DNA of 64,000 bases from Halopseudomonas xiamenensis (GTDB lineage: Bacteria > Pseudomonadota > Gammaproteobacteria > Pseudomonadales > Pseudomonadaceae). The DNA is taken from positions 124,001 to 188,000 of the forward strand of contig NZ_JACLGO010000003.1 in the NCBI RefSeq assembly GCF_014219065.1, in the 5' to 3' direction. Below the pieces are notes generated by a model, which did no database searches, was not told the DNA's origin, and saw nothing but the letters and a program-made list of their open reading frames with translations. Of the stretch, positions 1 to 64,000 are shown piece by piece (positions within the stretch are counted from its first letter, which is position 1; every line of letters begins with the position of its first letter). The position numbers were made by a program, and so were the translations under genes.

Positions 1-306
1 AAGGGCCTGTCGGAGAACCGGGTGTTGTACGGCCACGTGTTCCGCAACGCCATGCTGCTGATCATTGCCGGCTTCCCTGCGGCACTGATCAGCGTGTTCT
101 TCACCGGAGCGCTGCTGATCGAGGTGATCTTTTCGCTGGATGGCCTGGGGCTGCTCGGCTTCGAGGCGGCGATCAACCGGGACTACCCGTTGATGTTCGG
201 CACCCTGTACATCTTCACCCTGCTGGGCCTGGTGGTGAAGCTGATCGGCGATATCGCCTACACCCTGGTCGATCCGCGCATCGACTTCGAAAGCCGGGAG
301 GGTTGA
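1..306 (+). CDS. yejB: ABC transporter inner-membrane permease, YejB-like (3' part)
   Basis: The reading frame is open from the window edge, so only the last 101 codons are present. They read through a typical binding-protein-dependent permease C-terminus: hydrophobic segments near [20 protein letters not shown] and [20 protein letters not shown], then the ending [15 protein letters not shown]. In this family the protein forms the membrane channel of a peptide or microcin C/nickel-type importer together with YejE and YejF. The stop is three bases before the next permease start, so the genes are co-transcribed. The substrate-binding protein expected upstream is outside the window. The Yej subfamily name comes from the partner architecture and is less certain than the permease call. 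Confidence 0.85.
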
Positions 307-309
307 GCG

Positions 310-1338
310 ATGCCGCGTTTCCAGCTGTCACCACTCAACCGTCGCCGCTTCGCCCGCTTTCGCGCCAATCGCCGTGGCTGGTGGTCACTGCATATCTTCA
401 TGCTGCTGTTCGTACTCAGCCTGGGTGCCGAATTCATCGCAAACGACAAGCCGCTGCTGCTCGGCTACCAGGACGAGTTGTATTTCCCGGTATTCAAGCG
501 CTACGCCGAAACCGAGTTCGGCGGCGAGTTTCCCATCGAGGCCGATTATCGCAGTCCCTATGTGCGTGAGCTGATCGATGAGGCCGGGGGCTGGATGCTG
601 TGGCCGCCGATCCCCTACAGCTACCAGACCATCAATTACGAGCTGCAATTGCCAGCACCGGCACCGCCCTCGGCGGACAACTGGCTCGGCACCGATGACC
701 AGGCCCGGGATGTCATGGCCCGGGTCATCTACGGCTTCCGCATCTCGGTGCTGTTCGCCCTGACCCTGACCATCCTCAGCTCGATCATCGGCGTCATCGC
801 CGGTGCCATCCAGGGTTTCTATGGTGGACGCATCGACCTGATCGGCCAGCGTTTCATCGAGGTCTGGTCGGGTCTGCCGGTGTTGTACCTGTTGATCATC
901 CTGGCCAGCTTCGTGCAACCGAACTTCTGGTGGTTGCTGGGCATCATGTTGCTGTTTTCCTGGATGGCGCTGGTGGATGTGGTGCGTGCCGAATTCCTGC
1001 GTGGGCGCAACCTGGAATACGTACGCGCGGCCCGTGCCCTGGGCGCCGGCAACGCCAGCATCATGTTCCGGCATATCCTGCCCAACGCCATGGTCGCCAC
1101 CCTGACCTTCTTCCCGTTCATTCTCACCGGCGGGGTGATCACCCTGACCTCACTGGACTTCCTCGGCTTCGGCCTGCCACCGGGTTCGCCCTCGCTGGGT
1201 GAGCTGATCGCCCAGGGCAAGGCCAACCTGCAGGCGCCCTGGCTGGGCATCACCGCCTTCGTGGTGCTGTCGGTGATGCTGTCCCTGCTGGTATTCATTG
1301 GCGAGGCGCTGCGTGATGCCTTCGACCCGAGGAAATGA
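310..1338 (+). CDS. yejE: ABC transporter inner-membrane permease, YejE-like
   Basis: This 342-residue permease has one N-terminal membrane span (about residues 20-40), a periplasmic stretch of about 100 residues, and a C-terminal transport domain with five or so spans. The cytoplasmic EAA-like coupling loop is visible as EYVRAARALGAGNASIMFRHILPNA (shown in part: E-x-V-x-A-A-R-A-L-G). The long periplasmic insertion is usual for YejE-type partners and longer than in OppC/DppC. It pairs with the upstream permease and the downstream double ATPase. The next gene starts one base after its stop, which indicates translational coupling. Confidence 0.88.
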   Translation: MPRFQLSPLNRRRFARFRANRRGWWSLHIFMLLFVLSLGAEFIANDKPLLLGYQDELYFPVFKRYAETEFGGEFPIEADYRSPYVRELIDEAGGWMLWPPIPYSYQTINYELQLPAPAPPSADNWLGTDDQARDVMARVIYGFRISVLFALTLTILSSIIGVIAGAIQGFYGGRIDLIGQRFIEVWSGLPVLYLLIILASFVQPNFWWLLGIMLLFSWMALVDVVRAEFLRGRNLEYVRAARALGAGNASIMFRHILPNAMVATLTFFPFILTGGVITLTSLDFLGFGLPPGSPSLGELIAQGKANLQAPWLGITAFVVLSVMLSLLVFIGEALRDAFDPRK

Positions 1339-1339
1339 C

Positions 1340-2965
<1,626 letters not shown>

Positions 2966-2990
2966 GGCCATTGCAAAACAGGAAAAGAAC

Positions 2991-3791
2991 ATGGGATTTC
3001 TAAGCGGAAAACGCGTACTCATCGTTGGCGTAGCCAGCAAACTGTCCATCGCTTCGGGCATTGCCGCAGCCATGCACCGCGAAGGGGCTGAGCTGGCCTT
3101 CACCTACCAGAACGACAAGCTCAAGGGCCGTGTCGAAGGTTTCGCCAGTGACTGGGGCTCCAGTGCCGATATGTGCTTCCCCTGTGATGTGGCCGATGAT
3201 GCACAGATCGAGCACGTATTCGCCGAGCTGAGCAAGAAGTGGCCCGACGGCATCGACTGCATCGTGCATTCGGTGGGCTTCGCCCCTGGCGATCAGCTGG
3301 ACGGCGACTTCACCGAGGTGACCACCCGTGAGGGCTTCAAGATCGCCCATGACATCAGCGCCTACAGCTTCGTCGCTCTGGCCAAGGCCGGTCGCGAGCT
3401 GCTCAAGAAGCGCAACGGCAACCTGCTGACCCTGAGCTACCTGGGCGCGGTACGCACCATGCCCAACTACAACGTCATGGGCATGGCCAAGGCCAGCCTG
3501 GAAGCCGGCGTACGCTACCTGGCTGGCAGCCTGGGCGAGGACGGCATCCGCGTCAACGCCATCTCCGCCGGCCCGATCCGCACCCTGGCCGCCTCCGGCA
3601 TCAAGAGCTTCCGCAAGATGCTGGCCTACAACGAAGCCCGCACCCCGCTGCGCCGCAACGTGACCATCGAGGAAGTCGGCAATGCCGGTGCCTTCCTCTG
3701 CTCGGACCTGGCCTCGGGTATTTCCGGTGAGATCCTGTATGTCGATGGTGGCTTCAACACCACCGCCATGGGCAATCTCGACCAGGAATAA
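2991..3791 (+). CDS. fabI: Enoyl-[acyl-carrier-protein] reductase (NADH), FabI
   Basis: FabI reduces trans-2-enoyl-ACP in the last step of each fatty-acid elongation cycle in the cytoplasm and is the target of triclosan. The 266-residue length is normal for the family. The altered Rossmann glycine motif [13 protein letters not shown] lies near the N-terminus. The FabI-type active site Y-x6-K is seen as YNVMGMAK (Tyr about residue 160, Lys about 167). The C-terminus [16 protein letters not shown] is also typical. The start at 2991 is preceded by GGAAAAG and matches FabI proteins beginning MGFL. It follows the ABC genes on the same strand, and the downstream pump operon converges on it. Confidence 0.97.
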
Positions 3792-3799
3792 GCTGTACC

Positions 3800-3866
3800 G
3801 GCGAGCCGCCCCTTATCGCGGCGGGGCGCCGCTCCTACAACATGCACCTTGTGGGCGCCCCGCTTC
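3800..3866. repeat. REP-like palindromic repeat pair after fabI
   Basis: The intergenic stretch holds GGGGCGCC (3823-3830) and its complement GGCGCCCC (3854-3861), around a GCTCCTACAA core typical of Pseudomonas REP sequences. It lies between the convergent fabI and outer-membrane factor genes, where such elements commonly accumulate. It could fold in RNA from either side but has no T-tract. Confidence 0.6.
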
Positions 3867-3878
3867 GAGACTCTTCCT

Positions 3879-3908
3879 CGTCATTCTTCGCGAAGGCGAA
3901 GGATGACG
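3879..3908. repeat. Short intergenic palindrome
   Basis: The arms TCATTCTTCGC (3881-3891) and GCGAAGGATGA (3896-3906) pair along 11 bases with one G-T. This resembles the dispersed intergenic palindromes of the CGTCATTC...GAATGACG type. It may help end transcription of the two converging units, but no T-run follows. Confidence 0.5.
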
Positions 3909-3951
3909 GGGTAAGCGAACCGCATTACGCCCCGGGGCGATGGTTTTGCCG

Positions 3952-5373
3952 CTATTTCCCCGTTACCGACTGGATCACCGGATCATCCAGATCCCAGCCC
4001 CCACCGATGATCGCTGCCAGTTGCAGCGTGGCCGCCAATCTCTCGGCATGAATGTCCACTGCCACGCGCCGGGTACTCAGGGTGGTGTTCTGCGCGGTCG
4101 CCACCTCCAGGAAGGAAACCTGCCCCGCGCGATAGCGGTTGGTGATCACCCGCTCGTTCTCCAGCGCCAGTTGCAACAGGGCATCCTGCTGCTCGGTCTT
4201 CTCGGTGAGAATCTGCAGCGTGGCCAGGGCATCCTCCAATTCCCGCAGGCTGTCGAGTACGGTCTGGCGGTAGAACGCCGCCTGTTCATCGTAGCGGGCC
4301 AACGCCATATCTCGCGTCGCCGCACGCTGACCGCCATCGAACAAGGTCTGGGCCAGGGTCGGTCCAAGTGACCAGACCCTGGCAGGCGAGTCGAACAGAC
4401 CGCTGAAACTACCGCTCTGCACGCCGCCCCACAGATCCAGTGTCAAATCAGGCAGCCAGGCGGTCTGAGCCACCCCAATGCGGGCATTGGCCGCCGCTAC
4501 CTGGCGCTCGGCGGCCACCACATCGGGACGCCGGGCAATCAACACCGCCGGCAGGCTTTGCGGCAAGGCGGGGACGGCGGGCAGCTGCTCCCCTTCCTGC
4601 TGCAGAGCGAGATCGGCCGGAGCGACACCCAGCAACGCCGCCAGCGCGTTCTGCTCCCTGGCCCGGGCCGCCTGCAGGTCGTACATCTCGGTACGCAGCG
4701 ACTGGCGCTGGGTCTCGGCCTGGATCACATCGGCCCGCGACACTATGCCGGCCTCATACTGGTTGCGAGTCAGGCTCGCGGAGCGGTCGTAGGCGACCAT
4801 GGTTTCGTTGAGAATGTCCTGCTGGCGATCCAGTGCGCGCAGATTGACAAAGGCCCCGGCCACGGCCACCTGGATTGCCAGGCGTGCCGCAGCCAGGTCG
4901 GCGGCGCTGGCCTGCAGGCCGGCCTGATCGGCCTCGATTTCCCGGCGCACCCGGCCCCACAGGTCCGGCGCCCAGCCGATCTGCAGACGGGCATCGTACT
5001 GCTCGGAGGCCGATCGCCCGGTGTCCCCGCTGCCACCGCTGCGGCTGCCACCCAGGCTGGCCCCCACCTCAGGGCTCAAGCCTCCGCGGGACAGGCGCCA
5101 CTGCGCTTCGGCGGCGCGAAAGCGCGCCTCGGCCTGGGCCAGGGTCTGGTTCGCCCGGGTGCTGCGCTCCACCAGCGCGGTCAAGGTATCGTCTTCGAAT
5201 GCCAGCCACCAGCTGCCGCTGGCTGCCCAGCTCTGCGCGGGTATCGGCTGCCAGCCATCCTGATAGCGGATGGTGGCGGTATCCACGGTGTCGGGCTGGA
5301 TATAATCCGGTCCCAGGGTGCAGCCAGACAGAAGCACGGCGAACAGAGGCAAGGACAGCAGCTGTATTTTCAT
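3952..5373 (-). CDS. opmB: Outer-membrane factor lipoprotein of RND efflux system (OpmB/OprM type)
   Basis: This 473-residue protein of the NodT/OprM family has an N-terminal lipoprotein signal with lipobox LLSGC (Cys about residue 18). The acylated Cys is followed by TLGPDY, the usual start of these factors. Two copies of the outer-membrane-efflux repeat follow, with long helical coiled stretches (for example around residues 170-240 and 360-440). The trimer forms the exit duct through the outer membrane and periplasm. Its start overlaps the end of the upstream permease gene by four bases (ATGA), as in a single mux/mdt-type transcript. The gene order adaptor-permease-permease-duct matches MuxABC-OpmB as I know it. 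Confidence 0.9.
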   Translation of the reverse strand: MKIQLLSLPLFAVLLSGCTLGPDYIQPDTVDTATIRYQDGWQPIPAQSWAASGSWWLAFEDDTLTALVERSTRANQTLAQAEARFRAAEAQWRLSRGGLSPEVGASLGGSRSGGSGDTGRSASEQYDARLQIGWAPDLWGRVRREIEADQAGLQASAADLAAARLAIQVAVAGAFVNLRALDRQQDILNETMVAYDRSASLTRNQYEAGIVSRADVIQAETQRQSLRTEMYDLQAARAREQNALAALLGVAPADLALQQEGEQLPAVPALPQSLPAVLIARRPDVVAAERQVAAANARIGVAQTAWLPDLTLDLWGGVQSGSFSGLFDSPARVWSLGPTLAQTLFDGGQRAATRDMALARYDEQAAFYRQTVLDSLRELEDALATLQILTEKTEQQDALLQLALENERVITNRYRAGQVSFLEVATAQNTTLSTRRVAVDIHAERLAATLQLAAIIGGGWDLDDPVIQSVTGK

Positions 5374-8300
5374 GGCGATGGATTCATTGAGTCGACCGGT
5401 TGCTCCCGGTTGCGCAGCACCCGCTGACGCAGGCGCTCCAGATACAGGTAGATGACGGGTGTGGTGTACAGGGTCAGCAATTGACTGACCGCCAGCCCGC
5501 CGATGATGGTGATACCCAGCGGCCGGCGCATTTCCGCGCCCTCGCCGAAGCCCAGCACCAGTGGTACGGCGCCGAGCAGGCCGGCCAGGTTGGTCATCAG
5601 GATCGGGCGCAGGCGCAACAGCGCCGCCTGGCGGATTGCGGCATGGGGCGCCAGGCCATCACGGCGTTGGGCCTCGAGCGCGAAGTCGATCATCATGATG
5701 GCGTTCTTCATTACCACGCCGATCAGCAGGAACAGCCCCAGCAAGGCGATCAGGCTGAAATTCGTGCCACTGAAATTCAGTGCCAGCAGTGCGCCGACGC
5801 CGGCCGACGGCAGGGTCGACAGTATCGTCAGCGGATGCAGGGTGCTTTCGTACAGCACGCCGAGTACCAGATAAACCGCCAGCACCACCCACAGCAGCAA
5901 CCACGGCTGGTTGAGATTGACGCTGAAGTCCGGCCGGCCGGATGAGGCCGGCACCGTATGCACGCTGGTCGGCAGCATGATCTCACCGAGCATGCGGTCG
6001 ATCGCCTGCTCGGCTTCATAGGCCGTCACGCCGGGCGCCAGTGCATAGCCGACACCCACCGAGGCGAACTGCCCATCATGCCGCACCCGGTCGCTGGCCA
6101 TGCCATAGTCCCAGCTGGCAAAGGTGGACAGTGGCACCCGCGTGCCACTGTCGGTGACTACCTCGATCTGCCCCAGCACTGCCGGGTCCTCGGTATAGCG
6201 CGGGTCAAGCTCCATCACCACCCGATACTGGTTCAGCTCGTCGTAGAGCGTGGCCACCTGGCGCTGGGAAAAGGAGTTGTTGAGCAACGAGGCGATGGTC
6301 GCCATGTCCACGCCAAGGCGACGGGCCGCCTCCCGGTCTATATCGAGTACCACCTGCCGGGTTTCCTCACCGCCGGTCGAATCGACATCCACCAGTTCGG
6401 GCAGCTCCTGCATGGCCTCCGATACCCGTCGCGACCACAATTTCAGCGCCTCCAGCGAGTCGGAACGCAATACCACTTCGTGTTCGCTGCGCCGGAACGG
6501 CGAACCCAGGTGCAGATCCTGATCCACCATCAGCATCATCAGCGCGCCGGGAATCTGCGGCGTGTTCTGCCGCAGTCGCTCGACCACCTGCTGGGCGGAA
6601 ACGCCGCGCTCCTCCAGCGGTTTGAGATTGATCGACAGCTGGGCATTGGTGGTGCCGCCGGCGCCGCCACTGGTACCGGTCAGGTCCTGCACCGCCGGGT
6701 CGGCCAGGATGTACTGGCGGTAGGCTTCGATCTTGGGCTGCATGACCCGGAAGGAGAAGCCATCGTCACCGCGCACGAAGCCACGGATCTGCCCGGTGTC
6801 CTGCTGCGGCAGGGTTTCCTTGGTGATATCGATATACAGCCAGGTATTGCCGGCGACCACCACCACCAATGCCACCATGACCAGCACGCCGCGGCACAGC
6901 GCCCAGTCCAGGCTAGCCTGGTAACCGTCGCGCAGCGCTCCGAACAGGCTGGCGCTATAGCGCGCCACCGGCCCTGGTGTCTGCTCTCCCCGGCTCTGCA
7001 ACCACAGCGCGCAGAGACTCGGCGTCAGCGTCAGGGAAACCAGCAGGGAGATCAGCATGGCCGCCGCCAGGGTAATGGAGAACTCGCGGAACAGTCGCTC
7101 CACCACCCCGCCCATGAACAGAATGGAGACGAACACCACCACCAGCGCGACGTTCATTGCCAGCAGGGTAAAGCCCACCTCCCGGGTTCCGGTCAGCGCT
7201 GCCTGGAAGGGCGTCAGGCCATTCTCGATATGCCGCTCGACGTTCTCCAGCACCACGATGGCATCGTCCACCACCAGTCCGGCGGCGACGATCAGCGCCA
7301 TCAATGACAGGTTGTTGAGGGAGAAACCGTAGAAGTACATGACCACGAAGCTGCCGACCAGTGATACCGGCAGTGCCACCGAGGGGATCAATGCGGTGCG
7401 TGCGCTGCCGAGGAACAGCCAGACCACCAGCACTACCAGCAGCGAGGCCAGCACCAGGGTGAACTGGGCCTCGTTGAGCGTGGCGCGGATCACCGGCGAG
7501 CGGTCCATCACTACGGCCAGCTCGCTGTCGGCGGGCATCAGTGCCTGCAATTGCGGCAACTGCTCATGGATGGCATCGATGGTGCGCACGATATTGGCGC
7601 CGCTCTGGCGACTGATCATCAGGATCACCGCCGGATCATGGTTGTGAAAACCACTGGTATAGCGGTTCTCCACCGAGTCGCTGACGCTGGCCAGGTCACC
7701 GAGGCGCACCATTGCGCCATCCCGGTGGCGGATTACCAGCCCACGGTACTGTTCGGCGGTGCGCAGCGAATCGCTGATGCCCACCCGCCAGCGGTGCTGC
7801 TCATCCTCGATGAAGCCCAGCGGATACAACGCCGTACTCTGGGTGATGGCGCTGCGCACCTCGTCCAGGGCGATACCGTTGTGCAGCAAGGCGCCGGGGT
7901 CCAGTTGCACCCGTACCGCCGGCAACGAAGCACCGGTGACGCTCACCTCCCCCACCCCGGTGATCTGCGCCAGTTTCTGCGCCAGGATGGTCGAGGCCGC
8001 ATCGTAGAGATCGCTGGACGCCAGGTTGGCCGAGCTGAGCGCCAGTGCCATGATCGGCGCCTGGGATGGATTGACCTTGCGGTATTGCGGGTTGCCCGGC
8101 ATACCGGCGGGCAACTCGCCACGCACCGTATTGATGGCCGCCTGCACTTCCCGCGCGGCCTCGTCGATATTGCGGTCCAGTTCGAACTGCAACATGATCT
8201 CGGTGGAGCCCTGGTTGCTGCCGGAAGTGATCGCGACCACCCCGGAAATACTACCCAGCGCCCGTTCCAGTGGCGTGGCAACGGTGGTCGCCATGCTTTC

Positions 8301-8468
8301 CGGGCTGGCCCCCGGCAGGCTGGCGCTGACCGTGATCACCGGGAAGTCCACTTCCGGTAGCGGCGCCACCGGCAGCAGCCGCCAGGCCAGCAGACCGCAG
8401 GCCAGCAGGGCCAGGGCCAGCAAACAGCTGGCTATCGGCCGACTGACGAACAGGCGTGCGGGGTTCAT
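5370..8468 (-). CDS. muxC: RND efflux inner-membrane transporter, MuxC/MdtC-like
   Basis: This is a 1032-residue, 12-span HAE1-family proton-driven exporter. The N-terminus [21 protein letters not shown] leads into TM1 and the porter-domain motif LPEVDFPVITV. The proton-relay Asp pair in TM4 is present as VVDDAIVVLENVERH. Two large periplasmic domains each of about 300 residues are present. Tandem permease genes of this kind form a heterotrimer with the MdtB-like partner encoded just upstream. Its start overlaps the partner's stop by one base. Substrates of Mux/Mdt pumps include novobiocin, some beta-lactams and macrolides, or bile-type detergents; which apply here cannot be told. Confidence 0.93.
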   Translation of the reverse strand: MNPARLFVSRPIASCLLALALLACGLLAWRLLPVAPLPEVDFPVITVSASLPGASPESMATTVATPLERALGSISGVVAITSGSNQGSTEIMLQFELDRNIDEAAREVQAAINTVRGELPAGMPGNPQYRKVNPSQAPIMALALSSANLASSDLYDAASTILAQKLAQITGVGEVSVTGASLPAVRVQLDPGALLHNGIALDEVRSAITQSTALYPLGFIEDEQHRWRVGISDSLRTAEQYRGLVIRHRDGAMVRLGDLASVSDSVENRYTSGFHNHDPAVILMISRQSGANIVRTIDAIHEQLPQLQALMPADSELAVVMDRSPVIRATLNEAQFTLVLASLLVVLVVWLFLGSARTALIPSVALPVSLVGSFVVMYFYGFSLNNLSLMALIVAAGLVVDDAIVVLENVERHIENGLTPFQAALTGTREVGFTLLAMNVALVVVFVSILFMGGVVERLFREFSITLAAAMLISLLVSLTLTPSLCALWLQSRGEQTPGPVARYSASLFGALRDGYQASLDWALCRGVLVMVALVVVVAGNTWLYIDITKETLPQQDTGQIRGFVRGDDGFSFRVMQPKIEAYRQYILADPAVQDLTGTSGGAGGTTNAQLSINLKPLEERGVSAQQVVERLRQNTPQIPGALMMLMVDQDLHLGSPFRRSEHEVVLRSDSLEALKLWSRRVSEAMQELPELVDVDSTGGEETRQVVLDIDREAARRLGVDMATIASLLNNSFSQRQVATLYDELNQYRVVMELDPRYTEDPAVLGQIEVVTDSGTRVPLSTFASWDYGMASDRVRHDGQFASVGVGYALAPGVTAYEAEQAIDRMLGEIMLPTSVHTVPASSGRPDFSVNLNQPWLLLWVVLAVYLVLGVLYESTLHPLTILSTLPSAGVGALLALNFSGTNFSLIALLGLFLLIGVVMKNAIMMIDFALEAQRRDGLAPHAAIRQAALLRLRPILMTNLAGLLGAVPLVLGFGEGAEMRRPLGITIIGGLAVSQLLTLYTTPVIYLYLERLRQRVLRNREQPVDSMNPSP

Positions 8469-11400
8469 CAGCCCTGGCTCGCCGCGTCCGCACCCGCCGG
8501 GCTACGGCGACGCCGCCCCAACCGGTCGAAGAACAGGTATACCACCGGGGTGGTGAACAGCGTCAACACCTGGCTGACCAGCAAGCCGCCGACCATCACC
8601 AGGCCCAACGGCTGGCGCAGCTCTGCCCCCGAACCACTGGCCAGCATCAGCGGCACCGCGCCGAACAGGGCCGCCAGGGTCGTCATCAGGATCGGCCGGA
8701 AGCGCAGCATCGCCGCGCGGTGGATCGCCTGGCGCGGTGCCATGCCCTGGTTGCGCTGGGCTTCGAGCGCGAAGTCCACCATCATGATGCCGTTCTTCTT
8801 CACCAGACCGATCAGCAATACCACCCCGACCACCGCAATCATGTCCAGCGCCCGGCCACTGACCAGCAGCGCCAACAGTGCGCCTACCGTCGCCGAGGGC
8901 AGCGTGGATAGAATGGTGATCGGGTGGATGGTGCTCTCATAGAGTACGCCGAGCACTATGTACATGGTCAGGATCGCCGCCAGAATCAACCACAGGGTAT
9001 TGGACAGCGACGCCTGGAAGGCTTCGGCTGCGCCCTGGAAGCGGGTCTCGATCTCCGCCGGCATGGCCAGCTCCTGCTTGACCTGCTCGATCGCCGCCAC
9101 CGCCTGGCCGAGCGAAGCCTTCGCCCCGAGATTGAAGGACACCGTGGCCACCGGGAACTGCCCCTGATGGTTGATCATCAGCGAGGTCGCACGCTGGTGC
9201 AATCGCGCCACGCTGGCCAGCGGCGCCTGGCCGCCCGAAGCGGTGGGCAGGTAGATGCTGCTCAGCGCTTCCGGCCCCCGGGCCAGCGCCGGGTCCATCT
9301 CCAACACCACCCGGTACTGGTTGGCCTGGGTGAACAGCGTGGAAATCTGCCGCTGGCCGAAGGCGTTCTGCAACACCTCGGCGATGTTCGATACGCTTAT
9401 ACCGAGGCGCGCGGCGGCGTCGCGGTCGATTTCCAGGTAGAGTTCCTGGCCGCGCTGCTGCAGGTCGGATGCCACGTCGGTCAGTTCCGCACGCTGGCTC
9501 AGGGCGTCCACCAGGCGCGGGGTCCACTCACCGAGGGTCTCGCTGTCCAGGCTGGTCAGGGTGAACTGGTACTGGGTCCGGGCCACCCGATCCTCGATGC
9601 TCAGCTCCTGCACCGGCTGGAACCAGGCCTGGATACCTTCGACCTCGGCGGCGCGCTGGCGCAGTCGCTCCATGACGGTGAACACCGATTCGCTGCGTTC
9701 CCTGTGCGGCGGCAGGTTGATGAACATGCGACCGCTGTTGAGACTGGCGTTGGTACCATCCACACCGATGAAGGATGACAGGCTGACCACCCCGGTATCC
9801 TCCAGCAGGGCCGCGCCCAGGGCCTGCTGCCGCTCGCCCATGGCGCCGAAGGAAACATCCTGCGGGGCTTCGGTCACCACCTGGATCACGCCGCTGTCCT
9901 GCACCGGAAAGAAATCCTTGGGCACCGCCAGATACAGCAGCGCGGTCAGGCCGATGGTCGCCAGCATCACCAGCAGCATCAGTGGCTGGCGATCCAGCAC
10001 CCAGTCGAGCCACTCGCCGTAGCGGCGGATGGTGCGGCTCATCAGGCTGGCGTCCTCGGCCTGCTCGTCATGGGCCAGCGGCTCGCGCAGCATGCGCGCG
10101 CACATCATCGGCGTCAGCGTCAGCGACACTACCAGGGAAATAGCGATGGCCACCGCCAGGGTCACGGCAAACTCGTGGAACAACCTTCCCACCAGGTCGC
10201 CCATGAACAGCAGCGGGATCAGTACCGCGATCAACGACAGGGTCAGCGAGATCAGAGTGAAACCGATCTGCGCCGCCCCCTTGAGCGCGGCCTCCATCGG
10301 TGACGCGCCCTGCTCCCGGTGCCGGGCGATGTTCTCCAGCATGACGATGGCATCATCCACTACGAATCCGGTGGCGATGGTCAGCGCCATCAGCGTCAGG
10401 TTGTTGATGGAGAAGCCCATCAGGTACATGAAGCCGAAGGTGCCGACCAGCGACAGCGGCACGGCGATACTGGGGATGATGGTGGCGGGAATGCTGCGCA
10501 GAAAGGCGAAGGTCACCAGTACCACGAGGAAAATCGCGAACAGCAGCTCCTGCTGCACGTCGCGCACCGAGGCGCGGATACTCTGGGTACGGTCGGTGAG
10601 CACCATCACGTCCACCGCCGCCGGCAGGGTCGCGGTCAACTGCGGCAACAGCGCCTGCACCCGGTCCGCTACCTCGATGACATTGGCGCCGGGCTGGCGC
10701 TGGACATTGAGCAACACCGCTGGCTGAGCATTGGCCCAGGCCGAGAGAAAACGGTCTTCAGCGCCGTCGATGATATTGGCCACATCACCCAGGCGCAGGG
10801 CGGCGCCATCCTGCCAGGCGAGGATCAGGTCGTGATAGTCCTGCACCGAGCGGATCTGGTCGTTGGCGTCCAGCATGGTGGTGCGATGCGGGCCGTCGAA
10901 GCTGCCCTTGGGCTGGTTGACGTTGGTCGCGGCGATGGCCGCACGCACATCGTCGAGGCTCAGGCCACGGGCGGCCAGCGCCGCCGGATTGGCCTGTACC
11001 CGCAGCGCCGGTCGCTGGCCGCCGGCCAGACTGACCATGCCCACCCCGGACAGCTGGGCGAGCTTCTGCGCCATGCGCGTGTCCACCAGATCATGAACCT
11101 GCGGCAGCGGCATGGCCTCGGAGGTGATCGCCAGGGTGAGGATGGGCGCATCCGCCGGGTTGACCTTGCGATAGATCGGCGGTGCCGGCAGATCATTGGG
11201 CAGCAGGCTGTCAGCGGTATTGATCGCCGCCTGCACTTCCTGCTCCGCTACCCCGAGGTCCACTTCCAGGCCGAACTGCAGGGTGACCACCGAGGCACCG
11301 GCGGAACTGGTGGAGGACATCTGCTTGAGCCCTGGAATCTGCCCCAGATGCCGCTCCAGCGGCGCAGTGATGGTGCGGGCGGTGACATTCGGCCCGGCAC

Positions 11401-11560
11401 CCGGCTGGAAGGTGAAGACCTGGATGATCGGATAATCCACCTGTGGCAAGGCCGCCACCGGTAGCATCCGCCAGGCGATGATGCCGGTGATCAGGAACGC
11501 CAGCATCAGCAGCGAGGTGGCCACCGGACGCAGGATGAACGGACGCGACAGGCTGTTCAT
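8468..11560 (-). CDS. muxB: RND efflux inner-membrane transporter, MuxB/MdtB-like
   Basis: This 1030-residue protein is the second RND subunit of the heteromultimeric pump. The N-terminus [20 protein letters not shown] is the MdtB/MuxB form. The [11 protein letters not shown] porter motif and the TM4 proton-relay motif [15 protein letters not shown] are intact. Length and 12-span layout are normal. It lies between the adaptor gene (55 bases upstream) and muxC (1-base overlap), so all four genes should be one transcript. Two different RND subunits in one operon separate this system from single-permease MexAB types. Confidence 0.93.
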
Positions 11561-11615
11561 CTGCCGTTGCCCTCAGCCAGCGTCAGCGCAGTTGCGTTCC
11601 AGGTCAGCCAGCCCA

Positions 11616-12782
11616 TCAACCGGCGTCCTCGTCGCTGATGACCACTTCGCGGCCCTCACGCAACCGGTCGAGCCCTTCCAGCACCACCAGTTCCCGCTCC
11701 TGCAGACCTTCGGTCACCGCCACCTGGCCATCGGCAGCAGTGGCCCCGAGCTTGACCAGTCGGGTGAAGGCCTTGTTCTCCTGTGGGTCGATCACATACA
11801 CATAGGTGCCCCGGGAACCGAACTGCACCGCATCCGATGGAATGGTCACCACCGACGGCAAGGTTTGCAGGCGCAGGCGCACATTGACGAACTGGTTGGG
11901 GAACAGCTGGTCATCCTCGTTCTCGAACAGCGCCTTGACCCGCAGGGTGCCGGTGGCGATATCGATCTGGTTGTCCAGCGTATGCAGGCGGCCGCCGGCG
12001 AGCAGCTGCTGCTCACTGCGATCCAGCGCCTGCACCGCCAGTTCCGCACCGCTGGCCACGGCACGGCGCAGGGCCGGCACATCCGGCTCCGGGACGGTGA
12101 ACTCCACGGCGATCGGACGCATCTGGGTGATGCTCACCAGGCCCTCGGTATCACCGCTGCTCACCAGGTTGCCGGCATCCACCCGGCGTAGCCCGAGCTT
12201 GCCGGCGATGGGCGCCTCGATGCGGGTCCAGGACAACTGCAGCCGGGCATCTTCGACCTGGGCCGCGTTGGCCTTGAGGCTGCCACGCAACTCCTCCACC
12301 AGGGCACGTTGACTGGTCAGTTGCTGGCGGGCGATGGAGTCCTGCTGGTACAGCCCTTCATATAGTTCCAGGTCCGCCTGGGCGTTGGCCAGTTGTGCCT
12401 GGTTCTGCTGGGCCTGACCCTCGGCCTGGGCCAGTTGCGCCCGATAGGGCAGCGGGTCGATCTCGGCCAGCAAGGTGGCCTGTTCCACCTCGCTGCCTTC
12501 AGTGAACAGTACCCGGTTCAGTACGCCGTCGACCCGACTGCGAACCGTTACCGTGTTCAGCGGGGTGACCGTGCCGATGGACTTGATCTGCACATCCAGA
12601 CTGCCCCGTTCGACCGGAACGACACGGACCGGAACCGGCATATTCCAGGCACTGCGCTGCGGCAATGGTGCGGACGGCGGGGTTCTGCCAAGCAGATACC
12701 AGATGCCAACCAGTACCAGCAATAACGCGAGGACACCGATCAGACGTTTGTGGCGGGCGGACAGCGGTGAAGAGTCGGTCAT
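11616..12782 (-). CDS. muxA: RND efflux periplasmic adaptor (membrane fusion protein), MuxA/MdtA-like
   Basis: The 388-residue protein starts at the ATG at 12782, just before an N-terminal membrane anchor (RLIGVLALLLVLVGIWYLLG). It then shows the biotinyl-lipoyl half motifs and a helical hairpin around residues 95-175. The beta-barrel segment includes the typical phrase ATLLAEIDPLPYRAQLAQAE. It bridges permease and outer-membrane duct in the periplasm. The ribosome site is weak (AGGGG about 13 bases upstream), so the exact start is slightly uncertain. A longer in-frame extension to 12872 has no family-like sequence. It is the first gene of the pump operon, and the promoter should lie in 12783-12936. 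Confidence 0.9.
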   Translation of the reverse strand: MTDSSPLSARHKRLIGVLALLLVLVGIWYLLGRTPPSAPLPQRSAWNMPVPVRVVPVERGSLDVQIKSIGTVTPLNTVTVRSRVDGVLNRVLFTEGSEVEQATLLAEIDPLPYRAQLAQAEGQAQQNQAQLANAQADLELYEGLYQQDSIARQQLTSQRALVEELRGSLKANAAQVEDARLQLSWTRIEAPIAGKLGLRRVDAGNLVSSGDTEGLVSITQMRPIAVEFTVPEPDVPALRRAVASGAELAVQALDRSEQQLLAGGRLHTLDNQIDIATGTLRVKALFENEDDQLFPNQFVNVRLRLQTLPSVVTIPSDAVQFGSRGTYVYVIDPQENKAFTRLVKLGATAADGQVAVTEGLQERELVVLEGLDRLREGREVVISDEDAG

Positions 12783-12936
12783 GAAAAAGCACAAACCCCT
12801 ATGTAGACGGACGGGATGACAGGGCTCTGCCATGGCGGCCCGATCGGAGCAGCGGCAACAGTAAAGGATCAAAGTGCCACTTGCAAACGATTATTCTTAA
12901 CAAAAAGAAACCCCAAAGATCAGCCCTGGGATAAAC

Positions 12937-12971
12937 AAAAAAACCGCGTGCCCTGGGGACACACGGTTTTT
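12937..12971 (-). terminator. Rho-independent terminator of ppiD
   Basis: On the minus strand CCGTGTGTCC and GGCACGCGG pair into a stem of about ten base pairs with G-T pairs and a short loop. Seven T follow, and an A-run precedes it, so it may act in both directions. It lies 45 bases after the ppiD stop. Confidence 0.85.
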
Positions 12972-13016
12972 CTGCCTGGCCATCCGTGGCCGGGCGTGCG
13001 CTACTGGTTCAGGCGA

Positions 13017-14900
13017 TCAGAAGCGCTCGATATCGGCCTTTTCCTGCAGCGCCTGGCGCACCGCCGAGAAGTCCTGTTCACCGGTCTGCCCGGCAATGTA
13101 GTTGCCGTACATGGGCGAATCGGCCTCGGCCAGCGCCTCTTCCGGCGTCGACACGCCGCGCAGCTCGACGATCCACTGGCTGCCATCGGGCTGACGGAAG
13201 TGGCCGTAGACCGGCGTATCGCCAGGCTTGGGCATGGCAAACACATTACGCAGCAAGGCCTGGGACACATCGCGGTCAGAGCGGCTGATCGCCTCATGGG
13301 TGTGCCACTGATGCCCCAACTGCTCGGTCAGTGCCTCGGTTTCCAGTGCCCCTTGCTGCAGCTGGACCACCAGCTCCTGCGCCTGCTCGTCAAGCTGCCG
13401 GGCGGCCTGGCGGAATTGCAGCAGGTCGGCGATTTCCGCCCGCACCTGCTCCAGCGGGCGCTGCTCAGGAGTCAGATGCTCCTTGACCCGCACCACCGCC
13501 ACCGTATCGGCATCCAGCTCGATCAGCGGGCTGTTGCGGCGATCCAGCAGCACCTCTTCGGAGAAGGCGGCAGCCATGACTCGCGGATTGGCGGTGATAC
13601 CTTCCCCACCACTGCGCTCCAGCGGACCATGGGTCTCGATTTCCACCTCCAGCACCCTGGCCGGCTCTTCCAGGTCTTCGGACTCATAGGCCAGGTTGGC
13701 CAGCTCCTGGGATACCTCGACGAAACGGCGCGCCACCTGCTCGTTCTTCAGTTCCCGCTCCAGGCTCGGGCGCATGGATTCCAGACTGGGTACGTCCGCC
13801 GACTGCAGGTCGGTCAGCTTGATCAGGTGATAACCGTAGTCGGTGCGTACCGGCGCGGAAACCTCGTTCTCCTGCAGCGCGAACAGCGCCTGCTCGAAAT
13901 CCGGATCGAAGCTGTCATGCTCGATATAGCCCAGGTCACCCCCGCGGTTCACCGTGCCGGTGTCCTGGGACAGTTCCCTGGCCAGGGTTGCGAAGTCTTC
14001 ACCGGCATCCAGCCGCGCCTTGGCCGCCTGCGCCTGCTCGAGTGCAGCTGTCTCATCATCGCCATCGATCTCGAACAGGATATGCGCGGCCCGGCGCTGC
14101 TCGGCCAGGTTACCGACTTCACGCTGGTACAACGCTTCCAGTGCGGCCTCATCGACCTCGGCCTGGTCAAAGAAGTCGCTGCGCGACAGCGTCAGGGTTT
14201 CCAGCACGACCTGTTCCGGACTGAAGAAGTCGGCCTGATTGTCGTTGTAGTACTGCTCTACCTGCTCATCGCTGACCTCGACGGCGCCAGCATCCAGGTC
14301 CAGCTCGATCACGGCGAAATCGCGGCTCTGGCTCTCCAGACGCGCCAGCGTCTGGCGTTCCATTGGTGTGGCGAAGGCGCTGGCCTGGTAGGCATTGCGC
14401 AGTTGCGCAAGCATCAGCTCCTGGCGCACCAGCTCACGAAACGCCATGCGCGAGCTCATGCCCATGTTGCGGATCACCACGTCGAAACGGTTGGCATCGA
14501 ACTGGCCATTGACCTGGAAATCCGGCGTATTGAGCAGCATCTGGTCGATCATCTGCTCGGAGATGTTCAGCCTGGCATCCTTGGCGCCTTCCAGCAGCAC
14601 CGCGCGCTCGATCAGGCCCTGCAGTACGGAGTCGCGCAGCAGTTGCTCATCGATCATGTCCGGGTCAAATTGCTCGCCCATCTGCTGCAGTTGCTGTGTC
14701 AGCTGGCGACGCTGCAGGGACACGGCCTGTTCCAGTTCAGCCGTACTGATGACGGTTCCGTTGACCTCCGCCGCTTTCTGATCATTACTGGTGAAACGAC
14801 TGATGGACTCCCAACCGGTCAACGCGAAAATCAGCACAATGACGCCCACGATCACTTTCGCGACCCAGCTTTGCGCCCTGTCCCTCATATTTTGCAGCAT
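13017..14900 (-). CDS. ppiD: Periplasmic folding chaperone / peptidyl-prolyl isomerase, PpiD
   Basis: PpiD is an inner-membrane-anchored chaperone facing the periplasm that helps newly exported proteins. The N-terminus MLQNMRDRAQSWVAKVIVG leads into a single span (VIVGVIVLIFALTG). A SurA-N/PpiD-like helical region follows, then one parvulin domain near residues 265-355 with RAAHILFEI and the phrase SQDTGTVNRGGDLGY. The 627-residue length is normal. Two adjacent ATGs exist (14903 and 14900). The GGGGG ribosome site stands four bases before the second, which I therefore chose. It lies downstream of hupB but after that gene's terminator, so it probably has its own promoter. Confidence 0.93.
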   Translation of the reverse strand: MLQNMRDRAQSWVAKVIVGVIVLIFALTGWESISRFTSNDQKAAEVNGTVISTAELEQAVSLQRRQLTQQLQQMGEQFDPDMIDEQLLRDSVLQGLIERAVLLEGAKDARLNISEQMIDQMLLNTPDFQVNGQFDANRFDVVIRNMGMSSRMAFRELVRQELMLAQLRNAYQASAFATPMERQTLARLESQSRDFAVIELDLDAGAVEVSDEQVEQYYNDNQADFFSPEQVVLETLTLSRSDFFDQAEVDEAALEALYQREVGNLAEQRRAAHILFEIDGDDETAALEQAQAAKARLDAGEDFATLARELSQDTGTVNRGGDLGYIEHDSFDPDFEQALFALQENEVSAPVRTDYGYHLIKLTDLQSADVPSLESMRPSLERELKNEQVARRFVEVSQELANLAYESEDLEEPARVLEVEIETHGPLERSGGEGITANPRVMAAAFSEEVLLDRRNSPLIELDADTVAVVRVKEHLTPEQRPLEQVRAEIADLLQFRQAARQLDEQAQELVVQLQQGALETEALTEQLGHQWHTHEAISRSDRDVSQALLRNVFAMPKPGDTPVYGHFRQPDGSQWIVELRGVSTPEEALAEADSPMYGNYIAGQTGEQDFSAVRQALQEKADIERF

Positions 14901-14992
14901 CATGCCCCCAAATCTTCTGGTCAGTCGCCTGTGATTCGGCGACAAGGCCGGTAGATCATGCTCTACCCGCCGATCCTAAATCCTGTACAAAC

Positions 14993-15024
14993 AAAAAAGG
15001 CGCACCGGAATGATGCGCCTTTCG
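14993..15024 (-). terminator. Rho-independent terminator of hupB
   Basis: On the minus strand AAGGCGCA pairs with TGCGCCTT around a nine-base loop, followed by a run of six T. It lies about 100 bases after the hupB stop and before the ppiD start. Confidence 0.88.
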
Positions 15025-15124
15025 GGAACTGACTGAACCTCTGTGTCTTTCCTGCTGACCAGGAGTCCAAACGCATGCGGCACATGGTGCGGTGCCGACA
15101 TGTCCTGTCAGTTGCGGGACGCTA

Positions 15125-15397
15125 TCAGTTGACGGCGTCCTTGAGTGCCTTACCAGCCTTGAAGCCAGGAATCTTGGCTGCGCTGATTTCAATCGGCTCG
15201 CCAGTTTGCGGGTTGCGACCAGTGCGGGCAGCGCGCTCCTTGACAGCAAAGGTACCAAAGCCCACCAGCACAACCGAATCACCTGCCTTCAGAGCACCAG
15301 TCACGGACTCGATGACGGCGTCCAGAGCACGACCGGCAGCAGCTTTCGGAATATCGGCAGATGCAGCGATGGCATCGATCAGTTCAGACTTGTTCAC
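15125..15397 (-). CDS. hupB: DNA-binding protein HU-beta
   Basis: The 90-residue protein is a nucleoid-shaping histone-like protein that bends DNA without sequence specificity as a dimer. It begins [17 protein letters not shown] and contains the conserved arm motif [13 protein letters not shown] chose the GTG at 15397: AGGGGA stands seven bases before it, and the first residues then match HU-beta proteins. An in-frame ATG eight codons earlier lacks a ribosome site. It has its own strong promoter and terminator, and lies between lon and ppiD. Confidence 0.97.
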
Positions 15398-15502
15398 TCT
15401 AAGTCCCCTTATACATTTCAATGAGTTGATTAGTCGTTATGTAAGCTTGTGGTTCTAGCAACGCTGTAGCCAGTCAGCATACCTGCTTGGGTCGAAGCAC
15501 GC

Positions 15503-15532
15503 TTTATATCAAGCGGTCAAAAACCGTGTCAA
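15503..15532 (-). promoter_or_regulatory. Sigma-70 promoter of hupB
   Basis: On the minus strand there is a perfect -35 TTGACA (15527-15532) and a -10 TATAAA (15503-15508), separated by 18 bases and about 105 bases before the GTG start. Confidence 0.75.
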
Positions 15533-15608
15533 GGAATGCTTGCGGTAACGGCGGCATCGCCGCTGGATCAGGGTTTACCGCCCTGACCCAATACCGGCTA
15601 GCTTACCA

Positions 15609-18008
15609 TCAATGCGTACTGATGCGGCCTTTTGCATCGGCATTATGAGGCTCTTCCTTGGCAACAATCTCATCCCCTTCCTCCTTCAGGGGCTTCGGCA
15701 TGTATTGCAGCGCAATCTGCAGCACCTCGTCAATCCATTTCGCCGGGATGATTTCGATATCCTGCTTGATATTGTCGGGAATCTCCTTGAGATCCTTGAG
15801 ATTGTCATGGGGAATCACCACGGTGCGGATGCCGCCACGGTGCGCCGCCAGCAGTTTTTCCTTGAGACCACCGATCGGCAGTACCTGGCCACGCAGAGTG
15901 ATTTCCCCGGTCATGGCCACATCGGCCCGTACCGGAATCCTGCTCAGCGCCGAGACCAGGGCCGTGCACATACCAATACCGGCACTGGGGCCGTCCTTCG
16001 GCGTGGCGCCCTCGGGCACGTGGATATGGATGTCGTGCTTCTCATGGAAGTCGCTGGCAATCCCCAGGCTGGCGGCCCGGCTGCGCACCACGGTCAGCGC
16101 CGCACTGATCGACTCCTGCATCACGTCACCCAGCGAGCCGGTCTTGATCTGCCGGCCCTTGCCCGGCATCACCGCCGCCTCGATGCTCAGCAGCTCACCA
16201 CCGACCTGAGTCCAGGCCAGCCCGGTGACCTGGCCGATCTGGTCGGCCTCCTCGGCCAGCCCGTACTTGAACTTGTGCACGCCCAGATGCTGCTCCAATA
16301 GCGCCGCATCCACTACCACCGGGCTACTTTTCGCCTGCTCGGCGTGCTCGCGCACCACCTTGCGGCAGACCTTGGCGATCTGGCGCTCCAAGCCCCGTAC
16401 GCCGGCTTCGCGGGTGTAGTAGCGGATCAGGTCACGCAGCGACTCGGTACTGAAGGTCAGCTCATCCGGCTTCAGGCCGTTGTTCCTGATCTGCTTGGGC
16501 ACCAGGTAACGCTGGGCGATATTGATCTTCTCATCCTCGGTGTAGCCCGGAATCCGGATGACCTCCATGCGGTCGAGCAGCGGCGCCGGGATATTCATCG
16601 AGTTGGAAGTGCAGATGAACATGACATCCGACAGGTCATAGTCCACTTCCAGATAGTGGTCGCTGAAGGCGTGGTTCTGTTCCGGGTCCAGCACCTCGAG
16701 CAGAGCCGAGGACGGATCGCCGCGCATGTCCTGGCCCATCTTGTCGATCTCGTCGAGCAGGAACAGCGGGTTCTTCACCCCGACCTTACTCATCTTCTGG
16801 ATCAGCTTGCCCGGCAGCGAGCCGATATAGGTACGGCGGTGGCCACGGATCTCCGCCTCGTCGCGCACGCCACCCAGGGCCATGCGTACGAACTTGCGGT
16901 TGGTCGCCCGCGCCAGGGACTCACCCAGCGAGGTCTTGCCCACGCCGGGCGGCCCGACCAGGCACAGCACAGGCCCCTTGAGCTTGCGCACGCGCTTCTG
17001 CACGGCGAGGTACTCAATGATGCGTTCCTTGACCTCTTCCAGGCCGTAGTGATCGCTCTCCAGCACCTTCTCCGCATGCTTGAGATCATGCCGTACCCGG
17101 CTGGACTTGTTCCACGGCACGTTGCACAGCCACTCGATATAGGAACGCACCACAGTGGCCTCGGCGGACATCGGCGACATCATCTTCAGCTTGTTCAGCT
17201 CGGTGGTGGCCTTGTCCTTCGCTTCCTTGCTCATGCCGACGTCCTCAATCCGGCGCTGCAGTTCGTCCAGCTCGCTGCCACCCTCGTCGAGACCGCCCAT
17301 TTCCTTCTGGATGGCCTTCATCTGTTCGTTCAGATAGTACTCGCGCTGGCTGCGCTCCATCTGCTTCTTGACCCGGCCACGGATGCGCTTCTCCACCTGC
17401 AGCAGATCGATCTCGGTATCCAGCACGCCCAGCACATGCTCGACCCGTTCACGCAGCGAGGTGATCTCCAGGATCGCCTGCTTCTGCTCGACCTTGAGAT
17501 TCAGGTGCGCGGCCATGGTATCGACCAGGCGCCGCGGATCATCGATGCCCGCCAGCGAACTGACGGCCTCGGCGGGAATTTTCTTGCCCAGATTGACGAA
17601 CTGCTCGAACTGGCTCATCAGGGTGCGCACCAGCACCTCGGCCTCGCGCTCGTCCAGCGGCGCCTCGTCGATCAGCGACACGCTGGCCTGCTGGTAGCCG
17701 TCCATCTCCTCGATATGCTCGACACGGGCCCGTTGCTCACCCTCGACCAGGACCTTGACCGTACCGTCGGGCAGCTTCAGCAGCTGCAGTATGGTTGCCA
17801 TGGTGCCCAGGCCGTACAGCGCAGCGGGCGCCGGGTCGTCGTCCGCCGGGTTGCGCTGGGTCAGCAGCAGCACCTGCTTGTCCCCGACCATCGCGGCCTC
17901 CAGGGCCTCGATGGACTTGTTGCGACCAACGAACAAGGGAATGACCATGTGGGGGTACACCACCACATCACGCAGTGGCAGTAGCGGAAAAGCGCTGGGA
18001 GTCGTCAT
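15609..18008 (-). CDS. lon: ATP-dependent protease La (Lon)
   Basis: Lon degrades misfolded and regulatory proteins in the cytoplasm. The 799 residues contain the N-terminal substrate domain ([23 protein letters not shown]) and a long coiled middle. The AAA+ module has Walker [10 protein letters not shown] (Lys about 358) and [10 protein letters not shown]. The protease domain has its Ser-Lys dyad in [10 protein letters not shown] (Ser about 675) and [14 protein letters not shown]. The ATG at 18008 matches family N-termini; an upstream in-frame ATG does not. The ribosome site is poor. Lon follows clpX on the same strand after a 188-base gap containing a strong hairpin, so it may be transcribed separately. 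I could not find a convincing sigma-32 promoter. Confidence 0.97.
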
Positions 18009-18162
18009 GCTTTGGGCTCGCTCGCAAGGGGGCACAGCCACAGGCCGCACCCGAAATTGAAAACACTCATGCAGTCAAGATGAGGGCGCGGGGATCAAAT
18101 TACAAGATGCATTTGGCAGCGAATGTTGCCGTACAGGCCGGTTGATGAACCAGCGAAGGGAA

Positions 18163-18188
18163 CCGCGCCGCCGGAAACGGCGGCGCGG
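18163..18188. other. Perfect GC-rich hairpin between clpX and lon
   Basis: CCGCGCCGCCG (18163-18173) and its exact complement (18178-18188) form an 11-bp stem around a four-base loop, nine bases after the clpX stop. No T-tract follows on the minus strand. It is a weak terminator, a pause site or an RNA-stabilising 3' end. Confidence 0.6.
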
Positions 18189-18196
18189 GGAACAGC

Positions 18197-19480
18197 TCAG
18201 TCCTCGGGCATGACCTTGGGCGGTTGCTCGACGGACTCGTACATCAACAGCGGCTTGGCGCTGCCATTGATGACATTCTCGTCGATCACCACCTTGCTGA
18301 CGTGCTCGGCCGAGGGGATCTCGTACATGGTGTCCAGCAACACGCTTTCCAGGATGGAACGCAGGCCACGGGCACCGGTCTTGCGCTTGAGCGCACGCTG
18401 GGCGATCGCTTTCAGTGCATCGGTACGGAACTCCAGCTCCACCCCTTCCATCTCGAACAGCCGGGCATACTGCTTGGTCAGCGAGTTCTTCGGCTCGGTG
18501 AGGATCTGGATCAATGCATCCTCGTCCAGCTCGGCCAGCGTCGCGATCACCGGCAGACGACCGACGAACTCGGGAATCAGGCCAAAACGCACCAGATCAT
18601 CCGGCTCGACGTCCATCAGGGTTTCGCCGATCTTCTTGCCGCCATCCTTGCTGCGCACGCTGGCATTGAAGCCGATGCCGCTCTTCTCGGAACGGTCGCG
18701 GATGACTTTCTCCAGACCGGCGAAGGCACCACCGCAGATGAACAGGATGTTGCGCGTATCGACCTGCAGGAACTCCTGCTGCGGATGCTTGCGCCCACCC
18801 TGCGGCGGAACCGAGGCCACGGTGCCCTCGATCAGCTTCAGCAGCGCCTGCTGCACGCCCTCGCCCGAGACATCACGGGTGATCGACGGGTTGTCGGACT
18901 TGCGCGAGATCTTGTCGATCTCGTCGATGTAGACGATACCCATCTGGGCCTTCTCCACATCGTAGTCGCACTTCTGCAGCAGCTTCTGGATGATGTTCTC
19001 GACATCCTCACCGACGTAACCGGCCTCGGTCAGCGTGGTGGCGTCGGCGATGGTGAACGGCACGTTCAGCAATCGCGCCAGGGTTTCGGCCAGCAGGGTC
19101 TTGCCCGAACCGGTCGGACCTATGACCAGGATGTTGCTCTTGCCCAGCTCGACGTCATCCTTGCCTTCACGCTGGTTGAGTCGCTTGTAGTGGTTGTATA
19201 CCGCCACCGACAGCACCTTCTTGGCCTGTTGCTGGCCAATCACGTACTGGTCGAGGATGCCACAGATCTCCATGGGCGAAGGCAGCTTCTGCTCACCGCT
19301 GTCGCTCTGGCTTTCCTGCACCTCTTCACGAATGATGTCGTTACACAGATCGACACACTCGTCACAAATAAATACGGAGGGGCCGGCAATCAGCTTGCGC
19401 ACTTCATGCTGGCTCTTGCCGCAGAAGGAGCAATACAGCAGTTTGCCGTTGTCGTCACCCTTCCCAGTCATATCTGTCAT
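18197..19480 (-). CDS. clpX: ATP-dependent Clp protease ATP-binding subunit ClpX
   Basis: ClpX is a hexameric AAA+ unfoldase that feeds tagged proteins to ClpP. The 427 residues begin with a four-cysteine zinc-binding domain ([11 protein letters not shown] ... FICDECVD). Walker A GPTGSGKT and Walker [10 protein letters not shown] follow. The pore motif GYVGEDVE and the [18 protein letters not shown] segment are also present. An ATG at 19480 and another three codons later are both possible; family N-termini favour the first. It lies downstream of clpP on the same strand, the usual partner arrangement. Confidence 0.97.
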
Positions 19481-19600
19481 CTAAAACCCCTGCTTGCAGA
19501 TCACTCTTTGGACAAAGATGAGGGCTGCCAAGCCTCTTTGCAAGTGCAATCCATCCAGCCCGTACCGGCAATGCCTGTCTGGCCGTAGGAACATGGAAGA

Positions 19601-19620
19601 GCCCGGGCTGTTGCCCGGGC
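19601..19620. other. GC hairpin between clpP and clpX
   Basis: GCCCGGGC occurs twice around the four-base loop TGTT, giving an 8-bp perfect stem 23 bases after the clpP stop. It lacks a T-run, so it probably attenuates or protects rather than fully terminates. Confidence 0.55.
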
Positions 19621-19643
19621 CGTTGAACCGGTGCGTCAGACCG

Positions 19644-20285
19644 TCATTCGGCGCTCGGACGGCTTTCCAGCATCTGGTCGATCAGACCGTATTCCACCGC
19701 TTCGGAGGCGCTCATGAAACGGTCACGATCGGTATCGCGGGCGATCACGTCCAGCGGCTGGCCGGTGTGGTGGGCCAGCACCTTGTTCAGGCGCTCGCGA
19801 ATGTAGAGGATTTCCCGGGCATGGATCTCGATATCCGAGGCCTGGCCCTGGAAACCACCAAGCGGCTGGTGGATCATCACCCGCGAATGCGGCAGTGCGA
19901 AGCGCTTGCCGGCAGCACCACCGGCCAGCAGGAAGGCGCCCATGCTGCACGCCTGACCGATGCACAGGGTACTGACGTTGGGCTTGATGAACTGCATGGT
20001 GTCGTAGATCGCCATGCCGGCGGTCACCGAACCACCGGGCGAGTTGATGTACAGGTGAATGTCCTTGTCCGGGTTCTCCGACTCCAGGAACAGCAACTGC
20101 GCCACCACCAGATTGGCCATGTAGTCTTCTACCTGACCGACCAGGAAGATCACCCGCTCCTTGAGCAGACGCGAATAGATGTCATAGGAACGCTCACCCC
20201 GTGCCGACTGTTCGACGACCATGGGCACAAGGCCGCCTGCGGCCTGGATTTCCGGCGGTAACCCGGTATAGCTGTTATGAATCAT
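19644..20285 (-). CDS. clpP: ATP-dependent Clp protease proteolytic subunit ClpP
   Basis: ClpP is the serine protease barrel that degrades proteins unfolded by ClpX or ClpA. The catalytic triad is visible: Ser114 in GQACSMGA, His139 in [12 protein letters not shown], and Asp about 188 in [12 protein letters not shown]. The 213-residue length includes a short propeptide. The sequence [25 protein letters not shown] matches Pseudomonas ClpP closely as I remember it. It lies between tig (upstream, 92 bases) and clpX, with a strong hairpin in each gap. Confidence 0.97.
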
Positions 20286-20328
20286 GCTCTGGTGTCACTC
20301 CAATTTGCCTGTCGCCTGCATAAACACA

Positions 20329-20352
20329 TGAGCCAGCCCGAAGGCTGGCTCA
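20329..20352. other. Perfect 10-bp hairpin between tig and clpP
   Basis: TGAGCCAGCC (20329-20338) and GGCTGGCTCA (20343-20352) flank a CGAA/TTCG tetraloop, an unusually stable RNA hairpin. It stands 25 bases after the tig stop and has no following T-run. Confidence 0.6.
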
Positions 20353-20377
20353 ATGCACTGCGTAACATCAGCGAGGA

Positions 20378-21718
20378 TTATTCGTCTGTGCTGCTCTGCG
20401 CTTCGTCGTCAGCCTGGGCGGGTTGAGCCGGCTTGACTGCCTCTTCGTAGGCAACCTGCTTGTCGGTCACCTTGGCCTGCTGCAGCACAGTATCCACGAC
20501 TTGCTCTTCCAGCACAACCGACTGGATCTCGGCCAGCTGTTGCTCGTTCTGCATGTACCAGTTCACCACCTGCTCGGGCTCCTGGTAGGCCGAGGCCAGA
20601 TCCTCGATCATCGCGCGAACACGGTCGTTGTCCGGCTTGATCTCGTTCTGCTTGACGATCTCGGCGACGATCAGACCCAGGCTCACACGACGCTTGGCCT
20701 GCTCTTCAAACAGTTCCGCCGGCAGTTGGCTCGGATCGATGTTGGCACCACCGAACTGCTGCACAGCCTGGACGCGCAGACGATCGATCTCGCTGCTGAT
20801 CAGCGCCTTGGGCACCTCGATCTCATTGGTGCTCAGCAGGCCATCCATGACCTGGTTCTTGGTCTTGGACTTGATTGCCTGGCGCAGCTCGCGCTCCATG
20901 TTCTTGCGCACTTCGGCGCGGAAGCCTTCGACACCACCCTCTTCCACACCGAAGCGGGCGAAGAATTCATCATTCAGCTCGGGCAGCTGGGCAGCAGCCA
21001 CTTCGTGGACGATGATCTCGAACTCGGCGGCCTTGCCGGCCAGTTCCAGGTTCTGATAGTCCTCGGGGAAGGTGACGCTGACAGTACGGGTTTCGCCTGC
21101 CTTGGCGCCGACCAGGCCATCCTCGAAACCGGGGATCATGCGACCGGAGCCCAGCACCAGCTTGCTGTTGCTGGCGGTGCCGCCCTGGAAGGCTTCGCCG
21201 TCGATGCGACCGGTGAAGTCGATGGTCAGTTGATCGTCGTTCTCGGCGGCACGCTCTACGGCTTCATAGCTGGTGTGCTGCTTGCGCAGGATTTCCAGCA
21301 TGTTTTCCAGATCGGCGTCGGTCACTTCGGCATCGATGCGCTCTACGGCGATCTGCGAGAAGTCGCCCAGGGTCACTTCCGGGTACACTTCGAAAGTGGC
21401 GGTATATTCGAAATCCTTGCCTTCGTCGAGCGACTTGGGCTCGACGCTCGGCGCGCCAGCCGGGTTCAGCTTTTCCTGAACGACTGCTTCATAGAACGAA
21501 GACTGGATGACTTCGCCGATGACTTCCTGACGTGCGGATGCACCAAAGCGCTTGCGAATCACGCTCATCGGCACCTTGCCCGGACGGAAACCATCAACAC
21601 GTGCACGGCTAGCTGTCTGCTGCAGGCGCTTGTTGACTTCATTTTCGATGCGCTCGGCAGGAATGCCGACAGTCATACGGCGCTCAAGACCGGAGATGGT
21701 TTCAACCGAAACTTGCAT
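20378..21718 (-). CDS. tig: Trigger factor, ribosome-associated chaperone
   Basis: Trigger factor binds the ribosome at protein L23 and shields nascent chains. The 446 residues have the ribosome-binding domain with signature [17 protein letters not shown] (about residues 44-60). The FKBP-like isomerase domain follows ([21 protein letters not shown] ... [16 protein letters not shown]), then the helical chaperone arms. The acidic C-terminus [10 protein letters not shown] is common in the family. I chose the ATG at 21718 ([14 protein letters not shown]), with GAGG eight bases before it, over an in-frame start eight codons upstream. It heads the tig-clpP-clpX series. Confidence 0.97.
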
Positions 21719-21768
21719 GTAGAGTCCTCGTTGAACAGACAATGTATGTGAATAAATAAAAGGCGGAC

Positions 21769-21797
21769 ATTCTAGTCGCTCACGCAGCGGAAGTCAT
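21769..21797 (-). promoter_or_regulatory. Sigma-70 promoter of tig (clp series)
   Basis: On the minus strand -35 ATGACT (21792-21797) and -10 TAGAAT (21769-21774) are 17 bases apart. Transcription would start about 45 bases before the tig ATG. Confidence 0.55.
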
Positions 21798-21978
21798 CAT
21801 CCCGACACGCCTTAGACATAGAGTTTTTCCCACGGTTGTCGCACATGGCCGGCATAGACGGCTCCAGCACCAGCCATGCCCCTACCAGCCTATTCATTGA
21901 ATCTTTGCTCCCGTCCTGGCTCGTAATATCTAGCAACGGCGAAATCACGCCGAGCAGCCGCGAACAGGAAATGGAGCC

Positions 21979-23352
21979 ATGACCATGCTGAGTACGCCAA
22001 TCCAGCGCCTTGCAACTCCCGACCTGCAAGCCGACCTGGCCGCCTTGTATCATGGCTTGCTGCAGGCACCGCAGCAGCACCTCAGCAGCGCCCGACATTT
22101 CATGCGCGGGCAGCTGCAACAGGCGGCAACCCTCCCCTGCGACCTCCCCGCCACTCCCCAACAGCTGGACGAGTGGGTTGTCACCCGGCACACGCATACC
22201 GCCCGGGACTACCGGGACTATCTGGCGAGCCGCAGGCAAGGCCAACCACGGCGCTTCTTCAGCAATCGCGCGCACGCGCTGTATTTCCTGCGCCAGGTCG
22301 CCCCGACCAAACTGGTGGACGGCGCATGGCTGTATGGCGTGCTGCCCCACTGGCAGGACTGGCGCTTGCACACCCTGGTACGCACCTATCTGGAAGAACT
22401 CGGCGATGGCGAGGCGAGCCAGAACCACGTGCTACTCTACAAGCAGCTGCTCGCCAGCCATGACATCGACGATACCGCCCCACTGTCTGCCGCACATTTC
22501 GTACAGGGCGCCCAGCAGCTCGCCCTGGCCCGCCTGGCGACGGAATTCCTGCCGGAGCTGATCGGCTACAACCTGGGCTACGAGCAACTGCCCCTGCACC
22601 TGCTGATCACCACCTACGAGCTCGGCGAGCTGAATATCGATCCCTACTATTTCCAGCTGCATGTGACCATCGACAATGCCGCCACCGGCCATGCACGCAA
22701 GGCCGCCCGGGCCGTACTGGACAACCTGCCAGTCGCAGGCGATCGCCAGGCATACTACGAGCGGGTAAAGCGCGGTTATCAACTGAATGAACTGGGACTG
22801 TCCTCGGCAGCAGCCATCGCCGGATTCAAGCTGGAGCAGGAGCTGCACCGGGTCCTCGAGCATAAAGCCCGGATCGCCCGCCACCTGCACTCCGACCACT
22901 GCCGCATCGAGGGGCGCACGGTCAACGAGTGGCTGGCCAACAGCGGCCAGATCGGCGACTTTCTCAATGCGCTGCAGCAACGCGGCTGGATTCGCCGCCA
23001 TCAGAACCCGGCTGACAGTCGTTTCTGGCAACTGATACAGGCCGATCGCGCGCCCATGTTCGGCGTGTTCAGCCGGTATGAGCTGCAACTGCTGCATGAC
23101 TGGATCGCCGGCGAATGGCAGGAGTCAGCCCGGCCTTCTACGGCAAGGAAATTTGCCGGCCGAAGAAGCCCCGGGAAACGCCCCACCCCGACGGGAGACT
23201 TCAACTCGGAACAACACCTGCTGCAGCAGCAACTGCAAGCCCTGCCCGAACCAGACAGAACCCAGCGCCTGATCGAGCTGATGGCACCAGCTCAGCACTT
23301 CACACCGGCCGGCCTGATGGCTACCCGCCTGTTCTCCCGCATGGCGCCCTGA
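21979..23352 (+). CDS. Iron-containing redox enzyme family protein (haem-oxygenase-like diiron fold)
   Basis: This 457-residue soluble protein has no signal or membrane span. The middle (about residues 75-270) reads like the haem-oxygenase-like 'iron-containing redox enzyme' family. It has HALYFLRQVAPTKLVDGAWL, YLEELGDG, NHVLLYKQLL, ELIGYNLGYEQ and FQLHVTIDNAATGHA, with Glu, His and Asp residues spaced as possible diiron ligands. Characterised relatives oxidise fatty acids or amino-acid side chains; the substrate here is unknown. The C-terminal third is less conserved and ends in a basic, Pro-rich stretch. Start at 21979 or 21985: AGGA and GGAG sites suit one each. It is divergent from tig and stands alone. 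Confidence 0.7.
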   Translation: MTMLSTPIQRLATPDLQADLAALYHGLLQAPQQHLSSARHFMRGQLQQAATLPCDLPATPQQLDEWVVTRHTHTARDYRDYLASRRQGQPRRFFSNRAHALYFLRQVAPTKLVDGAWLYGVLPHWQDWRLHTLVRTYLEELGDGEASQNHVLLYKQLLASHDIDDTAPLSAAHFVQGAQQLALARLATEFLPELIGYNLGYEQLPLHLLITTYELGELNIDPYYFQLHVTIDNAATGHARKAARAVLDNLPVAGDRQAYYERVKRGYQLNELGLSSAAAIAGFKLEQELHRVLEHKARIARHLHSDHCRIEGRTVNEWLANSGQIGDFLNALQQRGWIRRHQNPADSRFWQLIQADRAPMFGVFSRYELQLLHDWIAGEWQESARPSTARKFAGRRSPGKRPTPTGDFNSEQHLLQQQLQALPEPDRTQRLIELMAPAQHFTPAGLMATRLFSRMAP

Positions 23353-23370
23353 GCCCGCAGGCAGGCTCGA

Positions 23371-23808
23371 CTAGAGCCAGTTGAGCGTGATCATCGTCAG
23401 CACCAGGTAACGCCCGGTCTTGGCCAGCGTGACCATCAGCAGAAAGCGCCAGAATGGCTCACGCATGACGCCCGCCGCCAGGGTGAGCGGATCGCCAATG
23501 ACCGGCACCCAGCTCAACAACAGCGACCAGTAGCCGTAACGCTGATAGGCAACCTGGGCCTTCTGCAACTTGTCGGCCGGCACCGGAAACCAGCGCCGGT
23601 CCCGCCAGCGCTCGACATAGCGCCCCAGCAGCCAATTTACCACCGACCCAAGCACATTCCCCACCGACGCTACCACGAGCAACGTCATTACCGGCAGCTT
23701 GCCGGCCAGCAGCAGCGCCACCAGCACCGCCTCCGACTGCATGGGCAGGAAAGTGGCAGCGATGAAAGAACTGAGAAACAGACCGAGATAACCGGACACT
23801 TCCCACAT
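23371..23808 (-). CDS. yqaA: YqaA family inner-membrane protein (small DedA-like)
   Basis: This 145-residue hydrophobic protein begins MWEVSGYLGLFLSSFIAATF. It has the pattern of the YqaA/SNARE-associated (DedA-related) family: LPMQSEAVL, GNVLGSVVNWLLGRY, and SWVPVIGDPLTLAAGVMR before a last span. DedA relatives are implicated in lipid flipping and membrane homeostasis. The ATG at 23808 has GGAGG four bases upstream, so I preferred it to a TTG six codons earlier. It converges on the diiron-protein gene. Confidence 0.8.
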   Translation of the reverse strand: MWEVSGYLGLFLSSFIAATFLPMQSEAVLVALLLAGKLPVMTLLVVASVGNVLGSVVNWLLGRYVERWRDRRWFPVPADKLQKAQVAYQRYGYWSLLLSWVPVIGDPLTLAAGVMREPFWRFLLMVTLAKTGRYLVLTMITLNWL

Positions 23809-23881
23809 AGGGCCTCCGATAGCCAATCAGGGCCTTGGACATATAACTCAAGATTTTACGGGAGGACTTGAAAGCCGATAT

Positions 23882-23966
23882 TGGTGCGGATGGGGAGACT
23901 CGAACTCCCACACCTCGCGGCGCCAGAACCTAAATCTGGTGTGTCTACCAATTCCACCACATCCGC
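23882..23966 (-). tRNA. tRNA-Leu (anticodon TAG)
   Basis: The minus strand folds as an 85-base class II tRNA with a long variable arm and encoded CCA. The acceptor GCGGATG pairs with CATCCGC. The anticodon stem CCAGA/TCTGG encloses the loop TTTAGGT, giving TAG. The T-arm is GTTCGAGTC. It is last of three tRNA genes on this strand. Confidence 0.95.
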
Positions 23967-23983
23967 ACATCGGTTTCAGATAC

Positions 23984-24012
23984 GAAAACGCCAGGCTAGG
24001 CCTGGCGTTTTC
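23984..24012 (-). terminator. Hairpin/terminator between tRNA-His and tRNA-Leu
   Basis: GAAAACGCCAGGC and GCCTGGCGTTTTC form a 13-bp perfect stem around a three-base loop, with TTTT in the descending arm. It can work from either strand. It may terminate part of the tRNA-Arg/His transcripts before tRNA-Leu. Confidence 0.6.
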
Positions 24013-24019
24013 GCTGAAA

Positions 24020-24096
24020 TGGGGTGGACGATGGGGATCGAACCCACGACACCAGGAGCCACAATCCTGTGCTCTACCGACTGAGCTACGCCCACC
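24020..24096 (-). tRNA. tRNA-His (anticodon GTG)
   Basis: The minus strand gives a 77-base tRNA including encoded CCA and the histidine-specific extra 5' G (G-1 at 24096) opposite C73. The anticodon stem CAGGA/TCCTG encloses TTGTGGC with anticodon GTG. The T-arm is GGTTCGATCC. Confidence 0.96.
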
Positions 24097-24147
24097 ATTA
24101 CAGCAGCAACACTAACACATCTTCGTCGAATCATACCATTGTGCGCG

Positions 24148-24224
24148 TGGCGCGCCCGGCAGGACTCGAACCTGCGACCATCCGCTTAGAAGGCGGATGC
24201 TCTATCCAGCTGAGCTACGGGCGC
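24148..24224 (-). tRNA. tRNA-Arg (anticodon TCT)
   Basis: This is a 77-base tRNA with encoded CCA. The acceptor GCGCCCG pairs with CGGGCGC. The anticodon stem TCCGC/GCGGA encloses CTTCTAA with anticodon TCT. It is first in the tRNA series, downstream of the promoter at 24312-24340. Confidence 0.96.
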
Positions 24225-24311
24225 CTTGCACATGTTCAATCCCGAAGGCTTGAAATGCTGGAGCCTGATCGCCTTCCAAACCGACTTCGTTGTGTTTGTG
24301 AAGCGGGGCGA

Positions 24312-24340
24312 ATAATACTCAGCCCCCACCTCCCCGTCAA
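24312..24340 (-). promoter_or_regulatory. Sigma-70 promoter of the tRNA genes
   Basis: On the minus strand -35 TTGACG (24335-24340) and -10 TATTAT (24312-24317) are 17 bases apart. A GC-rich discriminator (CGCCCCGC) follows, typical of stringently controlled stable-RNA promoters. The leader to tRNA-Arg would be about 80 bases. Confidence 0.75.
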
Positions 24341-24461
24341 CGATGAATTAGCATTTTTTTCAAATATTTGAGTAAGTTAAGAATCCGCCCGCCCACGCCC
24401 TTTTGCCAAAGCCCCGTCACATGCGACAATCGCCCCATTCTATGTACTGCCCAGGAACATC

Positions 24462-25316
24462 ATGAAAGCCCAACTGATCGATGGCAAACAGATTGCCGCC
24501 AATCTCCGGCGCGAGATCGCCGACAAGGTCGCCCAACGCAAACAGCAAGGCCTGCGCATTCCAGGTCTTGCTGTCATTCTGGTGGGTAGCGACCCCGCCT
24601 CCCAGGTCTATGTGGCGCACAAGCGCAAGGACTGCGAGGAGGTCGGTTTCATCTCCAGCTCGCACGACCTGCCGGCCGACACCAGCCAGGAAGACCTGCT
24701 CAACCTGATCGATCAGCTCAATGAAGACCCAACCGTCGACGGTATTCTGGTCCAGCTGCCACTCCCGGCCCACCTGGACTCCTCGCTGCTGCTGGAACGG
24801 ATTCGCCCGGACAAGGACGTCGACGGCTTCCACCCCTACAATATCGGTCGCCTGGCCCAGCGCATGCCGTTGCTGCGCCCGTGCACGCCACTGGGCATCA
24901 TCCGCCTGCTGAAAAGCACGGGCGTCAGCCCTTATGGGTTGAATGCCACCGTGGTCGGCGCCTCCAATATCGTCGGACGACCAATGGCTCTGGAACTGCT
25001 GCTGGCCGGCTGCACCACCACAGTGGCACACCGCTTCACCAATGATCTGGAACAGCATGTGCGCCGCTCCGACCTGGTGGTGGTGGCCGTCGGCAAACCC
25101 GGCCTGGTCAAGGGCGAGTGGATCAAGCCCGGCGCCATCGTCATCGATGTCGGTATAAACCGCATGGAAGACGGCCGTCTGCGTGGCGACGTGGACTTCG
25201 ACGCCGCCGCCGAGCGGGCAGCCTGGATCACCCCGGTTCCCGGCGGTGTCGGCCCGATGACCCGCGCCTGCCTGCTGGAAAACACCCTCATCGCCTGCGA
25301 GAAGCTGCACAGCTGA
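24462..25316 (+). CDS. folD: Bifunctional methylenetetrahydrofolate dehydrogenase / cyclohydrolase FolD
   Basis: FolD interconverts 5,10-methylene- and 10-formyl-tetrahydrofolate in the cytoplasm, using NADP. The 284-residue protein has the catalytic Lys region [13 protein letters not shown] (Tyr about residue 50, Lys about 54). [11 protein letters not shown], the NADP-binding motif [11 protein letters not shown] and the C-terminal signature [13 protein letters not shown] are also present. A likely ribosome site AGGA stands ahead of the ATG. It lies beside the tRNA trio, as in other pseudomonads, and is followed by a good terminator. Confidence 0.97.
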
Positions 25317-25327
25317 TACAGGCGTGG

Positions 25328-25353
25328 GCAGCCAGCACCCGGCTGGCTGCTTT
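25328..25353 (+). terminator. Rho-independent terminator of folD
   Basis: GCAGCCAGC (25328-25336) and GCTGGCTGC (25342-25350) form a perfect 9-bp stem with a five-base loop, then TTT. It begins 11 bases after the folD stop. Confidence 0.7.
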
Positions 25354-25363
25354 CCCCTTCCCG

Positions 25364-26152
25364 TTACAGACTGGCGGTGGCCCCGCCATCGACCGGCAGG
25401 TTGATGCCGTTGATGAAGGCTGCTGCCGGTGATGCGAGAAAGCCCACCGCGTTGGCGAACTCCTCCGGCTCGGCGAAGCGCCGGGCCGGAATGCTCTGCA
25501 ACAGCTCCTGCTCGGCCTCCTGTCCGGTCTTGCCGGCCGCCTGCGCACGATAGGCCACCAGGCTTTCCAGGCGCGCGGTACGGGTCAGGCCCGGCAATAC
25601 GTTATTCACCGTGATACCGCTGGCCGCCAGCTCATTGGCCAGTGTCTTGGCCCAGCTGGCCATGGCTGCGCGAATGCTGTTGGACACCCCCAGATTGGGC
25701 AACGGCCCCTTCACCGAGGTCGACAGCACATTGATGATGCGCCCATAGCCGAACTCACGCATGCCCGGCAGCAGCAACTGCAGGATCGTCTGGCTGCTCA
25801 ACAGGTGCTGCTGGAAGGCGATGGCATAGCTTTCCGGCGCCGCCAGGTGCGCCGGCCCGGGCGCCGGGCCGCCGGTATTGTTGAGCCACACAGCAATAGC
25901 GCCACCCTGTTCGATCTCCGTCTGCAGCGCTACCGTCAGCGCCGGCAGATCGGTGGAGTCGACACAGATGTAGCCATGCTTCTGGCCCTCGGCCGCAGGC
26001 AGTTGCGCGACCAGCTCCGCGAGCTTGTCCTCGCTGCGCGCCAGCGCGATAACCTCCGCCCCCTGCAAGGCCAGCTGCCGGGCACAGGCGGCGCCCAAGC
26101 CCTGGCTGGCCCCGCCGACCAGGGCACGCTTACCGGCTAGATTCAGATCCAT
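25364..26152 (-). CDS. Divergent short-chain dehydrogenase/reductase family protein
   Basis: The 262-residue protein has a Rossmann nucleotide-binding N-terminus (RALVGGASQGLGAACARQLA), an NNTGG stretch in place of NNAG, and the SDR ending GINLPVDGGATASL. The usual catalytic Y-x3-K is not there: the aligned stretch after STSVKGPLPNLG is VSNSIRAAM, so Tyr reads as Ser and Lys as Arg. This matches a known atypical SDR group resembling ketoacyl-ACP reductases, whose function is not established. The ATG at 26152 has GGAGAG upstream; a 30-codon longer frame lacks family sequence. It converges with folD and lies downstream of the prp operon terminator. Confidence 0.8.
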   Translation of the reverse strand: MDLNLAGKRALVGGASQGLGAACARQLALQGAEVIALARSEDKLAELVAQLPAAEGQKHGYICVDSTDLPALTVALQTEIEQGGAIAVWLNNTGGPAPGPAHLAAPESYAIAFQQHLLSSQTILQLLLPGMREFGYGRIINVLSTSVKGPLPNLGVSNSIRAAMASWAKTLANELAASGITVNNVLPGLTRTARLESLVAYRAQAAGKTGQEAEQELLQSIPARRFAEPEEFANAVGFLASPAAAFINGINLPVDGGATASL

Positions 26153-26274
26153 TATTGCTCTCCACTCGATATGAACACGGGTTTCAGGATGTGGAGTGCA
26201 GGTTAGGGTAAATCCCCGGGTCAGTTCAAATGTGATCGGCACGATTGTTCCTGGATCGGCACCGCCCAGGACGT

Positions 26275-26309
26275 AAAAGGCCCCGCCGAACGAATCTGGC
26301 AGGGCCTTT
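26275..26309 (-). terminator. Rho-independent terminator of the prp operon
   Basis: On the minus strand AAAGGCCC pairs with GGGCCTTT, with extra GCC/GGC pairs below a short loop, and the run ends TTTT. It lies 17 bases after the prpF stop. Confidence 0.75.
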
Positions 26310-26326
26310 GCGTGAGCTGTCGCGCC

Positions 26327-27514
26327 TCAGACGGTATCGCCCGGCACGCGCACCCAGCCTTCCATGAGAATCCGCGCGCTGCGACTCATGATCGCCTTGG
26401 TCACCTGCCATTCGCCATTCACCTGCCGCGCCTCGGCACCCACCCGCAGGGTCCCGGACGGATGCCCGAAACGCACCGCCTCTCGCTCACCGCCGCCAGC
26501 GGCCTGGTTGACCAGAGTGCCGGGAATCGCCGCTGCGGTGCCGATCGCCACCGCAGCGGTACCCATCATGGCGTGATGCAGCTTGCCCATGGACAGTGCA
26601 CGCACCAGCAGGTCGACCTCACCGGCCTGGATCTGCTTGCCGCTGGAGGCCCGGTAGTTCTTGGGCCGGGAGACGAAGGCGATCTTCGGCGTATGCTGGC
26701 GCTTGGCAGCTTCCTCCGGCTTGCTGATCAGCCCCATGCGCAACGCCCCGGCAACGCGGATCGCCTCGAAGCGCGCCAGCGCCTCGACATCGCCGTTGAT
26801 ATCCTCACGCAGTTCAGTGCCCTGGTAGCCGATGTCCTCGGCATTGACGAACACCGTCGGGATACCGGCGGTGATCATGGTCGCCTTCAGCGTGCCCATG
26901 CCCGGCACCTCAAGGTCATCGACCAGGTTACCAGTGGGGAACATCGAGCCGCCCTCCTCGCCATCATCGGACGGATCGAGAAACTCCAGCACGATCTCGG
27001 CCGCCGGGAAGGTCACCCCGTCCAGCTCGAAATCACCCAGCTCCTGCACCTGGCCATTGATCACCGGAACCTGGGCAATGATGGTCTTGCCGATATTGGC
27101 CTGCCACACACGCACTGTGCATACGCCGTTCTCGGGAATGCGCGCCGGATCGACCAGCCCGGCATGGATGGCAAAAGCCCCGGCCGCGGTGGACAGGTTG
27201 CCGCAGTTGCCGCTCCAATCGACGAAGGGACTGTCGATCGATACCTGGCCATAGAGGTAGTCGACATCGTGCTCCGGCTGGCTGCTTTTCGACAGGATCA
27301 CGCACTTGCTGGTGCTGGAGGTTGCGCCGCCCATGCCGTCGATGTGCGCGGCGTAGGGGTCGGGACTGCCGATCACCCGCATGAACAGCCGATCCCGCGC
27401 CTCGCCCGGCGCCTGGCAGGATACCGGCAGGTCTTGCAGGCGGAAGAAAACGCCCTTGCTGGTGCCGCCACGCATGTAGGTCGCGGGGATTCTGATTTGT
27501 GTTGCCTGGGTCAT
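26327..27514 (-). CDS. prpF: 2-Methylaconitate cis-trans isomerase PrpF
   Basis: PrpF isomerises the 2-methylaconitate produced by AcnD so that the methylcitrate cycle can proceed without PrpD. The 395-residue protein has the two-lobed diaminopimelate-epimerase-like fold. It starts with PATYMRGGTSKGVFF and includes DGMGGATSSTSKC and FVDWSGNCGNLSTAAGAFA, where the conserved Lys and Cys residues lie. The ATG at 27514 has AGGAG nine bases upstream. It is the last gene of the prp operon, cut off from acnD by a small endonuclease gene and repeats. Confidence 0.93.
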   Translation of the reverse strand: MTQATQIRIPATYMRGGTSKGVFFRLQDLPVSCQAPGEARDRLFMRVIGSPDPYAAHIDGMGGATSSTSKCVILSKSSQPEHDVDYLYGQVSIDSPFVDWSGNCGNLSTAAGAFAIHAGLVDPARIPENGVCTVRVWQANIGKTIIAQVPVINGQVQELGDFELDGVTFPAAEIVLEFLDPSDDGEEGGSMFPTGNLVDDLEVPGMGTLKATMITAGIPTVFVNAEDIGYQGTELREDINGDVEALARFEAIRVAGALRMGLISKPEEAAKRQHTPKIAFVSRPKNYRASSGKQIQAGEVDLLVRALSMGKLHHAMMGTAAVAIGTAAAIPGTLVNQAAGGGEREAVRFGHPSGTLRVGAEARQVNGEWQVTKAIMSRSARILMEGWVRVPGDTV

Positions 27515-27540
27515 GTTGTAGTACTCCTGAAGGAGCGGCC

Positions 27541-27579
27541 CCCTCTCCCCCGGCCCCTCTCCCGCGAGGGGAGAGGGAG
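27541..27579. repeat. GC-rich intergenic repeat, copy A (forward)
   Basis: The sequence CCCTCTCCCCCGGCCCCTC followed by TCCCGCGAGGGGAGAGGG is the first of six copies of one palindromic family in the prp region. It forms an inverted pair with copy B about 80 bases away. Confidence 0.8.
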
Positions 27580-27652
27580 CTTGGCCGTGCTTGCTCTGCA
27601 GCCAAGCATTGTCTGGCACCACCTGTGTCAGGAGTACGCAGTCACGTCCGCA

Positions 27653-28027
27653 TCAGTCACCCCTCTCCCCTCGTGGGAGAGGGGCCGGGGGAGAGGGGGA
27701 ACCACCCACCGCCTCAAATATCACCGCCAACACCTCATCCGTGTTCAGCAGTATCTCGTTATTCCAGAACCGCAGAACCCGAAAGCCCTGCGCCTTCAAC
27801 CATGCATCGCGCTGCGCATCATGCGCGCTGGCGTTGTGTTGCCCGCCATCGGCCTCGACGATCAACCGCGCAGCGAAATGCACAAAATCCACCACATAAG
27901 GCCCCAGCGGTTGCTGACGCCGGAATTTCTGTTCCGCCAACCGGTGGCCGCGCAGATGGCGCCAGAGCAGTTGCTCGGCGCCGGTCATGTTGCTGCGCAG
28001 GTGTTTGGCGAAGTGTTTCTGGTTCAT
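27653..28027 (-). CDS. DUF559 family endonuclease-like protein
   Basis: This small (124-residue) protein is of the Vsr/very-short-patch-repair-like DUF559 family. It has LRSNMTGAEQLLWRHLRG at the N-terminus. The nuclease core follows: QQPLGPYVVDFVHFAARLIVEADGGQH, then RDAWLKAQGFRVLRFWNNEIL. The D-x(n)-E-A-D pattern fits the PD-(D/E)xK-like fold. Its biological role is unknown. The last residues (SPSPPAPLPRGERG) are encoded by the intergenic repeat copy B, so the native tail has been replaced or extended. Two ATGs (28045 and 28027) are possible; neither has a good ribosome site. It interrupts acnD-prpF on the same strand. Confidence 0.8.
   Translation of the reverse strand: MNQKHFAKHLRSNMTGAEQLLWRHLRGHRLAEQKFRRQQPLGPYVVDFVHFAARLIVEADGGQHNASAHDAQRDAWLKAQGFRVLRFWNNEILLNTDEVLAVIFEAVGGSPSPPAPLPRGERGD
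27661..27700. repeat. GC-rich intergenic repeat, copy B (reverse; inside the DUF559 gene 3' end)
   Basis: CCCTCTCCCCTCGTGGGAGA followed by GGGGCCGGGGGAGAGGGGG is the reverse complement of copy A with one arm difference. It supplies the last codons of the DUF559 gene. Confidence 0.8.
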
Positions 28028-28139
28028 GCAGACTTGCCCTGTCATCAGGTGATGACTGGAGTCTGCGTTGCCGCTTCACTGGCGTCACATGGGTGAGTGC
28101 CAGGACGTGAACCGGTTCAAATTAAAGGGCTGGTCCTTT

Positions 28140-28178
28140 CCCCCTCTCCCCAGCCCTCTCCCACGAGGGGAGAGGGAG
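28140..28178. repeat. GC-rich intergenic repeat, copy C (forward)
   Basis: The CCCCTCTCCCCAGCCCTCTC...GGGGAGAGGG form is paired with copy D in inverted orientation, 46 bases away. Both lie between the acnD stop and the DUF559 start. Confidence 0.8.
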
Positions 28179-28223
28179 TTGGTCCGAGCCCGCAGAAGTA
28201 GCACTGCGTTTCCCCACAGTCAC

Positions 28224-28260
28224 CCCTCTCCCTTTACGGGAGAGGGGCCGGGGGAGAGGG
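28224..28260. repeat. GC-rich intergenic repeat, copy D (reverse)
   Basis: CCCTCTCCCTTTACGGGAGA followed by GGGGCCGGGGGAGAGGG is inverted relative to copy C. It ends 11 bases before the acnD stop codon region. Confidence 0.8.
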
Positions 28261-28271
28261 TGAGCCGGGTT

Positions 28272-30881
28272 CTACACCTTCCCTTCCAGAAAGTCCTGAG
28301 CAAACCGCTGCAGCACCCCACCCGCCTCGTACACGGTGACTTCCTCGTCACTGTCCAGTCGGCAGGTCATCGGCACCTCGACCCGCTCGCCGTTCTGACG
28401 ATTGATCACCAGCGTCAACTCGGCGCGCGGCGCCGGGGTACCCACCACATCGTAGGTCTCGGTCCCATCCAGCCCCAGGGTCTTGCGGGTGGTGCCCGGC
28501 TTGAACTCCAGCGGCAACACGCCCATGCCGATCAGGTTGGTACGGTGGATGCGCTCGAAGCCTTCGGCGGCGATCGCTTCCACACCGGCCAGGCGCACGC
28601 CCTTGGCCGCCCAGTCACGGGAACTACCCTGGCCGTAGTCGGCGCCGGCGACGATGATCAGCGGCTGCTTGCGGTTCATGTAGGTTTCGATGGCTTCCCA
28701 CATGCGCATCACCTCGCCTTCCGGCTCGACCCGGGCCAGCGAGCCCTGCTTCACGCTGCCGTCGTCGTTCAACACCATCTCGTTGAACAGTTTCGGGTTG
28801 GCGAAGGTGGCGCGCTGGGCGGTCAGGTGGTCGCCGCGGTGGGTGGCGTAGGAGTTGAAGTCCTCCTCCGGCAGGCCCATCTTGTGCAGGTATTCACCAG
28901 CGGCGCTGTCCATCAGAATCGCGTTGGACGGCGACAGGTGGTCGGTGGTGATGTTGTCCGGCAGGATCGCCAGCGGGCGCATGCCCTTGAGCGTGCGCTC
29001 ACCGGCCAGGGCGCCTTCCCAGTACGGCGGGCGACGGATATAGGTGGACATCGGCCGCCAGTCGTACAGCGGGCTTTCCGCTTCCTGGATGGTGCCCAGG
29101 TCGAACATCGGGATGTACACCTGCTTGAACTGCTCGGGCTTGACGCTGGAGGCGACGATGGCGTCGATTTCCTCGTCGCTCGGCCACAGGTCCTTCAGGG
29201 TCACCGGGTTGCCGTTCTGGTCGCGGGCCAGCACGTCCTGCTCGATATCGAAGCGCACGGTACCGGCAATGGCGTAGGCCACCACCAGCGGCGGCGAGGC
29301 GAGGAAGGCCTGCTTGGCGTAGGGGTGGATACGGCCATCGAAGTTGCGGTTACCGGACAGCACCGCGGTAGCGTACAGGTCGCGCTCGATGATTTCCTGC
29401 TGGATCACCGGGTCCAGCGCGCCGGACATGCCGTTACAGGTGGTGCAGGCATAGGCGACGATACCGAAGCCGAGCTTCTCCAGCTCCGGCAGCAGTCCGG
29501 CCTCTTCCAGGTACAGGCGGGCAACCTTGGAGCCCGGAGCGAAGGAGGTCTTGACCCAGGGCTTGCGCACCAGGCCCAGCTCGTTGGCCTTCTTCGCCAC
29601 CAGGCCGGCGGCGACCACGTTGCGCGGGTTGGAGGTGTTGGTGCAGCTGGTGATCGCGGCGATGATCACCGCGCCGTCGGGCATCAGGCCTTCGGCCTCC
29701 TCCGCCCGGCCGGCTTCCAGCTTGGCTTCGTCGGCGATGCCACGCTCGGCCAGCGCCGAGGTCGGCAGGCGGCGATGCGGGTTGGACGGGCCCGCCAGGT
29801 TGCGCACCACGCTGGACAGGTCGAACTCCAGCACTCGCTCGTACTCGGCGGTGGTCAGCGCACTGCTCCACAGGCCCAGCTGTTTGGCATACTGCTCGAC
29901 CAGCGCGACCTGCTCCGGCTCGCGGCCGGTCAGCTTCAGATAGTCGATGGTCTGACCATCGATGTAGAACATCGCTGCGGTGGCGCCGTACTCCGGGCAC
30001 ATGTTGGAGATGGTCGCGCGGTCACCGATGGTCAGGCTGTCGGCGCCTTCGCCGAAGAACTCGACATAGGCGCCCACCACCCGTTCCTGGCGCAGGAACT
30101 CGGTCAGCGCCAGCACGATATCGGTTGCGGTGATACCCGGCTGGCGTTTGCCGGTCAGCTTGACACCGACGATGTCGGGCAGACGCATCATGGAGGGACG
30201 GCCGAGCATCACGGTCTCGGCTTCCAGACCGCCGACACCGATGGCGATCACGCCCAGCGCATCGACGTGCGGGGTGTGCGAGTCGGTGCCCACGCAGGTA
30301 TCCGGGAAGGCCACGCCATCGCGGGCCTGGATCACCGGGCTCATCTTCTCCAGGTTGATCTGGTGCATGATGCCGTTGCCGGCGGGGATCACGTCGACGT
30401 TCTTGAACGCGGTCTTGGTCCACTCGATGAAGTGGAAGCGGTCCTCGTTGCGGCGGTCCTCGATGGCACGGTTCTTCTCGAAGGCATCCGCCTCGAAGCC
30501 GGCGTGCTCGACGGCCAGCGAGTGGTCGACGATCAGTTGGGTCGGCACCACCGGGTTGACCAGCGACGGGTCCCCGCCCTGCTCGGCGATGGCGTCACGC
30601 AGGCCGGCCAGATCGACCAGTGCGGTCTGGCCGAGAATGTCATGGCAGACCACCCGCGCCGGGTACCAGGGGAAGTCCAGGTCGCGCTTGCGCTCGATCA
30701 GCTGTTTCAGCGAATCGGTCAGTGCCGTGGGATCGCAGCGGCGCACCAGCTGCTCGGCCAGCACCCGCGAGGTATAGGGCAATTTGGCCCAGGCACCGGG
30801 CTGGATGGCATCCACGGCGGCTGGGGCGTTGTAGTAGTCCAGGTTGGTACCTGGCAGGTTTTCACGGTATTGGGTATTCAT
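28272..30881 (-). CDS. acnD: 2-Methylcitrate dehydratase, Fe/S-dependent (AcnD)
   Basis: AcnD dehydrates 2-methylcitrate in propionyl-CoA catabolism and works with PrpF in place of PrpD. The 869-residue length is typical. Aconitase-family marks are DTCVGTDSHTPHVDALGVIAIGVGG, the cluster-ligand cysteines in ITSCTNTSNP and YACTTCNGMSG, and the swivel-domain motif GADYGQGSSRDWAAKGVRLAGV. The start MNTQYRENLPGTNLDYYN is family-like, although the ribosome site is weak. It lies after prpC across a 166-base gap holding two repeats. Confidence 0.95.
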   Translation of the reverse strand: MNTQYRENLPGTNLDYYNAPAAVDAIQPGAWAKLPYTSRVLAEQLVRRCDPTALTDSLKQLIERKRDLDFPWYPARVVCHDILGQTALVDLAGLRDAIAEQGGDPSLVNPVVPTQLIVDHSLAVEHAGFEADAFEKNRAIEDRRNEDRFHFIEWTKTAFKNVDVIPAGNGIMHQINLEKMSPVIQARDGVAFPDTCVGTDSHTPHVDALGVIAIGVGGLEAETVMLGRPSMMRLPDIVGVKLTGKRQPGITATDIVLALTEFLRQERVVGAYVEFFGEGADSLTIGDRATISNMCPEYGATAAMFYIDGQTIDYLKLTGREPEQVALVEQYAKQLGLWSSALTTAEYERVLEFDLSSVVRNLAGPSNPHRRLPTSALAERGIADEAKLEAGRAEEAEGLMPDGAVIIAAITSCTNTSNPRNVVAAGLVAKKANELGLVRKPWVKTSFAPGSKVARLYLEEAGLLPELEKLGFGIVAYACTTCNGMSGALDPVIQQEIIERDLYATAVLSGNRNFDGRIHPYAKQAFLASPPLVVAYAIAGTVRFDIEQDVLARDQNGNPVTLKDLWPSDEEIDAIVASSVKPEQFKQVYIPMFDLGTIQEAESPLYDWRPMSTYIRRPPYWEGALAGERTLKGMRPLAILPDNITTDHLSPSNAILMDSAAGEYLHKMGLPEEDFNSYATHRGDHLTAQRATFANPKLFNEMVLNDDGSVKQGSLARVEPEGEVMRMWEAIETYMNRKQPLIIVAGADYGQGSSRDWAAKGVRLAGVEAIAAEGFERIHRTNLIGMGVLPLEFKPGTTRKTLGLDGTETYDVVGTPAPRAELTLVINRQNGERVEVPMTCRLDSDEEVTVYEAGGVLQRFAQDFLEGKV

Positions 30882-30915
30882 GGTCGAGCCTGTGTTTTAG
30901 TCGGAGTCTGTCTCA

Positions 30916-30951
30916 CCCTCTCCCCAGCCCTCTCCCGTCAAGGGAGAGGGA
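30916..30951. repeat. GC-rich intergenic repeat, copy E (forward)
   Basis: ACCCTCTCCCCAGCCCTCTC...AGGGAGAGGGAG lies just upstream of acnD and is inverted relative to copy F, 40 bases away. Confidence 0.8.
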
Positions 30952-30991
30952 GCAGGCCATGCAACTGATCAACGCCCTGCACGGTCCAAAG

Positions 30992-31030
30992 CCCCTCTCC
31001 CCTTGCGGGAGAGGGGTTGGGGAGAGGGGG
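30992..31030. repeat. GC-rich intergenic repeat, copy F (reverse)
   Basis: CCCCTCTCCCCTTGCGGGAG followed by AGGGGTTGGGGAGAGGGGG lies just downstream of the prpC stop. With copy E it forms the third inverted pair. Confidence 0.8.
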
Positions 31031-31047
31031 AGCGGCCCCCCAGATAA

Positions 31048-32208
31048 TTACTTACGATCCTTCAACGCCACGAACTGCAGATCTTCCGGCCCGACATAGT
31101 TGGCGCTGGGACGGATGATCTTGCCGTCGATACGCTGCTCGATGACGTGCGCCGACCAACCGGCAGTGCGGGCGATGACGAACAGCGGGGTGAACATGGC
31201 GGTGGGTACGCCCATCATGTGGTAGCTCACGGCGCTGAACCAGTCGAGGTTGGGGAACATCTTCTTGATTTCCCACATGGTGCTTTCCAGGCGCTCGGCG
31301 ATGTCATACATCTTGGTATTGCCCTGCTCCTGGGACAGCTCCTCGGCGACCTGCTTGATCACCTGGTTGCGCGGATCGGAGACGGTGTAGACCGGGTGGC
31401 CGAAGCCGATGACCACTTCCTTCTTCTCGACCCGGGCGCGGATGTCGGCCTCGGCCTCATCCGGGTTGTCGTAGCGCTTCTGGATCTCGAAGGCCACCTC
31501 GTTGGCGCCACCGTGCTTCGGCCCGCGCAGTGCGCCGATGGCGCCGGCGATACAGGAGAACATGTCCGAACCGGTACCGGCGATCACCCGGCTGGTGAAG
31601 GTCGAGGCGTTGAACTCATGCTCGGCATACAGGTTCAGCGAGGTGTGCATGGCCCGTACCCAGGACTCACGCGGCTTCTCGCCGTGCAGCAGGTGCAGGA
31701 AGTGACCGCCGATGGAGTCGTCGTCGGTTTCCACATCGATGCATTTGCCGTTGTGGCTGTAGTGGTACCAGTACAGCAGCATGGAACCCAGCGAGGCCAT
31801 CAGCTTGTCGGCGATATCCCGCGCGCCCGGGTGGTTGTGGTCATCCTTCTCCGGGGTCAGGCAGCCGAGCACCGACACACCGGTACGCATCACGTCCATC
31901 GGATGGGCCGACGGCGGCAGTTGTTCCAGGGCGCTCATCACCGCTGCCGGCAGGCCACGCAGGGCTTTGAGCTTGGCCTTGTACGCCGCCAGCTCAGCCT
32001 CGGTGGGCAGCTTGCCGTGCACCAGCAAGTGGGCGATTTCCTCGAACTCGCAGGTGGTCGCCACATCCAGGATGTCGTAACCACGGTAATGCAGGTCGTT
32101 ACCGCTGCGACCGACGGTGCACAGCGCGGTATTGCCGGCAGCGGTACCGCTCAGGGCGACCGATTTCTTCGGCTTGAAGGTCGGGGTGGTCGATTCGTTG
32201 GCGCTCAT
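31048..32208 (-). CDS. prpC: 2-Methylcitrate synthase PrpC
   Basis: PrpC condenses propionyl-CoA with oxaloacetate to 2-methylcitrate. The 386-residue protein has the citrate-synthase fold with active-site segments [52 protein letters not shown] and [16 protein letters not shown], which hold the catalytic His and Asp positions. The ATG at 32208 has GAGGAG seven bases upstream. It lies 52 bases after prpB on the same strand. Confidence 0.95.
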
Positions 32209-32260
32209 GGCGTTCTCCTCACTTGGACCCGGTCGGGTGCTTTTATTGTCTTCAGTGGTT

Positions 32261-33145
32261 TCACTTCTTGCCGGCGGCAAACAGCGCATCCAGTTTCTGC
32301 TCGAAGGCGTGATAGCCGATACGGTCGTACAGCTCCATGCGAGTCTGCATGGTCTCGATGACATTCTGCTGATGGCCTTCGGTGCGGATGGCGTTGTAGA
32401 CGTTTTCCGCCGCCTTGTTCGCTGCGCGGAAGGCCGACAGCGGGTACAACTGAATGGCCACACCCACCGAGGCCAGCTCCTCGCGGGTGAACAGCGGCGT
32501 AGCGCCGAATTCGGTAATGTTGGCCAGCACCGGCACGTTCAGCTCCTTGACGAAGCGCTCGTAGGTCGGCAGGTCGTAGGCGGCCTCGGCGAAAATCGCA
32601 TCGGCACCCGCTTCAACGTAGCGTTTGCAGCGCTCAAGCGCCGCTTCCACACCCTCAGCCTGGATGGCATCGGTACGGGCGATCAGGAAGAAATCCGGAT
32701 CGGTCCTGGCGTCCGCCGCCGCCCGCACCCGGTCGACCATCTCCTCGGTGGAGACGATCTCCTTGCCCGGACGGTGACCGCAGCGCTTGGCGCCAACCTG
32801 GTCCTCGATGTGCGCGGCAGCGGCACCGGCCTTGATCAGGCTCTTGACCGTGCGCTCGATATTGAAGGCACTGGGGCCGAAGCCGGTGTCGATATCCACC
32901 AGCAGCGGCAGGTCGCAAACATCGGTGATGCGGCGCACGTCGATCAGCACATCCTCCAGGGTGTTGATCCCCAGGTCCGGCAGACCCAGCGAGCCGGCGG
33001 CCACACCGCCACCGGACAGATAGATGGCCTTGAAGCCGGCACGCTTGGCCAGCAGCGCGTGGTTGGCGTTGATCGCGCCAATCACCTGCAAGGGTTGTTC
33101 TTCCGCGAGCGCCTGACGAAAACGTTGGCCTGGGGTCTTGTTCAT
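32261..33145 (-). CDS. prpB: Methylisocitrate lyase PrpB
   Basis: PrpB cleaves 2-methylisocitrate to pyruvate and succinate, closing propionate catabolism. The 294 residues show the phosphoenolpyruvate-mutase/isocitrate-lyase barrel with [25 protein letters not shown], the catalytic-loop signature [10 protein letters not shown], and [13 protein letters not shown]. Its start overlaps the regulator gene's stop by four bases (ATGA). This ties its expression to the GntR regulator. Confidence 0.96.
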
Positions 33146-33852
33146 TGATTGCTCCCTCCTGAGGACGTATTGGCGTCACGCTGTTCCAGCATGCGACGCT
33201 CGATATTGCGGCGAGATGCGCTGATATGACGGCGCATCAGCATTTCCGCGAGTTCACCATCGCGATCGGCGATGGCTTCGATGATTCGGTGGTGTTCGGC
33301 AAACGCCTGCTGCGGACGCTTGGGCGTGGACGAGAACTTGTAGCGATACATGCGCACCAGGTGGTACAGGTCGCCGCAGAGCATGTCGCTGAGGGTCTGA
33401 TTCTTGCTGCCCTGGATGATCACGAAGTGGATATCCAGGTCGCCTTCCTGCTGATAGTAGGACTGGTTGGCCTTGAGTCCGGCGTGGCGCTCATGGGTAG
33501 CCAGGATATCGCGCAGATTGGCGATTTCCTCGTCGGTCATGTTCTGCGCTGCCAACCGGCAGGCCATGCCCTCCAGTGCTTCGCGCACATGGTACAGCTC
33601 GATCAGCTCTTCATAGCTCAGCGAGACCACGCGCACCCCGGCATGCGGCACCCGCACCACCAGGCGCCGCCCTTCCAGACGACGAATGGCCTCGCGCAGT
33701 GGGCCGCGGCTGATACCGTAGGTGGTGGACAGAAACTGCTCGCTGATGCGGGTACCCGGCGGGATCTCACCTTTGACAATCGCCGTCTGCAGGCGCTGAA
33801 AAGCCCCGTCGGACAATGTTGCAGCAGGAATCACGTTATTGGAATCAGCCAA
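33142..33852 (-). CDS. prpR: GntR/FadR-family transcriptional regulator of the methylcitrate operon
   Basis: The 236-residue protein has an N-terminal winged helix ([39 protein letters not shown]..., shown in part here as [15 protein letters not shown]). A C-terminal all-helical FCD ligand domain with likely metal-binding His residues ([17 protein letters not shown]) follows. Regulators of this type repress prpBC-acnD-prpF and respond to a cycle intermediate. The symbol follows position only. The first plausible start is a TTG at 33852, which overlaps an operator palindrome; a short form from a GTG six codons later is possible. It is the first gene of the operon. Confidence 0.87.
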
Positions 33853-33863
33853 TTGTCGACAAC
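33852..33863. promoter_or_regulatory. Proximal operator palindrome of the prp regulator
   Basis: ATTGTCGACAAC contains the perfect palindrome TTGTCGACAA at 33853-33862. It resembles FadR/GntR-type operators, overlaps the regulator's likely TTG start region, and is repeated 74 bases upstream. Confidence 0.65.
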
Positions 33864-33903
33864 CTTATTGGAGTGAAAGGCAAAATCCGGCTCACTGAGC
33901 GAG

Positions 33904-33933
33904 ATAATGCCCTTCACAAACACAGATTGTCAA
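33904..33933 (-). promoter_or_regulatory. Sigma-70 promoter of the prp operon
   Basis: On the minus strand a perfect -35 TTGACA (33928-33933) and -10 CATTAT (33904-33909) are 18 bases apart. The -35 hexamer lies inside the distal operator palindrome, so a bound repressor would exclude RNA polymerase. Confidence 0.7.
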
Positions 33934-33937
33934 CAAT
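33926..33937. promoter_or_regulatory. Distal operator palindrome of the prp regulator
   Basis: ATTGTCAACAAT matches the proximal site in 10 of 12 positions and is palindromic except at the centre. It covers the -35 box of the operon promoter. The centre-to-centre distance of 74 bases is about seven helical turns. Confidence 0.7.
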
Positions 33938-34093
33938 CCCTATTCCCCGCTGATATTTTGATAAACATTCGGGGGAACTTCTGCCTCTGGGTGCCGGTCT
34001 GCTTGGCATGCTACTATGCCGCCTGCCTAACGCTGCCTTTTCCATCACATCCAGGGAATGGAGCAGCTGTCTCAAACCGCAGCTGAGAACACT

Positions 34094-35623
34094 ATGCAAT
34101 CGATCAATACGCATCTGAAAATCCTCATTGCCCTGATGGTCAGTCTGGGCCTGCTGATTACCGGCTATCAGATATATGTACTCGACATCCCCGTACGCGA
34201 GGATGAAACCGACGATATCTGGAGCTTGGATGCCAAAGTCGAATTCCGTGCCACCAGCGGAGTACCGGTCAAGGCGCAACTGTTCATCCCGCCGCTGAAC
34301 CAGAAGTTCGTCAGCCTCAATGAAAGTTTCATCTCCAACAACTATGGCGTCAGCGTCAACCAGCAGAACGGCAACCGCCGGGTAACCTGGTCAGCTCGTC
34401 GCGCCAGCGGCTCGCAGACACTCTACTACCGCCTGGTGCTGACCCAGCGCTATGGCGCCGAAGCCATCGAGTCGCCGCCGCCGGCTCCGCGCCAGCCGAT
34501 CGCCCTGGACGGCCCCGAACAGATTGCCGCCGACGCGCTGATCAACCCGATTCGCCAGCACTCGGCGGATATCGAGACCTTCATCAGCGAGACCATCCGC
34601 CGGGTCAACGACATCACCGATGACAATGTACGCCTGCTGCTCGGCAGCCAGAGCAGCCCGATGGACAAGGCGCGGGTGATCGACATCCTGCTGTCCAACG
34701 CGCGCATCCCGCTGGAGATGGTGCATACCGTGCGCCTGGAAGCCACTCCCAACCAGGAGCCGGAACTCTGGCTGCGCAGCCACAACGGTGAGCGCTGGTT
34801 GTATTTCCATCCGGAAACCGGGCAGCAGGGCATGCCGGAAAACCGTCTGGTTTGGTGGACCGGCAACCTGCCGATGCTGCAGTTGGAAGGCGCTCGCAAT
34901 GGCAGCGTCAGCATCACTGTCAACAACAGCGAGATGAACGCCCTGCGCCTGGCCAAGATGACCACCGAGAGCAGCCCCTCGGCGCTGCTCGAATACTCGC
35001 TGTACGGCCTGCCGCTGCAGGCGCAGCAGGTCTACCAGGTGATGATCATGATCCCGATCGGGGTACTGGTGATCCTGGTACTGCGCAACCTGATCGGTAT
35101 CCAGACCCTGGGCACCTTCACCCCGGTACTGATCGCCCTGGCCTTCCGCGAGACCCAGGTCGGCTGGGGTATCGTGCTGTTCACCCTGATCACCGCCCTG
35201 GGCCTGTCGCTGCGCTCCTATCTGGAACACCTCAAGCTGCAGATGCTGCCGCGCCTGTCCATCGTGCTGACCTTCGTGGTGATCATCATCGCGGTGATCA
35301 GCCTGTTCAGCCACAAGCTGGGCATCGAGCGTGCGCTGTCGGTCTCGCTGTTCCCGATGGTGATCCTGACCATGACCATCGAGCGCCTGTCGATCAACTG
35401 GGAGGAGCGCGGCGGTGGCCATTCCTTCAAGGTCGCCCTGGGCACGCTGATCGCGGCGACCCTGTCGCACCTGCTGATGACCATCCCGGAGCTGACCTAC
35501 TTCGTCTTCACCTTCCCGGCCATCCTGCTGGTGCTGGTGGGCTTCATGCTGGCCATGGGTCGCTACCGCGGCTACCGCCTCACCGAACTGATGCGCTTCA
35601 AGGCGCTGACCAAGCAGGGTTGA
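34094..35623 (+). CDS. UUP1-type membrane protein (inactive transglutaminase plus seven membrane helices)
   Basis: The 509-residue protein has one N-terminal span (HLKILIALMVSLGLLITGYQIYV), then a periplasmic region of about 290 residues. That region resembles an inactive transglutaminase domain. The C-terminal block of about seven spans starts at VYQVMIMIPIGVLVILVLRN. Families of this build occur next to ATP-grasp 'alpha-L-glutamate ligase-like' genes, as here. The joint function is not established. I chose the ATG at 34094 because MQSINTHLKIL matches homologous starts; a longer frame from 34058 has its ribosome site directly against the ATG. The gene is divergent from the prp regulator. Confidence 0.75.
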   Translation: MQSINTHLKILIALMVSLGLLITGYQIYVLDIPVREDETDDIWSLDAKVEFRATSGVPVKAQLFIPPLNQKFVSLNESFISNNYGVSVNQQNGNRRVTWSARRASGSQTLYYRLVLTQRYGAEAIESPPPAPRQPIALDGPEQIAADALINPIRQHSADIETFISETIRRVNDITDDNVRLLLGSQSSPMDKARVIDILLSNARIPLEMVHTVRLEATPNQEPELWLRSHNGERWLYFHPETGQQGMPENRLVWWTGNLPMLQLEGARNGSVSITVNNSEMNALRLAKMTTESSPSALLEYSLYGLPLQAQQVYQVMIMIPIGVLVILVLRNLIGIQTLGTFTPVLIALAFRETQVGWGIVLFTLITALGLSLRSYLEHLKLQMLPRLSIVLTFVVIIIAVISLFSHKLGIERALSVSLFPMVILTMTIERLSINWEERGGGHSFKVALGTLIAATLSHLLMTIPELTYFVFTFPAILLVLVGFMLAMGRYRGYRLTELMRFKALTKQG

Positions 35624-35633
35624 GGAGAGCCGC

Positions 35634-36647
35634 ATGTTCTGGAAGACCTGGAAAGCCCTCAGGGACAATGGCGTCATGGGCATCAATCGGCGCAACGCGG
35701 ACTATGTGCTGAAGTACAACAAGCGCCACCTGTACCCGGTGGTCGATGACAAGATCCTGACCAAGGAACGTGCCATCACCGCCAATATCAACGTGCCCGA
35801 CCTGTACGGCATCATCGATACCGAGAAGGACATCGGCAAGTTCAGCAAGCTGGTGGAGAACCACAAGGACTTCGTCATCAAGCCGGCCCAGGGTGCCGGC
35901 GGTGACGGCATCATGGTCATCGGTGACCGCTACGAGGGCCGTTACCGCACCGTATCCGGCAAGATCGTCAGTCACGACGAGATCGAGCACCACCTGTCCA
36001 ACATCATCTCCGGGCTGTACTCCCTGGGCGGCCACCGCGACCGGGCGTTGATCGAATACCGGGTGAAACCGGACCCGATCTTCAAAAGCATCAGCTACGA
36101 GGGCGTGCCGGATATCCGCATCATAGTGCTCATGGGCTACCCGGTGATGGCCATGCTGCGCCTGCCGACCCGCCAGTCGGGCGGCAAGGCCAACCTGCAC
36201 CAGGGCGCAATCGGCGTCGGCGTGGACCTGACCACCGGCGTCACCCTCAAGGGCACCTGGCTGAACAACAAGATCAGCAAGCACCCGGACACCGCCAACG
36301 AAGTAGCCGGCGTGCAGTTGCCCGACTGGGACGGTTTCATGCGCCTGGCCACCGCCTGCTACGAGCTGTCCGGGCTGGGCTATATCGGCGTGGACCTGGT
36401 GCTGGACCAGAAGAAAGGCCCGCTGATCCTCGAACTCAACGCCCGCCCCGGCCTGAACATCCAGATCGCCAACGATGCCGGCCTGACCCACCGCTGCCAC
36501 ACGGTGGAAAAGCACATCGCCGAACTGAAGAAAGCCGGTAGGACCGAAACCGTCGAGGAGCGCATGGCGTTTTCCCAGAAGCACTTCGGCAAACCGGTAT
36601 TCCTCAGCGCGGACGAAGCGCCGGCGGAGCCCGAACCCAGCGCATGA
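35634..36647 (+). CDS. Alpha-L-glutamate ligase-like ATP-grasp protein (RimK-related)
   Basis: This 337-residue cytoplasmic protein has an ATP-grasp fold. DFVIKPAQGAGGDGIMVI is the nucleotide-binding Lys and glycine loop, RALIEYRVKPDPIF follows, and GPLILELNARPGLNIQIAN carries the metal-binding Glu/Asn ending. Members join an amino acid such as glutamate to a peptide or protein carboxylate. The substrate of this subgroup is unknown. GGAGAG precedes the ATG, which is ten bases after the UUP1-type gene, and the end overlaps pabB by four bases. This makes a three-gene unit. Confidence 0.85.
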   Translation: MFWKTWKALRDNGVMGINRRNADYVLKYNKRHLYPVVDDKILTKERAITANINVPDLYGIIDTEKDIGKFSKLVENHKDFVIKPAQGAGGDGIMVIGDRYEGRYRTVSGKIVSHDEIEHHLSNIISGLYSLGGHRDRALIEYRVKPDPIFKSISYEGVPDIRIIVLMGYPVMAMLRLPTRQSGGKANLHQGAIGVGVDLTTGVTLKGTWLNNKISKHPDTANEVAGVQLPDWDGFMRLATACYELSGLGYIGVDLVLDQKKGPLILELNARPGLNIQIANDAGLTHRCHTVEKHIAELKKAGRTETVEERMAFSQKHFGKPVFLSADEAPAEPEPSA

Positions 36648-37978
36648 CCACCCCTTACCAGATTACCGAATTGCCCTGGCAGGCCGATCCGCTGCCAGGG
36701 CTTTTTGCCATTCGCGACCTGGGTCACCCGGTGCTGCTCGACTCCGCCGCCAGTGGCGATCCGCTGGGCCGCTACAGCATCCTCGCCGCCGATCCTGTGG
36801 CGCTGCTGCGGCCGCAGCCGGATGAGCCCGGCCGGCAGACCATCGAACGCCTGCGCCAGGCCCTCGCCGAACTGGGCCCGGCGCGCTGGCCCGAGCACCT
36901 GCAACTGCCGTTCGGCGCCGGTGCGCTGGGCTTCATCAGCTACGACTTCGGCCGGGCGCTGGAAAGCATGCCGGCGCTGGCCCGTGCCGATATCCAGCTG
37001 CCCAGCCTGCAGATGGGCATCTACCGCTGGAGCCTGGTCAGCGACAACCAGTTGTGTCGGCGCTGGCTGGTCTGCCACCCGATTGTCGACAAAAGCGAGC
37101 AGGCGCAGTTGCTCGCCCGTCTGACCGGTGCCGCGCCGCAACCCGGCCCGTTCGACCTGCTGCAACCGTTCAGTGCGGAGCAGACACCATCAGCCTACCT
37201 GCAGGCGTTCGAGCGCATCCAGCGCTACATCCGCGATGGCGACTGCTACCAGGTCAACCTAGCCCAGCGTTTCTCGGCCCCCTGCCAGGGCGACCCGCTG
37301 AATGCCTACCAACGTCTGCGCCAGGCCTGCCCCACGCCGTTCGCCGCCTATCTGGAGTTTCCCGGCCAGGCGCTGCTGTGCCTGTCGCCGGAGCGTTTTA
37401 TCAAGGTCGAGGATGGGCAGGCCGAAACCCGCCCGATCAAGGGTACCCGCCCGCGCGGTGACACGCCGGAGCGGGATCGTGCCCTGGCCGAGGAACTGCA
37501 AGGCTGCGCCAAGGATCGCGCGGAGAACCTGATGATCGTCGACCTGCTGCGCAACGACTTCGGTCGCGCCTGCGCCTTTGGCAGCGTGCGGGTGCCGGAG
37601 CTGTTCCGGATCGAGAGCTACCCCAACGTGCATCACCTGGTCAGCAGCGTGACCGGTACGCTGAAACCGCAGCTGGACGCCCTGGACCTGCTGGCCGGGG
37701 CCTTTCCCGGCGGCTCCATCACCGGCGCGCCGAAGATCCGCGCCATGCAGATCATCGAGGAACTGGAGCCGGTACGCCGCAGCCTGTACTGCGGCAGCAT
37801 TGGCTATATCGGCTGCGAGGGGCAGATGGACCTGAACATCGCCATCCGCAGCCTGATACACCAGGACGACCGCCTGTACTGTTGGGGCGGCGGCGCCATC
37901 GTCGCCGACTCCGAGGGGGAAGCCGAATACCAGGAAAGCCTGACCAAGGTGCGGGTGCTGATGGATAGCCTGGTTTAG
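36644..37978 (+). CDS. pabB: Aminodeoxychorismate synthase component I (PabB)
   Basis: PabB aminates chorismate to 4-amino-4-deoxychorismate for folate synthesis, using ammonia from a PabA partner. The 444-residue protein has the anthranilate-synthase-I N-domain. The chorismate-binding domain follows, with RYIRDGDCYQVNLAQRF, SPERFI, the PabB-type PIKGTRPRG (Lys), GSITGAPKIRAMQIIEELEP and the YCGSIGYIG ending motif. The PIKGT Lys separates it from TrpE, which has Ala there. It overlaps the ATP-grasp gene by ATGA, and no lyase gene (pabC) lies beside it. It converges on the sulfatase gene. Confidence 0.93.
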   Translation: MTTPYQITELPWQADPLPGLFAIRDLGHPVLLDSAASGDPLGRYSILAADPVALLRPQPDEPGRQTIERLRQALAELGPARWPEHLQLPFGAGALGFISYDFGRALESMPALARADIQLPSLQMGIYRWSLVSDNQLCRRWLVCHPIVDKSEQAQLLARLTGAAPQPGPFDLLQPFSAEQTPSAYLQAFERIQRYIRDGDCYQVNLAQRFSAPCQGDPLNAYQRLRQACPTPFAAYLEFPGQALLCLSPERFIKVEDGQAETRPIKGTRPRGDTPERDRALAEELQGCAKDRAENLMIVDLLRNDFGRACAFGSVRVPELFRIESYPNVHHLVSSVTGTLKPQLDALDLLAGAFPGGSITGAPKIRAMQIIEELEPVRRSLYCGSIGYIGCEGQMDLNIAIRSLIHQDDRLYCWGGGAIVADSEGEAEYQESLTKVRVLMDSLV

Positions 37979-38013
37979 GCGCAGCAATCAGCAGAGGAGG
38001 CTCAAACCTGGGA

Positions 38014-38102
38014 TTGTCGAGTACCAGCTCGACAGGCGGAGCCAGCCTGCAACCTCATGGCCGCCGGCAAACCCTGGTACGAGCTGGTGCTCGGACAGCG
38101 CC
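38014..38102. repeat. REP-like palindromic repeats between pabB and the sulfatase gene
   Basis: GTCGAG (38018-38023) and CTCGAC (38030-38035) form a small palindrome, and a related inverted copy (ACGAGCTGGTGCTCGGA) lies near 38080. The gap between these two convergent genes holds no other feature. Confidence 0.45.
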
Positions 38103-38103
38103 C

Positions 38104-39759
38104 TCAATCCGCCTCCGGTAGCCCCGCCCACTTCGCATACTCGTCCCACGCCCGCATCAGCTCGGCCACCTTGTCCGGATACTCGGCGGCCAGGTCCCGG
38201 GTTTCCCCACGATCCTCGGCCAGGTTGAACAGCTGCCATTCATAGGGCTGGCTCAGGCTGGCCGGGCTGCCATCCGGGGCGGCGGCCGAGCGCCACTTCC
38301 AGTCACCCAGGCGCACATAGGGCTGGCCGAACATTTCCCCGGCCAGAGGCCTGTCGCGCACCATTCCCCGCCCCTGCCAGGCACCCAGCAGCGACACGCC
38401 GGTAACCGGATGCCGGGGCCGGCCCTGGAAGCTGTCACCGGGGTCAGCCTGCCCGGCCAGTTCCAGGAAGGTCGGCAGCAGGTCATCGACCCGCCCGACG
38501 TCATGGATCACCTGCCCCGCACCGCCACCAGCCAGGCTGGCCGGCAACCTGACGATGGCCGGTGAGCTGATACCCCCTTCGGCAGCGGTGCCCTTGACCA
38601 GGCTGAAGGGCGTCGAGCTGACCTCCGCCCAACGGAAGCCGTAGTTCACATTGGAACCACGCCGGCCGATGTTGGCCAGCGAATCATCGGTCAGCGCGTC
38701 GGCCGGGGAATAGCCCTTGGCGTGATCCTCGCCGGCCGCGCCATTGTCGGAAATGAACAGGATCAGCGTGTTGTCGTACTGCCCGCTGCGCTTGAGGTAG
38801 TCGATCAGCCGGCCGATATTCATGTCCAGATGATCGACCATGGCCGCATACACTTCCATCCGTCGCGCCTGACGAGCCTGCTCGTGGACGCCGAGCTGAT
38901 GCCACAGCGGGCTCGGCACATCCGCCGGGGCTGCCGCGGGGAACGCCACCGGAAACAGGCCACTGTCCCGCTGCCGGGCCAGGCGCTGCTCGCGGATGGC
39001 CTCATATCCGGCATCGTAGCGCCCACGGTACTTGTCGATATATTCCTGCGGCGCATGCAGCGGCCAGTGCGGCGCCGTATAGGCAGCCCAGGCGAAGAAT
39101 GGCCGGCCACTGGCCCGTCCCTGTTCCAGGTAGCCGATCAGTTTGTCGGTATAGAAATCCGAGGAGAAGAAATCCGCCGGTACCTCGACCGGCTGGCCAT
39201 CCTCGCGATAGCTGACGTTCTCCACCCGCACCTGGCTGCCGGCCAGCGGCTGGAAATGACTGGCGCCGCCATCGAGCAGCACGAAGGCGCGGTCGAAGCC
39301 CAGGCGCAGCGGGTCCTGCTCCGGCGCCTTGCCCAGGTGCCATTTGCCGCTCAGGTAGGTGTTGTAGCCCGCCTCGCCAAGCAGCGCCGGCAGCGAATGG
39401 GCATGCTCATTCAGGTGCCCTTCATAGCCCGGGCGGCCCTGCAGCTGGGGCAGGAACGGCAGCACCTCCGCCATGCTCCCCAGGCCGACCAGATGGTTGT
39501 CGGTCCCCGACATCACCATCGCCCGGGTCGGCGAGCAGGTCGGCGCGGTATAGAAGCTGGACATGCGCAGCCCCTCGGCGGCCAGGGCGTCGAGGTTCGG
39601 CGTGTCGATCTCACCGCCATAACTGCCCAGGTCGGAGAAGCCCAGGTCATCGGCCATGATCAGCAGGATATTCGGGCGCTCGGCAGCCGCCACGTTACCA
39701 AGCCCCAGCGCCAACAGCAGCGCAGCCGTCCCTGCGATCCAGTCAGTCCTGCGCATCAT
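38104..39759 (-). CDS. Periplasmic arylsulfatase-type sulfatase
   Basis: The 551-residue type I sulfatase begins with a signal peptide (WIAGTAALLLALGLGNVAAA, cleavage after AAA). It has the metal-site start NILLIMADDLGFSDLGSYGG. The Cys-type maturation motif C-S-P-T-R lies in APTCSPTRAMVMSG, where Cys is converted to formylglycine. Other sulfatase segments are GKWHLG and LILFISDNGAAGEDH. It probably hydrolyses a small sulfate ester in the periplasm. GGAGG lies five bases before the ATG at 39759. The start overlaps the upstream propeller gene by 17 bases, so they form a unit. No formylglycine-generating enzyme is in the window. Confidence 0.9.
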   Translation of the reverse strand: MMRRTDWIAGTAALLLALGLGNVAAAERPNILLIMADDLGFSDLGSYGGEIDTPNLDALAAEGLRMSSFYTAPTCSPTRAMVMSGTDNHLVGLGSMAEVLPFLPQLQGRPGYEGHLNEHAHSLPALLGEAGYNTYLSGKWHLGKAPEQDPLRLGFDRAFVLLDGGASHFQPLAGSQVRVENVSYREDGQPVEVPADFFSSDFYTDKLIGYLEQGRASGRPFFAWAAYTAPHWPLHAPQEYIDKYRGRYDAGYEAIREQRLARQRDSGLFPVAFPAAAPADVPSPLWHQLGVHEQARQARRMEVYAAMVDHLDMNIGRLIDYLKRSGQYDNTLILFISDNGAAGEDHAKGYSPADALTDDSLANIGRRGSNVNYGFRWAEVSSTPFSLVKGTAAEGGISSPAIVRLPASLAGGGAGQVIHDVGRVDDLLPTFLELAGQADPGDSFQGRPRHPVTGVSLLGAWQGRGMVRDRPLAGEMFGQPYVRLGDWKWRSAAAPDGSPASLSQPYEWQLFNLAEDRGETRDLAAEYPDKVAELMRAWDEYAKWAGLPEAD

Positions 39760-40843
39760 GGTTCCCTCCGTCGGCGGCCACCCGCAGCAGGCGATCCCCG
39801 GTGAAGGTGCCAACATACAGTTCGTCGCCAACCTGGGTCGCCACCGAGGCGCCGGACATCACGCCCGGCTCGGCGCTGAACAGCATCTGCTGTTCCAGGC
39901 TGTCGGTATCCAGTGCCGACACCCGTACCGCCATCGGGCAGTGCTCGATATGCTGCTCGAAGCAGCGGATAAAGGCCTCGGCATCAGGCACGCCCGCCCC
40001 CAGCAGGCGCCCATCGCTGGCCCAATTGAGATTGTCGACCATATAGCCGGTATCCACCTTGGCGGTAATGGCGCCGGTCTCCAGTTCATATCGCCACAGT
40101 TGGTTCGCCGTCCAGGAGGCGAACCAGGCGTTCTGCCCATCCGCCGAGACCTGCACGCCGTTGGGAAAAGGCGCATCGGAGCCTTCCAGCTTGCGTAGTG
40201 GCTGCGTCGCCGACCAGTGCATCAGGTAGCCGGTATCGCGACCATCGAGCAACTGCTCCAGTGGCAGCGGCGGATGCATGCTCTCGGACACGAACATCAC
40301 GGTGGCGACGAAGCCCCCGTCCGGCGTGGCCGCCACATCGTTGAACTTGCCCTGCCCCGGGTTCTCCACGCAGCCGCGCCAGACGGCCTGCCAGCCCTGT
40401 TCCGCCGGCAGCAACTCGATGAGCTCGATGGCTTCGCGCCCGGCATGGTTGACCACCAGCAACTGCTGGCGACCATCGCTGCGCTCCGACAGGTGGATGC
40501 CATGGGCACCGATACCCTGCTCGGGGACCGCACAACCGGCCTCGCCCCATCCGGCTTGCGCCGCGTAACTCACTTCCAGGTCCGCCACGCTGTCACTGGC
40601 CAGTTGCATGACCCGCAGCCGTGGGCGGTGCTGACCGGCCAGCCCGGGTGTCACGCTCATGAACAGGTATTGGCCATCGGCGGACAGCTCCAGGTCCTCT
40701 GGCGGCGCGATGCCGCACAGCGGCCGATAGTCGGGGCCAGCCTCGCAGGCCGGGGCCTGGTCGGCATGGGCCTGCGCCGTGCAGGCCAACAGGATCAAGG
40801 CGAGAGGCGCACAGCGGCGCATCCGGTGCAGGGGCATGGTCAT
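39743..40843 (-). CDS. Exported SMP-30/gluconolactonase-like beta-propeller protein
   Basis: The 366-residue protein has a signal peptide (LALILLACTAQAHA) and six-bladed propeller-type repeats. These include PPEDLELSADGQYLFMS, GKFNDVAATPDGGFVATVMF, FPNGVQVSADGQNAWFASW and DNLNWASDGRLLGAGVP, with Asn/Asp residues in the pattern of metal-binding lactonases. Relatives hydrolyse lactones or bind ligands; the substrate is unknown. AGGAA precedes the ATG at 40843. It is the first gene of the sulfatase pair, suggesting it acts on the same periplasmic compound. Confidence 0.7.
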   Translation of the reverse strand: MTMPLHRMRRCAPLALILLACTAQAHADQAPACEAGPDYRPLCGIAPPEDLELSADGQYLFMSVTPGLAGQHRPRLRVMQLASDSVADLEVSYAAQAGWGEAGCAVPEQGIGAHGIHLSERSDGRQQLLVVNHAGREAIELIELLPAEQGWQAVWRGCVENPGQGKFNDVAATPDGGFVATVMFVSESMHPPLPLEQLLDGRDTGYLMHWSATQPLRKLEGSDAPFPNGVQVSADGQNAWFASWTANQLWRYELETGAITAKVDTGYMVDNLNWASDGRLLGAGVPDAEAFIRCFEQHIEHCPMAVRVSALDTDSLEQQMLFSAEPGVMSGASVATQVGDELYVGTFTGDRLLRVAADGGNHDAQD

Positions 40844-41028
40844 CTGGGGATTCCTATGGTCTTGTCGTTATCAGGGGCTCAAGCCTAGCAACCCCACCCC
40901 GTGGCGTCAGTCAACTCAAGCGAACAGCCCATTCAACTTATCGCCAATGACCTCACCCCTGCGCTTGCTAGCATGGAGCCAAGTCCGTACATCGAAGGCT
41001 CTGTGGCATGCAGGGCCACTGGAGCCCC

Positions 41029-41973
41029 ATGACAAACGCACAATCCCCCCTCGACCCCCGTCAGTTCCGCCGCGCCTTGGGCAACTTCGCCTGCGGCGTG
41101 ACCATAGTCACCGCCTGCGATACTACCGGGCGCAAGGCCGGTGTCACCGCCAACAGTTTCAACTCGGTATCGCTGGACCCGCCGCTGATTCTCTGGAGCC
41201 TGGACAAGCGTTCCAGCACCTGGGACATCTTCCAGCAGGCCAGCCATTTCGCGGTGAATATCCTGGCCTCCAGCCAGATCGAGCTGTCCAACCACTTCGC
41301 CCGGCCCCAGGAAGACAAGTTCGATGGCATCGAGCACCAGCCCGGACTCGGCGGCGCGCCGGTATTTCCAGGCTGCGCCGGCAACTTCCAGTGTTCCACC
41401 TTCCAACGGATCGACGCCGGCGACCACTGGCTGATCATCGGCCAGGTCGAGCAATTCGAGGACTTCAGCCAGCCACCGCTGGTCTATCACCAGGGCAGCT
41501 ATGCCATGGTCCTGCCACACCCGCGCGGGCGCAAGCCGGAGGTCACGGAACAGAACGACTCCGCCGACCTGCTGCACACCCGGCTGGGTGACAACCTGTT
41601 CTACCTGATGATCCAGGCAGTCAGTGCCAGTCATCCGCGCTTCGTCCAGCAGCACCTGAAACTTGGCATGCGCAACAGCGAATCGCGCCTGCTGCTGGTA
41701 CTCGACAGCGCGCCCAACGCGGGCATCGCCGAACTGCAACAGGCCGCCGCCATCCCCGCCCGCGAACTGGCCGACGCCATGGCCAACCTGCAGACCAAGG
41801 GCTACCTGGACATCAAGGGCAACCAGCGCTGGGTCACCAGCGCCGGCCACGCCAAGCTGGAGGAACTGTGGAACATGCTGCATCAAGCACAGGACGACAT
41901 CTTCGCCGAACTCAGCGAGGGTGAACTGGAGGTATTCAGGAAAGCGCTGAAGCTGGTGGTGAGCAAACGCTGA
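41029..41973 (+). CDS. Flavin reductase with C-terminal MarR-like domain (HpaH-C1 type)
   Basis: The 314-residue protein has an N-terminal flavin-reductase domain (about 1-165). It shows FRRALGNFACGVTIVTA, VTANSFNSVSLDPPLILWSL and HWLIIGQVE. A C-terminal winged-helix MarR-like region (about 190-310) has LGDNLFYLMIQAVSA and AGIAELQQAAAIPARELADAMANLQTKGYL. This architecture is known from the reductase (C1) of p-hydroxyphenylacetate hydroxylase, where the aromatic substrate binds the MarR part and stimulates reduced-flavin release. No oxygenase lies beside it. The nearest is the HsaA-like gene at 54522-55739. GGAG precedes the ATG at 41029, which I preferred to 41008. Confidence 0.83.
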   Translation: MTNAQSPLDPRQFRRALGNFACGVTIVTACDTTGRKAGVTANSFNSVSLDPPLILWSLDKRSSTWDIFQQASHFAVNILASSQIELSNHFARPQEDKFDGIEHQPGLGGAPVFPGCAGNFQCSTFQRIDAGDHWLIIGQVEQFEDFSQPPLVYHQGSYAMVLPHPRGRKPEVTEQNDSADLLHTRLGDNLFYLMIQAVSASHPRFVQQHLKLGMRNSESRLLLVLDSAPNAGIAELQQAAAIPARELADAMANLQTKGYLDIKGNQRWVTSAGHAKLEELWNMLHQAQDDIFAELSEGELEVFRKALKLVVSKR

Positions 41974-41976
41974 CTG

Positions 41977-42125
41977 GCGTGTAGCGTTTCATCTCGACAC
42001 AGCGCTGCCTGAGATACCGCAGGCCGGGATGGAACCCGGCCTTCCGTCCAGCAACGCGAATGATGAACCCCACATTTCATAGGATCACGCGGTTTGGAGT
42101 GTCGAGTTCCATCTCGACACAGCGC
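41977..42125. repeat. Two copies of a short intergenic repeat
   Basis: CATCTCGACACAGCG occurs near 41989-42003 and again near 42111-42125, each preceded by a GTGTAGCG- or GTGTCGAG-type half site. The copies flank 105 bases between the convergent reductase and MFS genes. Nothing else is seen in 41974-42153. Confidence 0.55.
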
Positions 42126-42153
42126 CGCCGGGAACACCCCTGGCTGGGCTCAG

Positions 42154-43365
42154 TCACAGCGACTCACTCAGCAACGCTTCCCGTTGCCGCACGCTCAGCA
42201 GGTGATAGACCAGCAGACCAGCCACGGTGAAACTGAAGATCACCAGCGCCAGCGGGCGCACGCTGCCGTCCTGCAATGCCGCCACCAGCAGGCTGGCGCA
42301 CATGCCCATGCCGAAGGTCAGGCTCACATGCAGCGCCGAGGCCAGCCCGGCGCGCTCGCCCTGCTCGGCCAGCGCCAGGGCGGTGGCATTGGGACCGACC
42401 AGCCCGACGCTGGACACCAGCAGGAAGAACGCCGGCAGGATCAGCCACAACCCGACATGCCCCGCGAGCAGGTCCAGCATCAGCAGCGCCCCGGCCAGCA
42501 ACGGCAACCACAGCATACGCGCCAGCAGCCGGCGCGGGCTGTGCCGGCGCAGCAGCCAGCGGTTCAACTGGCTGGCGGCGACCAGGCCGATGGCGTTGAT
42601 GCCGAAGAACCAGCCGAACTGCGCAGCCGGAATGCCGTGCAGCTCGATCAGCACGAACGGCGAACCGACGATATAGGCGAACATCGCCCCGGTGGTGCAG
42701 GCCTGGCACAGCGAGAAGCCGATGAAACGGCGATCCCGCAATAGCCCCAGGTAACCGGCGAACACCGGACGCAGCGCCAGCTGCGACGTCGGCCGGGCCA
42801 GGCTTTCCGGTAGCAGCAGGCCAATGCCCAGCAGACACGACAACCCAAAGCCGGCCAGCAGCGCGAAGATCGACTGCCAGTACCAGAGCCCCAGCAACGC
42901 ACCGCCGAGCAGCGGCGCGAAGATAGGCGCAGCCCCCATCACCAGGGTGATCATGCTCATCACCCTGGCTGCCTGCAGTGGCTGGCACAGGTCGCGGACG
43001 ATGGCCACGGTCAACACCGCCCCGGCACACCCACCCAGCCCCTGCAGGAAGCGCAACAGCACCAAGCCCTCCAGCGACGCGCTGGCGACGATCAACAGCG
43101 ATGCCAGGCTGTACAGCCCGAGCCCGAACAGCAAGGGTGGACGCCGGCCAAAACGGTCGCTGAGCGGCCCATAGCACAGCATGCCCAGCAGCATGCCGAC
43201 GAAATAGGCGGAAAAGGTCAGCTCCACCTGCCCCGGCAGCAACCCCAGCTCCAGGGCAATCGCCGGCAGCGCCGGCAGGTACATATCGGTGGACATCGGC
43301 GCCACCGCGGTCAGCGCACCGAGCAGCAGCAAGCCGCTGGTACGAAGGTTGTCGGGCATATTCAT
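42154..43365 (-). CDS. MFS drug exporter, Bcr/CflA family
   Basis: The 403-residue, 12-span inner-membrane exporter has the Bcr/CflA N-terminus (PMSTDMYLPALPAIALEL). Loop motif A reads GPLSDRFGRRPPLL, and the antiporter motif C region reads RFLQGLGGCAGAVLTVAIVRDL. Drug or metabolite export is the family role; the substrate cannot be told. Two ATGs two codons apart (43365 and 43359) follow a GAGAGA ribosome site that suits the second slightly better. It lies downstream of the catabolic block on the same strand, across a 181-base gap, and could export a pathway compound. Confidence 0.87.
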   Translation of the reverse strand: MNMPDNLRTSGLLLLGALTAVAPMSTDMYLPALPAIALELGLLPGQVELTFSAYFVGMLLGMLCYGPLSDRFGRRPPLLFGLGLYSLASLLIVASASLEGLVLLRFLQGLGGCAGAVLTVAIVRDLCQPLQAARVMSMITLVMGAAPIFAPLLGGALLGLWYWQSIFALLAGFGLSCLLGIGLLLPESLARPTSQLALRPVFAGYLGLLRDRRFIGFSLCQACTTGAMFAYIVGSPFVLIELHGIPAAQFGWFFGINAIGLVAASQLNRWLLRRHSPRRLLARMLWLPLLAGALLMLDLLAGHVGLWLILPAFFLLVSSVGLVGPNATALALAEQGERAGLASALHVSLTFGMGMCASLLVAALQDGSVRPLALVIFSFTVAGLLVYHLLSVRQREALLSESL

Positions 43366-43387
43366 TCTCTCTGCTATGCGGCGGGTG

Positions 43388-43546
43388 TCACTGCAGCCCC
43401 GCCGCTGGTTCAGGCAGCAACCCGGCCTCGCGCTCGGCCACTTGCCGGTAGGCGTCAGCGTAGCGCAGGTCGATACCATCCTGGTTAGGGTTGTAGATCG
43501 ATAGGCGGCACGCCCCGCTACGGGGCGGCCCGTGTGCGGCGGGAGA
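43388..43546 (-). pseudogene. Possible gene remnant after the meta-cleavage hydrolase
   Basis: Directly after the hydrolase stop and in the same frame, about 52 sense codons run without a start codon to a TGA at 43388-43390. The last 35 or so (from IYNPNQDGIDLRYADAYRQV on) have coding-like composition. A hairpin CGCCCCG-TAG-CGGGGCG stands at its upstream end. I do not recognise the family. It may be the 3' end of a deleted gene or chance. Confidence 0.25.
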
Positions 43547-44392
43547 TCAGTGTTTGATGAAGTCGATCACCAGGCGGTTGAACTCCTCGGCATGCTCCCA
43601 CTGCGCCCAGTGCCCGCATTGGCTGAATACGTGCAGGGTCGAGTTGGGGATCATGTTGAGGAACTTCAGGCTCCAGTCGATGGGTACGAAACGGTCGTCG
43701 CGGCCCCAGGTAATCAACGTCTTGTTCGGGATGTTCGGCAGGTCGTTGGTGTAGTCACCCATATTGAAGCCGCTCATCTCCACGCTCTTGAGGAAGTTGG
43801 GCAGGTGATGGCCGTTCTCCATCATCGACTGGTAGCGTAACTCGATCAGTTCATCGGTCAGCGCACTGGGGTCGTAGACGAACACGTCGAGCATCCGGCG
43901 CAGGCTTTGCGGACTGGGATTCTTGTACACATCGAACAGCAGCTTGATGCCTTCCATCGGCAGCGGGGTGAAGATGCTGGTCTTGCCCACCCCGCCAGCG
44001 CCCATCAGGATCAGCTTGCCGACCCGTTCAGGGTTGTCCTTGGTGAAGGCCAGTGCACTGCCGCCGCCCATGGAATTGCCCACCAGGTGGGCCTGGTCGA
44101 TATCCAGAGCATCCATCAACTGGCGGGTGGCGCGGCCGTTGACGTCGAAACGCGGCTCGCCGGTAACGATCGGATCGGATTTGCCCCAGCCCGGGTAGTC
44201 CGGCAGGATCACCCGGTAACCGGCCTCGACGAAGGCATCGACGTTGCGGTGGAAGTTGGCCCAGCCGGTAGCGCCGGCACCGGAGCCGTGCAGCATGATG
44301 ACCACCTCCCCTTCCCCGGCCTCGTTGTAGTGCAGCTTCCAGTCTTCGGTCTGGACGAACTTGCTGGTGTTTTCCTGTGTGAACTGGCTCAT
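43547..44392 (-). CDS. Meta-cleavage-product hydrolase (alpha/beta hydrolase, BphD/HsaD/TesD type)
   Basis: The 281-residue C-C bond hydrolase cleaves the ring-fission product of a catechol to 2-hydroxypenta-2,4-dienoate and a carboxylic acid. The oxyanion segment VIMLHGSGAGATGWANF, nucleophile GNSMGGGSALAF (Ser about 109), acid GRDDRFVP and His in CGHWAQWE make a full triad. The ATG at 44392 follows AAGGA. It is the last gene of the 13-gene block, 66 bases after the aldolase. A second, divergent hydrolase is encoded at 56313-57197. Confidence 0.9.
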   Translation of the reverse strand: MSQFTQENTSKFVQTEDWKLHYNEAGEGEVVIMLHGSGAGATGWANFHRNVDAFVEAGYRVILPDYPGWGKSDPIVTGEPRFDVNGRATRQLMDALDIDQAHLVGNSMGGGSALAFTKDNPERVGKLILMGAGGVGKTSIFTPLPMEGIKLLFDVYKNPSPQSLRRMLDVFVYDPSALTDELIELRYQSMMENGHHLPNFLKSVEMSGFNMGDYTNDLPNIPNKTLITWGRDDRFVPIDWSLKFLNMIPNSTLHVFSQCGHWAQWEHAEEFNRLVIDFIKH

Positions 44393-44458
44393 TCGGTTTT
44401 CCTTCTTGTGGTTATCGCGTATTGGTAACGGGCCCACCATCGGCGTGCCCCGGGTGAT

Positions 44459-45490
44459 TCAGTTGGCCTGGCGCTGCTTGAGCAGATCCAGCGCCACGTC
44501 GACGATCATGTCCTCCTGGCCACCAACCATGCGGCGCTTGCCCAGCTCGACCAGGATATCCAGGGTCTTGAGACCGTATTTCTCCGCCGCCACCTCGGCA
44601 TGCCGCAGGAAACTGGAATACACCCCGGCATAGCCCAGCCCCAGGGTTTCCCGGTCGACCCGCACCGGGCGATCCTGCAGCGGGCGGACGATATCGTCGG
44701 CGGCGTTCATCAGCGTGTAGAGATCGGTACCGTGGTTCCAGCCCAGGCGCTCGGCGGCGGCGATAAACACCTCCAGCGGCGCGTTGCCGGCGCCGGCACC
44801 CATACCCGCCAGGCTGGCGTCGATGCGGTCGCAGCCCTCTTCCACCGCGGTGATCGAGTTGGCCACCCCCAGGCTGAGGTTGTGGTGGGCATGCATACCG
44901 GTGTGGGTAGCCGGATCGAGTGCATCCTTGAACGCACGCATGCGGTCGCGGATATCCTGCATGTTCATCGCCCCGCCGGAGTCGGCCATATAGATGCAGG
45001 TGGCGCCGTAGCTTTCCATCAGCTTGCCCTGCTCGGCCAGTTGCTGTGCCGGGATCATGTGGCTCATCATCAGGAAACCGACGGTGTCCATGCCCAGCTC
45101 GCGGGCATATTCGATATGCTGCTTCGATACATCGGCTTCGGTGCAATGGGTGGCGACCCGCACCACCCTGGCACCGGCGTCATAGGCGGCTTTCAGATCA
45201 TGTACAGTGCCGATACCCGGCAGCAGCAAGGTGGCGATTTTCGCGTGCTTGACCACATCGGCCACCGCCTCGATATATTCCAGGTCGGTATGCGCGGCAA
45301 AGCCGTAGTTGAAGGAGGAGCCCTGCAGGCCATCCCCGTGGGCCACTTCGATGGAATCGACCTTCGCCTGATCCAGCGCACGAGCGATATCCACCGCATT
45401 CTGCAGCGAATACTGGTGGCGGATGGCATGGCTGCCATCGCGCAGGGTCACATCGGAGATATAGAGTTTCTTGCCGGGATCGAAGCTCAT
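44459..45490 (-). CDS. 4-Hydroxy-2-oxovalerate aldolase
   Basis: The 343-residue DmpG/BphI-type aldolase cleaves 4-hydroxy-2-oxovalerate to pyruvate and acetaldehyde. The barrel begins [20 protein letters not shown] (catalytic metal Asp and Arg). It shows the metal-binding [13 protein letters not shown] and the C-terminal region that contacts the dehydrogenase. The start overlaps the dehydrogenase stop by four bases (ATGA). The two proteins form a channelling complex in known systems. GGAG precedes the ATG. Confidence 0.95.
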
Positions 45491-46437
45491 GCGGCGTCTC
45501 CTGTATTCAACATGGACTGGGCCATGCGCTCGGCAGTGGCCAGCGCCGCCGAGGTCATGATGTCGAGGTTGCCGGCGTAGGCCGGCAGGTAGTGGGCGGC
45601 GCCTTCGACTTCGAGGAAGATTGAGGTCTTCAGCCCGCCGATATGTCCTATGCCCGGCACGTTGACCGGCGTGGTATCGGGGATCACATCGAACTGCACT
45701 TTCTGTTTCAGGCGGTAACCCGGCACATAGCGCTGCACCGCGGCGGCCATTTCCTCGACCGAGGCGGCGACCTTGTCCTGATCGACCAGCTCCGACAGCA
45801 CGAACACGGTATCGCGCATGATCAGTGGCGGCTCGGCCGGGTTCATGATGATGATCGCCTTGCCCTTCCGGGCGCCGCCGATCACCTCGATGGCCTTGGA
45901 GGTGGTCTCGGTGAACTCGTCGATATTGGCCCGGGTGCCGGGGCCGGCGGACTTGCTGCTGATCGAGGCGACAATCTCGCCGTAATGCACCTTGGCTACC
46001 CGCGACACGGCGGCAACCATGGGGATGGTGGCCTGGCCACCGCAGGTGACCATATTGACGTTGGTCTGCTGCAGGTGCTCCTCCAGGTTCACCACCGGCA
46101 CGCAGTACGGGCCGATGGCCGCCGGCGTCAGGTCGATCATCCGCAGGCCGGGCTTGAGCTGGCGCAGCAGTGCATCGTTACGCACATGCGCGCCGGCGCT
46201 GGTGGCATCGAACACGAAGTCGATATCGGCGAACTCCGGCATCTGCGCCAGGCCGTCCACGCCCTGGTGGGTGGTGGCCACGCCCAGGCGCTGGGCACGG
46301 GCCAGACCGTCGGATGACGGATCGATACCGACCATCACCGACATCTCGATATGCTGCGCGTTGCGCAGGATCTTGATCATCAGGTCGGTGCCGATATTGC
46401 CCGAGCCGATGATCGCGGCTTTGAGTTTCTTGCTCAT
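45487..46437 (-). CDS. Acetaldehyde dehydrogenase, acylating
   Basis: The 316-residue DmpF/BphJ-type enzyme converts acetaldehyde from the aldolase to acetyl-CoA with NAD. It has the Rossmann motif [36 protein letters not shown] carrying the catalytic Cys, and [17 protein letters not shown]. Two ATGs are possible (46446 and 46437). GAGGA stands nine bases before the second, and family N-termini (MxxKLKxAIIG) agree with it. It lies between the hydratase and its aldolase partner. Confidence 0.95.
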
Positions 46438-46458
46438 TGTTGTCATTCCTCAGATGAA

Positions 46459-47244
46459 TCAGGCAAAGCGCACGCTGCAGCTGCCAAGGCCGGCAATGGT
46501 CATGTTCAGGTTGTCCCCGGCAGCCACCGGTACCATGCCCGACAGCGCACCGGACAGAATCACCTCGCCCGCCTTGAGGCTCATGCCCAGCCGCCCCAGG
46601 GTATTGGCCAGCCAGGCCACGGCGATCGCCGGCGAGCCCATGGTCGCGGCACCGGCACCAGTGCCGACGATGGCGCCGTTCTTTTCCAGCACCATGCCGG
46701 TGGTGTACAGGTCCAGTCCTCGCGGGTCGACCAGCCGATCACCCAGCACGAACAGTCCGCAGGAGGCGTTGTCCGCCACGGTGTCCTGAATCCTGATCTG
46801 CCAGTCACGGATGCGCGAGTCGACGATCTCGAAGCAGGCCATCACCCCTTCGGTGGCGCGCAGTACATCGGCCACGGTGACGCCGGGACCGGCCAGATCC
46901 TGCTTGAGTACGAAGGCGATCTCGCCTTCGGCCTTGGGCTGGATCAGCGTGGTCATGTCCACGCACTGGCCCTGGTTCACCACCATGCGGTCGGTAAGCA
47001 TGCCGAAATCCGGCTGGTCGACCTTGAGCAGGTCCATCACCGCCTGGCTGGTGACACCGATCTTCTTGCCGATAAGGCGTTCGCCATCCTCCTGGCGCCG
47101 GGCGATCAGTTGCTGCTGGATGGCGTAGGCGTCCTCGATGGTCAGCTGCGGATGGCGCTCGGTCAGCGGCGCCACCATGCGCGCCTCGCGCAGGGCGACG
47201 AACAGCTCATCGCCGAGCTGGGCATGCAGGGGGTTGTTGCTCAT
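46459..47244 (-). CDS. 2-Keto-4-pentenoate hydratase
   Basis: The 261-residue DmpE/MhpD-type hydratase adds water to 2-hydroxypenta-2,4-dienoate to give 4-hydroxy-2-oxovalerate. It belongs to the fumarylacetoacetase-related hydratase/decarboxylase family, with IGKKIGVTSQAVMDLL, the metal-site KAEGEIAFVL and MACFEIVDSRI, and GEVILSGALSG. The hydratase and decarboxylase forms look alike, but the neighbours and absence of a semialdehyde dehydrogenase favour the hydratase. It overlaps the upstream gene by four bases. Confidence 0.88.
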   Translation of the reverse strand: MSNNPLHAQLGDELFVALREARMVAPLTERHPQLTIEDAYAIQQQLIARRQEDGERLIGKKIGVTSQAVMDLLKVDQPDFGMLTDRMVVNQGQCVDMTTLIQPKAEGEIAFVLKQDLAGPGVTVADVLRATEGVMACFEIVDSRIRDWQIRIQDTVADNASCGLFVLGDRLVDPRGLDLYTTGMVLEKNGAIVGTGAGAATMGSPAIAVAWLANTLGRLGMSLKAGEVILSGALSGMVPVAAGDNLNMTIAGLGSCSVRFA

Positions 47245-47723
47245 GGTTGGGCTCCTTCGGATTCAAGCGCTGCCTCGGCCTGACGGGCCATCGCCTCGCA
47301 GCCGGCCAGCGCGCAGATAATGTCTTCTTCCTCACTGGCACCGGACACACCGATGGCACCGACCATGCGCCCCGCCAACTGGATCGGGAAGGCGCCACCC
47401 ATGGCGACGATCTCCGGGCGCAGCAACAGGTTCATGCGGATGCGCTCACTGGCGTTGTCGATCATATCGCCCAGGGTGCTGCTGGGCAGGCCGAACGAGG
47501 CCGAGGTGCGGGCCTTTTCGGTGGCCAGTTGGATGCTGTGCCAGGGCGTGCCCTCGGTGCGGGCGAAGGCCATCAGGTGGCCGCCGCCATCGACCACGGC
47601 GATGCTGACCTGCAGCTGGTTGCGCCGCGCGCAGTCCAGCGCCGCATCGACCCCGACCCGGGCCAGGTCCAGCGCCAGGCCGTCGCCGGGCAGGCGCGGC
47701 AGGGGTAATCCATGGCGGCTCAT
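47241..47723 (-). CDS. GlcG/HbpS family protein
   Basis: The 160-residue protein has the GlcG fold: LQVSIAVVDGGGHLMAFARTEG, a middle with TEKARTSASFG, and GGAFPIQLAGRMVGAIGVSGAS. Relatives bind haem or small molecules, or act as accessory proteins in catabolic operons; no enzymatic role is certain. It is overlapped at both ends by four bases with the hydratase and MMPL genes, so it is part of the operon. GAGG precedes the ATG. Confidence 0.8.
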   Translation of the reverse strand: MSRHGLPLPRLPGDGLALDLARVGVDAALDCARRNQLQVSIAVVDGGGHLMAFARTEGTPWHSIQLATEKARTSASFGLPSSTLGDMIDNASERIRMNLLLRPEIVAMGGAFPIQLAGRMVGAIGVSGASEEEDIICALAGCEAMARQAEAALESEGAQP

Positions 47724-50212
47724 GACAGCACCTCCTCTACAGCGAAGGCGCGGCGCTCGCTCGGATGCAGGGCATCGCCCGACTGCGTCTGCTCAGCCTG
47801 CTTCTGCCGCAGTACATATTGCGAGGTAAAATGCTTCGGCTGCAGCAGGAAACACGCCAGCGCCGGCACCAGGATCAGCGCCACCAGCATGTTGCAGAAG
47901 AACATGAAGGTCAGCAGCAGGCCCATGTCGGCCTGGAACTTGATCGGCGACAGTATCCAGGTCACCACGCCCAGCGACAGGGTCACGCCGGTGAACACCA
48001 CCACCCGGCCGGTGAAGTTGAGTGCCTGGAAGTAGGCTTCCGACAGGTTCGAGCCACGCTTGAGCCAGAACAGCATGACGCTGAGGATATACAGCGCATA
48101 GTCGACGCCGATCCCCACCCCCAGCGCCACCACCGGCAGAGTGGATACCTTCAGCCCCATGCCCAGCTTGACCATCAGCGCCTCGGCCAGCATCGAGGTC
48201 AGCATCAGCGGCAGGATCGCGCAGATGGTCGCCCGCCAGGAACGGAACGCCAGCAGGCACAGCAGACTCACCGCCAGGTACACGCCGATGACCATCTGGG
48301 TATTGGCGCGCTTGACCACGATATTGGTGGCGCTTTCGATACCGGCGTTACCGGCGGCCATGATGAAGCGCGCCTGCTCGTCGTTGAACTCCTGGGTGAA
48401 GTCCTCCACTGTGGACACCACCCCACTCAGGGTCTGTGCCTTGTGATCCTGCAGGTAGACGAACACCGACAGCAGCTCGCAGGTGGCATTGAACAGGTCA
48501 CGTGGCGAGCGGTTGGCCGCGGCATTGATCATCGGCTGGTTCGGCGGCAGCTCGTTCCATTTCAGGAAGCCCTCGTTCATCCCGACGTTGACCCGCCGCG
48601 CCACCCCGGCGATGGAGCTGGTGCCATCCACGCCCGGCAACTGGCGCAGGCGCCACTCCAGTTCCTCGACCTTGCGCAGGGTCTGGTAGTCGACACACTG
48701 CCCGGCAGGGGTCTCGACCATGAACACGAACACATCGCTGCTGGCCTGGTAGTTGCTGATAATGAACTGGTTGTCCTGGTTGTAGCGCGAGTCGGCGCGT
48801 AGCTCCGGCGCGCCGGGGTCCAGGTCACCGACCTGCAGGTTACGCGCCTCGAGCACTGCCCAGCCGGCCAGCGCACCGGCACACAGCAAGGCGCTGATGG
48901 CGACCCGCGGGCGGGTGAAGGCCAGCAGTCCACGCACTACGGCGGGCTTGCGGTAGTCCGGCTGTTCATGGGCACGCTCGGCGTCCAGCCGGCGCTGCGC
49001 GGCACGCGGTGACACACCGGTGTAGGACAGCATGATCGGCAGCAGTGCCAGGTTGGTGAACACCAGCAGCGCCACACCGATGCTGGAGATGATCGCCAGC
49101 TCCTTGATCACCGGGATATCGACGATGGTCATCACCGCAAAACCCACCGCGTCGGCCAGCAGTGCGGTCATGCCGGCGGCGAACAGGCGGCGGAAGGTAT
49201 AGCGTGCGGCGATCAGCTTGTGGGTGCCGCGCCCGATGTCCTGCATGATGCCGTTCATCTTCTGTGCACCATGGCTGACGCCGATGGCGTAGACCAGGAA
49301 CGGCACCAGGATCGAATAGGGATTGAGCTCGTAGCTCAGCAGCGGCAGCACGCCCAGCAGCCAGACCACACCCACCAGGGTACAGCCCTGTACCACCAGG
49401 GTGCTGCGCCAGCAGCGGGTGAAGTACAGTAGGATGGCGCTGGTGATCAGCACTGCGGCGGCGAAGAAGCTGAGCACCGCATACAGACCGGAAATCAGGT
49501 CACCCATGACCTTGGCGAAGCCGATGATGTGCAGCGATACACCCTGATCGGCATAACGATCACGGATATCCTCCAGCGCATCGGACAGCTGCTTGTAGTC
49601 CAGCGCCTCGCCGGTGGCCGGGTCCACGTCCAGCAGCGGTACCAGGATGATGCTGGAACGGAAGTCCGGCGCCACCAGTTGGCCGATCTCGCCGGACAGT
49701 TGCACGTTGCCGCGCAGCACCTCCAGGTCCTCGGCGCTACCGGCGAAGCCGTCGGGAATCACCGTGCCGCCATCGAAGCCATGCTCGGTCACCCCCTGCC
49801 AGCGGGTCAGCGGGGTCCACAGCGACTTCATGAAGGAACGGTCCACCCCCGGCAGCAGGAACACCTCGTCGTTGATCTGGCGCAGGGTCTCCATGTACTC
49901 GGCGCTGAATATGTCGCCCTCGCCCTCCAGCGCCACGGCGATGCGCAAGGTGTTGGCGGTGCCCTTGAGTTCATCCTGGTGCTTGAGATAGTTGAGGATG
50001 AACGGGTGGCTGGTAGGGATGGTCTTGAGGAAGCTGGCGTTCATGCGCACCTGGGTCGCCGACGCGGCAAACAGCACGGTCATCAGCACGCAGAAGGCGA
50101 TGATCCAGCCCCGGTAGTTGAACAGCAGACGCTCCAGGCCATTGCCCGAGCGCTGGTCGAAATCCTTCAGGTTGGTAATGGTCTGGAAACCGTCTGAAGA
50201 TGAAATAGCCAT
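47720..50212 (-). CDS. MMPL/RND-superfamily membrane transporter (hydrophobe/lipid type)
   Basis: The 830-residue inner-membrane protein has 12 spans in two repeats of one plus five, with large periplasmic loops after TM1 and TM7. The predicted proton-relay motif is seen in the second half as LGVGIGVDYALYILSVML. It belongs to the MMPL (hydrophobe exporter-like) branch rather than the drug pumps at the start of the window. In catabolic clusters such proteins sit with YCF48, DUF1329 and DUF1302 genes and are presumed to move a hydrophobic substrate through the envelope. Direction is unknown. A GAGG site lies about ten bases before the ATG. Confidence 0.85.
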   Translation of the reverse strand: MAISSSDGFQTITNLKDFDQRSGNGLERLLFNYRGWIIAFCVLMTVLFAASATQVRMNASFLKTIPTSHPFILNYLKHQDELKGTANTLRIAVALEGEGDIFSAEYMETLRQINDEVFLLPGVDRSFMKSLWTPLTRWQGVTEHGFDGGTVIPDGFAGSAEDLEVLRGNVQLSGEIGQLVAPDFRSSIILVPLLDVDPATGEALDYKQLSDALEDIRDRYADQGVSLHIIGFAKVMGDLISGLYAVLSFFAAAVLITSAILLYFTRCWRSTLVVQGCTLVGVVWLLGVLPLLSYELNPYSILVPFLVYAIGVSHGAQKMNGIMQDIGRGTHKLIAARYTFRRLFAAGMTALLADAVGFAVMTIVDIPVIKELAIISSIGVALLVFTNLALLPIMLSYTGVSPRAAQRRLDAERAHEQPDYRKPAVVRGLLAFTRPRVAISALLCAGALAGWAVLEARNLQVGDLDPGAPELRADSRYNQDNQFIISNYQASSDVFVFMVETPAGQCVDYQTLRKVEELEWRLRQLPGVDGTSSIAGVARRVNVGMNEGFLKWNELPPNQPMINAAANRSPRDLFNATCELLSVFVYLQDHKAQTLSGVVSTVEDFTQEFNDEQARFIMAAGNAGIESATNIVVKRANTQMVIGVYLAVSLLCLLAFRSWRATICAILPLMLTSMLAEALMVKLGMGLKVSTLPVVALGVGIGVDYALYILSVMLFWLKRGSNLSEAYFQALNFTGRVVVFTGVTLSLGVVTWILSPIKFQADMGLLLTFMFFCNMLVALILVPALACFLLQPKHFTSQYVLRQKQAEQTQSGDALHPSERRAFAVEEVLS

Positions 50213-50238
50213 ATCGAAGAACCTCTGGCGCAGGCCGG

Positions 50239-51300
50239 TCAGTTGAGCTGCTCGGCGGAGAAACGGGTAACACCATTGGCGCCGACGCCCAGCACGCTGC
50301 CATCGGCCAGCGGCAGCAGCTCGGTCAGCGGGAACGGGCGCGCGGCGCGGATGCGCGAAAACGAACGACCGTCATCCCGGCTCAGCCAGCCACCGCCGGC
50401 GGCATCGGCCAGCAGCAGTGCGCCATCGCTGAGCAGGGTGCCGGCGGTCAGGCTCTGGCTGGTCGGTACCGGCAGTTGCCGCCAGTGCTGGCCGGCATCG
50501 CTGGAAACGAAGGCGTGGCCACGCAGGCCGAAGGCCAGTAACTGGCGGCTGTTGCCCAGCAGGCCGAAGTAGCTGCCCTCGTAGGGCTGCTCCAGGCGCT
50601 CGACCTGGCTGACCGCCGCATCGCTGCGATACAGGCCGCCCATCTCGCCGGCCAGGTACAGCGTATCGCCAACCGCCAGCACGGCGTTCACGTGACTCTG
50701 CTCGGTGCCTTCCAGCAGCGCCAGCAGCGGCTGCCAACTGGCACCGCCGTCACCGCTGCGCACGCCCAGGCCATAGGCGCCCACCGCCAGCACCGTCCGG
50801 TCGCCCAGGCATTGCACGTCCAGGAACGGCTTGTCGGCACCATCCTCGACCAGCATCTCGGCGGTGTATTCCAGTTCCGAGCCCTGCTCCCGGGCAAGCT
50901 GCAGGGCGGCCTGGGCGAAGCGCTGGCCATCCAGCTGCAGGCTCCAGCTGGCGCCGGCATCGCTGCTGTGCAGGATCGCGCCGCGATGCCCGACAGCCCA
51001 GCCACGCTGGTCGTCGGCGAAACATACGGCGGTCAGGGTCACGCTGACCGGGGATGGCGCCTGGCGCCAGCTCTGGCCCTGGTCATCGGACAGGATGATG
51101 TGACCACGCTCGCCCACCGCTACCAGCCGATCCCCGGCCCGGGTCACCGCACTGAGCATGGAACGGGCCGCCAGTTCGGTCTGCATGGCCGGCCGGCTGA
51201 GGGTATCCGGCAGCTCCACCGCCAGCGCCAGCGCCGGCAGGCAGGCCAGCGCGGTGGCGGCGAACAGCGGTAGCAGGCTCGTTGTAATCTTGTTCTTCAC
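50239..51300 (-). CDS. Exported YCF48-like beta-propeller protein
   Basis: The 353-residue protein has a signal peptide (TTSLLPLFAATALACLPALALA) and photosystem-assembly YCF48/BNR-like propeller repeats. They include LVAVGERGHIILSDDQGQSW, GWAVGHRGAILHSSDAGASW, AVGAYGLGVRSGDGGASW and AFGLRGHAFVSSDAGQHW. I chose a GTG at 51300 with GAGGAG eight bases before it; a longer frame to 51354 overlaps non-family sequence. These proteins regularly accompany MMPL and DUF1329/1302 genes and may hold the transport complex together. Confidence 0.82.
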   Translation of the reverse strand: MKNKITTSLLPLFAATALACLPALALAVELPDTLSRPAMQTELAARSMLSAVTRAGDRLVAVGERGHIILSDDQGQSWRQAPSPVSVTLTAVCFADDQRGWAVGHRGAILHSSDAGASWSLQLDGQRFAQAALQLAREQGSELEYTAEMLVEDGADKPFLDVQCLGDRTVLAVGAYGLGVRSGDGGASWQPLLALLEGTEQSHVNAVLAVGDTLYLAGEMGGLYRSDAAVSQVERLEQPYEGSYFGLLGNSRQLLAFGLRGHAFVSSDAGQHWRQLPVPTSQSLTAGTLLSDGALLLADAAGGGWLSRDDGRSFSRIRAARPFPLTELLPLADGSVLGVGANGVTRFSAEQLN

Positions 51301-51363
51301 TTGGGCAACTCCTCGCAAGGCGGATTGCCCCCTGCCATGACTGGCAGGGGGCAACGGGATCGA

Positions 51364-52740
51364 TCAGCGACCACTCATGCGCAGCAGCGATTGCGGCGAG
51401 AAGTAGGTCTCCGAACGCTTGTCAGCCATGCTGAACTGACTGCCCTTGACGTCCGTGCCCATGGCGCAGTTGTAGACCCAGGCACGGGTACGGTGGTCAT
51501 GGAAGAAGCCATTGCAGTAGTTCACCGTCGCCGGGATGTCCGGCGCCACGAACGGCGTGCTCATCGCGGTGCGCCACAGGGTGCCCTCGGCGTCCCAGCC
51601 GTCGAAGATCGCCGTGCCCCAGTTGTCCTCGCTGAAGTAGAACTGGCGCTTGGGCACCGCATGGCGGCTGCCCGGCTTCAGGGTCGCCTCCACTTCCCAG
51701 ACCCGATGCAGCTCCCAACGTACCAGGTCGGGGTTGGCATGCCGCTGGCCGAGCACGTCGGCGTCGCTGTGCGCCATCAGCGCGTTGTTGTTATAGGGAA
51801 TGATCATTTCCCGCTTGCCGACCAGCTTCCAGTCATAGCGCTCGGGCGAGCCACCGTAGCCGAAGGTTTCGTCGACGAAGTTGGTACCGGAAGCCACCAC
51901 GTTCGGCGTGTCGAAGTTGATGCTCGGCGCCTGGCGCACACGGCGCTGGCCAACCAGGTACTGCCACAGGGTGCGGCCCTGGTGGTAGTCCAGGGTGTTG
52001 TGCACCATCAGTGCCTCACCGGCGCGGAACGCCGGCTCGTAGGCCAGCTGGATGGCCAGCATGTACTTCGGATTGGGCGTCGAGTCCGCCGAGCCACTGG
52101 CGTAGTAGTACGGATACTGCGCGTAGTCCTGCGCCGCGGTGGCGAGGATACGACGCCCCTCGCCGGTGGTGGTCCAGACCTGGTACTTGGTGTCGGTGGA
52201 CTCGCCACGCCACTGCAGCTGGTGGTTCCACACCACCTCGATGCCGCTCTTGGGAATCGGGAACGGCACCCCGCCATAGGCACCGCGCACGGTCAGGCCA
52301 TTGTTCTCCAGGGTCGCACTGGTGGCGTTTCTGAAGGTATTGTCGTAGATCCACTGCGGCGCCGCAGCGGTACGCCGGGTCGGGTACACGTCGATGCGAT
52401 AGGTATCCGGGTTGGCCTTGAACAGCTGGACCACACCGGCGGCCAGCTTGTCCTGGTGCTCGCCCAGATTGGCGGCGGTGATCGAGTACAGCGGCTGGTC
52501 GTCAGCAAAGGGGTCGAAGTCCCGATTACCGTTCTTGAAGCCGGCCGGCACCGTGGTATAGCCACCGTCCCAGGCCGGGATGCTGCCGTCGGCATTGGCG
52601 CCGCGCTCGGCCCCCAGCGGCGTCAGGCTGGACTTGAGCTGGGCCGCTTCCTCGGGGCTGACCGCCGCGCTGGCGCTGCCGACGGCCAGCGCCAGCAGGG
52701 AAACGCAGAGAGCGAATTGACGAATGTTCTTGTTATGCAT
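51364..52740 (-). CDS. DUF1329 family exported protein
   Basis: This 458-residue periplasmic protein has a signal peptide (FALCVSLLALAVGSASA) and then AVSPEEAAQLKSSLTPLGAERGANADGS. GIPxW-like motifs (SIPAWDGGYTTVP) are typical of DUF1329. The fold is thought to resemble lipoprotein carriers of the LolA/LolB type, so a lipid- or hydrophobe-carrying role is plausible but not shown. GAGG precedes the ATG. It lies nine bases after the DUF1302 gene, its constant companion. Confidence 0.87.
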   Translation of the reverse strand: MHNKNIRQFALCVSLLALAVGSASAAVSPEEAAQLKSSLTPLGAERGANADGSIPAWDGGYTTVPAGFKNGNRDFDPFADDQPLYSITAANLGEHQDKLAAGVVQLFKANPDTYRIDVYPTRRTAAAPQWIYDNTFRNATSATLENNGLTVRGAYGGVPFPIPKSGIEVVWNHQLQWRGESTDTKYQVWTTTGEGRRILATAAQDYAQYPYYYASGSADSTPNPKYMLAIQLAYEPAFRAGEALMVHNTLDYHQGRTLWQYLVGQRRVRQAPSINFDTPNVVASGTNFVDETFGYGGSPERYDWKLVGKREMIIPYNNNALMAHSDADVLGQRHANPDLVRWELHRVWEVEATLKPGSRHAVPKRQFYFSEDNWGTAIFDGWDAEGTLWRTAMSTPFVAPDIPATVNYCNGFFHDHRTRAWVYNCAMGTDVKGSQFSMADKRSETYFSPQSLLRMSGR

Positions 52741-52749
52741 GATCTGGCC

Positions 52750-54420
52750 TCAGAACGTATAGGATGCATTCAGGGAAATGAAGTCGCGGTCGCCGTTGGT
52801 CTGCTTGTAGGTCTTGACGCCCGACACGGCGCCGATCGACTCAACAAACTCCATGCGGTTGACCCGGTCGGTCGGACCGTAGAAGCCGTTGTAACTCAGC
52901 GCCACGGTGACACGCTTGAGGTACTCGGCCGACACACCGATGTTGAAGCCACCGCCCTTGGCCTGGCTGAAGCCACCCACCGCCGAGGAACGACCATCGA
53001 TGCCATAGCTCACGCCCATGGGTACCGACAGGTCGATGCCATCGAACACCTGGAAGTAGGTCGGGGTGAACACCACGCGCATGGCGGTGGCGTCGCGGGT
53101 GTTGTTGGGGTCCAGCCACTCGCGGTTCTTGGTCACGCTCAGGGTGCGGTTCCAGGCCAGCTCGCCCATCAGCGCGGCGGTATCCCAGAAGCGGCTCTGG
53201 GGCATGATCTGAATCATGCTGATCTGGGCATGCGCGGTATTACCCACGGCGTACAGCGGATTGCGGTCATTGTCGTGGTCGCCGGTGACATCGGCCACCG
53301 TCAGGCTGACCAGCGGTGCATTGCGGCGGATCGAGCCCTCGAAGGCGACGTTGGCATCACCGATGCCGGTCGTCGCGCTGAAGCCGTAGGCCCGCACATC
53401 CTCGGGAAAGACCAGCATATGCTCGCCAACGACGATGTCATCGGCCACGCCGGGCTGCGGCACGTCGAACGGCCGGGTCTGCACCTGGAAGTTCTTGTCG
53501 TGGTAGTTGATCGCGTACAGACCGAAGTCGGTATCGATGCTGTCGGCCCGGTAGCGCAGCTGGAAGCCCCACTGCCCCGAGTCACGCGCCTCGATGTCGC
53601 TGGTGCGGTACAGCGATACCCCCGGCGCAGCGAGAATGCGCTCGCCACCGCCATCGAGCAGGTCCGCCGGACTGAAATAGCTGCCGGCCGCCGGAATCCG
53701 CGTGCGCTCCCACTCGAACTGGTAATAGGCGCCCAGCGACAGGGCCGGGGTCAGCTGCAGGTCAGCGGAAATCTGCTTGACCGGCAGTACCAGCTCCTTG
53801 AACTGCGAGTTGGGCGCCGACAGCGCCTGGATCGCGTTGATCGGCATCATGCCGCCGGCAATGCCGTTGTTGCCGAAGAACAGGCTCTCGCCATACAGCA
53901 GCGAGTGCTGGCCGACACGCACCACGCCCCAGACATCATCGGTCAGGCTGAAGTCGGAATAGACGAAGGCGTCACGCAGCTCGGCATCACGGCCGTGCAG
54001 GTCGCGGGTCTCCTTGGTGAACTCGTTGTAGGCCACCGACAGGTTGTTGGCGCTGTCCGGGTTGTCATGGTCGTTCTTGCGGTTGTAGACCCGGTCATAC
54101 CAGGCCGCACCGCTGACACGCACGCCCATGCCACGGTAGTTGACGTCGAACTCGGAGAACAGGTCGACACGGTTGTTGATCATCGACCCCTTGTCGAAGT
54201 TACGGTTACCGTCATCCAGGGTGATGTCGGAAAGCAGGCGCTCCTTCTGACCCTGTACCCGCCAGGCCGCGTTGTACTTCACGTTGGTATCCAGACGGAT
54301 ACGCAGGTCGGGATTGGCGGTATCGAACTGGAACGCATGGGCAGGCAATGGGGAACAGAGCAGGATGGCAGCACTCAGGGCTGACAGCTGAAACGTCTTG
54401 TTCATCCTTCGGTAAGACAT
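52750..54420 (-). CDS. DUF1302 family outer-membrane beta-barrel
   Basis: The 556-residue protein has a signal peptide (LSALSAAILLCSPLPAHAF) and a beta-barrel pattern of alternating residues. It starts FDTANPDLRIRLDTNVKYNAAWRV and finishes with a C-terminal aromatic (SLNASYTF), as needed for barrel assembly. It probably forms a channel for hydrophobic substrates in the outer membrane. GAGG is about seven bases before the ATG at 54420; a second ATG five codons in is less likely. A gap of 101 bases separates it from the oxygenase gene. Confidence 0.87.
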   Translation of the reverse strand: MSYRRMNKTFQLSALSAAILLCSPLPAHAFQFDTANPDLRIRLDTNVKYNAAWRVQGQKERLLSDITLDDGNRNFDKGSMINNRVDLFSEFDVNYRGMGVRVSGAAWYDRVYNRKNDHDNPDSANNLSVAYNEFTKETRDLHGRDAELRDAFVYSDFSLTDDVWGVVRVGQHSLLYGESLFFGNNGIAGGMMPINAIQALSAPNSQFKELVLPVKQISADLQLTPALSLGAYYQFEWERTRIPAAGSYFSPADLLDGGGERILAAPGVSLYRTSDIEARDSGQWGFQLRYRADSIDTDFGLYAINYHDKNFQVQTRPFDVPQPGVADDIVVGEHMLVFPEDVRAYGFSATTGIGDANVAFEGSIRRNAPLVSLTVADVTGDHDNDRNPLYAVGNTAHAQISMIQIMPQSRFWDTAALMGELAWNRTLSVTKNREWLDPNNTRDATAMRVVFTPTYFQVFDGIDLSVPMGVSYGIDGRSSAVGGFSQAKGGGFNIGVSAEYLKRVTVALSYNGFYGPTDRVNRMEFVESIGAVSGVKTYKQTNGDRDFISLNASYTF

Positions 54421-54521
54421 AAGGCACCTCAGATATGGGCGGTACTCCGCCTTTTATTTTTATCCCGCACCGACCACCGTGATGGCCGGTGCGATCCATT
54501 CGGGGCAGGCCCCAAATCAGG

Positions 54522-55739
54522 TCAAGCGTTCAGCGACACCGGCTCCAGGCCGAAGACCATGGGCGGCAGTTGCTGACCGAGCAGGTAGGCTCCCAGCATG
54601 CCGGCGGTATCGTCGGCGTTCTGGGTGATATGGTTGGCCGCGGCGATGACGTCGCGCAGGATGCGCTGCAGCGGGTTGTTCAGATAGATACCGCGCGCCG
54701 AGGTCGCCTTGAACAGCAGCATCACCGCTTCCTCGCAGTCGCGTCCGACCCGGGCGATATCCAGCATGTGGTGGACCCGGTCGTAGTTCGGCACCAGCTC
54801 GCCGCGTTCGACGATCTCGGTGGTCTCGGCCATCATCTGCAACAGCCGTGCCCGCGCCGAACGCACCCGCACCACCGCGTTGCCCAGGCGATCCTTGACG
54901 TAGGGGCTGAGGGCAGCGCTGCCGCCATCGGTGGTATTGGTGCGCACGGTCATCTGGCGGATGTACTCATCGATACCGCCCTGGGCCATGCCGACGATCA
55001 GCGCCGACACCGAGCCGAAGAAGATCTGATTGAACGGGTACAGGTAATGCGTACCGCGATCATCCTTGTGGTACTGGATCAGGCTGTGGGTACGGTGATA
55101 GGGAACGAAGGTCTCGCGGACCACCAAGCTCTTGCTGCCGGTGCCGGCCAGGCCGAACACGTGCCAGTCATCCTCGATCTCGTAGTCGGTGGCCGGTACC
55201 AGCATGGACAGGCGATCGATCACATTGCCCTGGGCATCACGGCGCAGCCCACCGAGGAAAGCCCACTTGCCATGGTCGCAGCCGCTGGAGGTCTTCCAGG
55301 TGCCGCTGATCCGGTAGCCGCCTTCGACTTCCTCGACCTTGCCGAAGGGCGGGTAGGAGGACGCGATGATGGTCTTGTCATCCTCACCCCAGACATCTTC
55401 GCAGGCCTGATCCGGCAGACTGCCGAACTCCCACTGGTGCACCCCGAGGATCATCATGTTCCAGGCGCTGCTGCAGCAACCGCGCCCCAGCTCCATCAAT
55501 ACCTTGTAGAACACCGCCGGGTTCATCTCGTAGCCACCGAACTTGGCCGGCTGCAGGATCTTGAAGAACCCTGCATCGACGAAGGCCTGGATGGTTTCCG
55601 GCGATACCATGCGGTTCTTCTCGACCGAGTCGGCCTTCTCGATAAGCATGGGAATCAGGTCACGGGCACGCTGGATCAGTTCGGCCTCGGAGGGCACACA
55701 ACTGGCTTGGTCGGCAGTCTTTTTCAGCACACTAGTCAT
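54522..55739 (-). CDS. Flavin-dependent monooxygenase, acyl-CoA dehydrogenase fold (HsaA/TesA2/HpaH-C2-like oxygenase)
   Basis: This 405-residue oxygenase probably hydroxylates a phenol to a catechol using reduced flavin from a separate reductase. It shows the HsaA-like sequence GFFKILQPAKFGGYE, AWNMMILGVHQWEFG, TIIASSYPPFG, ISGTWKTSSGCDHGKWAF and HVFGLAGTGSKSLVV, with the aromatic-hydroxylase SSGCDH stretch replacing acyl-CoA dehydrogenase residues. The substrate could be a 2-substituted phenol, a steroid seco-phenol or similar; no steroid-ring genes are nearby. The ATG at 55739 starts the family N-terminus, whereas the long frame to 55835 overlaps the reductase gene. It lies 43 bases after that gene. 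Confidence 0.87.
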   Translation of the reverse strand: MTSVLKKTADQASCVPSEAELIQRARDLIPMLIEKADSVEKNRMVSPETIQAFVDAGFFKILQPAKFGGYEMNPAVFYKVLMELGRGCCSSAWNMMILGVHQWEFGSLPDQACEDVWGEDDKTIIASSYPPFGKVEEVEGGYRISGTWKTSSGCDHGKWAFLGGLRRDAQGNVIDRLSMLVPATDYEIEDDWHVFGLAGTGSKSLVVRETFVPYHRTHSLIQYHKDDRGTHYLYPFNQIFFGSVSALIVGMAQGGIDEYIRQMTVRTNTTDGGSAALSPYVKDRLGNAVVRVRSARARLLQMMAETTEIVERGELVPNYDRVHHMLDIARVGRDCEEAVMLLFKATSARGIYLNNPLQRILRDVIAAANHITQNADDTAGMLGAYLLGQQLPPMVFGLEPVSLNA

Positions 55740-55782
55740 ATCGGTTCTCACTTTGTTGTTATCCGGGCAGCAACCTCGCGGC

Positions 55783-56316
55783 TCAGGCAAGCGCCGCGAA
55801 TCGTCCGTTGAAATAGATAAGGGGATCTTCTTCACTCATCTGTCCGGTCACCTGGATGACCTCGCAGAGAAACATGTCATGGGTACTGGCCGGCACCGCC
55901 TCGACCACCCGGCACTCGAAACTGACCAGCGCATCGCTGAGCACCGGCACCTGGCTGATGCCCGGCACCCAGGCGCCGTCATCGAAACGCTGTTCACCGG
56001 CGACCCCGTCGACCATGCCGGCGAAGCGCCGGGCGATCGATTCCTGCCGGCAGCCAAGCACGTTCACACTCAGGTGACGGCTGGCGGTAATCACCCCGTG
56101 GGCATAGACGTTACGGTTCACGCATACCAGCAGGCGTGGCGGCTCGGCGGTGATCGAGCACACCGCGGTGGCGGTCAGCCCGGCACGTTGCTGATCATCA
56201 CCGCTGGCGATCACCACGCAGTGGCCGGCCAGGTTGCGCATGGCCTTGCAGAAATCGGGCGTGGCGACCGGTAGGTGTTCGCGTGAGGGTTTCATCATGG
56301 CGACCTGGGCATTCAT
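55783..56316 (-). CDS. Flavin reductase, two-component monooxygenase partner (HsaB-like)
   Basis: The 177-residue protein is a short-form flavin reductase. It has FCKAMRNLAGHCVVIAS, GLTATAVCSITAEPPRLLVCVN and HDMFLCEVIQVTG. It should supply FMNH2 or FADH2 to the adjacent monooxygenase. Unlike the reductase at 41029-41973 it has no MarR domain. Its start overlaps the hydrolase stop by four bases, so synthesis is coupled. Confidence 0.9.
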   Translation of the reverse strand: MNAQVAMMKPSREHLPVATPDFCKAMRNLAGHCVVIASGDDQQRAGLTATAVCSITAEPPRLLVCVNRNVYAHGVITASRHLSVNVLGCRQESIARRFAGMVDGVAGEQRFDDGAWVPGISQVPVLSDALVSFECRVVEAVPASTHDMFLCEVIQVTGQMSEEDPLIYFNGRFAALA

Positions 56317-57197
56317 GCACCTACCCGCCCGGTCGACAGGAACTCGACCATCACCTGGTTGAACTCCTCGGGCGACTCGTACTGCGGCCAGTGCCCGGCC
56401 AGTTTCTTCATCACATACAGCTGCCCCCTGGCCAGGCGCGGCAGCGCCGACTCGGCGGCGGCCACGTCATGGATCGGGTTGTGGCTGGTCCACAGCAGCA
56501 GCGATTCGCACTGCACCTTCTCCAGCTCGATCATGTCCGGCGTGCCGCCCTCGTTGACCTTGCGCAGGCGGCCGTACACCAGCGGCGCACTGGCCTGGAA
56601 ATCGGGCCGCGAATAGATCGCCAGGCGCGAGCCGACCAGCTCCTCGTTGAGCAGATCCCAGTTGCCCTCGTACAGCAGCCATTGCATGCGCGCCAGCACG
56701 CTGTCATAGGTAGGCTGCTGGCCGGAGCTGCGGGCCGACAGCTCGGCCAGGTTCTTCAGGTCCTGGCGGCCCTGGTCACTGACGATCGGAATGCCGCCGG
56801 TGGTGTTGAACACCGCACGCAGGATGCGCTCGGGATAGCGCACCGCGAAACCACCAGTGACCACGCCGCCCAGCGACTCGCCGGAGATATGCGCCCGCTC
56901 GATGCCCAGCACGTCCATCAGTTCACGCAGTTGCTCGACGTAGTCGCTGATCGAGTACTCGATATCCAGCTTCTTGGCCGACAGGCCATGACCGACGTAA
57001 TCGAAGGCGATCACGTGGTAATGCTCGCCGAGAGCGACCACGTTCCTGGCATAGGCCTCCAGGTGACCACCGATGCCATGCATCAGGATCAGCGCCTCGG
57101 GCTTGCCCTGCCCGGCTTCGGCAATGCGCGTACGGCCATAGGTGGGCAGATCGACAAAACGTATCTCTGCGCCGAGAAAATCCAACCAGATACTCAT
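56313..57197 (-). CDS. Second meta-cleavage-product hydrolase-like alpha/beta hydrolase
   Basis: This 294-residue alpha/beta hydrolase has ALILMHGIGGHLEAYARN, nucleophile GESLGGVVTGGFA (Ser about 110) and the final His in AGHWPQYES. The usual acid Asp of W-G-x-x-D is replaced: the aligned segment is WTSHNPIHDV with Asn at that site. An Asp four residues further on might substitute. It may act on the bulky ring-fission product, on an ester, or be a divergent accessory hydrolase. GGAG lies nine bases before the ATG. It sits between the extradiol dioxygenase and reductase genes. Confidence 0.83.
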   Translation of the reverse strand: MSIWLDFLGAEIRFVDLPTYGRTRIAEAGQGKPEALILMHGIGGHLEAYARNVVALGEHYHVIAFDYVGHGLSAKKLDIEYSISDYVEQLRELMDVLGIERAHISGESLGGVVTGGFAVRYPERILRAVFNTTGGIPIVSDQGRQDLKNLAELSARSSGQQPTYDSVLARMQWLLYEGNWDLLNEELVGSRLAIYSRPDFQASAPLVYGRLRKVNEGGTPDMIELEKVQCESLLLWTSHNPIHDVAAAESALPRLARGQLYVMKKLAGHWPQYESPEEFNQVMVEFLSTGRVGA

Positions 57198-57224
57198 GTT
57201 CTTGTTCTCCAGGTAAGGCCGCGA

Positions 57225-58151
57225 TCAGGACAGGGGGTGCTCTTCGGTTTCCGGAACCGGGATCAGGTTGCGCTTGTGCCCCCAGTCGCTCATCTGGTGG
57301 AAGGTCTTGACCTCCCAGTCGTTCTCGTCGATGACGATCCCGCCCCAGCCGAACTCGAAGTTGAAGCCCGACGGGGTCTGCGCGTAGAAGGAGAACATCC
57401 TGTCGTTCGGGTGATGGCCCAGCTCCAGCACGATCGGGATACCGGCATTGACGGCGCGGTCATAGGCCAGGCCGACATCGTCCATGTCTTCCAGCTGCAC
57501 CATGAAATGGTTGAGTACCTTGTTGGTAGGCGCCTCGGCGGTGGCGATCGAGTGGTGACGGCCGGTCTTGGTATGGAAGAAGGTCGCCTCGACCATCATC
57601 CCCGGTTGTACTTCCTGGCGGATGTAGTCGCTGATGCGGAACTTGAGCACGTTCTTGTAGAAGTCCACGGTCTCGGCACCGTTGCCACGGTTGGCGAACG
57701 GCAGGATGTGCCCTACCCCCAGGTTGCCGGTGACGAAGCCGCCCTTGAGCACCTTGGAACGGAACTGGTCCTTGAGCAGCACCACGCCGTGGCCGAAGAA
57801 GAACTCATGGTCGAAACCATTGGGGTCCTTGCAGCTGTAGCCCTTCTCGATATGCCGCCGGGCGCACTGCTCGGCACTCAGGGTGTGCAGCTCGACGCCC
57901 TTGTCGCGCAGCCCGGCGACGTACTCCTCCAGCTCCCGCTCGCTGGTAAACTCCCAGCCGGCGGCGATGATGTCATCGGCGGCGTTCTGTTCGAGGAAGA
58001 AACGCTGGCAGTATTCGTCCATGCGCAGGGTCATGCTGGTGGCATCGCGCCGGCCGACCTGCATGCCGAGGATGTCGGTGGCGAACACCTGCCACTTGTC
58101 GAGGTCGCTGACGCCGAAACCGACGTAGCCCAAAGAAGAAATCTCAGCCAC
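57225..58151 (-). CDS. Extradiol ring-cleavage dioxygenase, type I (BphC/HsaC/TesB-like)
   Basis: The 308-residue two-domain vicinal-oxygen-chelate enzyme cleaves a catechol next to its hydroxyls. It begins SLGYVGFGVSDLDKW. The Fe(II) ligands are visible as His in LGVGHILPF, His in NHFMVQLEDMDD and Glu in FNFEFGWGG. The HsaC/BphC-like layout suggests a catechol with a bulky 3-substituent. I chose the GTG at 58151, with GGAG eight bases upstream, over a TTG 13 codons earlier. It is the first gene of the block, directly behind the sigma-54 promoter. Confidence 0.93.
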   Translation of the reverse strand: MAEISSLGYVGFGVSDLDKWQVFATDILGMQVGRRDATSMTLRMDEYCQRFFLEQNAADDIIAAGWEFTSERELEEYVAGLRDKGVELHTLSAEQCARRHIEKGYSCKDPNGFDHEFFFGHGVVLLKDQFRSKVLKGGFVTGNLGVGHILPFANRGNGAETVDFYKNVLKFRISDYIRQEVQPGMMVEATFFHTKTGRHHSIATAEAPTNKVLNHFMVQLEDMDDVGLAYDRAVNAGIPIVLELGHHPNDRMFSFYAQTPSGFNFEFGWGGIVIDENDWEVKTFHQMSDWGHKRNLIPVPETEEHPLS

Positions 58152-58205
58152 TGTGCTATCTCCGTTATTCTTGTTTTCCAGTCCAACCAAGGGTGACCAG
58201 AACGT

Positions 58206-58224
58206 CTCTTGCGTTGTACAAGAG
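58206..58224. other. Inverted repeat around the predicted transcription start
   Basis: CTCTTG (58206-58211) and CAAGAG (58219-58224) flank seven bases. The site covers about -5 to +13 relative to the start expected from the -24/-12 promoter, so it could be a repressor or IHF-independent control site. Confidence 0.35.
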
Positions 58225-58228
58225 CAAT

Positions 58229-58244
58229 AGCAACGGCTGTGCCA
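58229..58244 (-). promoter_or_regulatory. Sigma-54 (-24/-12) promoter of the catabolic block
   Basis: On the minus strand TGGCAC (58239-58244), five bases, then TTGCT (58229-58233) match the sigma-54 consensus at every invariant position. The start would be near 58219, 68 bases before the first gene. A sigma-54 activator gene is divergent from it. The 58152-58539 gap also holds the inverted repeats listed separately and is AT-rich in its middle. Confidence 0.85.
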
Positions 58245-58342
58245 GATAGCGCGCCAACGGCTCTAAATATATTTTTCTCCTTCAATAACAACAAGATAGG
58301 GACAAAAGCAGGGAGCCTTCACGGTTTACTGGTACAGGGCCG

Positions 58343-58367
58343 GAAAAATATGCACTTCATATTTTTC
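58343..58367. promoter_or_regulatory. Candidate upstream activator site 1
   Basis: GAAAAATATG and CATATTTTTC are perfect 10-base arms around CACTT. The site lies about 100-125 bases upstream of the -24 element, the right distance for enhancer binding by a XylR/DmpR-type activator. It differs from the TTGATCAATTGATCAA-type sites known for XylR. Confidence 0.55.
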
Positions 58368-58378
58368 GGGAACCTCGA

Positions 58379-58397
58379 AATTTTCCGCATGAAAAAT
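58379..58397. promoter_or_regulatory. Candidate upstream activator site 2
   Basis: AATTTTC and GAAAAAT pair in six of seven positions around CGCAT. It lies 36 bases from the centre of site 1, close to three and a half helical turns, in the divergent regulatory gap. Confidence 0.4.
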
Positions 58398-58539
58398 CCG
58401 CACACCTTTCGAACAAGCTGAAAAGCCCATTCGCTCCCCGCTATCCACCACTGCCGGGGCGACGCATCTGTTAGACTTTTTCCCATGGCAGATCGATATC
58501 CCTGCGGTCTGCTACAACAACAATATGCATGGTGAACAC

Positions 58540-60363
58540 ATGTCCTCCTCTTCCGACAACAACCACGGCCGCCCGCACTCGCTCAAGGACGTGATCACCG
58601 ACCTGCGCTTTCCGGACATGCAGGACCTGGCCGAGCATCTGTATTTCAACCCGGAAGAGGGCATGATCTGGCTGGGCGAGAAACGCATGCTGCTGTTGCA
58701 CGCCGAAGCCTTCGGCGCCCTGCGCCAGGAGTTGCTGGAAACCATCGGCGTGGAACAGACCCGCGGCCTGCTGACCCGCATCGGTTATCTGAGCGGCACC
58801 CGCGATGCGGAACTGGCAATCAAGGCCCGGCAGAACGGTAGCCAGCTCGATATCCTCGCCGCCGGCGCGCAGATCCATGCGCTGTGCGGCACCATCAAGG
58901 TTGAGCCTGTGCGTATCGAGGTCGACCAGCACCAGGGTTACCTGTACGGCGAGTTCATCTGGAAGCACTCGATCGAGAGCGACCTGCACCTGGCCAGCCA
59001 CGGCCAGAGCCACGACCCGGTATGCTGGATGGCCTCGGGCTACGGCTCCGGCTTCCTGACCCGGCTGATGGGCAAGCGCATCCTGGTACGCGAGGCCGAA
59101 TGCGTAGCCCGCGGCGATGATGCCTGCCGGGCGGTGGCCCGACCGGTGGAAGACTGGGAGGATGCCGAGGACGACCTGCAATACTTCCAGCCCCGCCTGT
59201 CCGGCCAACAGCGCCGCAAGGCCCCGGCGCGCAGCGAGTTCGCCGGCATGCAGCCGGGCAAGGCCCCCTTCGGGCTGGCCTTCCAGCAGCAGGACGTGGT
59301 CGAGCTGGACCGGCCGGTGGGCAGCTCGGCGGCCTACCACGCGGTGCTGCACAAGATCCTGCGGGTCGCCTCGACCAATGCCACCGTTCTGCTGCTGGGC
59401 GAAAGCGGCGTCGGCAAGACCATGTTCGCCCATGAAGTGCATGCCAACAGCCGGCGCGCCGAGGCGCCCTTCATCGAGATCAACTGCGCGGCGATTCCCG
59501 ATACCCTGATCGAGTCCGAGCTGTTCGGCGTGCAGCGCGGCGCCTATTCCGGCGCCACCGAAGCGCGCCCCGGACGCTTCGAGATCGCCGATGGCGGCAC
59601 CATCTTCCTCGACGAGATCGGCACCCTGAGCATGACCGCCCAGGGCAAGCTGCTGCGTGTGCTGCAGAGTGGCGAGCTGGAGCGCCTGGGCAGCACCAAG
59701 ACCCTGAAGATCGATGTGCGGGTCATTGCCGCGACCAACGAGGACCTGTCCGAAGCGGTCAAGCAGGGGCGTTTTCGCAGTGACCTGTTCTACCGCCTGA
59801 ATGTGTTCCCGGTGACCATCGCGCCGCTGCGCGAACGCAAGGACGACCTGCCGCTGCTGCTGGAGCGCTTCGTCAACCAGTTGTGCCAGCAACACGGCCG
59901 ACAACTGGCCGGCATCACTCCCAGGGCGTTGCAGCGCATCCTGGACTACCCCTGGCCGGGCAATATCCGCGAGTTCGAGAATGTCATCGAGCGGGCGGTG
60001 ATCCTCGCCGACGACGGCGAAACCATCGACCTGCGGCACCTCTCCGGCCTGGAGGACAACCAGCGCGAACGCCAGCACGGCACCGTCAGCTGGGACCAGG
60101 CGCCCGGTATCGGCATCCGCCTGCCGGAACCCACCACCCGCCCGGCTGGAGGCACCGAGGCCGCTGCCGGCCCCTCGCTCGATCACACCGCCCTGCGCCT
60201 GCTGCAACAGCAGCCGCTCAGCCTCAACGATATCGAGGACGCCTTCGTACGTGCCGCCATGCAGCTGGCCCAACAGAACATCACCCGCGCCGCCGCCCTG
60301 CTCGGCCTGACCCGGGCGCAGATGGATTATCGCCTGAAGAAGATGGCCAACAGCGACGGCTAG
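58540..60363 (+). CDS. Sigma-54-dependent activator with aromatic-sensing XylR-N/V4R domains (DmpR/XylR/HbpR type)
   Basis: The 607-residue activator should turn on the divergent block when it binds an aromatic effector. The N-terminal sensor begins DLRFPDMQDLAEHLYFNPEEG. The V4R segment with ECVARGDDACR is near residue 200, then a linker rich in Gln and Ala. The AAA+ domain has Walker A GESGVGKT (about 287), the sigma-54 contact loop GAYSGA (about 334) and FLDEIGTLSM. The C-terminal Fis-type helix-turn-helix is NITRAAALLGLTRAQMDYRL. The loop normally reads GAFTGA. I chose the ATG at 58540 (GGTGA upstream); another at 58525 lacks a ribosome site. It ends overlapping the convergent EamA gene by four bases. 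Confidence 0.93.
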   Translation: MSSSSDNNHGRPHSLKDVITDLRFPDMQDLAEHLYFNPEEGMIWLGEKRMLLLHAEAFGALRQELLETIGVEQTRGLLTRIGYLSGTRDAELAIKARQNGSQLDILAAGAQIHALCGTIKVEPVRIEVDQHQGYLYGEFIWKHSIESDLHLASHGQSHDPVCWMASGYGSGFLTRLMGKRILVREAECVARGDDACRAVARPVEDWEDAEDDLQYFQPRLSGQQRRKAPARSEFAGMQPGKAPFGLAFQQQDVVELDRPVGSSAAYHAVLHKILRVASTNATVLLLGESGVGKTMFAHEVHANSRRAEAPFIEINCAAIPDTLIESELFGVQRGAYSGATEARPGRFEIADGGTIFLDEIGTLSMTAQGKLLRVLQSGELERLGSTKTLKIDVRVIAATNEDLSEAVKQGRFRSDLFYRLNVFPVTIAPLRERKDDLPLLLERFVNQLCQQHGRQLAGITPRALQRILDYPWPGNIREFENVIERAVILADDGETIDLRHLSGLEDNQRERQHGTVSWDQAPGIGIRLPEPTTRPAGGTEAAAGPSLDHTALRLLQQQPLSLNDIEDAFVRAAMQLAQQNITRAAALLGLTRAQMDYRLKKMANSDG

Positions 60364-61310
60364 CCCGCCTGCCGGCTGGCGTGCCGTGCAGCCGCGGCGG
60401 CCAGCAACATGCCGGCGAAAACCAGGCACAGGCCCAGCACGAACAACGGCGACAAGCGATTGTCCAGCAACAGTACCGAGGCCAGGATACCGATCAACGG
60501 CACGCCCAGCGTGAAGTTGGACATGGCGAAGGTACTGATGCGGCGACCGTGCTCGGCGGAAATCACGAAGCAGGCCGAGGTCGCCACCGGGCCGATGAAG
60601 AACAGCAACTCGAGTAATCTCCGGTCGAACGCGATCGCGGTTGGCGGGCCCTCCAGCAATGCAGCGAACGCCACCAGCGGCACGCTGGCCAACAACATCT
60701 GCCAGGGCGCCAACGACAGGGGTGATGCCGTCCACCGATGGCGCTTGATATGCAGGATCACCAGCGACCAGCTTATGGCGGCGATGATCAGGAAGGCCGA
60801 GCCCATCACCACGCCCGGAGCGGACCAGTCCATCTCCCAGGGCGAGCAGATCAGTCCGACACCACCCAGGCCCAGTGCCAGGGCAAGAAGCTGCCAGCGG
60901 GTAGGTGTATCGCGAAACAGCAGCCAGCCGACCAGCATGCCCCACAGCGGTGTGGTATAGGCCAGGAGTACCGCGCGGCTGGTATCCACATGGGTCATGG
61001 CGATCAGACCCAGGCCGGTGAACGCCATCATCTGCAGCAGCCCGATACTGAACACTATCGGCCAGTCGCGCCGGGGCGGGAACGCCAGCGAGCCGCGGAT
61101 CGCCAGCAGCACGAACAGGCACAGCGCGGCGCTGCCAAAGCGGATGGCGGCCAACCACAGGGGCGGCACCGCATCCAGCGCGAGCTTGGTGGCGGGCCAG
61201 CTCAGCCCCCAGAGCAACACCATGACGCCAAGCCAGACCAGGGTGCTGACGCTGGCGAAGGGAGCGGCTTGGGCGCGGGACAGATGGGCAGAGGTTCTTG
61301 AGCTGTTCAT
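60360..61310 (-). CDS. EamA/DMT-family transporter (RhaT/YdcZ-like drug/metabolite exporter)
   Basis: The 316-residue, ten-span protein is built of two EamA repeats. The first starts LVWLGVMVLLWGLSWPATKLAL with the VLLAYTTPLWGMLVGWLLFRD signature. The second ends with NFTLGVPLIGILASVLLLDNRLSP. It may export amino acids or metabolites. The gene is divergent from the Lrp-type regulator at 61443, which may control it, as is common for EamA and LysE exporters. Its 3' end overlaps that of the sigma-54 activator. Confidence 0.85.
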   Translation of the reverse strand: MNSSRTSAHLSRAQAAPFASVSTLVWLGVMVLLWGLSWPATKLALDAVPPLWLAAIRFGSAALCLFVLLAIRGSLAFPPRRDWPIVFSIGLLQMMAFTGLGLIAMTHVDTSRAVLLAYTTPLWGMLVGWLLFRDTPTRWQLLALALGLGGVGLICSPWEMDWSAPGVVMGSAFLIIAAISWSLVILHIKRHRWTASPLSLAPWQMLLASVPLVAFAALLEGPPTAIAFDRRLLELLFFIGPVATSACFVISAEHGRRISTFAMSNFTLGVPLIGILASVLLLDNRLSPLFVLGLCLVFAGMLLAAAAARHASRQAG

Positions 61311-61442
61311 CAGAGTATCGATCCAGAAGACGAAAGATCATGCTACCCTTGCCCCGGCGGAATTAATTATCTATATATCCCAATAACCAGCCAAAACAGA
61401 ATCAACTTTCCCGATTACACGAACAAACAGAAGAGATTATCC

Positions 61443-61937
61443 TTGAGCAAGGTCGACCTGGATGAAGCCAGCCTCCGTATCCTGGATGAGCTGCAGAAGA
61501 ACGCTGAACTGAGCAATGCCGAACTGGCGGAACGGGTGGGCCTGTCACCCTCGCCCTGCTGGCGGCGGGTCTCGGAAATGAAGCAGAACGGGGTGCTGCG
61601 CGGCTCGGTCTCGCTGGTCGACCCACTGAAGCTGGGGCTGGCAGTCAACGTATTCGTCCACGTCGTACTCAAGCAGCAGGACAAGGAATCGCTGGAGGTG
61701 TTTACCCAGGCCATTGCCAACCGAGCGGAAATCATGGAGTGCTACCTCATGAGCGGCGAGGCGGACTTCATGCTGCGCGTGGTGATCGAAGACCTGGCCA
61801 AGTACCAGGTCCTGCTGCTCGACTGCCTGACCCAGATCCCGGTAGTGGCCAGCATCCGGTCCAGCTTTACGCTGAACCAGGTCAAGTACACTACCGCATT
61901 GCCAACCGGGCATCTGCGTGGCAGGGCAAGCCCGTGA
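61443..61937 (+). CDS. Lrp/AsnC family transcriptional regulator
   Basis: The 164-residue regulator has an N-terminal helix-turn-helix (AELSNAELAERVGLSPSPCWRRVSEMKQNGVL) and a C-terminal RAM ligand-binding domain. The HTH is shown in full here because its positions, about residues 21-52, decide the call; it includes SPSPCWRRV. The RAM domain includes MECYLMSGEADFMLRVV. Such regulators sense amino acids. The start is a TTG at 61443, giving the typical MSKVDLDEASLRIL N-terminus. Only 132 bases separate it from the divergent exporter gene, so control of that exporter is the simplest idea. Confidence 0.9.
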   Translation: MSKVDLDEASLRILDELQKNAELSNAELAERVGLSPSPCWRRVSEMKQNGVLRGSVSLVDPLKLGLAVNVFVHVVLKQQDKESLEVFTQAIANRAEIMECYLMSGEADFMLRVVIEDLAKYQVLLLDCLTQIPVVASIRSSFTLNQVKYTTALPTGHLRGRASP

Positions 61938-62051
61938 TGAGAGCAAGCGGCAGCGACCGGGAACAGGCAGAATTCGACCGCAAGAATCGGAGTTCCCGCG
62001 ATGGCAGGCTGGCTTAAGCTGACAACCAATGCCCAAGCCAGAGATGATGCC

Positions 62052-63125
62052 ATGAACGCTCATACCACCATGCTGCCCGCCTACGACACCGACGAGGCGC
62101 GCTGGCAGGCCGTGCAGACCAGGGATGCCCGGGCCGATGGGCATTTCGTCTATGCCGTGCGCACCACCGGTGTGTACTGCCGTCCCAGTTCGTCGGCTCG
62201 CCTGCCGAACCGTGAAAACGTCGAGTTCTTCCCCTCGCCGGCCGCGGCCGAAGCCGCCGGCTACCGCCCCAGCCGCCGCGCCCAGGGCGACCGCACCGCC
62301 GCTACCGCGGAACGCAGCGCGCTAGTGGCACAGGCCTGTCGCCTGATCGAGTCTTCGCAAACCCCACCCGGGCTGAGTGAACTGGCAGCCCATGCCGGCC
62401 TCAGCCAATCGCACTTTCATCGTGTTTTCAAGGCCGAGACAGGCTTGACGCCCAAGGCCTATGCCACGGCCTACCGCGCTCGCAAACTGCAGGAGGAGTT
62501 GAACGCCAGTGGTAGCATCACCGACGCGATCTACGGTGCGGGATTCAATTCCAACAGCCGCTTCTACGAGACCGCCGGTCAGGTGCTGGGCATGCACGCC
62601 AGGGAATATCGCGCTGGCGGCGCCGGTGCGGTGGTCCGCTTCGCCGTCGCCGAATGCTCGCTGGGCGCCATTCTCGTCGCGCAAAGCCAGCGCGGTATCT
62701 GCGCCATCCTGCTGGGTGACGATCCCGAGCGCCTGGTACAGGATCTGCAGGACCAGTTTCCCAGCGCCGAGTTGATTGGCGGCGACAACGACTTCGAACG
62801 GCTGGTCGCCCAGGTGGTCGGCTTTATCGAGGCACCCGCCGTCGGACTGAACCTGCCCCTGGACGTACGCGGCACCGCGTTCCAGCAACGGGTCTGGCAA
62901 GCGCTACGCGAAATCCCACCGGGATCGCGGGCGAGTTACACCGACATCGCCGAGCGCATTGGCGCGCCCAGGGCCGTACGCGCAGTCGCCCGGGCCTGCG
63001 CGGCCAACCACATTGCCGTTGCCATTCCCTGCCACCGTGTCGTGCGCCGCGATGGCGACCTCTCCGGCTACCGCTGGGGCGTGGAACGCAAGCGTGAACT
63101 GCTGCGGCGCGAAGCGCAGGATTGA
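62052..63125 (+). CDS. ada: Ada-type methyltransferase/regulator with degenerate zinc site
   Basis: The 357-residue protein has the three-part Ada layout. The N-terminal methylphosphotriester domain is HFVYAVRTTGVYCRPS. The AraC-type DNA-binding domain follows, with LSELAAHAGLSQSHFHRVFKAETG. The C-terminal O6-methylguanine methyltransferase has catalytic Cys in IPCHRVVRRDGDLSGYRWG. Intact Ada proteins hold Zn by four Cys. Here only Cys43 remains, and the others read Ser47, Ser74 and Ala77. The methyltransferase should work, but adaptive induction by phosphotriester repair is doubtful. The ATG at 62052 gives the family N-terminus; the frame is open upstream to 62001. It follows the Lrp gene on the same strand. 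Confidence 0.9.
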   Translation: MNAHTTMLPAYDTDEARWQAVQTRDARADGHFVYAVRTTGVYCRPSSSARLPNRENVEFFPSPAAAEAAGYRPSRRAQGDRTAATAERSALVAQACRLIESSQTPPGLSELAAHAGLSQSHFHRVFKAETGLTPKAYATAYRARKLQEELNASGSITDAIYGAGFNSNSRFYETAGQVLGMHAREYRAGGAGAVVRFAVAECSLGAILVAQSQRGICAILLGDDPERLVQDLQDQFPSAELIGGDNDFERLVAQVVGFIEAPAVGLNLPLDVRGTAFQQRVWQALREIPPGSRASYTDIAERIGAPRAVRAVARACAANHIAVAIPCHRVVRRDGDLSGYRWGVERKRELLRREAQD

Positions 63126-63149
63126 AGCTCACCGGCCAGGCTGCTGGAA

Positions 63150-63183
63150 GAAAAAAAGCCCGGTCTCATCAAGGGACCGGGCT
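63150..63183 (-). terminator. Rho-independent terminator of the isochorismatase-fold gene
   Basis: On the minus strand AGCCCGGTC and GACCGGGCT form a perfect 9-bp stem around a nine-base loop, followed by seven T. It lies 31 bases after that gene's stop and 25 bases after the end of the convergent ada gene. Confidence 0.88.
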
Positions 63184-63213
63184 GCACATCACCACCTCGG
63201 GGCAGGCAGTGAG

Positions 63214-63789
63214 TTACGCAAAGGCCGACTCGGAAGTGGCCACGGAGCAAAAACGGGCAATGCTGGCCAGCGAGTTGGCGTGTTCCTGTTCGTTGGGGCC
63301 GGCACAGCAATCCTCGAGAACCACCACATCGAAATCACGGTCATGGGCGTCACGCACGGTGGCCTGGACCACCGCCTGGGTACTCACGCCGCTGCAGTAG
63401 ATACGCTCAATCCCTTCACGCTTGAGCAGCAGTTCCAGCCTGGTCTGGTAGAAAGGCGAGACCCGGTGCTTGACGATATCCCAATCGCCGGCCTGCGGTG
63501 CCAGCGCCTCGTGCACCTGGCCGCCCCAGGCATTCATCTTCAGGATGCCGTTCCTGGCGATCGGGCCGAATACCTGGGAGTCGGGGTTGGCCTCGCGATG
63601 ATCATCGGAGAACGCCACCCGTACGTAGGCCACCGGAATACCCTTGGCCCGCGCCCTGGCGATGGCGTTGGCGGTGCGCTGGATCACCTCGCGGGCCTGG
63701 ATGTCGGCCTGCATCGGCGCCTTGCCGCTGGCGCCATCGGCGTGTACCAGGTCGTTCTGCATGTCCAGAACCAGGTAAATACTCTTCAT
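63214..63789 (-). CDS. Isochorismatase-like fold hydrolase (atypical, without the usual cysteine)
   Basis: This 191-residue protein of the isochorismatase/cysteine-hydrolase superfamily has LVLDMQNDLVH (Asp of the active site), KHRVSPFYQTRLELLLK (Lys) and YCSGVSTQAVVQATVRDAHDRDF. In amide-cleaving members the last motif has Cys at the first Val of AVV, so this protein resembles true isochorismatases and other Cys-less members. Its substrate is unknown. AAGGA stands eight bases before the ATG at 63789. It lies 26 bases after the SDR gene at the window end, so the two form a unit. Confidence 0.85.
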   Translation of the reverse strand: MKSIYLVLDMQNDLVHADGASGKAPMQADIQAREVIQRTANAIARARAKGIPVAYVRVAFSDDHREANPDSQVFGPIARNGILKMNAWGGQVHEALAPQAGDWDIVKHRVSPFYQTRLELLLKREGIERIYCSGVSTQAVVQATVRDAHDRDFDVVVLEDCCAGPNEQEHANSLASIARFCSVATSESAFA

Positions 63790-63815
63790 TGAAATCGTCC
63801 TTATGGTTGGTGAAC

Positions 63816-64000
63816 TCAGTCGCACCAGAGTGCGCCGTTGACATCGAGAATCTCGCCACTGATAAAGCCGGAACGCTCATCGAGCAGAAAGTGGATCGCA
63901 TGGGCCACCTCCTCCGGCGTGCCCATGCGCCCCGCCGGCACCAGCGCCCGCAGGCTCTCGGGAAAACTGTCGGTCATCTGCGTGGCAATCGGACCAGGAG
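63816..64000 (-). CDS. Short-chain dehydrogenase/reductase (3' part)
   Basis: The last 61 codons of a gene running out of the window are present. They show the C-terminal SDR pattern PGPIATQMTDSFPESL, RMGTPEEVAHAIHFLLDE and SGFISGEILDVNGALWCD, where 'G-x-x-[ILV]-x-V-x-G-A' is the classical ending of FabG-like oxidoreductases. It is upstream of the isochorismatase-fold gene on the same strand. The catalytic residues are outside the window. Confidence 0.88.
   Translation of the reverse strand, partial: PGPIATQMTDSFPESLRALVPAGRMGTPEEVAHAIHFLLDERSGFISGEILDVNGALWCD

Follow-up and report, generated by a model that had tools for sequence, protein, structure and literature searches.

Which compound does a bacterium consume through a block of genes that joins a two-component phenol hydroxylase, a meta-cleavage pathway and an envelope transport module? 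This question is raised by the window analysed here, a stretch of 64,000 nucleotides from Halopseudomonas xiamenensis, in which 13 genes, all on the minus strand, run from 58151 to 43547 and a regulator gene is divergently placed at 58525–60363 (plus strand). The order is extradiol dioxygenase, hydrolase 1 (Hyd1), flavin reductase, HsaA-like oxygenase, DUF1302, DUF1329, YCF48/BNR, MMPL/HAE3, GlcG/HbpS-like, hydratase, acylating acetaldehyde dehydrogenase, 4-hydroxy-2-oxovalerate aldolase and, last, hydrolase 2 (Hyd2). The ORF coordinates bear out the one-directional block described in the first-pass annotation, and profile scores and folds confirm the BphC-like dioxygenase, two hydrolases, lower pathway and GlcG protein listed there. 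The 4-base overlaps, given as five, number four (Hyd1/Red, MMPL/GlcG, GlcG/dmpE and dmpF/dmpG). The extent of 43547–60363 fits the block but is too short for the linked gene set, which starts at 63789 and extends past the window. We computed gene content, the conserved site, linkage, residues and folds, and from these we infer the substrate, the direction and every reaction. The locus probably catabolises a hydrophobic compound by way of a substituted phenol, with the upstream module belonging to the same pathway.

The regulator is a sigma-54-dependent activator of the MobR/DmpR/XylR type. Its XylR_N, V4R sensor, sigma-54 AAA and Fis-type HTH (HTH_8) domains all score above the Pfam cut-offs, and its score against the MobR exception model NF041906 (544.7 bits) lies below the cut-off of 999. 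The activator loop reads GAYSGA and not GAFTGA, a conservative variant; among 34 regulator ORFs, 15 carry GAYSGA, eight GAFSGA, six GAFTGA and three GAYTGA, and two were not read. The first gene of the block, the dioxygenase, is preceded by an exact −24/−12 sigma-54 promoter sequence, TGGCAC-N5-TTGCT (58229–58244, minus strand), which is the sole exact match in the 64 kb. A site scoring at least 10/11 is found in all 31 regulator/operon spacers that passed the filter (the window plus 30 loci). An inverted repeat at 58340–58370 (13-nt arms, 92% complementary, 5 nt apart) is a candidate activator site. The spacers and the activator domains support the earlier proposal that the 13-gene block is under sigma-54 control through a phenol-type V4R activator of the XylR/DmpR/MobR group, as predicted from sequence. 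A 101-base gap just upstream of the DUF1302 gene could conceal a further promoter.

The oxygenase (54522–55739, 405 aa) is, by profiles and fold, an HsaA-like group D phenol hydroxylase. Among solved structures, 3-HSA hydroxylases are closest to it in both sequence and fold, and it scores 324 bits against the HsaA equivalog NF045629, below the cut-off of 450. The longest ORF begins too early, at a GTG upstream of the ATG at 55739 that serves as the start in the family. Profile matches identify the next gene (55783–56316) as the flavin reductase of a two-component hydroxylase. The first-pass annotation had called both components HsaA-like. This holds for the oxygenase, whereas RutF and HpaC (136 and 114.5 bits) match the reductase better than HsaB does (NF045630, 62.8 bits, cut-off 230). 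An acyl-CoA-dehydrogenase-fold oxygenase and a separate flavin reductase gene are both present, and the pair is accordingly predicted, by gene content and fold, to be a group D two-component flavin monooxygenase. HsaA chemistry begins with a 3-alkylphenol.

The dioxygenase (57225–58151) is of the BphC/HsaC type. It retains the iron ligands H148, H215 and E266, and this 2-His-1-Glu set together with the two-domain fold places it in the type I extradiol dioxygenase superfamily. Its scores against HsaC (NF045631, 196.2, cut-off 450) and BphC (TIGR03213, 271.5, cut-off 366.45) are both below the cut-offs. The closest solved structure by sequence is 23al/9x2g (344.1 bits). This entry is missing from the best 50 matches of both fold searches with the dioxygenase (library ending 2026-04-08), and a substrate reading based on it was dropped. 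Hyd1 (56313–57197) is an alpha/beta hydrolase and, by profile match, a distant HsaD relative; the catalytic Ser and His are retained, and Asn stands where the acid usually does. Hyd2 (43547–44440, with a probably better start at 44392) is a BphD/MhpC-like C–C hydrolase by profile and by its nearest solved structure, BphD (361 bits); it scores 381.4 against the BphD equivalog TIGR03343, below the cut-off of 462.15. The three lower-pathway enzymes exceed their NCBIfam equivalog cut-offs: 2-oxopent-4-enoate hydratase (DmpE, 46459–47244; 435.1, cut-off 408.8), acylating acetaldehyde dehydrogenase (DmpF, 45487–46446; 473.1, cut-off 282.25) and 4-hydroxy-2-oxovalerate aldolase (DmpG, 44459–45490; 592.2, cut-off 286). 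The GlcG/HbpS-like protein (47241–47723) was assigned by profile match. Families, folds and conserved iron ligands thus back the route of phenol hydroxylase, meta-cleavage and 2-hydroxypentadienoate that had been proposed. Since the oxygenase, reductase, dioxygenase and hydrolases remain below the nearest equivalog cut-offs, their reactions are extrapolated.

Between the oxygenase and GlcG genes lie a DUF1302 protein (AmeA-like, 52750–54420), which by analogy would be in the outer membrane, a DUF1329 protein (AmeB-like, 51364–52740), by analogy periplasmic, a YCF48/BNR protein (AmeC-like, 50239–51354) and an MMPL/HAE3-like RND transporter (AmeD-like, 47720–50212). The transporter scores 154.7 against its best model, HAE3 (TIGR00921), below the cut-off of 351.9. 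The cassette DUF1302–DUF1329–YCF48/COG4447–HAE3 RND has the content and order of AmeABCD. This match in content and order supports the earlier reading of the four genes as an envelope set that, by analogy, would serve a hydrophobic compound.

The feature that says most about the substrate was absent from the first-pass annotation. It is a module that lies past the regulator, at a distance of 3 to 16 kb; its first gene, for an isochorismatase-like protein (IsoCh, 63214–63789, minus strand), is in the window, and the rest lies beyond the window end. Coordinates are given in the window frame as read from locus L082, and LysR and ETF-beta were named by homology to scanned relatives. The genes encode an SDR (63816–64559), FAD1 (64556–66004), LysR (66092–67045), ETF-alpha (68636–69577), ETF-beta (69601–70383), FAD2 (70399–71772), an Asp/Glu-racemase-like protein (AGrac, 71784–72602), a PQQ dehydrogenase (72599–74701) and a TcuA-like flavoprotein (74809–76206). 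FAD1, FAD2 and the TcuA-like protein are three FAD_binding_2 flavoproteins. The last scores 496.3 bits against tricarballylate dehydrogenase (NF006130, cut-off 369) and is flanked by the PQQ dehydrogenase and ThrH, not by TcuB. On a Variovorax plasmid the upper module is present and the 25-kb stretch read has no ring-cleavage gene, so the module may act alone.

Key residues in the module are replaced. Fumarate-reductase-like chemistry was rejected for the three flavoproteins because four positions, which we take to bind carboxylate in that family, are replaced in all of them. Both of the presumed fumarate-reductase Arg positions are occupied by Tyr, the residue that we take to function in ketosteroid-type dehydrogenases, in FAD1, FAD2, the TcuA-like protein and the KstD-like protein of this genome. 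The same Tyr/Tyr pattern is found in TcuA encoded beside TcuB and in other TcuA-type control proteins; it is therefore not discriminating, does not single out aromatisation, and that reading was demoted. At what are presumably the canonical Cys positions of isochorismatase-like amidohydrolases and Asp/Glu racemases, IsoCh has Val (27/27 rows with data) and the AGrac orthologues have Thr and Glu (21/21 and 22/22). The module thus offers two enzyme families that lack the catalytic cysteine. A paralogue in L086 (38% identity) retains the first Cys.

At least one upper-module gene was found in 31 of 80 related loci, and at least two in 30; these loci cluster on the oxygenase tree. The count is a lower bound because loci with short flanks (for example, L008 and L022) are scored as having no module. 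Hyd1 is present in 19 of the 31 and was not found in L007, L009–L011, L016, L018, L021 and five sphingomonad loci; the reductase was not found in L005 and L006. Ame genes are absent from many core-bearing loci. All four are present in L022 and L023, where DUF1302 has 28–29% identity, below the threshold applied. Loci of Pseudomonas, Marinobacter, Halieaceae, Paraburkholderia, Cupriavidus, Sphingobium, Novosphingobium, Acidocella, Methylocella and Roseiarcus share parts of this gene set, so the compound consumed is probably widespread. The single promoter and regulator, together with a presence/absence pattern dividing core-only phenol clusters from those that also carry the upper module, provide a genetic handle.

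In the mechanism that we propose, a phenol or its precursor would bind the XylR_N/V4R part of the activator, which would fire sigma-54 polymerase at 58229–58244 and start transcription of the block. The reductase would feed reduced flavin to the oxygenase, which would place a second hydroxyl adjacent to the first, yielding a 3-substituted catechol. Ring cleavage by the BphC-type dioxygenase would fall between the substituted carbon and its hydroxylated neighbour, and one of the two alpha/beta hydrolases would split the product into R-COOH and 2-hydroxypenta-2,4-dienoate. The latter would be converted by the hydratase, aldolase and acylating dehydrogenase to pyruvate and acetyl-CoA. The Ame-type set may handle the hydrophobic substrate or shield the envelope, and the upstream module (three flavoproteins, ETF, SDR and the two Cys-less family members) may either make the phenol or degrade R-COOH. 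As both 2- and 3-substituted phenols can yield a 3-substituted catechol, the ortho-substituted substrate suggested earlier is not favoured over the alternatives.

How the two modules are joined can be read in two ways. It is possible, though tentative, that they form a complete undescribed aerobic route for an oxygenated ring compound, saturated wholly or in part, such as a terpenoid alcohol or ketone. The SDR would oxidise it and the three flavoproteins would desaturate it to the phenol through the dedicated ETF, with new chemistry in IsoCh and AGrac, before ortho-hydroxylation and meta-cleavage. A narrower form of our best explanation, to which we give a similarly guarded place, is that the core acts directly on 2- or 3-alkyl- or aryl-phenols from the environment and the module degrades R-COOH by polycarboxylate-type flavoprotein chemistry. 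It agrees with the tricarballylate dehydrogenase score, with plasmid relatives of TcuA and FAD1 that adjoin genes for a TTT transporter binding protein, isopropylmalate dehydratase, citryl-CoA lyase or aconitase, and with loci of Paraburkholderia bannensis, P. oxyphila and one of two of P. unamae, which have the core plus Hyd2 and no upper-module gene within approximately 10 kb at the identities required. However, three flavoproteins, ETF and SDR seem excessive for a side-chain acid, no result points to a particular acid, and plasmids of Rhodococcus and Variovorax carry FAD2-like genes (41 and 45% identity) amid those for aromatic oxygenases.

A second steroid (9,10-seco) ring A/B module, in which a secosteroid would be the substrate of the HsaA-, HsaC- and HsaD-like enzymes, is improbable. 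The oxygenase score and its 3-HSA hydroxylase relatives suggest it, Ame-type transporters could conceivably carry steroids, and the FAD_binding_2 enzymes match ketosteroid dehydrogenases, though behind urocanate and fumarate reductases. Yet the enzymes fall under the HsaA, HsaC and HsaD equivalog cut-offs, the regulator is phenol-type and the block has no KstD-like gene. The first-pass annotation was right that the block lacks ring A/B steroid genes, but the genome has, on another contig, a KstD-like gene (601.2 bits, cut-off 788) that adjoins another HsaA-like gene (371.8 bits against a cut-off of 450), a better HsaA match although also below the cut-off, with its own hydratase/dehydrogenase/aldolase set. 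The block would thus be a parallel route, and the equivalog scores and this separate locus led us to reject the steroid module as the main reading. Still less credible is a maleamate/maleate (NicF/NicE-like) route for a nitrogen-containing substrate; IsoCh and AGrac families do co-occur upstream, but their catalytic cysteines are missing. The preferred reading remains the hydrophobic compound degraded through a substituted phenol.

The block resembles hsaABCD/tes in its two-component group D hydroxylase, type I extradiol dioxygenase, C–C hydrolase and hydratase/aldolase/dehydrogenase. It differs in its scores below the equivalog cut-offs, the lack of KstD/KshAB, the XylR-type activator and the separate steroid-type locus. 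The hbpCAD/HbpR pathway for 2-hydroxybiphenyl and ortho-substituted phenols shares the XylR-family activator, extradiol dioxygenase and C–C hydrolase. HbpA is a single-component FMO, and the present locus adds the two-component group D hydroxylase and the Ame and flavoprotein modules.

The claim that the pathway is undescribed stands uncontradicted among the open-licence PMC papers listed by the literature searches, where the route is not named; the listed titles and abstracts on thymol, carvacrol and menthol degradation hold no such cluster save the Rhodococcus ipp genes. The ippA1A2/ippB genes of Rhodococcus sp. D-6 include an HsaA-like two-component FMO for an ortho-alkylphenol, 2-isopropylphenol; in the available text (PMC12442392) IppA1 hydroxylates para and IppB cleaves hydroquinone, whereas the BphC-type enzyme and full lower pathway here point to a catechol. 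Carbofuran-phenol degradation (CfdCX/CfdE) also has a two-component FMO for a bulky ortho-substituted phenol. The pathway proposed for strain KN65.2 forms a 3-substituted catechol, cleaves the ring and releases an acid together with 2-oxopent-4-enoate, and for CDS-1 a review gives para hydroxylation; the accessible parts of these papers mention no sigma-54 regulator or Ame set (PMC8292978, PMC4498121). DUF1329 has been published for phenanthrene growth of Delftia, and DUF1302/DUF1329 beside phenol hydroxylase genes for Zoogloea oleivorans Buc, where a sigma-54 regulator and a catechol dioxygenase gene are also present; that hydroxylase is multicomponent (DmpKL-type), and the text as available names no YCF48 or MMPL protein (PMC7012976). 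AmeABCD of Castellaniella defragrans, as far as the accessible text describes it (PMC6394551), has the same four parts in the same order within a catabolic island for hydrophobic compounds. Here the cassette runs in the same direction as the genes of a phenol hydroxylase/meta-cleavage pathway, under predicted sigma-54 control, which locates a complete Ame-type set within a predicted aromatic operon.

The window (G000:C33:124001-188000) belongs to a host genome of 4.28 Mb in 82 contigs and holds a real, modular, sigma-54-controlled catabolic locus. The catabolic block comprises 13 genes, from the dioxygenase at 58151 to hydrolase 2 at 43547, and all 13 are on the minus strand, in agreement with the one-direction run described in the first-pass annotation. 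The intergenic distances are, in order, 27, -4, 43, 101, 9, 9, 26, -4, -4, 12, -4 and 18, which gives four 4-base overlaps and not the five counted earlier. The start codon of the oxygenase gene is the ATG at 55739, not a GTG farther upstream. Hydroxylation together with a meta-cleavage route is the fairly probable core mechanism of the block. Every part of the locus is of a known kind; the conserved link between its modules is the somewhat surprising element.

Oxygenase relatives were collected by scanning one genome per species, and the best 80 of the 419 found were kept as loci. The host oxygenase shares 99% identity with one from Pseudomonas sp. MYb185 and 92% with one from Halopseudomonas phragmitis, which makes a Halopseudomonas-like pseudomonad the probable host. 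Loci L002-L016, from Pseudomonas and Marinobacter, for the most part show the block again over the sequence covered for each; among them, hydrolase 1 was not found in L007-L011 and L016, nor the reductase in L005 and L006. In eight of nine genomes checked, hydrolase 2 (72-86% identity) follows the aldolase at a distance of no more than about 1 kb; one copy, from Marinobacter, has an internal TAG as listed. The top hydrolase 2 matches of Cupriavidus lacunae (54%) are on other contigs. Since a close oxygenase occurs in only 4 of 37 genomes of the host's genus, the host counted, the locus is accessory.

The divergent activator contains XylR_N, V4R, sigma-54 and Fis-type domains by profile search; its top named profile is MobR, at 544.7, below the cut-off of 999. 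A sigma-54 site, TGGCACAGCCGTTGCT, is located at 58229-58244 on the minus strand and is the sole exact match within the window. Taken alone, this site would be weak, because one-mismatch matches are no commoner than chance (3 in the window, 3.54 expected). The comparison of spacers makes it strong. Spacers of 40-1200 bases between a minus-strand regulator and a plus-strand cluster gene were retained from the window and 30 loci, and the best operon-strand site scored 10 or 11 of 11 in all 31 (11 of 11 in 20); mononucleotide shuffles, 200 per spacer, gave frequencies of 0 to 0.015. The sigma-54 control proposed from the first reading is thus borne out. The activator loop reads GAYSGA, as it does in 15 of the 34 relatives' regulator ORFs read. 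Among the regulators of L003-L050, the serine variants (GAYSGA/GAFSGA) number 23 ORFs, 20 of them from loci bearing the upstream module, and the threonine variants (GAFTGA/GAYTGA) number nine, none from such loci. As judged from these sequences, the contact-loop residue may possibly mark regulator divergence.

The upstream module begins past the regulator with an isochorismatase-like gene (IsoCh, 63214-63789). Between the two, within 60360-63125, are an Ada O6-methylguanine methyltransferase gene (472.6, cut-off 345) and two unassigned ORFs; P. taeanensis (L004) has an EmrB-like MFS gene at this position instead, and L003 an ORF of similar size. After IsoCh the contig continues with SDR, FAD1, LysR, an IS110 element, ETF-alpha, ETF-beta, FAD2, the Asp/Glu-racemase-like gene (AGrac), a PQQ dehydrogenase and a TcuA-like flavoprotein gene that ends at 76206 in window coordinates. 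The IS110-family transposase (67374-68252; L082 5374-6252) separates LysR from ETF-alpha in the host, whereas these two are adjacent in MYb185 (L117). The PQQ-dependent alcohol dehydrogenase gene (72599-74701; 558.5, cut-off 480.05) overlaps AGrac by 4 bases and is present only in the host and MYb185 among nine regions.

Of the 80 loci, 31 contain one or more upstream-module genes and 30 contain two or more, with identity thresholds applied. By whole-genome search, AGrac was recovered from 15 of 16 genomes with module-bearing loci, the exception being UMAB-08, and from none of seven with loci lacking the module. When the module label is mapped onto an 83-oxygenase tree, four changes are needed, fewer than in any of 500 shuffles, although near-copies favour such an outcome. 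The order TcuA, AGrac, FAD2, ETF-beta, ETF-alpha recurs in five of eight further regions (L110, L111, L113, L116 and L117, where the PQQ gene interrupts it); in L112, AGrac and FAD2 have no TcuA alongside, L115 has the genes in a different arrangement, and L114 was poorly resolved by simple gene calling. In Sphingobium estronivorans AXB, dioxygenase, hydrolase 1, reductase, oxygenase, AGrac, FAD2, ETF-beta and ETF-alpha are contiguous, with TcuA-like and LysR genes immediately upstream. This conserved linkage should be of use to specialists.

The module might act before or after the block. FAD1, FAD2 and the TcuA-like protein have tyrosines at the Arg402 and Arg544 positions of flavocytochrome c fumarate reductase and lack its two histidines. 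The host's own KstD-like protein has the same pattern, which at first spoke for desaturation of a ketone, whereby a cyclohexanone-type ring would be aromatised to a phenol. This reading is weakened by two controls that share the pattern: the TcuA that neighbours TcuB in Martelella, and another TcuA whose neighbours are isopropylmalate dehydratase genes. FAD2-like proteins on Rhodococcus and Variovorax plasmids lie amid aromatic monooxygenase, dioxygenase or fumarylacetoacetate-hydrolase-type genes, and the FAD1-like ones of Azospirillum and Agrobacterium plasmids adjoin citryl-CoA lyase and CoA transferase genes, once with aconitase. A Variovorax plasmid carries the entire module (41-67% identity), with no ring-cleavage gene in the 25 kb of it that were read. 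AGrac and IsoCh lack the family cysteines in every orthologue with data. That the module makes the phenol as an aromatising upper pathway is possible, and so is consumption of the side-chain acid that the C-C hydrolase would release.

The host also has KstD-like and HsaA-like genes side by side at G000:C81:28865-31792 (601.2 and 371.8 bits, both below model cut-offs), with an additional hydratase/dehydrogenase/aldolase set nearby. Because this steroid-type locus is separate, the block is probably a parallel route. L084 (G000:C81:15001-35000) contains, at about 5.7-18.6 kb, HsaA-like, KstD-like, SDR, HPAH-reductase-like and hydratase/dehydrogenase/aldolase genes. The window further holds three tRNA genes in a row (Leu, His, Arg; 23882-24224, minus strand) and a p-hydroxyphenylacetate 3-hydroxylase reductase component (C1) gene (41008-41973, plus strand; 394.1, NCBIfam cut-off 340). 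As for an oxygenase partner of C1, the genome has an HsaA/HPAH-type gene at G000:C6:39594-40712, which scores 208.1 bits with the HsaA model.

DUF1302, DUF1329, YCF48/BNR and an HAE3-like RND gene stand consecutively in the block, and all four are found at 30% identity or more in 16 of the 80 loci. At 1918-7639 of L110 (P. taeanensis MS-3), a DUF1329 gene (45% to its counterpart in the block) flanked by 537- and 821-codon ORFs lies upstream of the TcuA-like gene; this is perhaps a second such set. AmeA, B, C and D of Castellaniella defragrans are the same four parts in the same order, and AmeABCD deletion impaired growth on non-functionalised monoterpenes (PMC6394551). On grounds of fitness and co-folding, DUF1302/DUF1329 proteins of Pseudomonas putida are tied to a periplasmic protein and a multidrug efflux transporter required for Tween 20 (PMC10866462). 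Benzene transport is proposed for a DUF1329, YCF48 and MMPL protein cluster of a methanogenic culture, in a paper that also mentions an association of DUF1329 with phenanthrene growth in Delftia (PMC13101534). One Zoogloea oleivorans cluster combines DUF1302 and DUF1329 with a sigma-54 regulator and a phenol hydroxylase of the multicomponent type (PMC7012976). The envelope set is therefore already known, and DUF1302/DUF1329 have been tied to aromatic clusters before. Among the open-licence PMC papers listed by the searches, no title or abstract describes the gene set as a whole. The nearest system among them is ippA1A2/ippB for 2-isopropylphenol, whose oxygenase hydroxylates the para position (PMC12442392); the same paper notes that for the ortho route of Pseudomonas sp. 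HBP1 Prp the monooxygenase sequence is unidentified.
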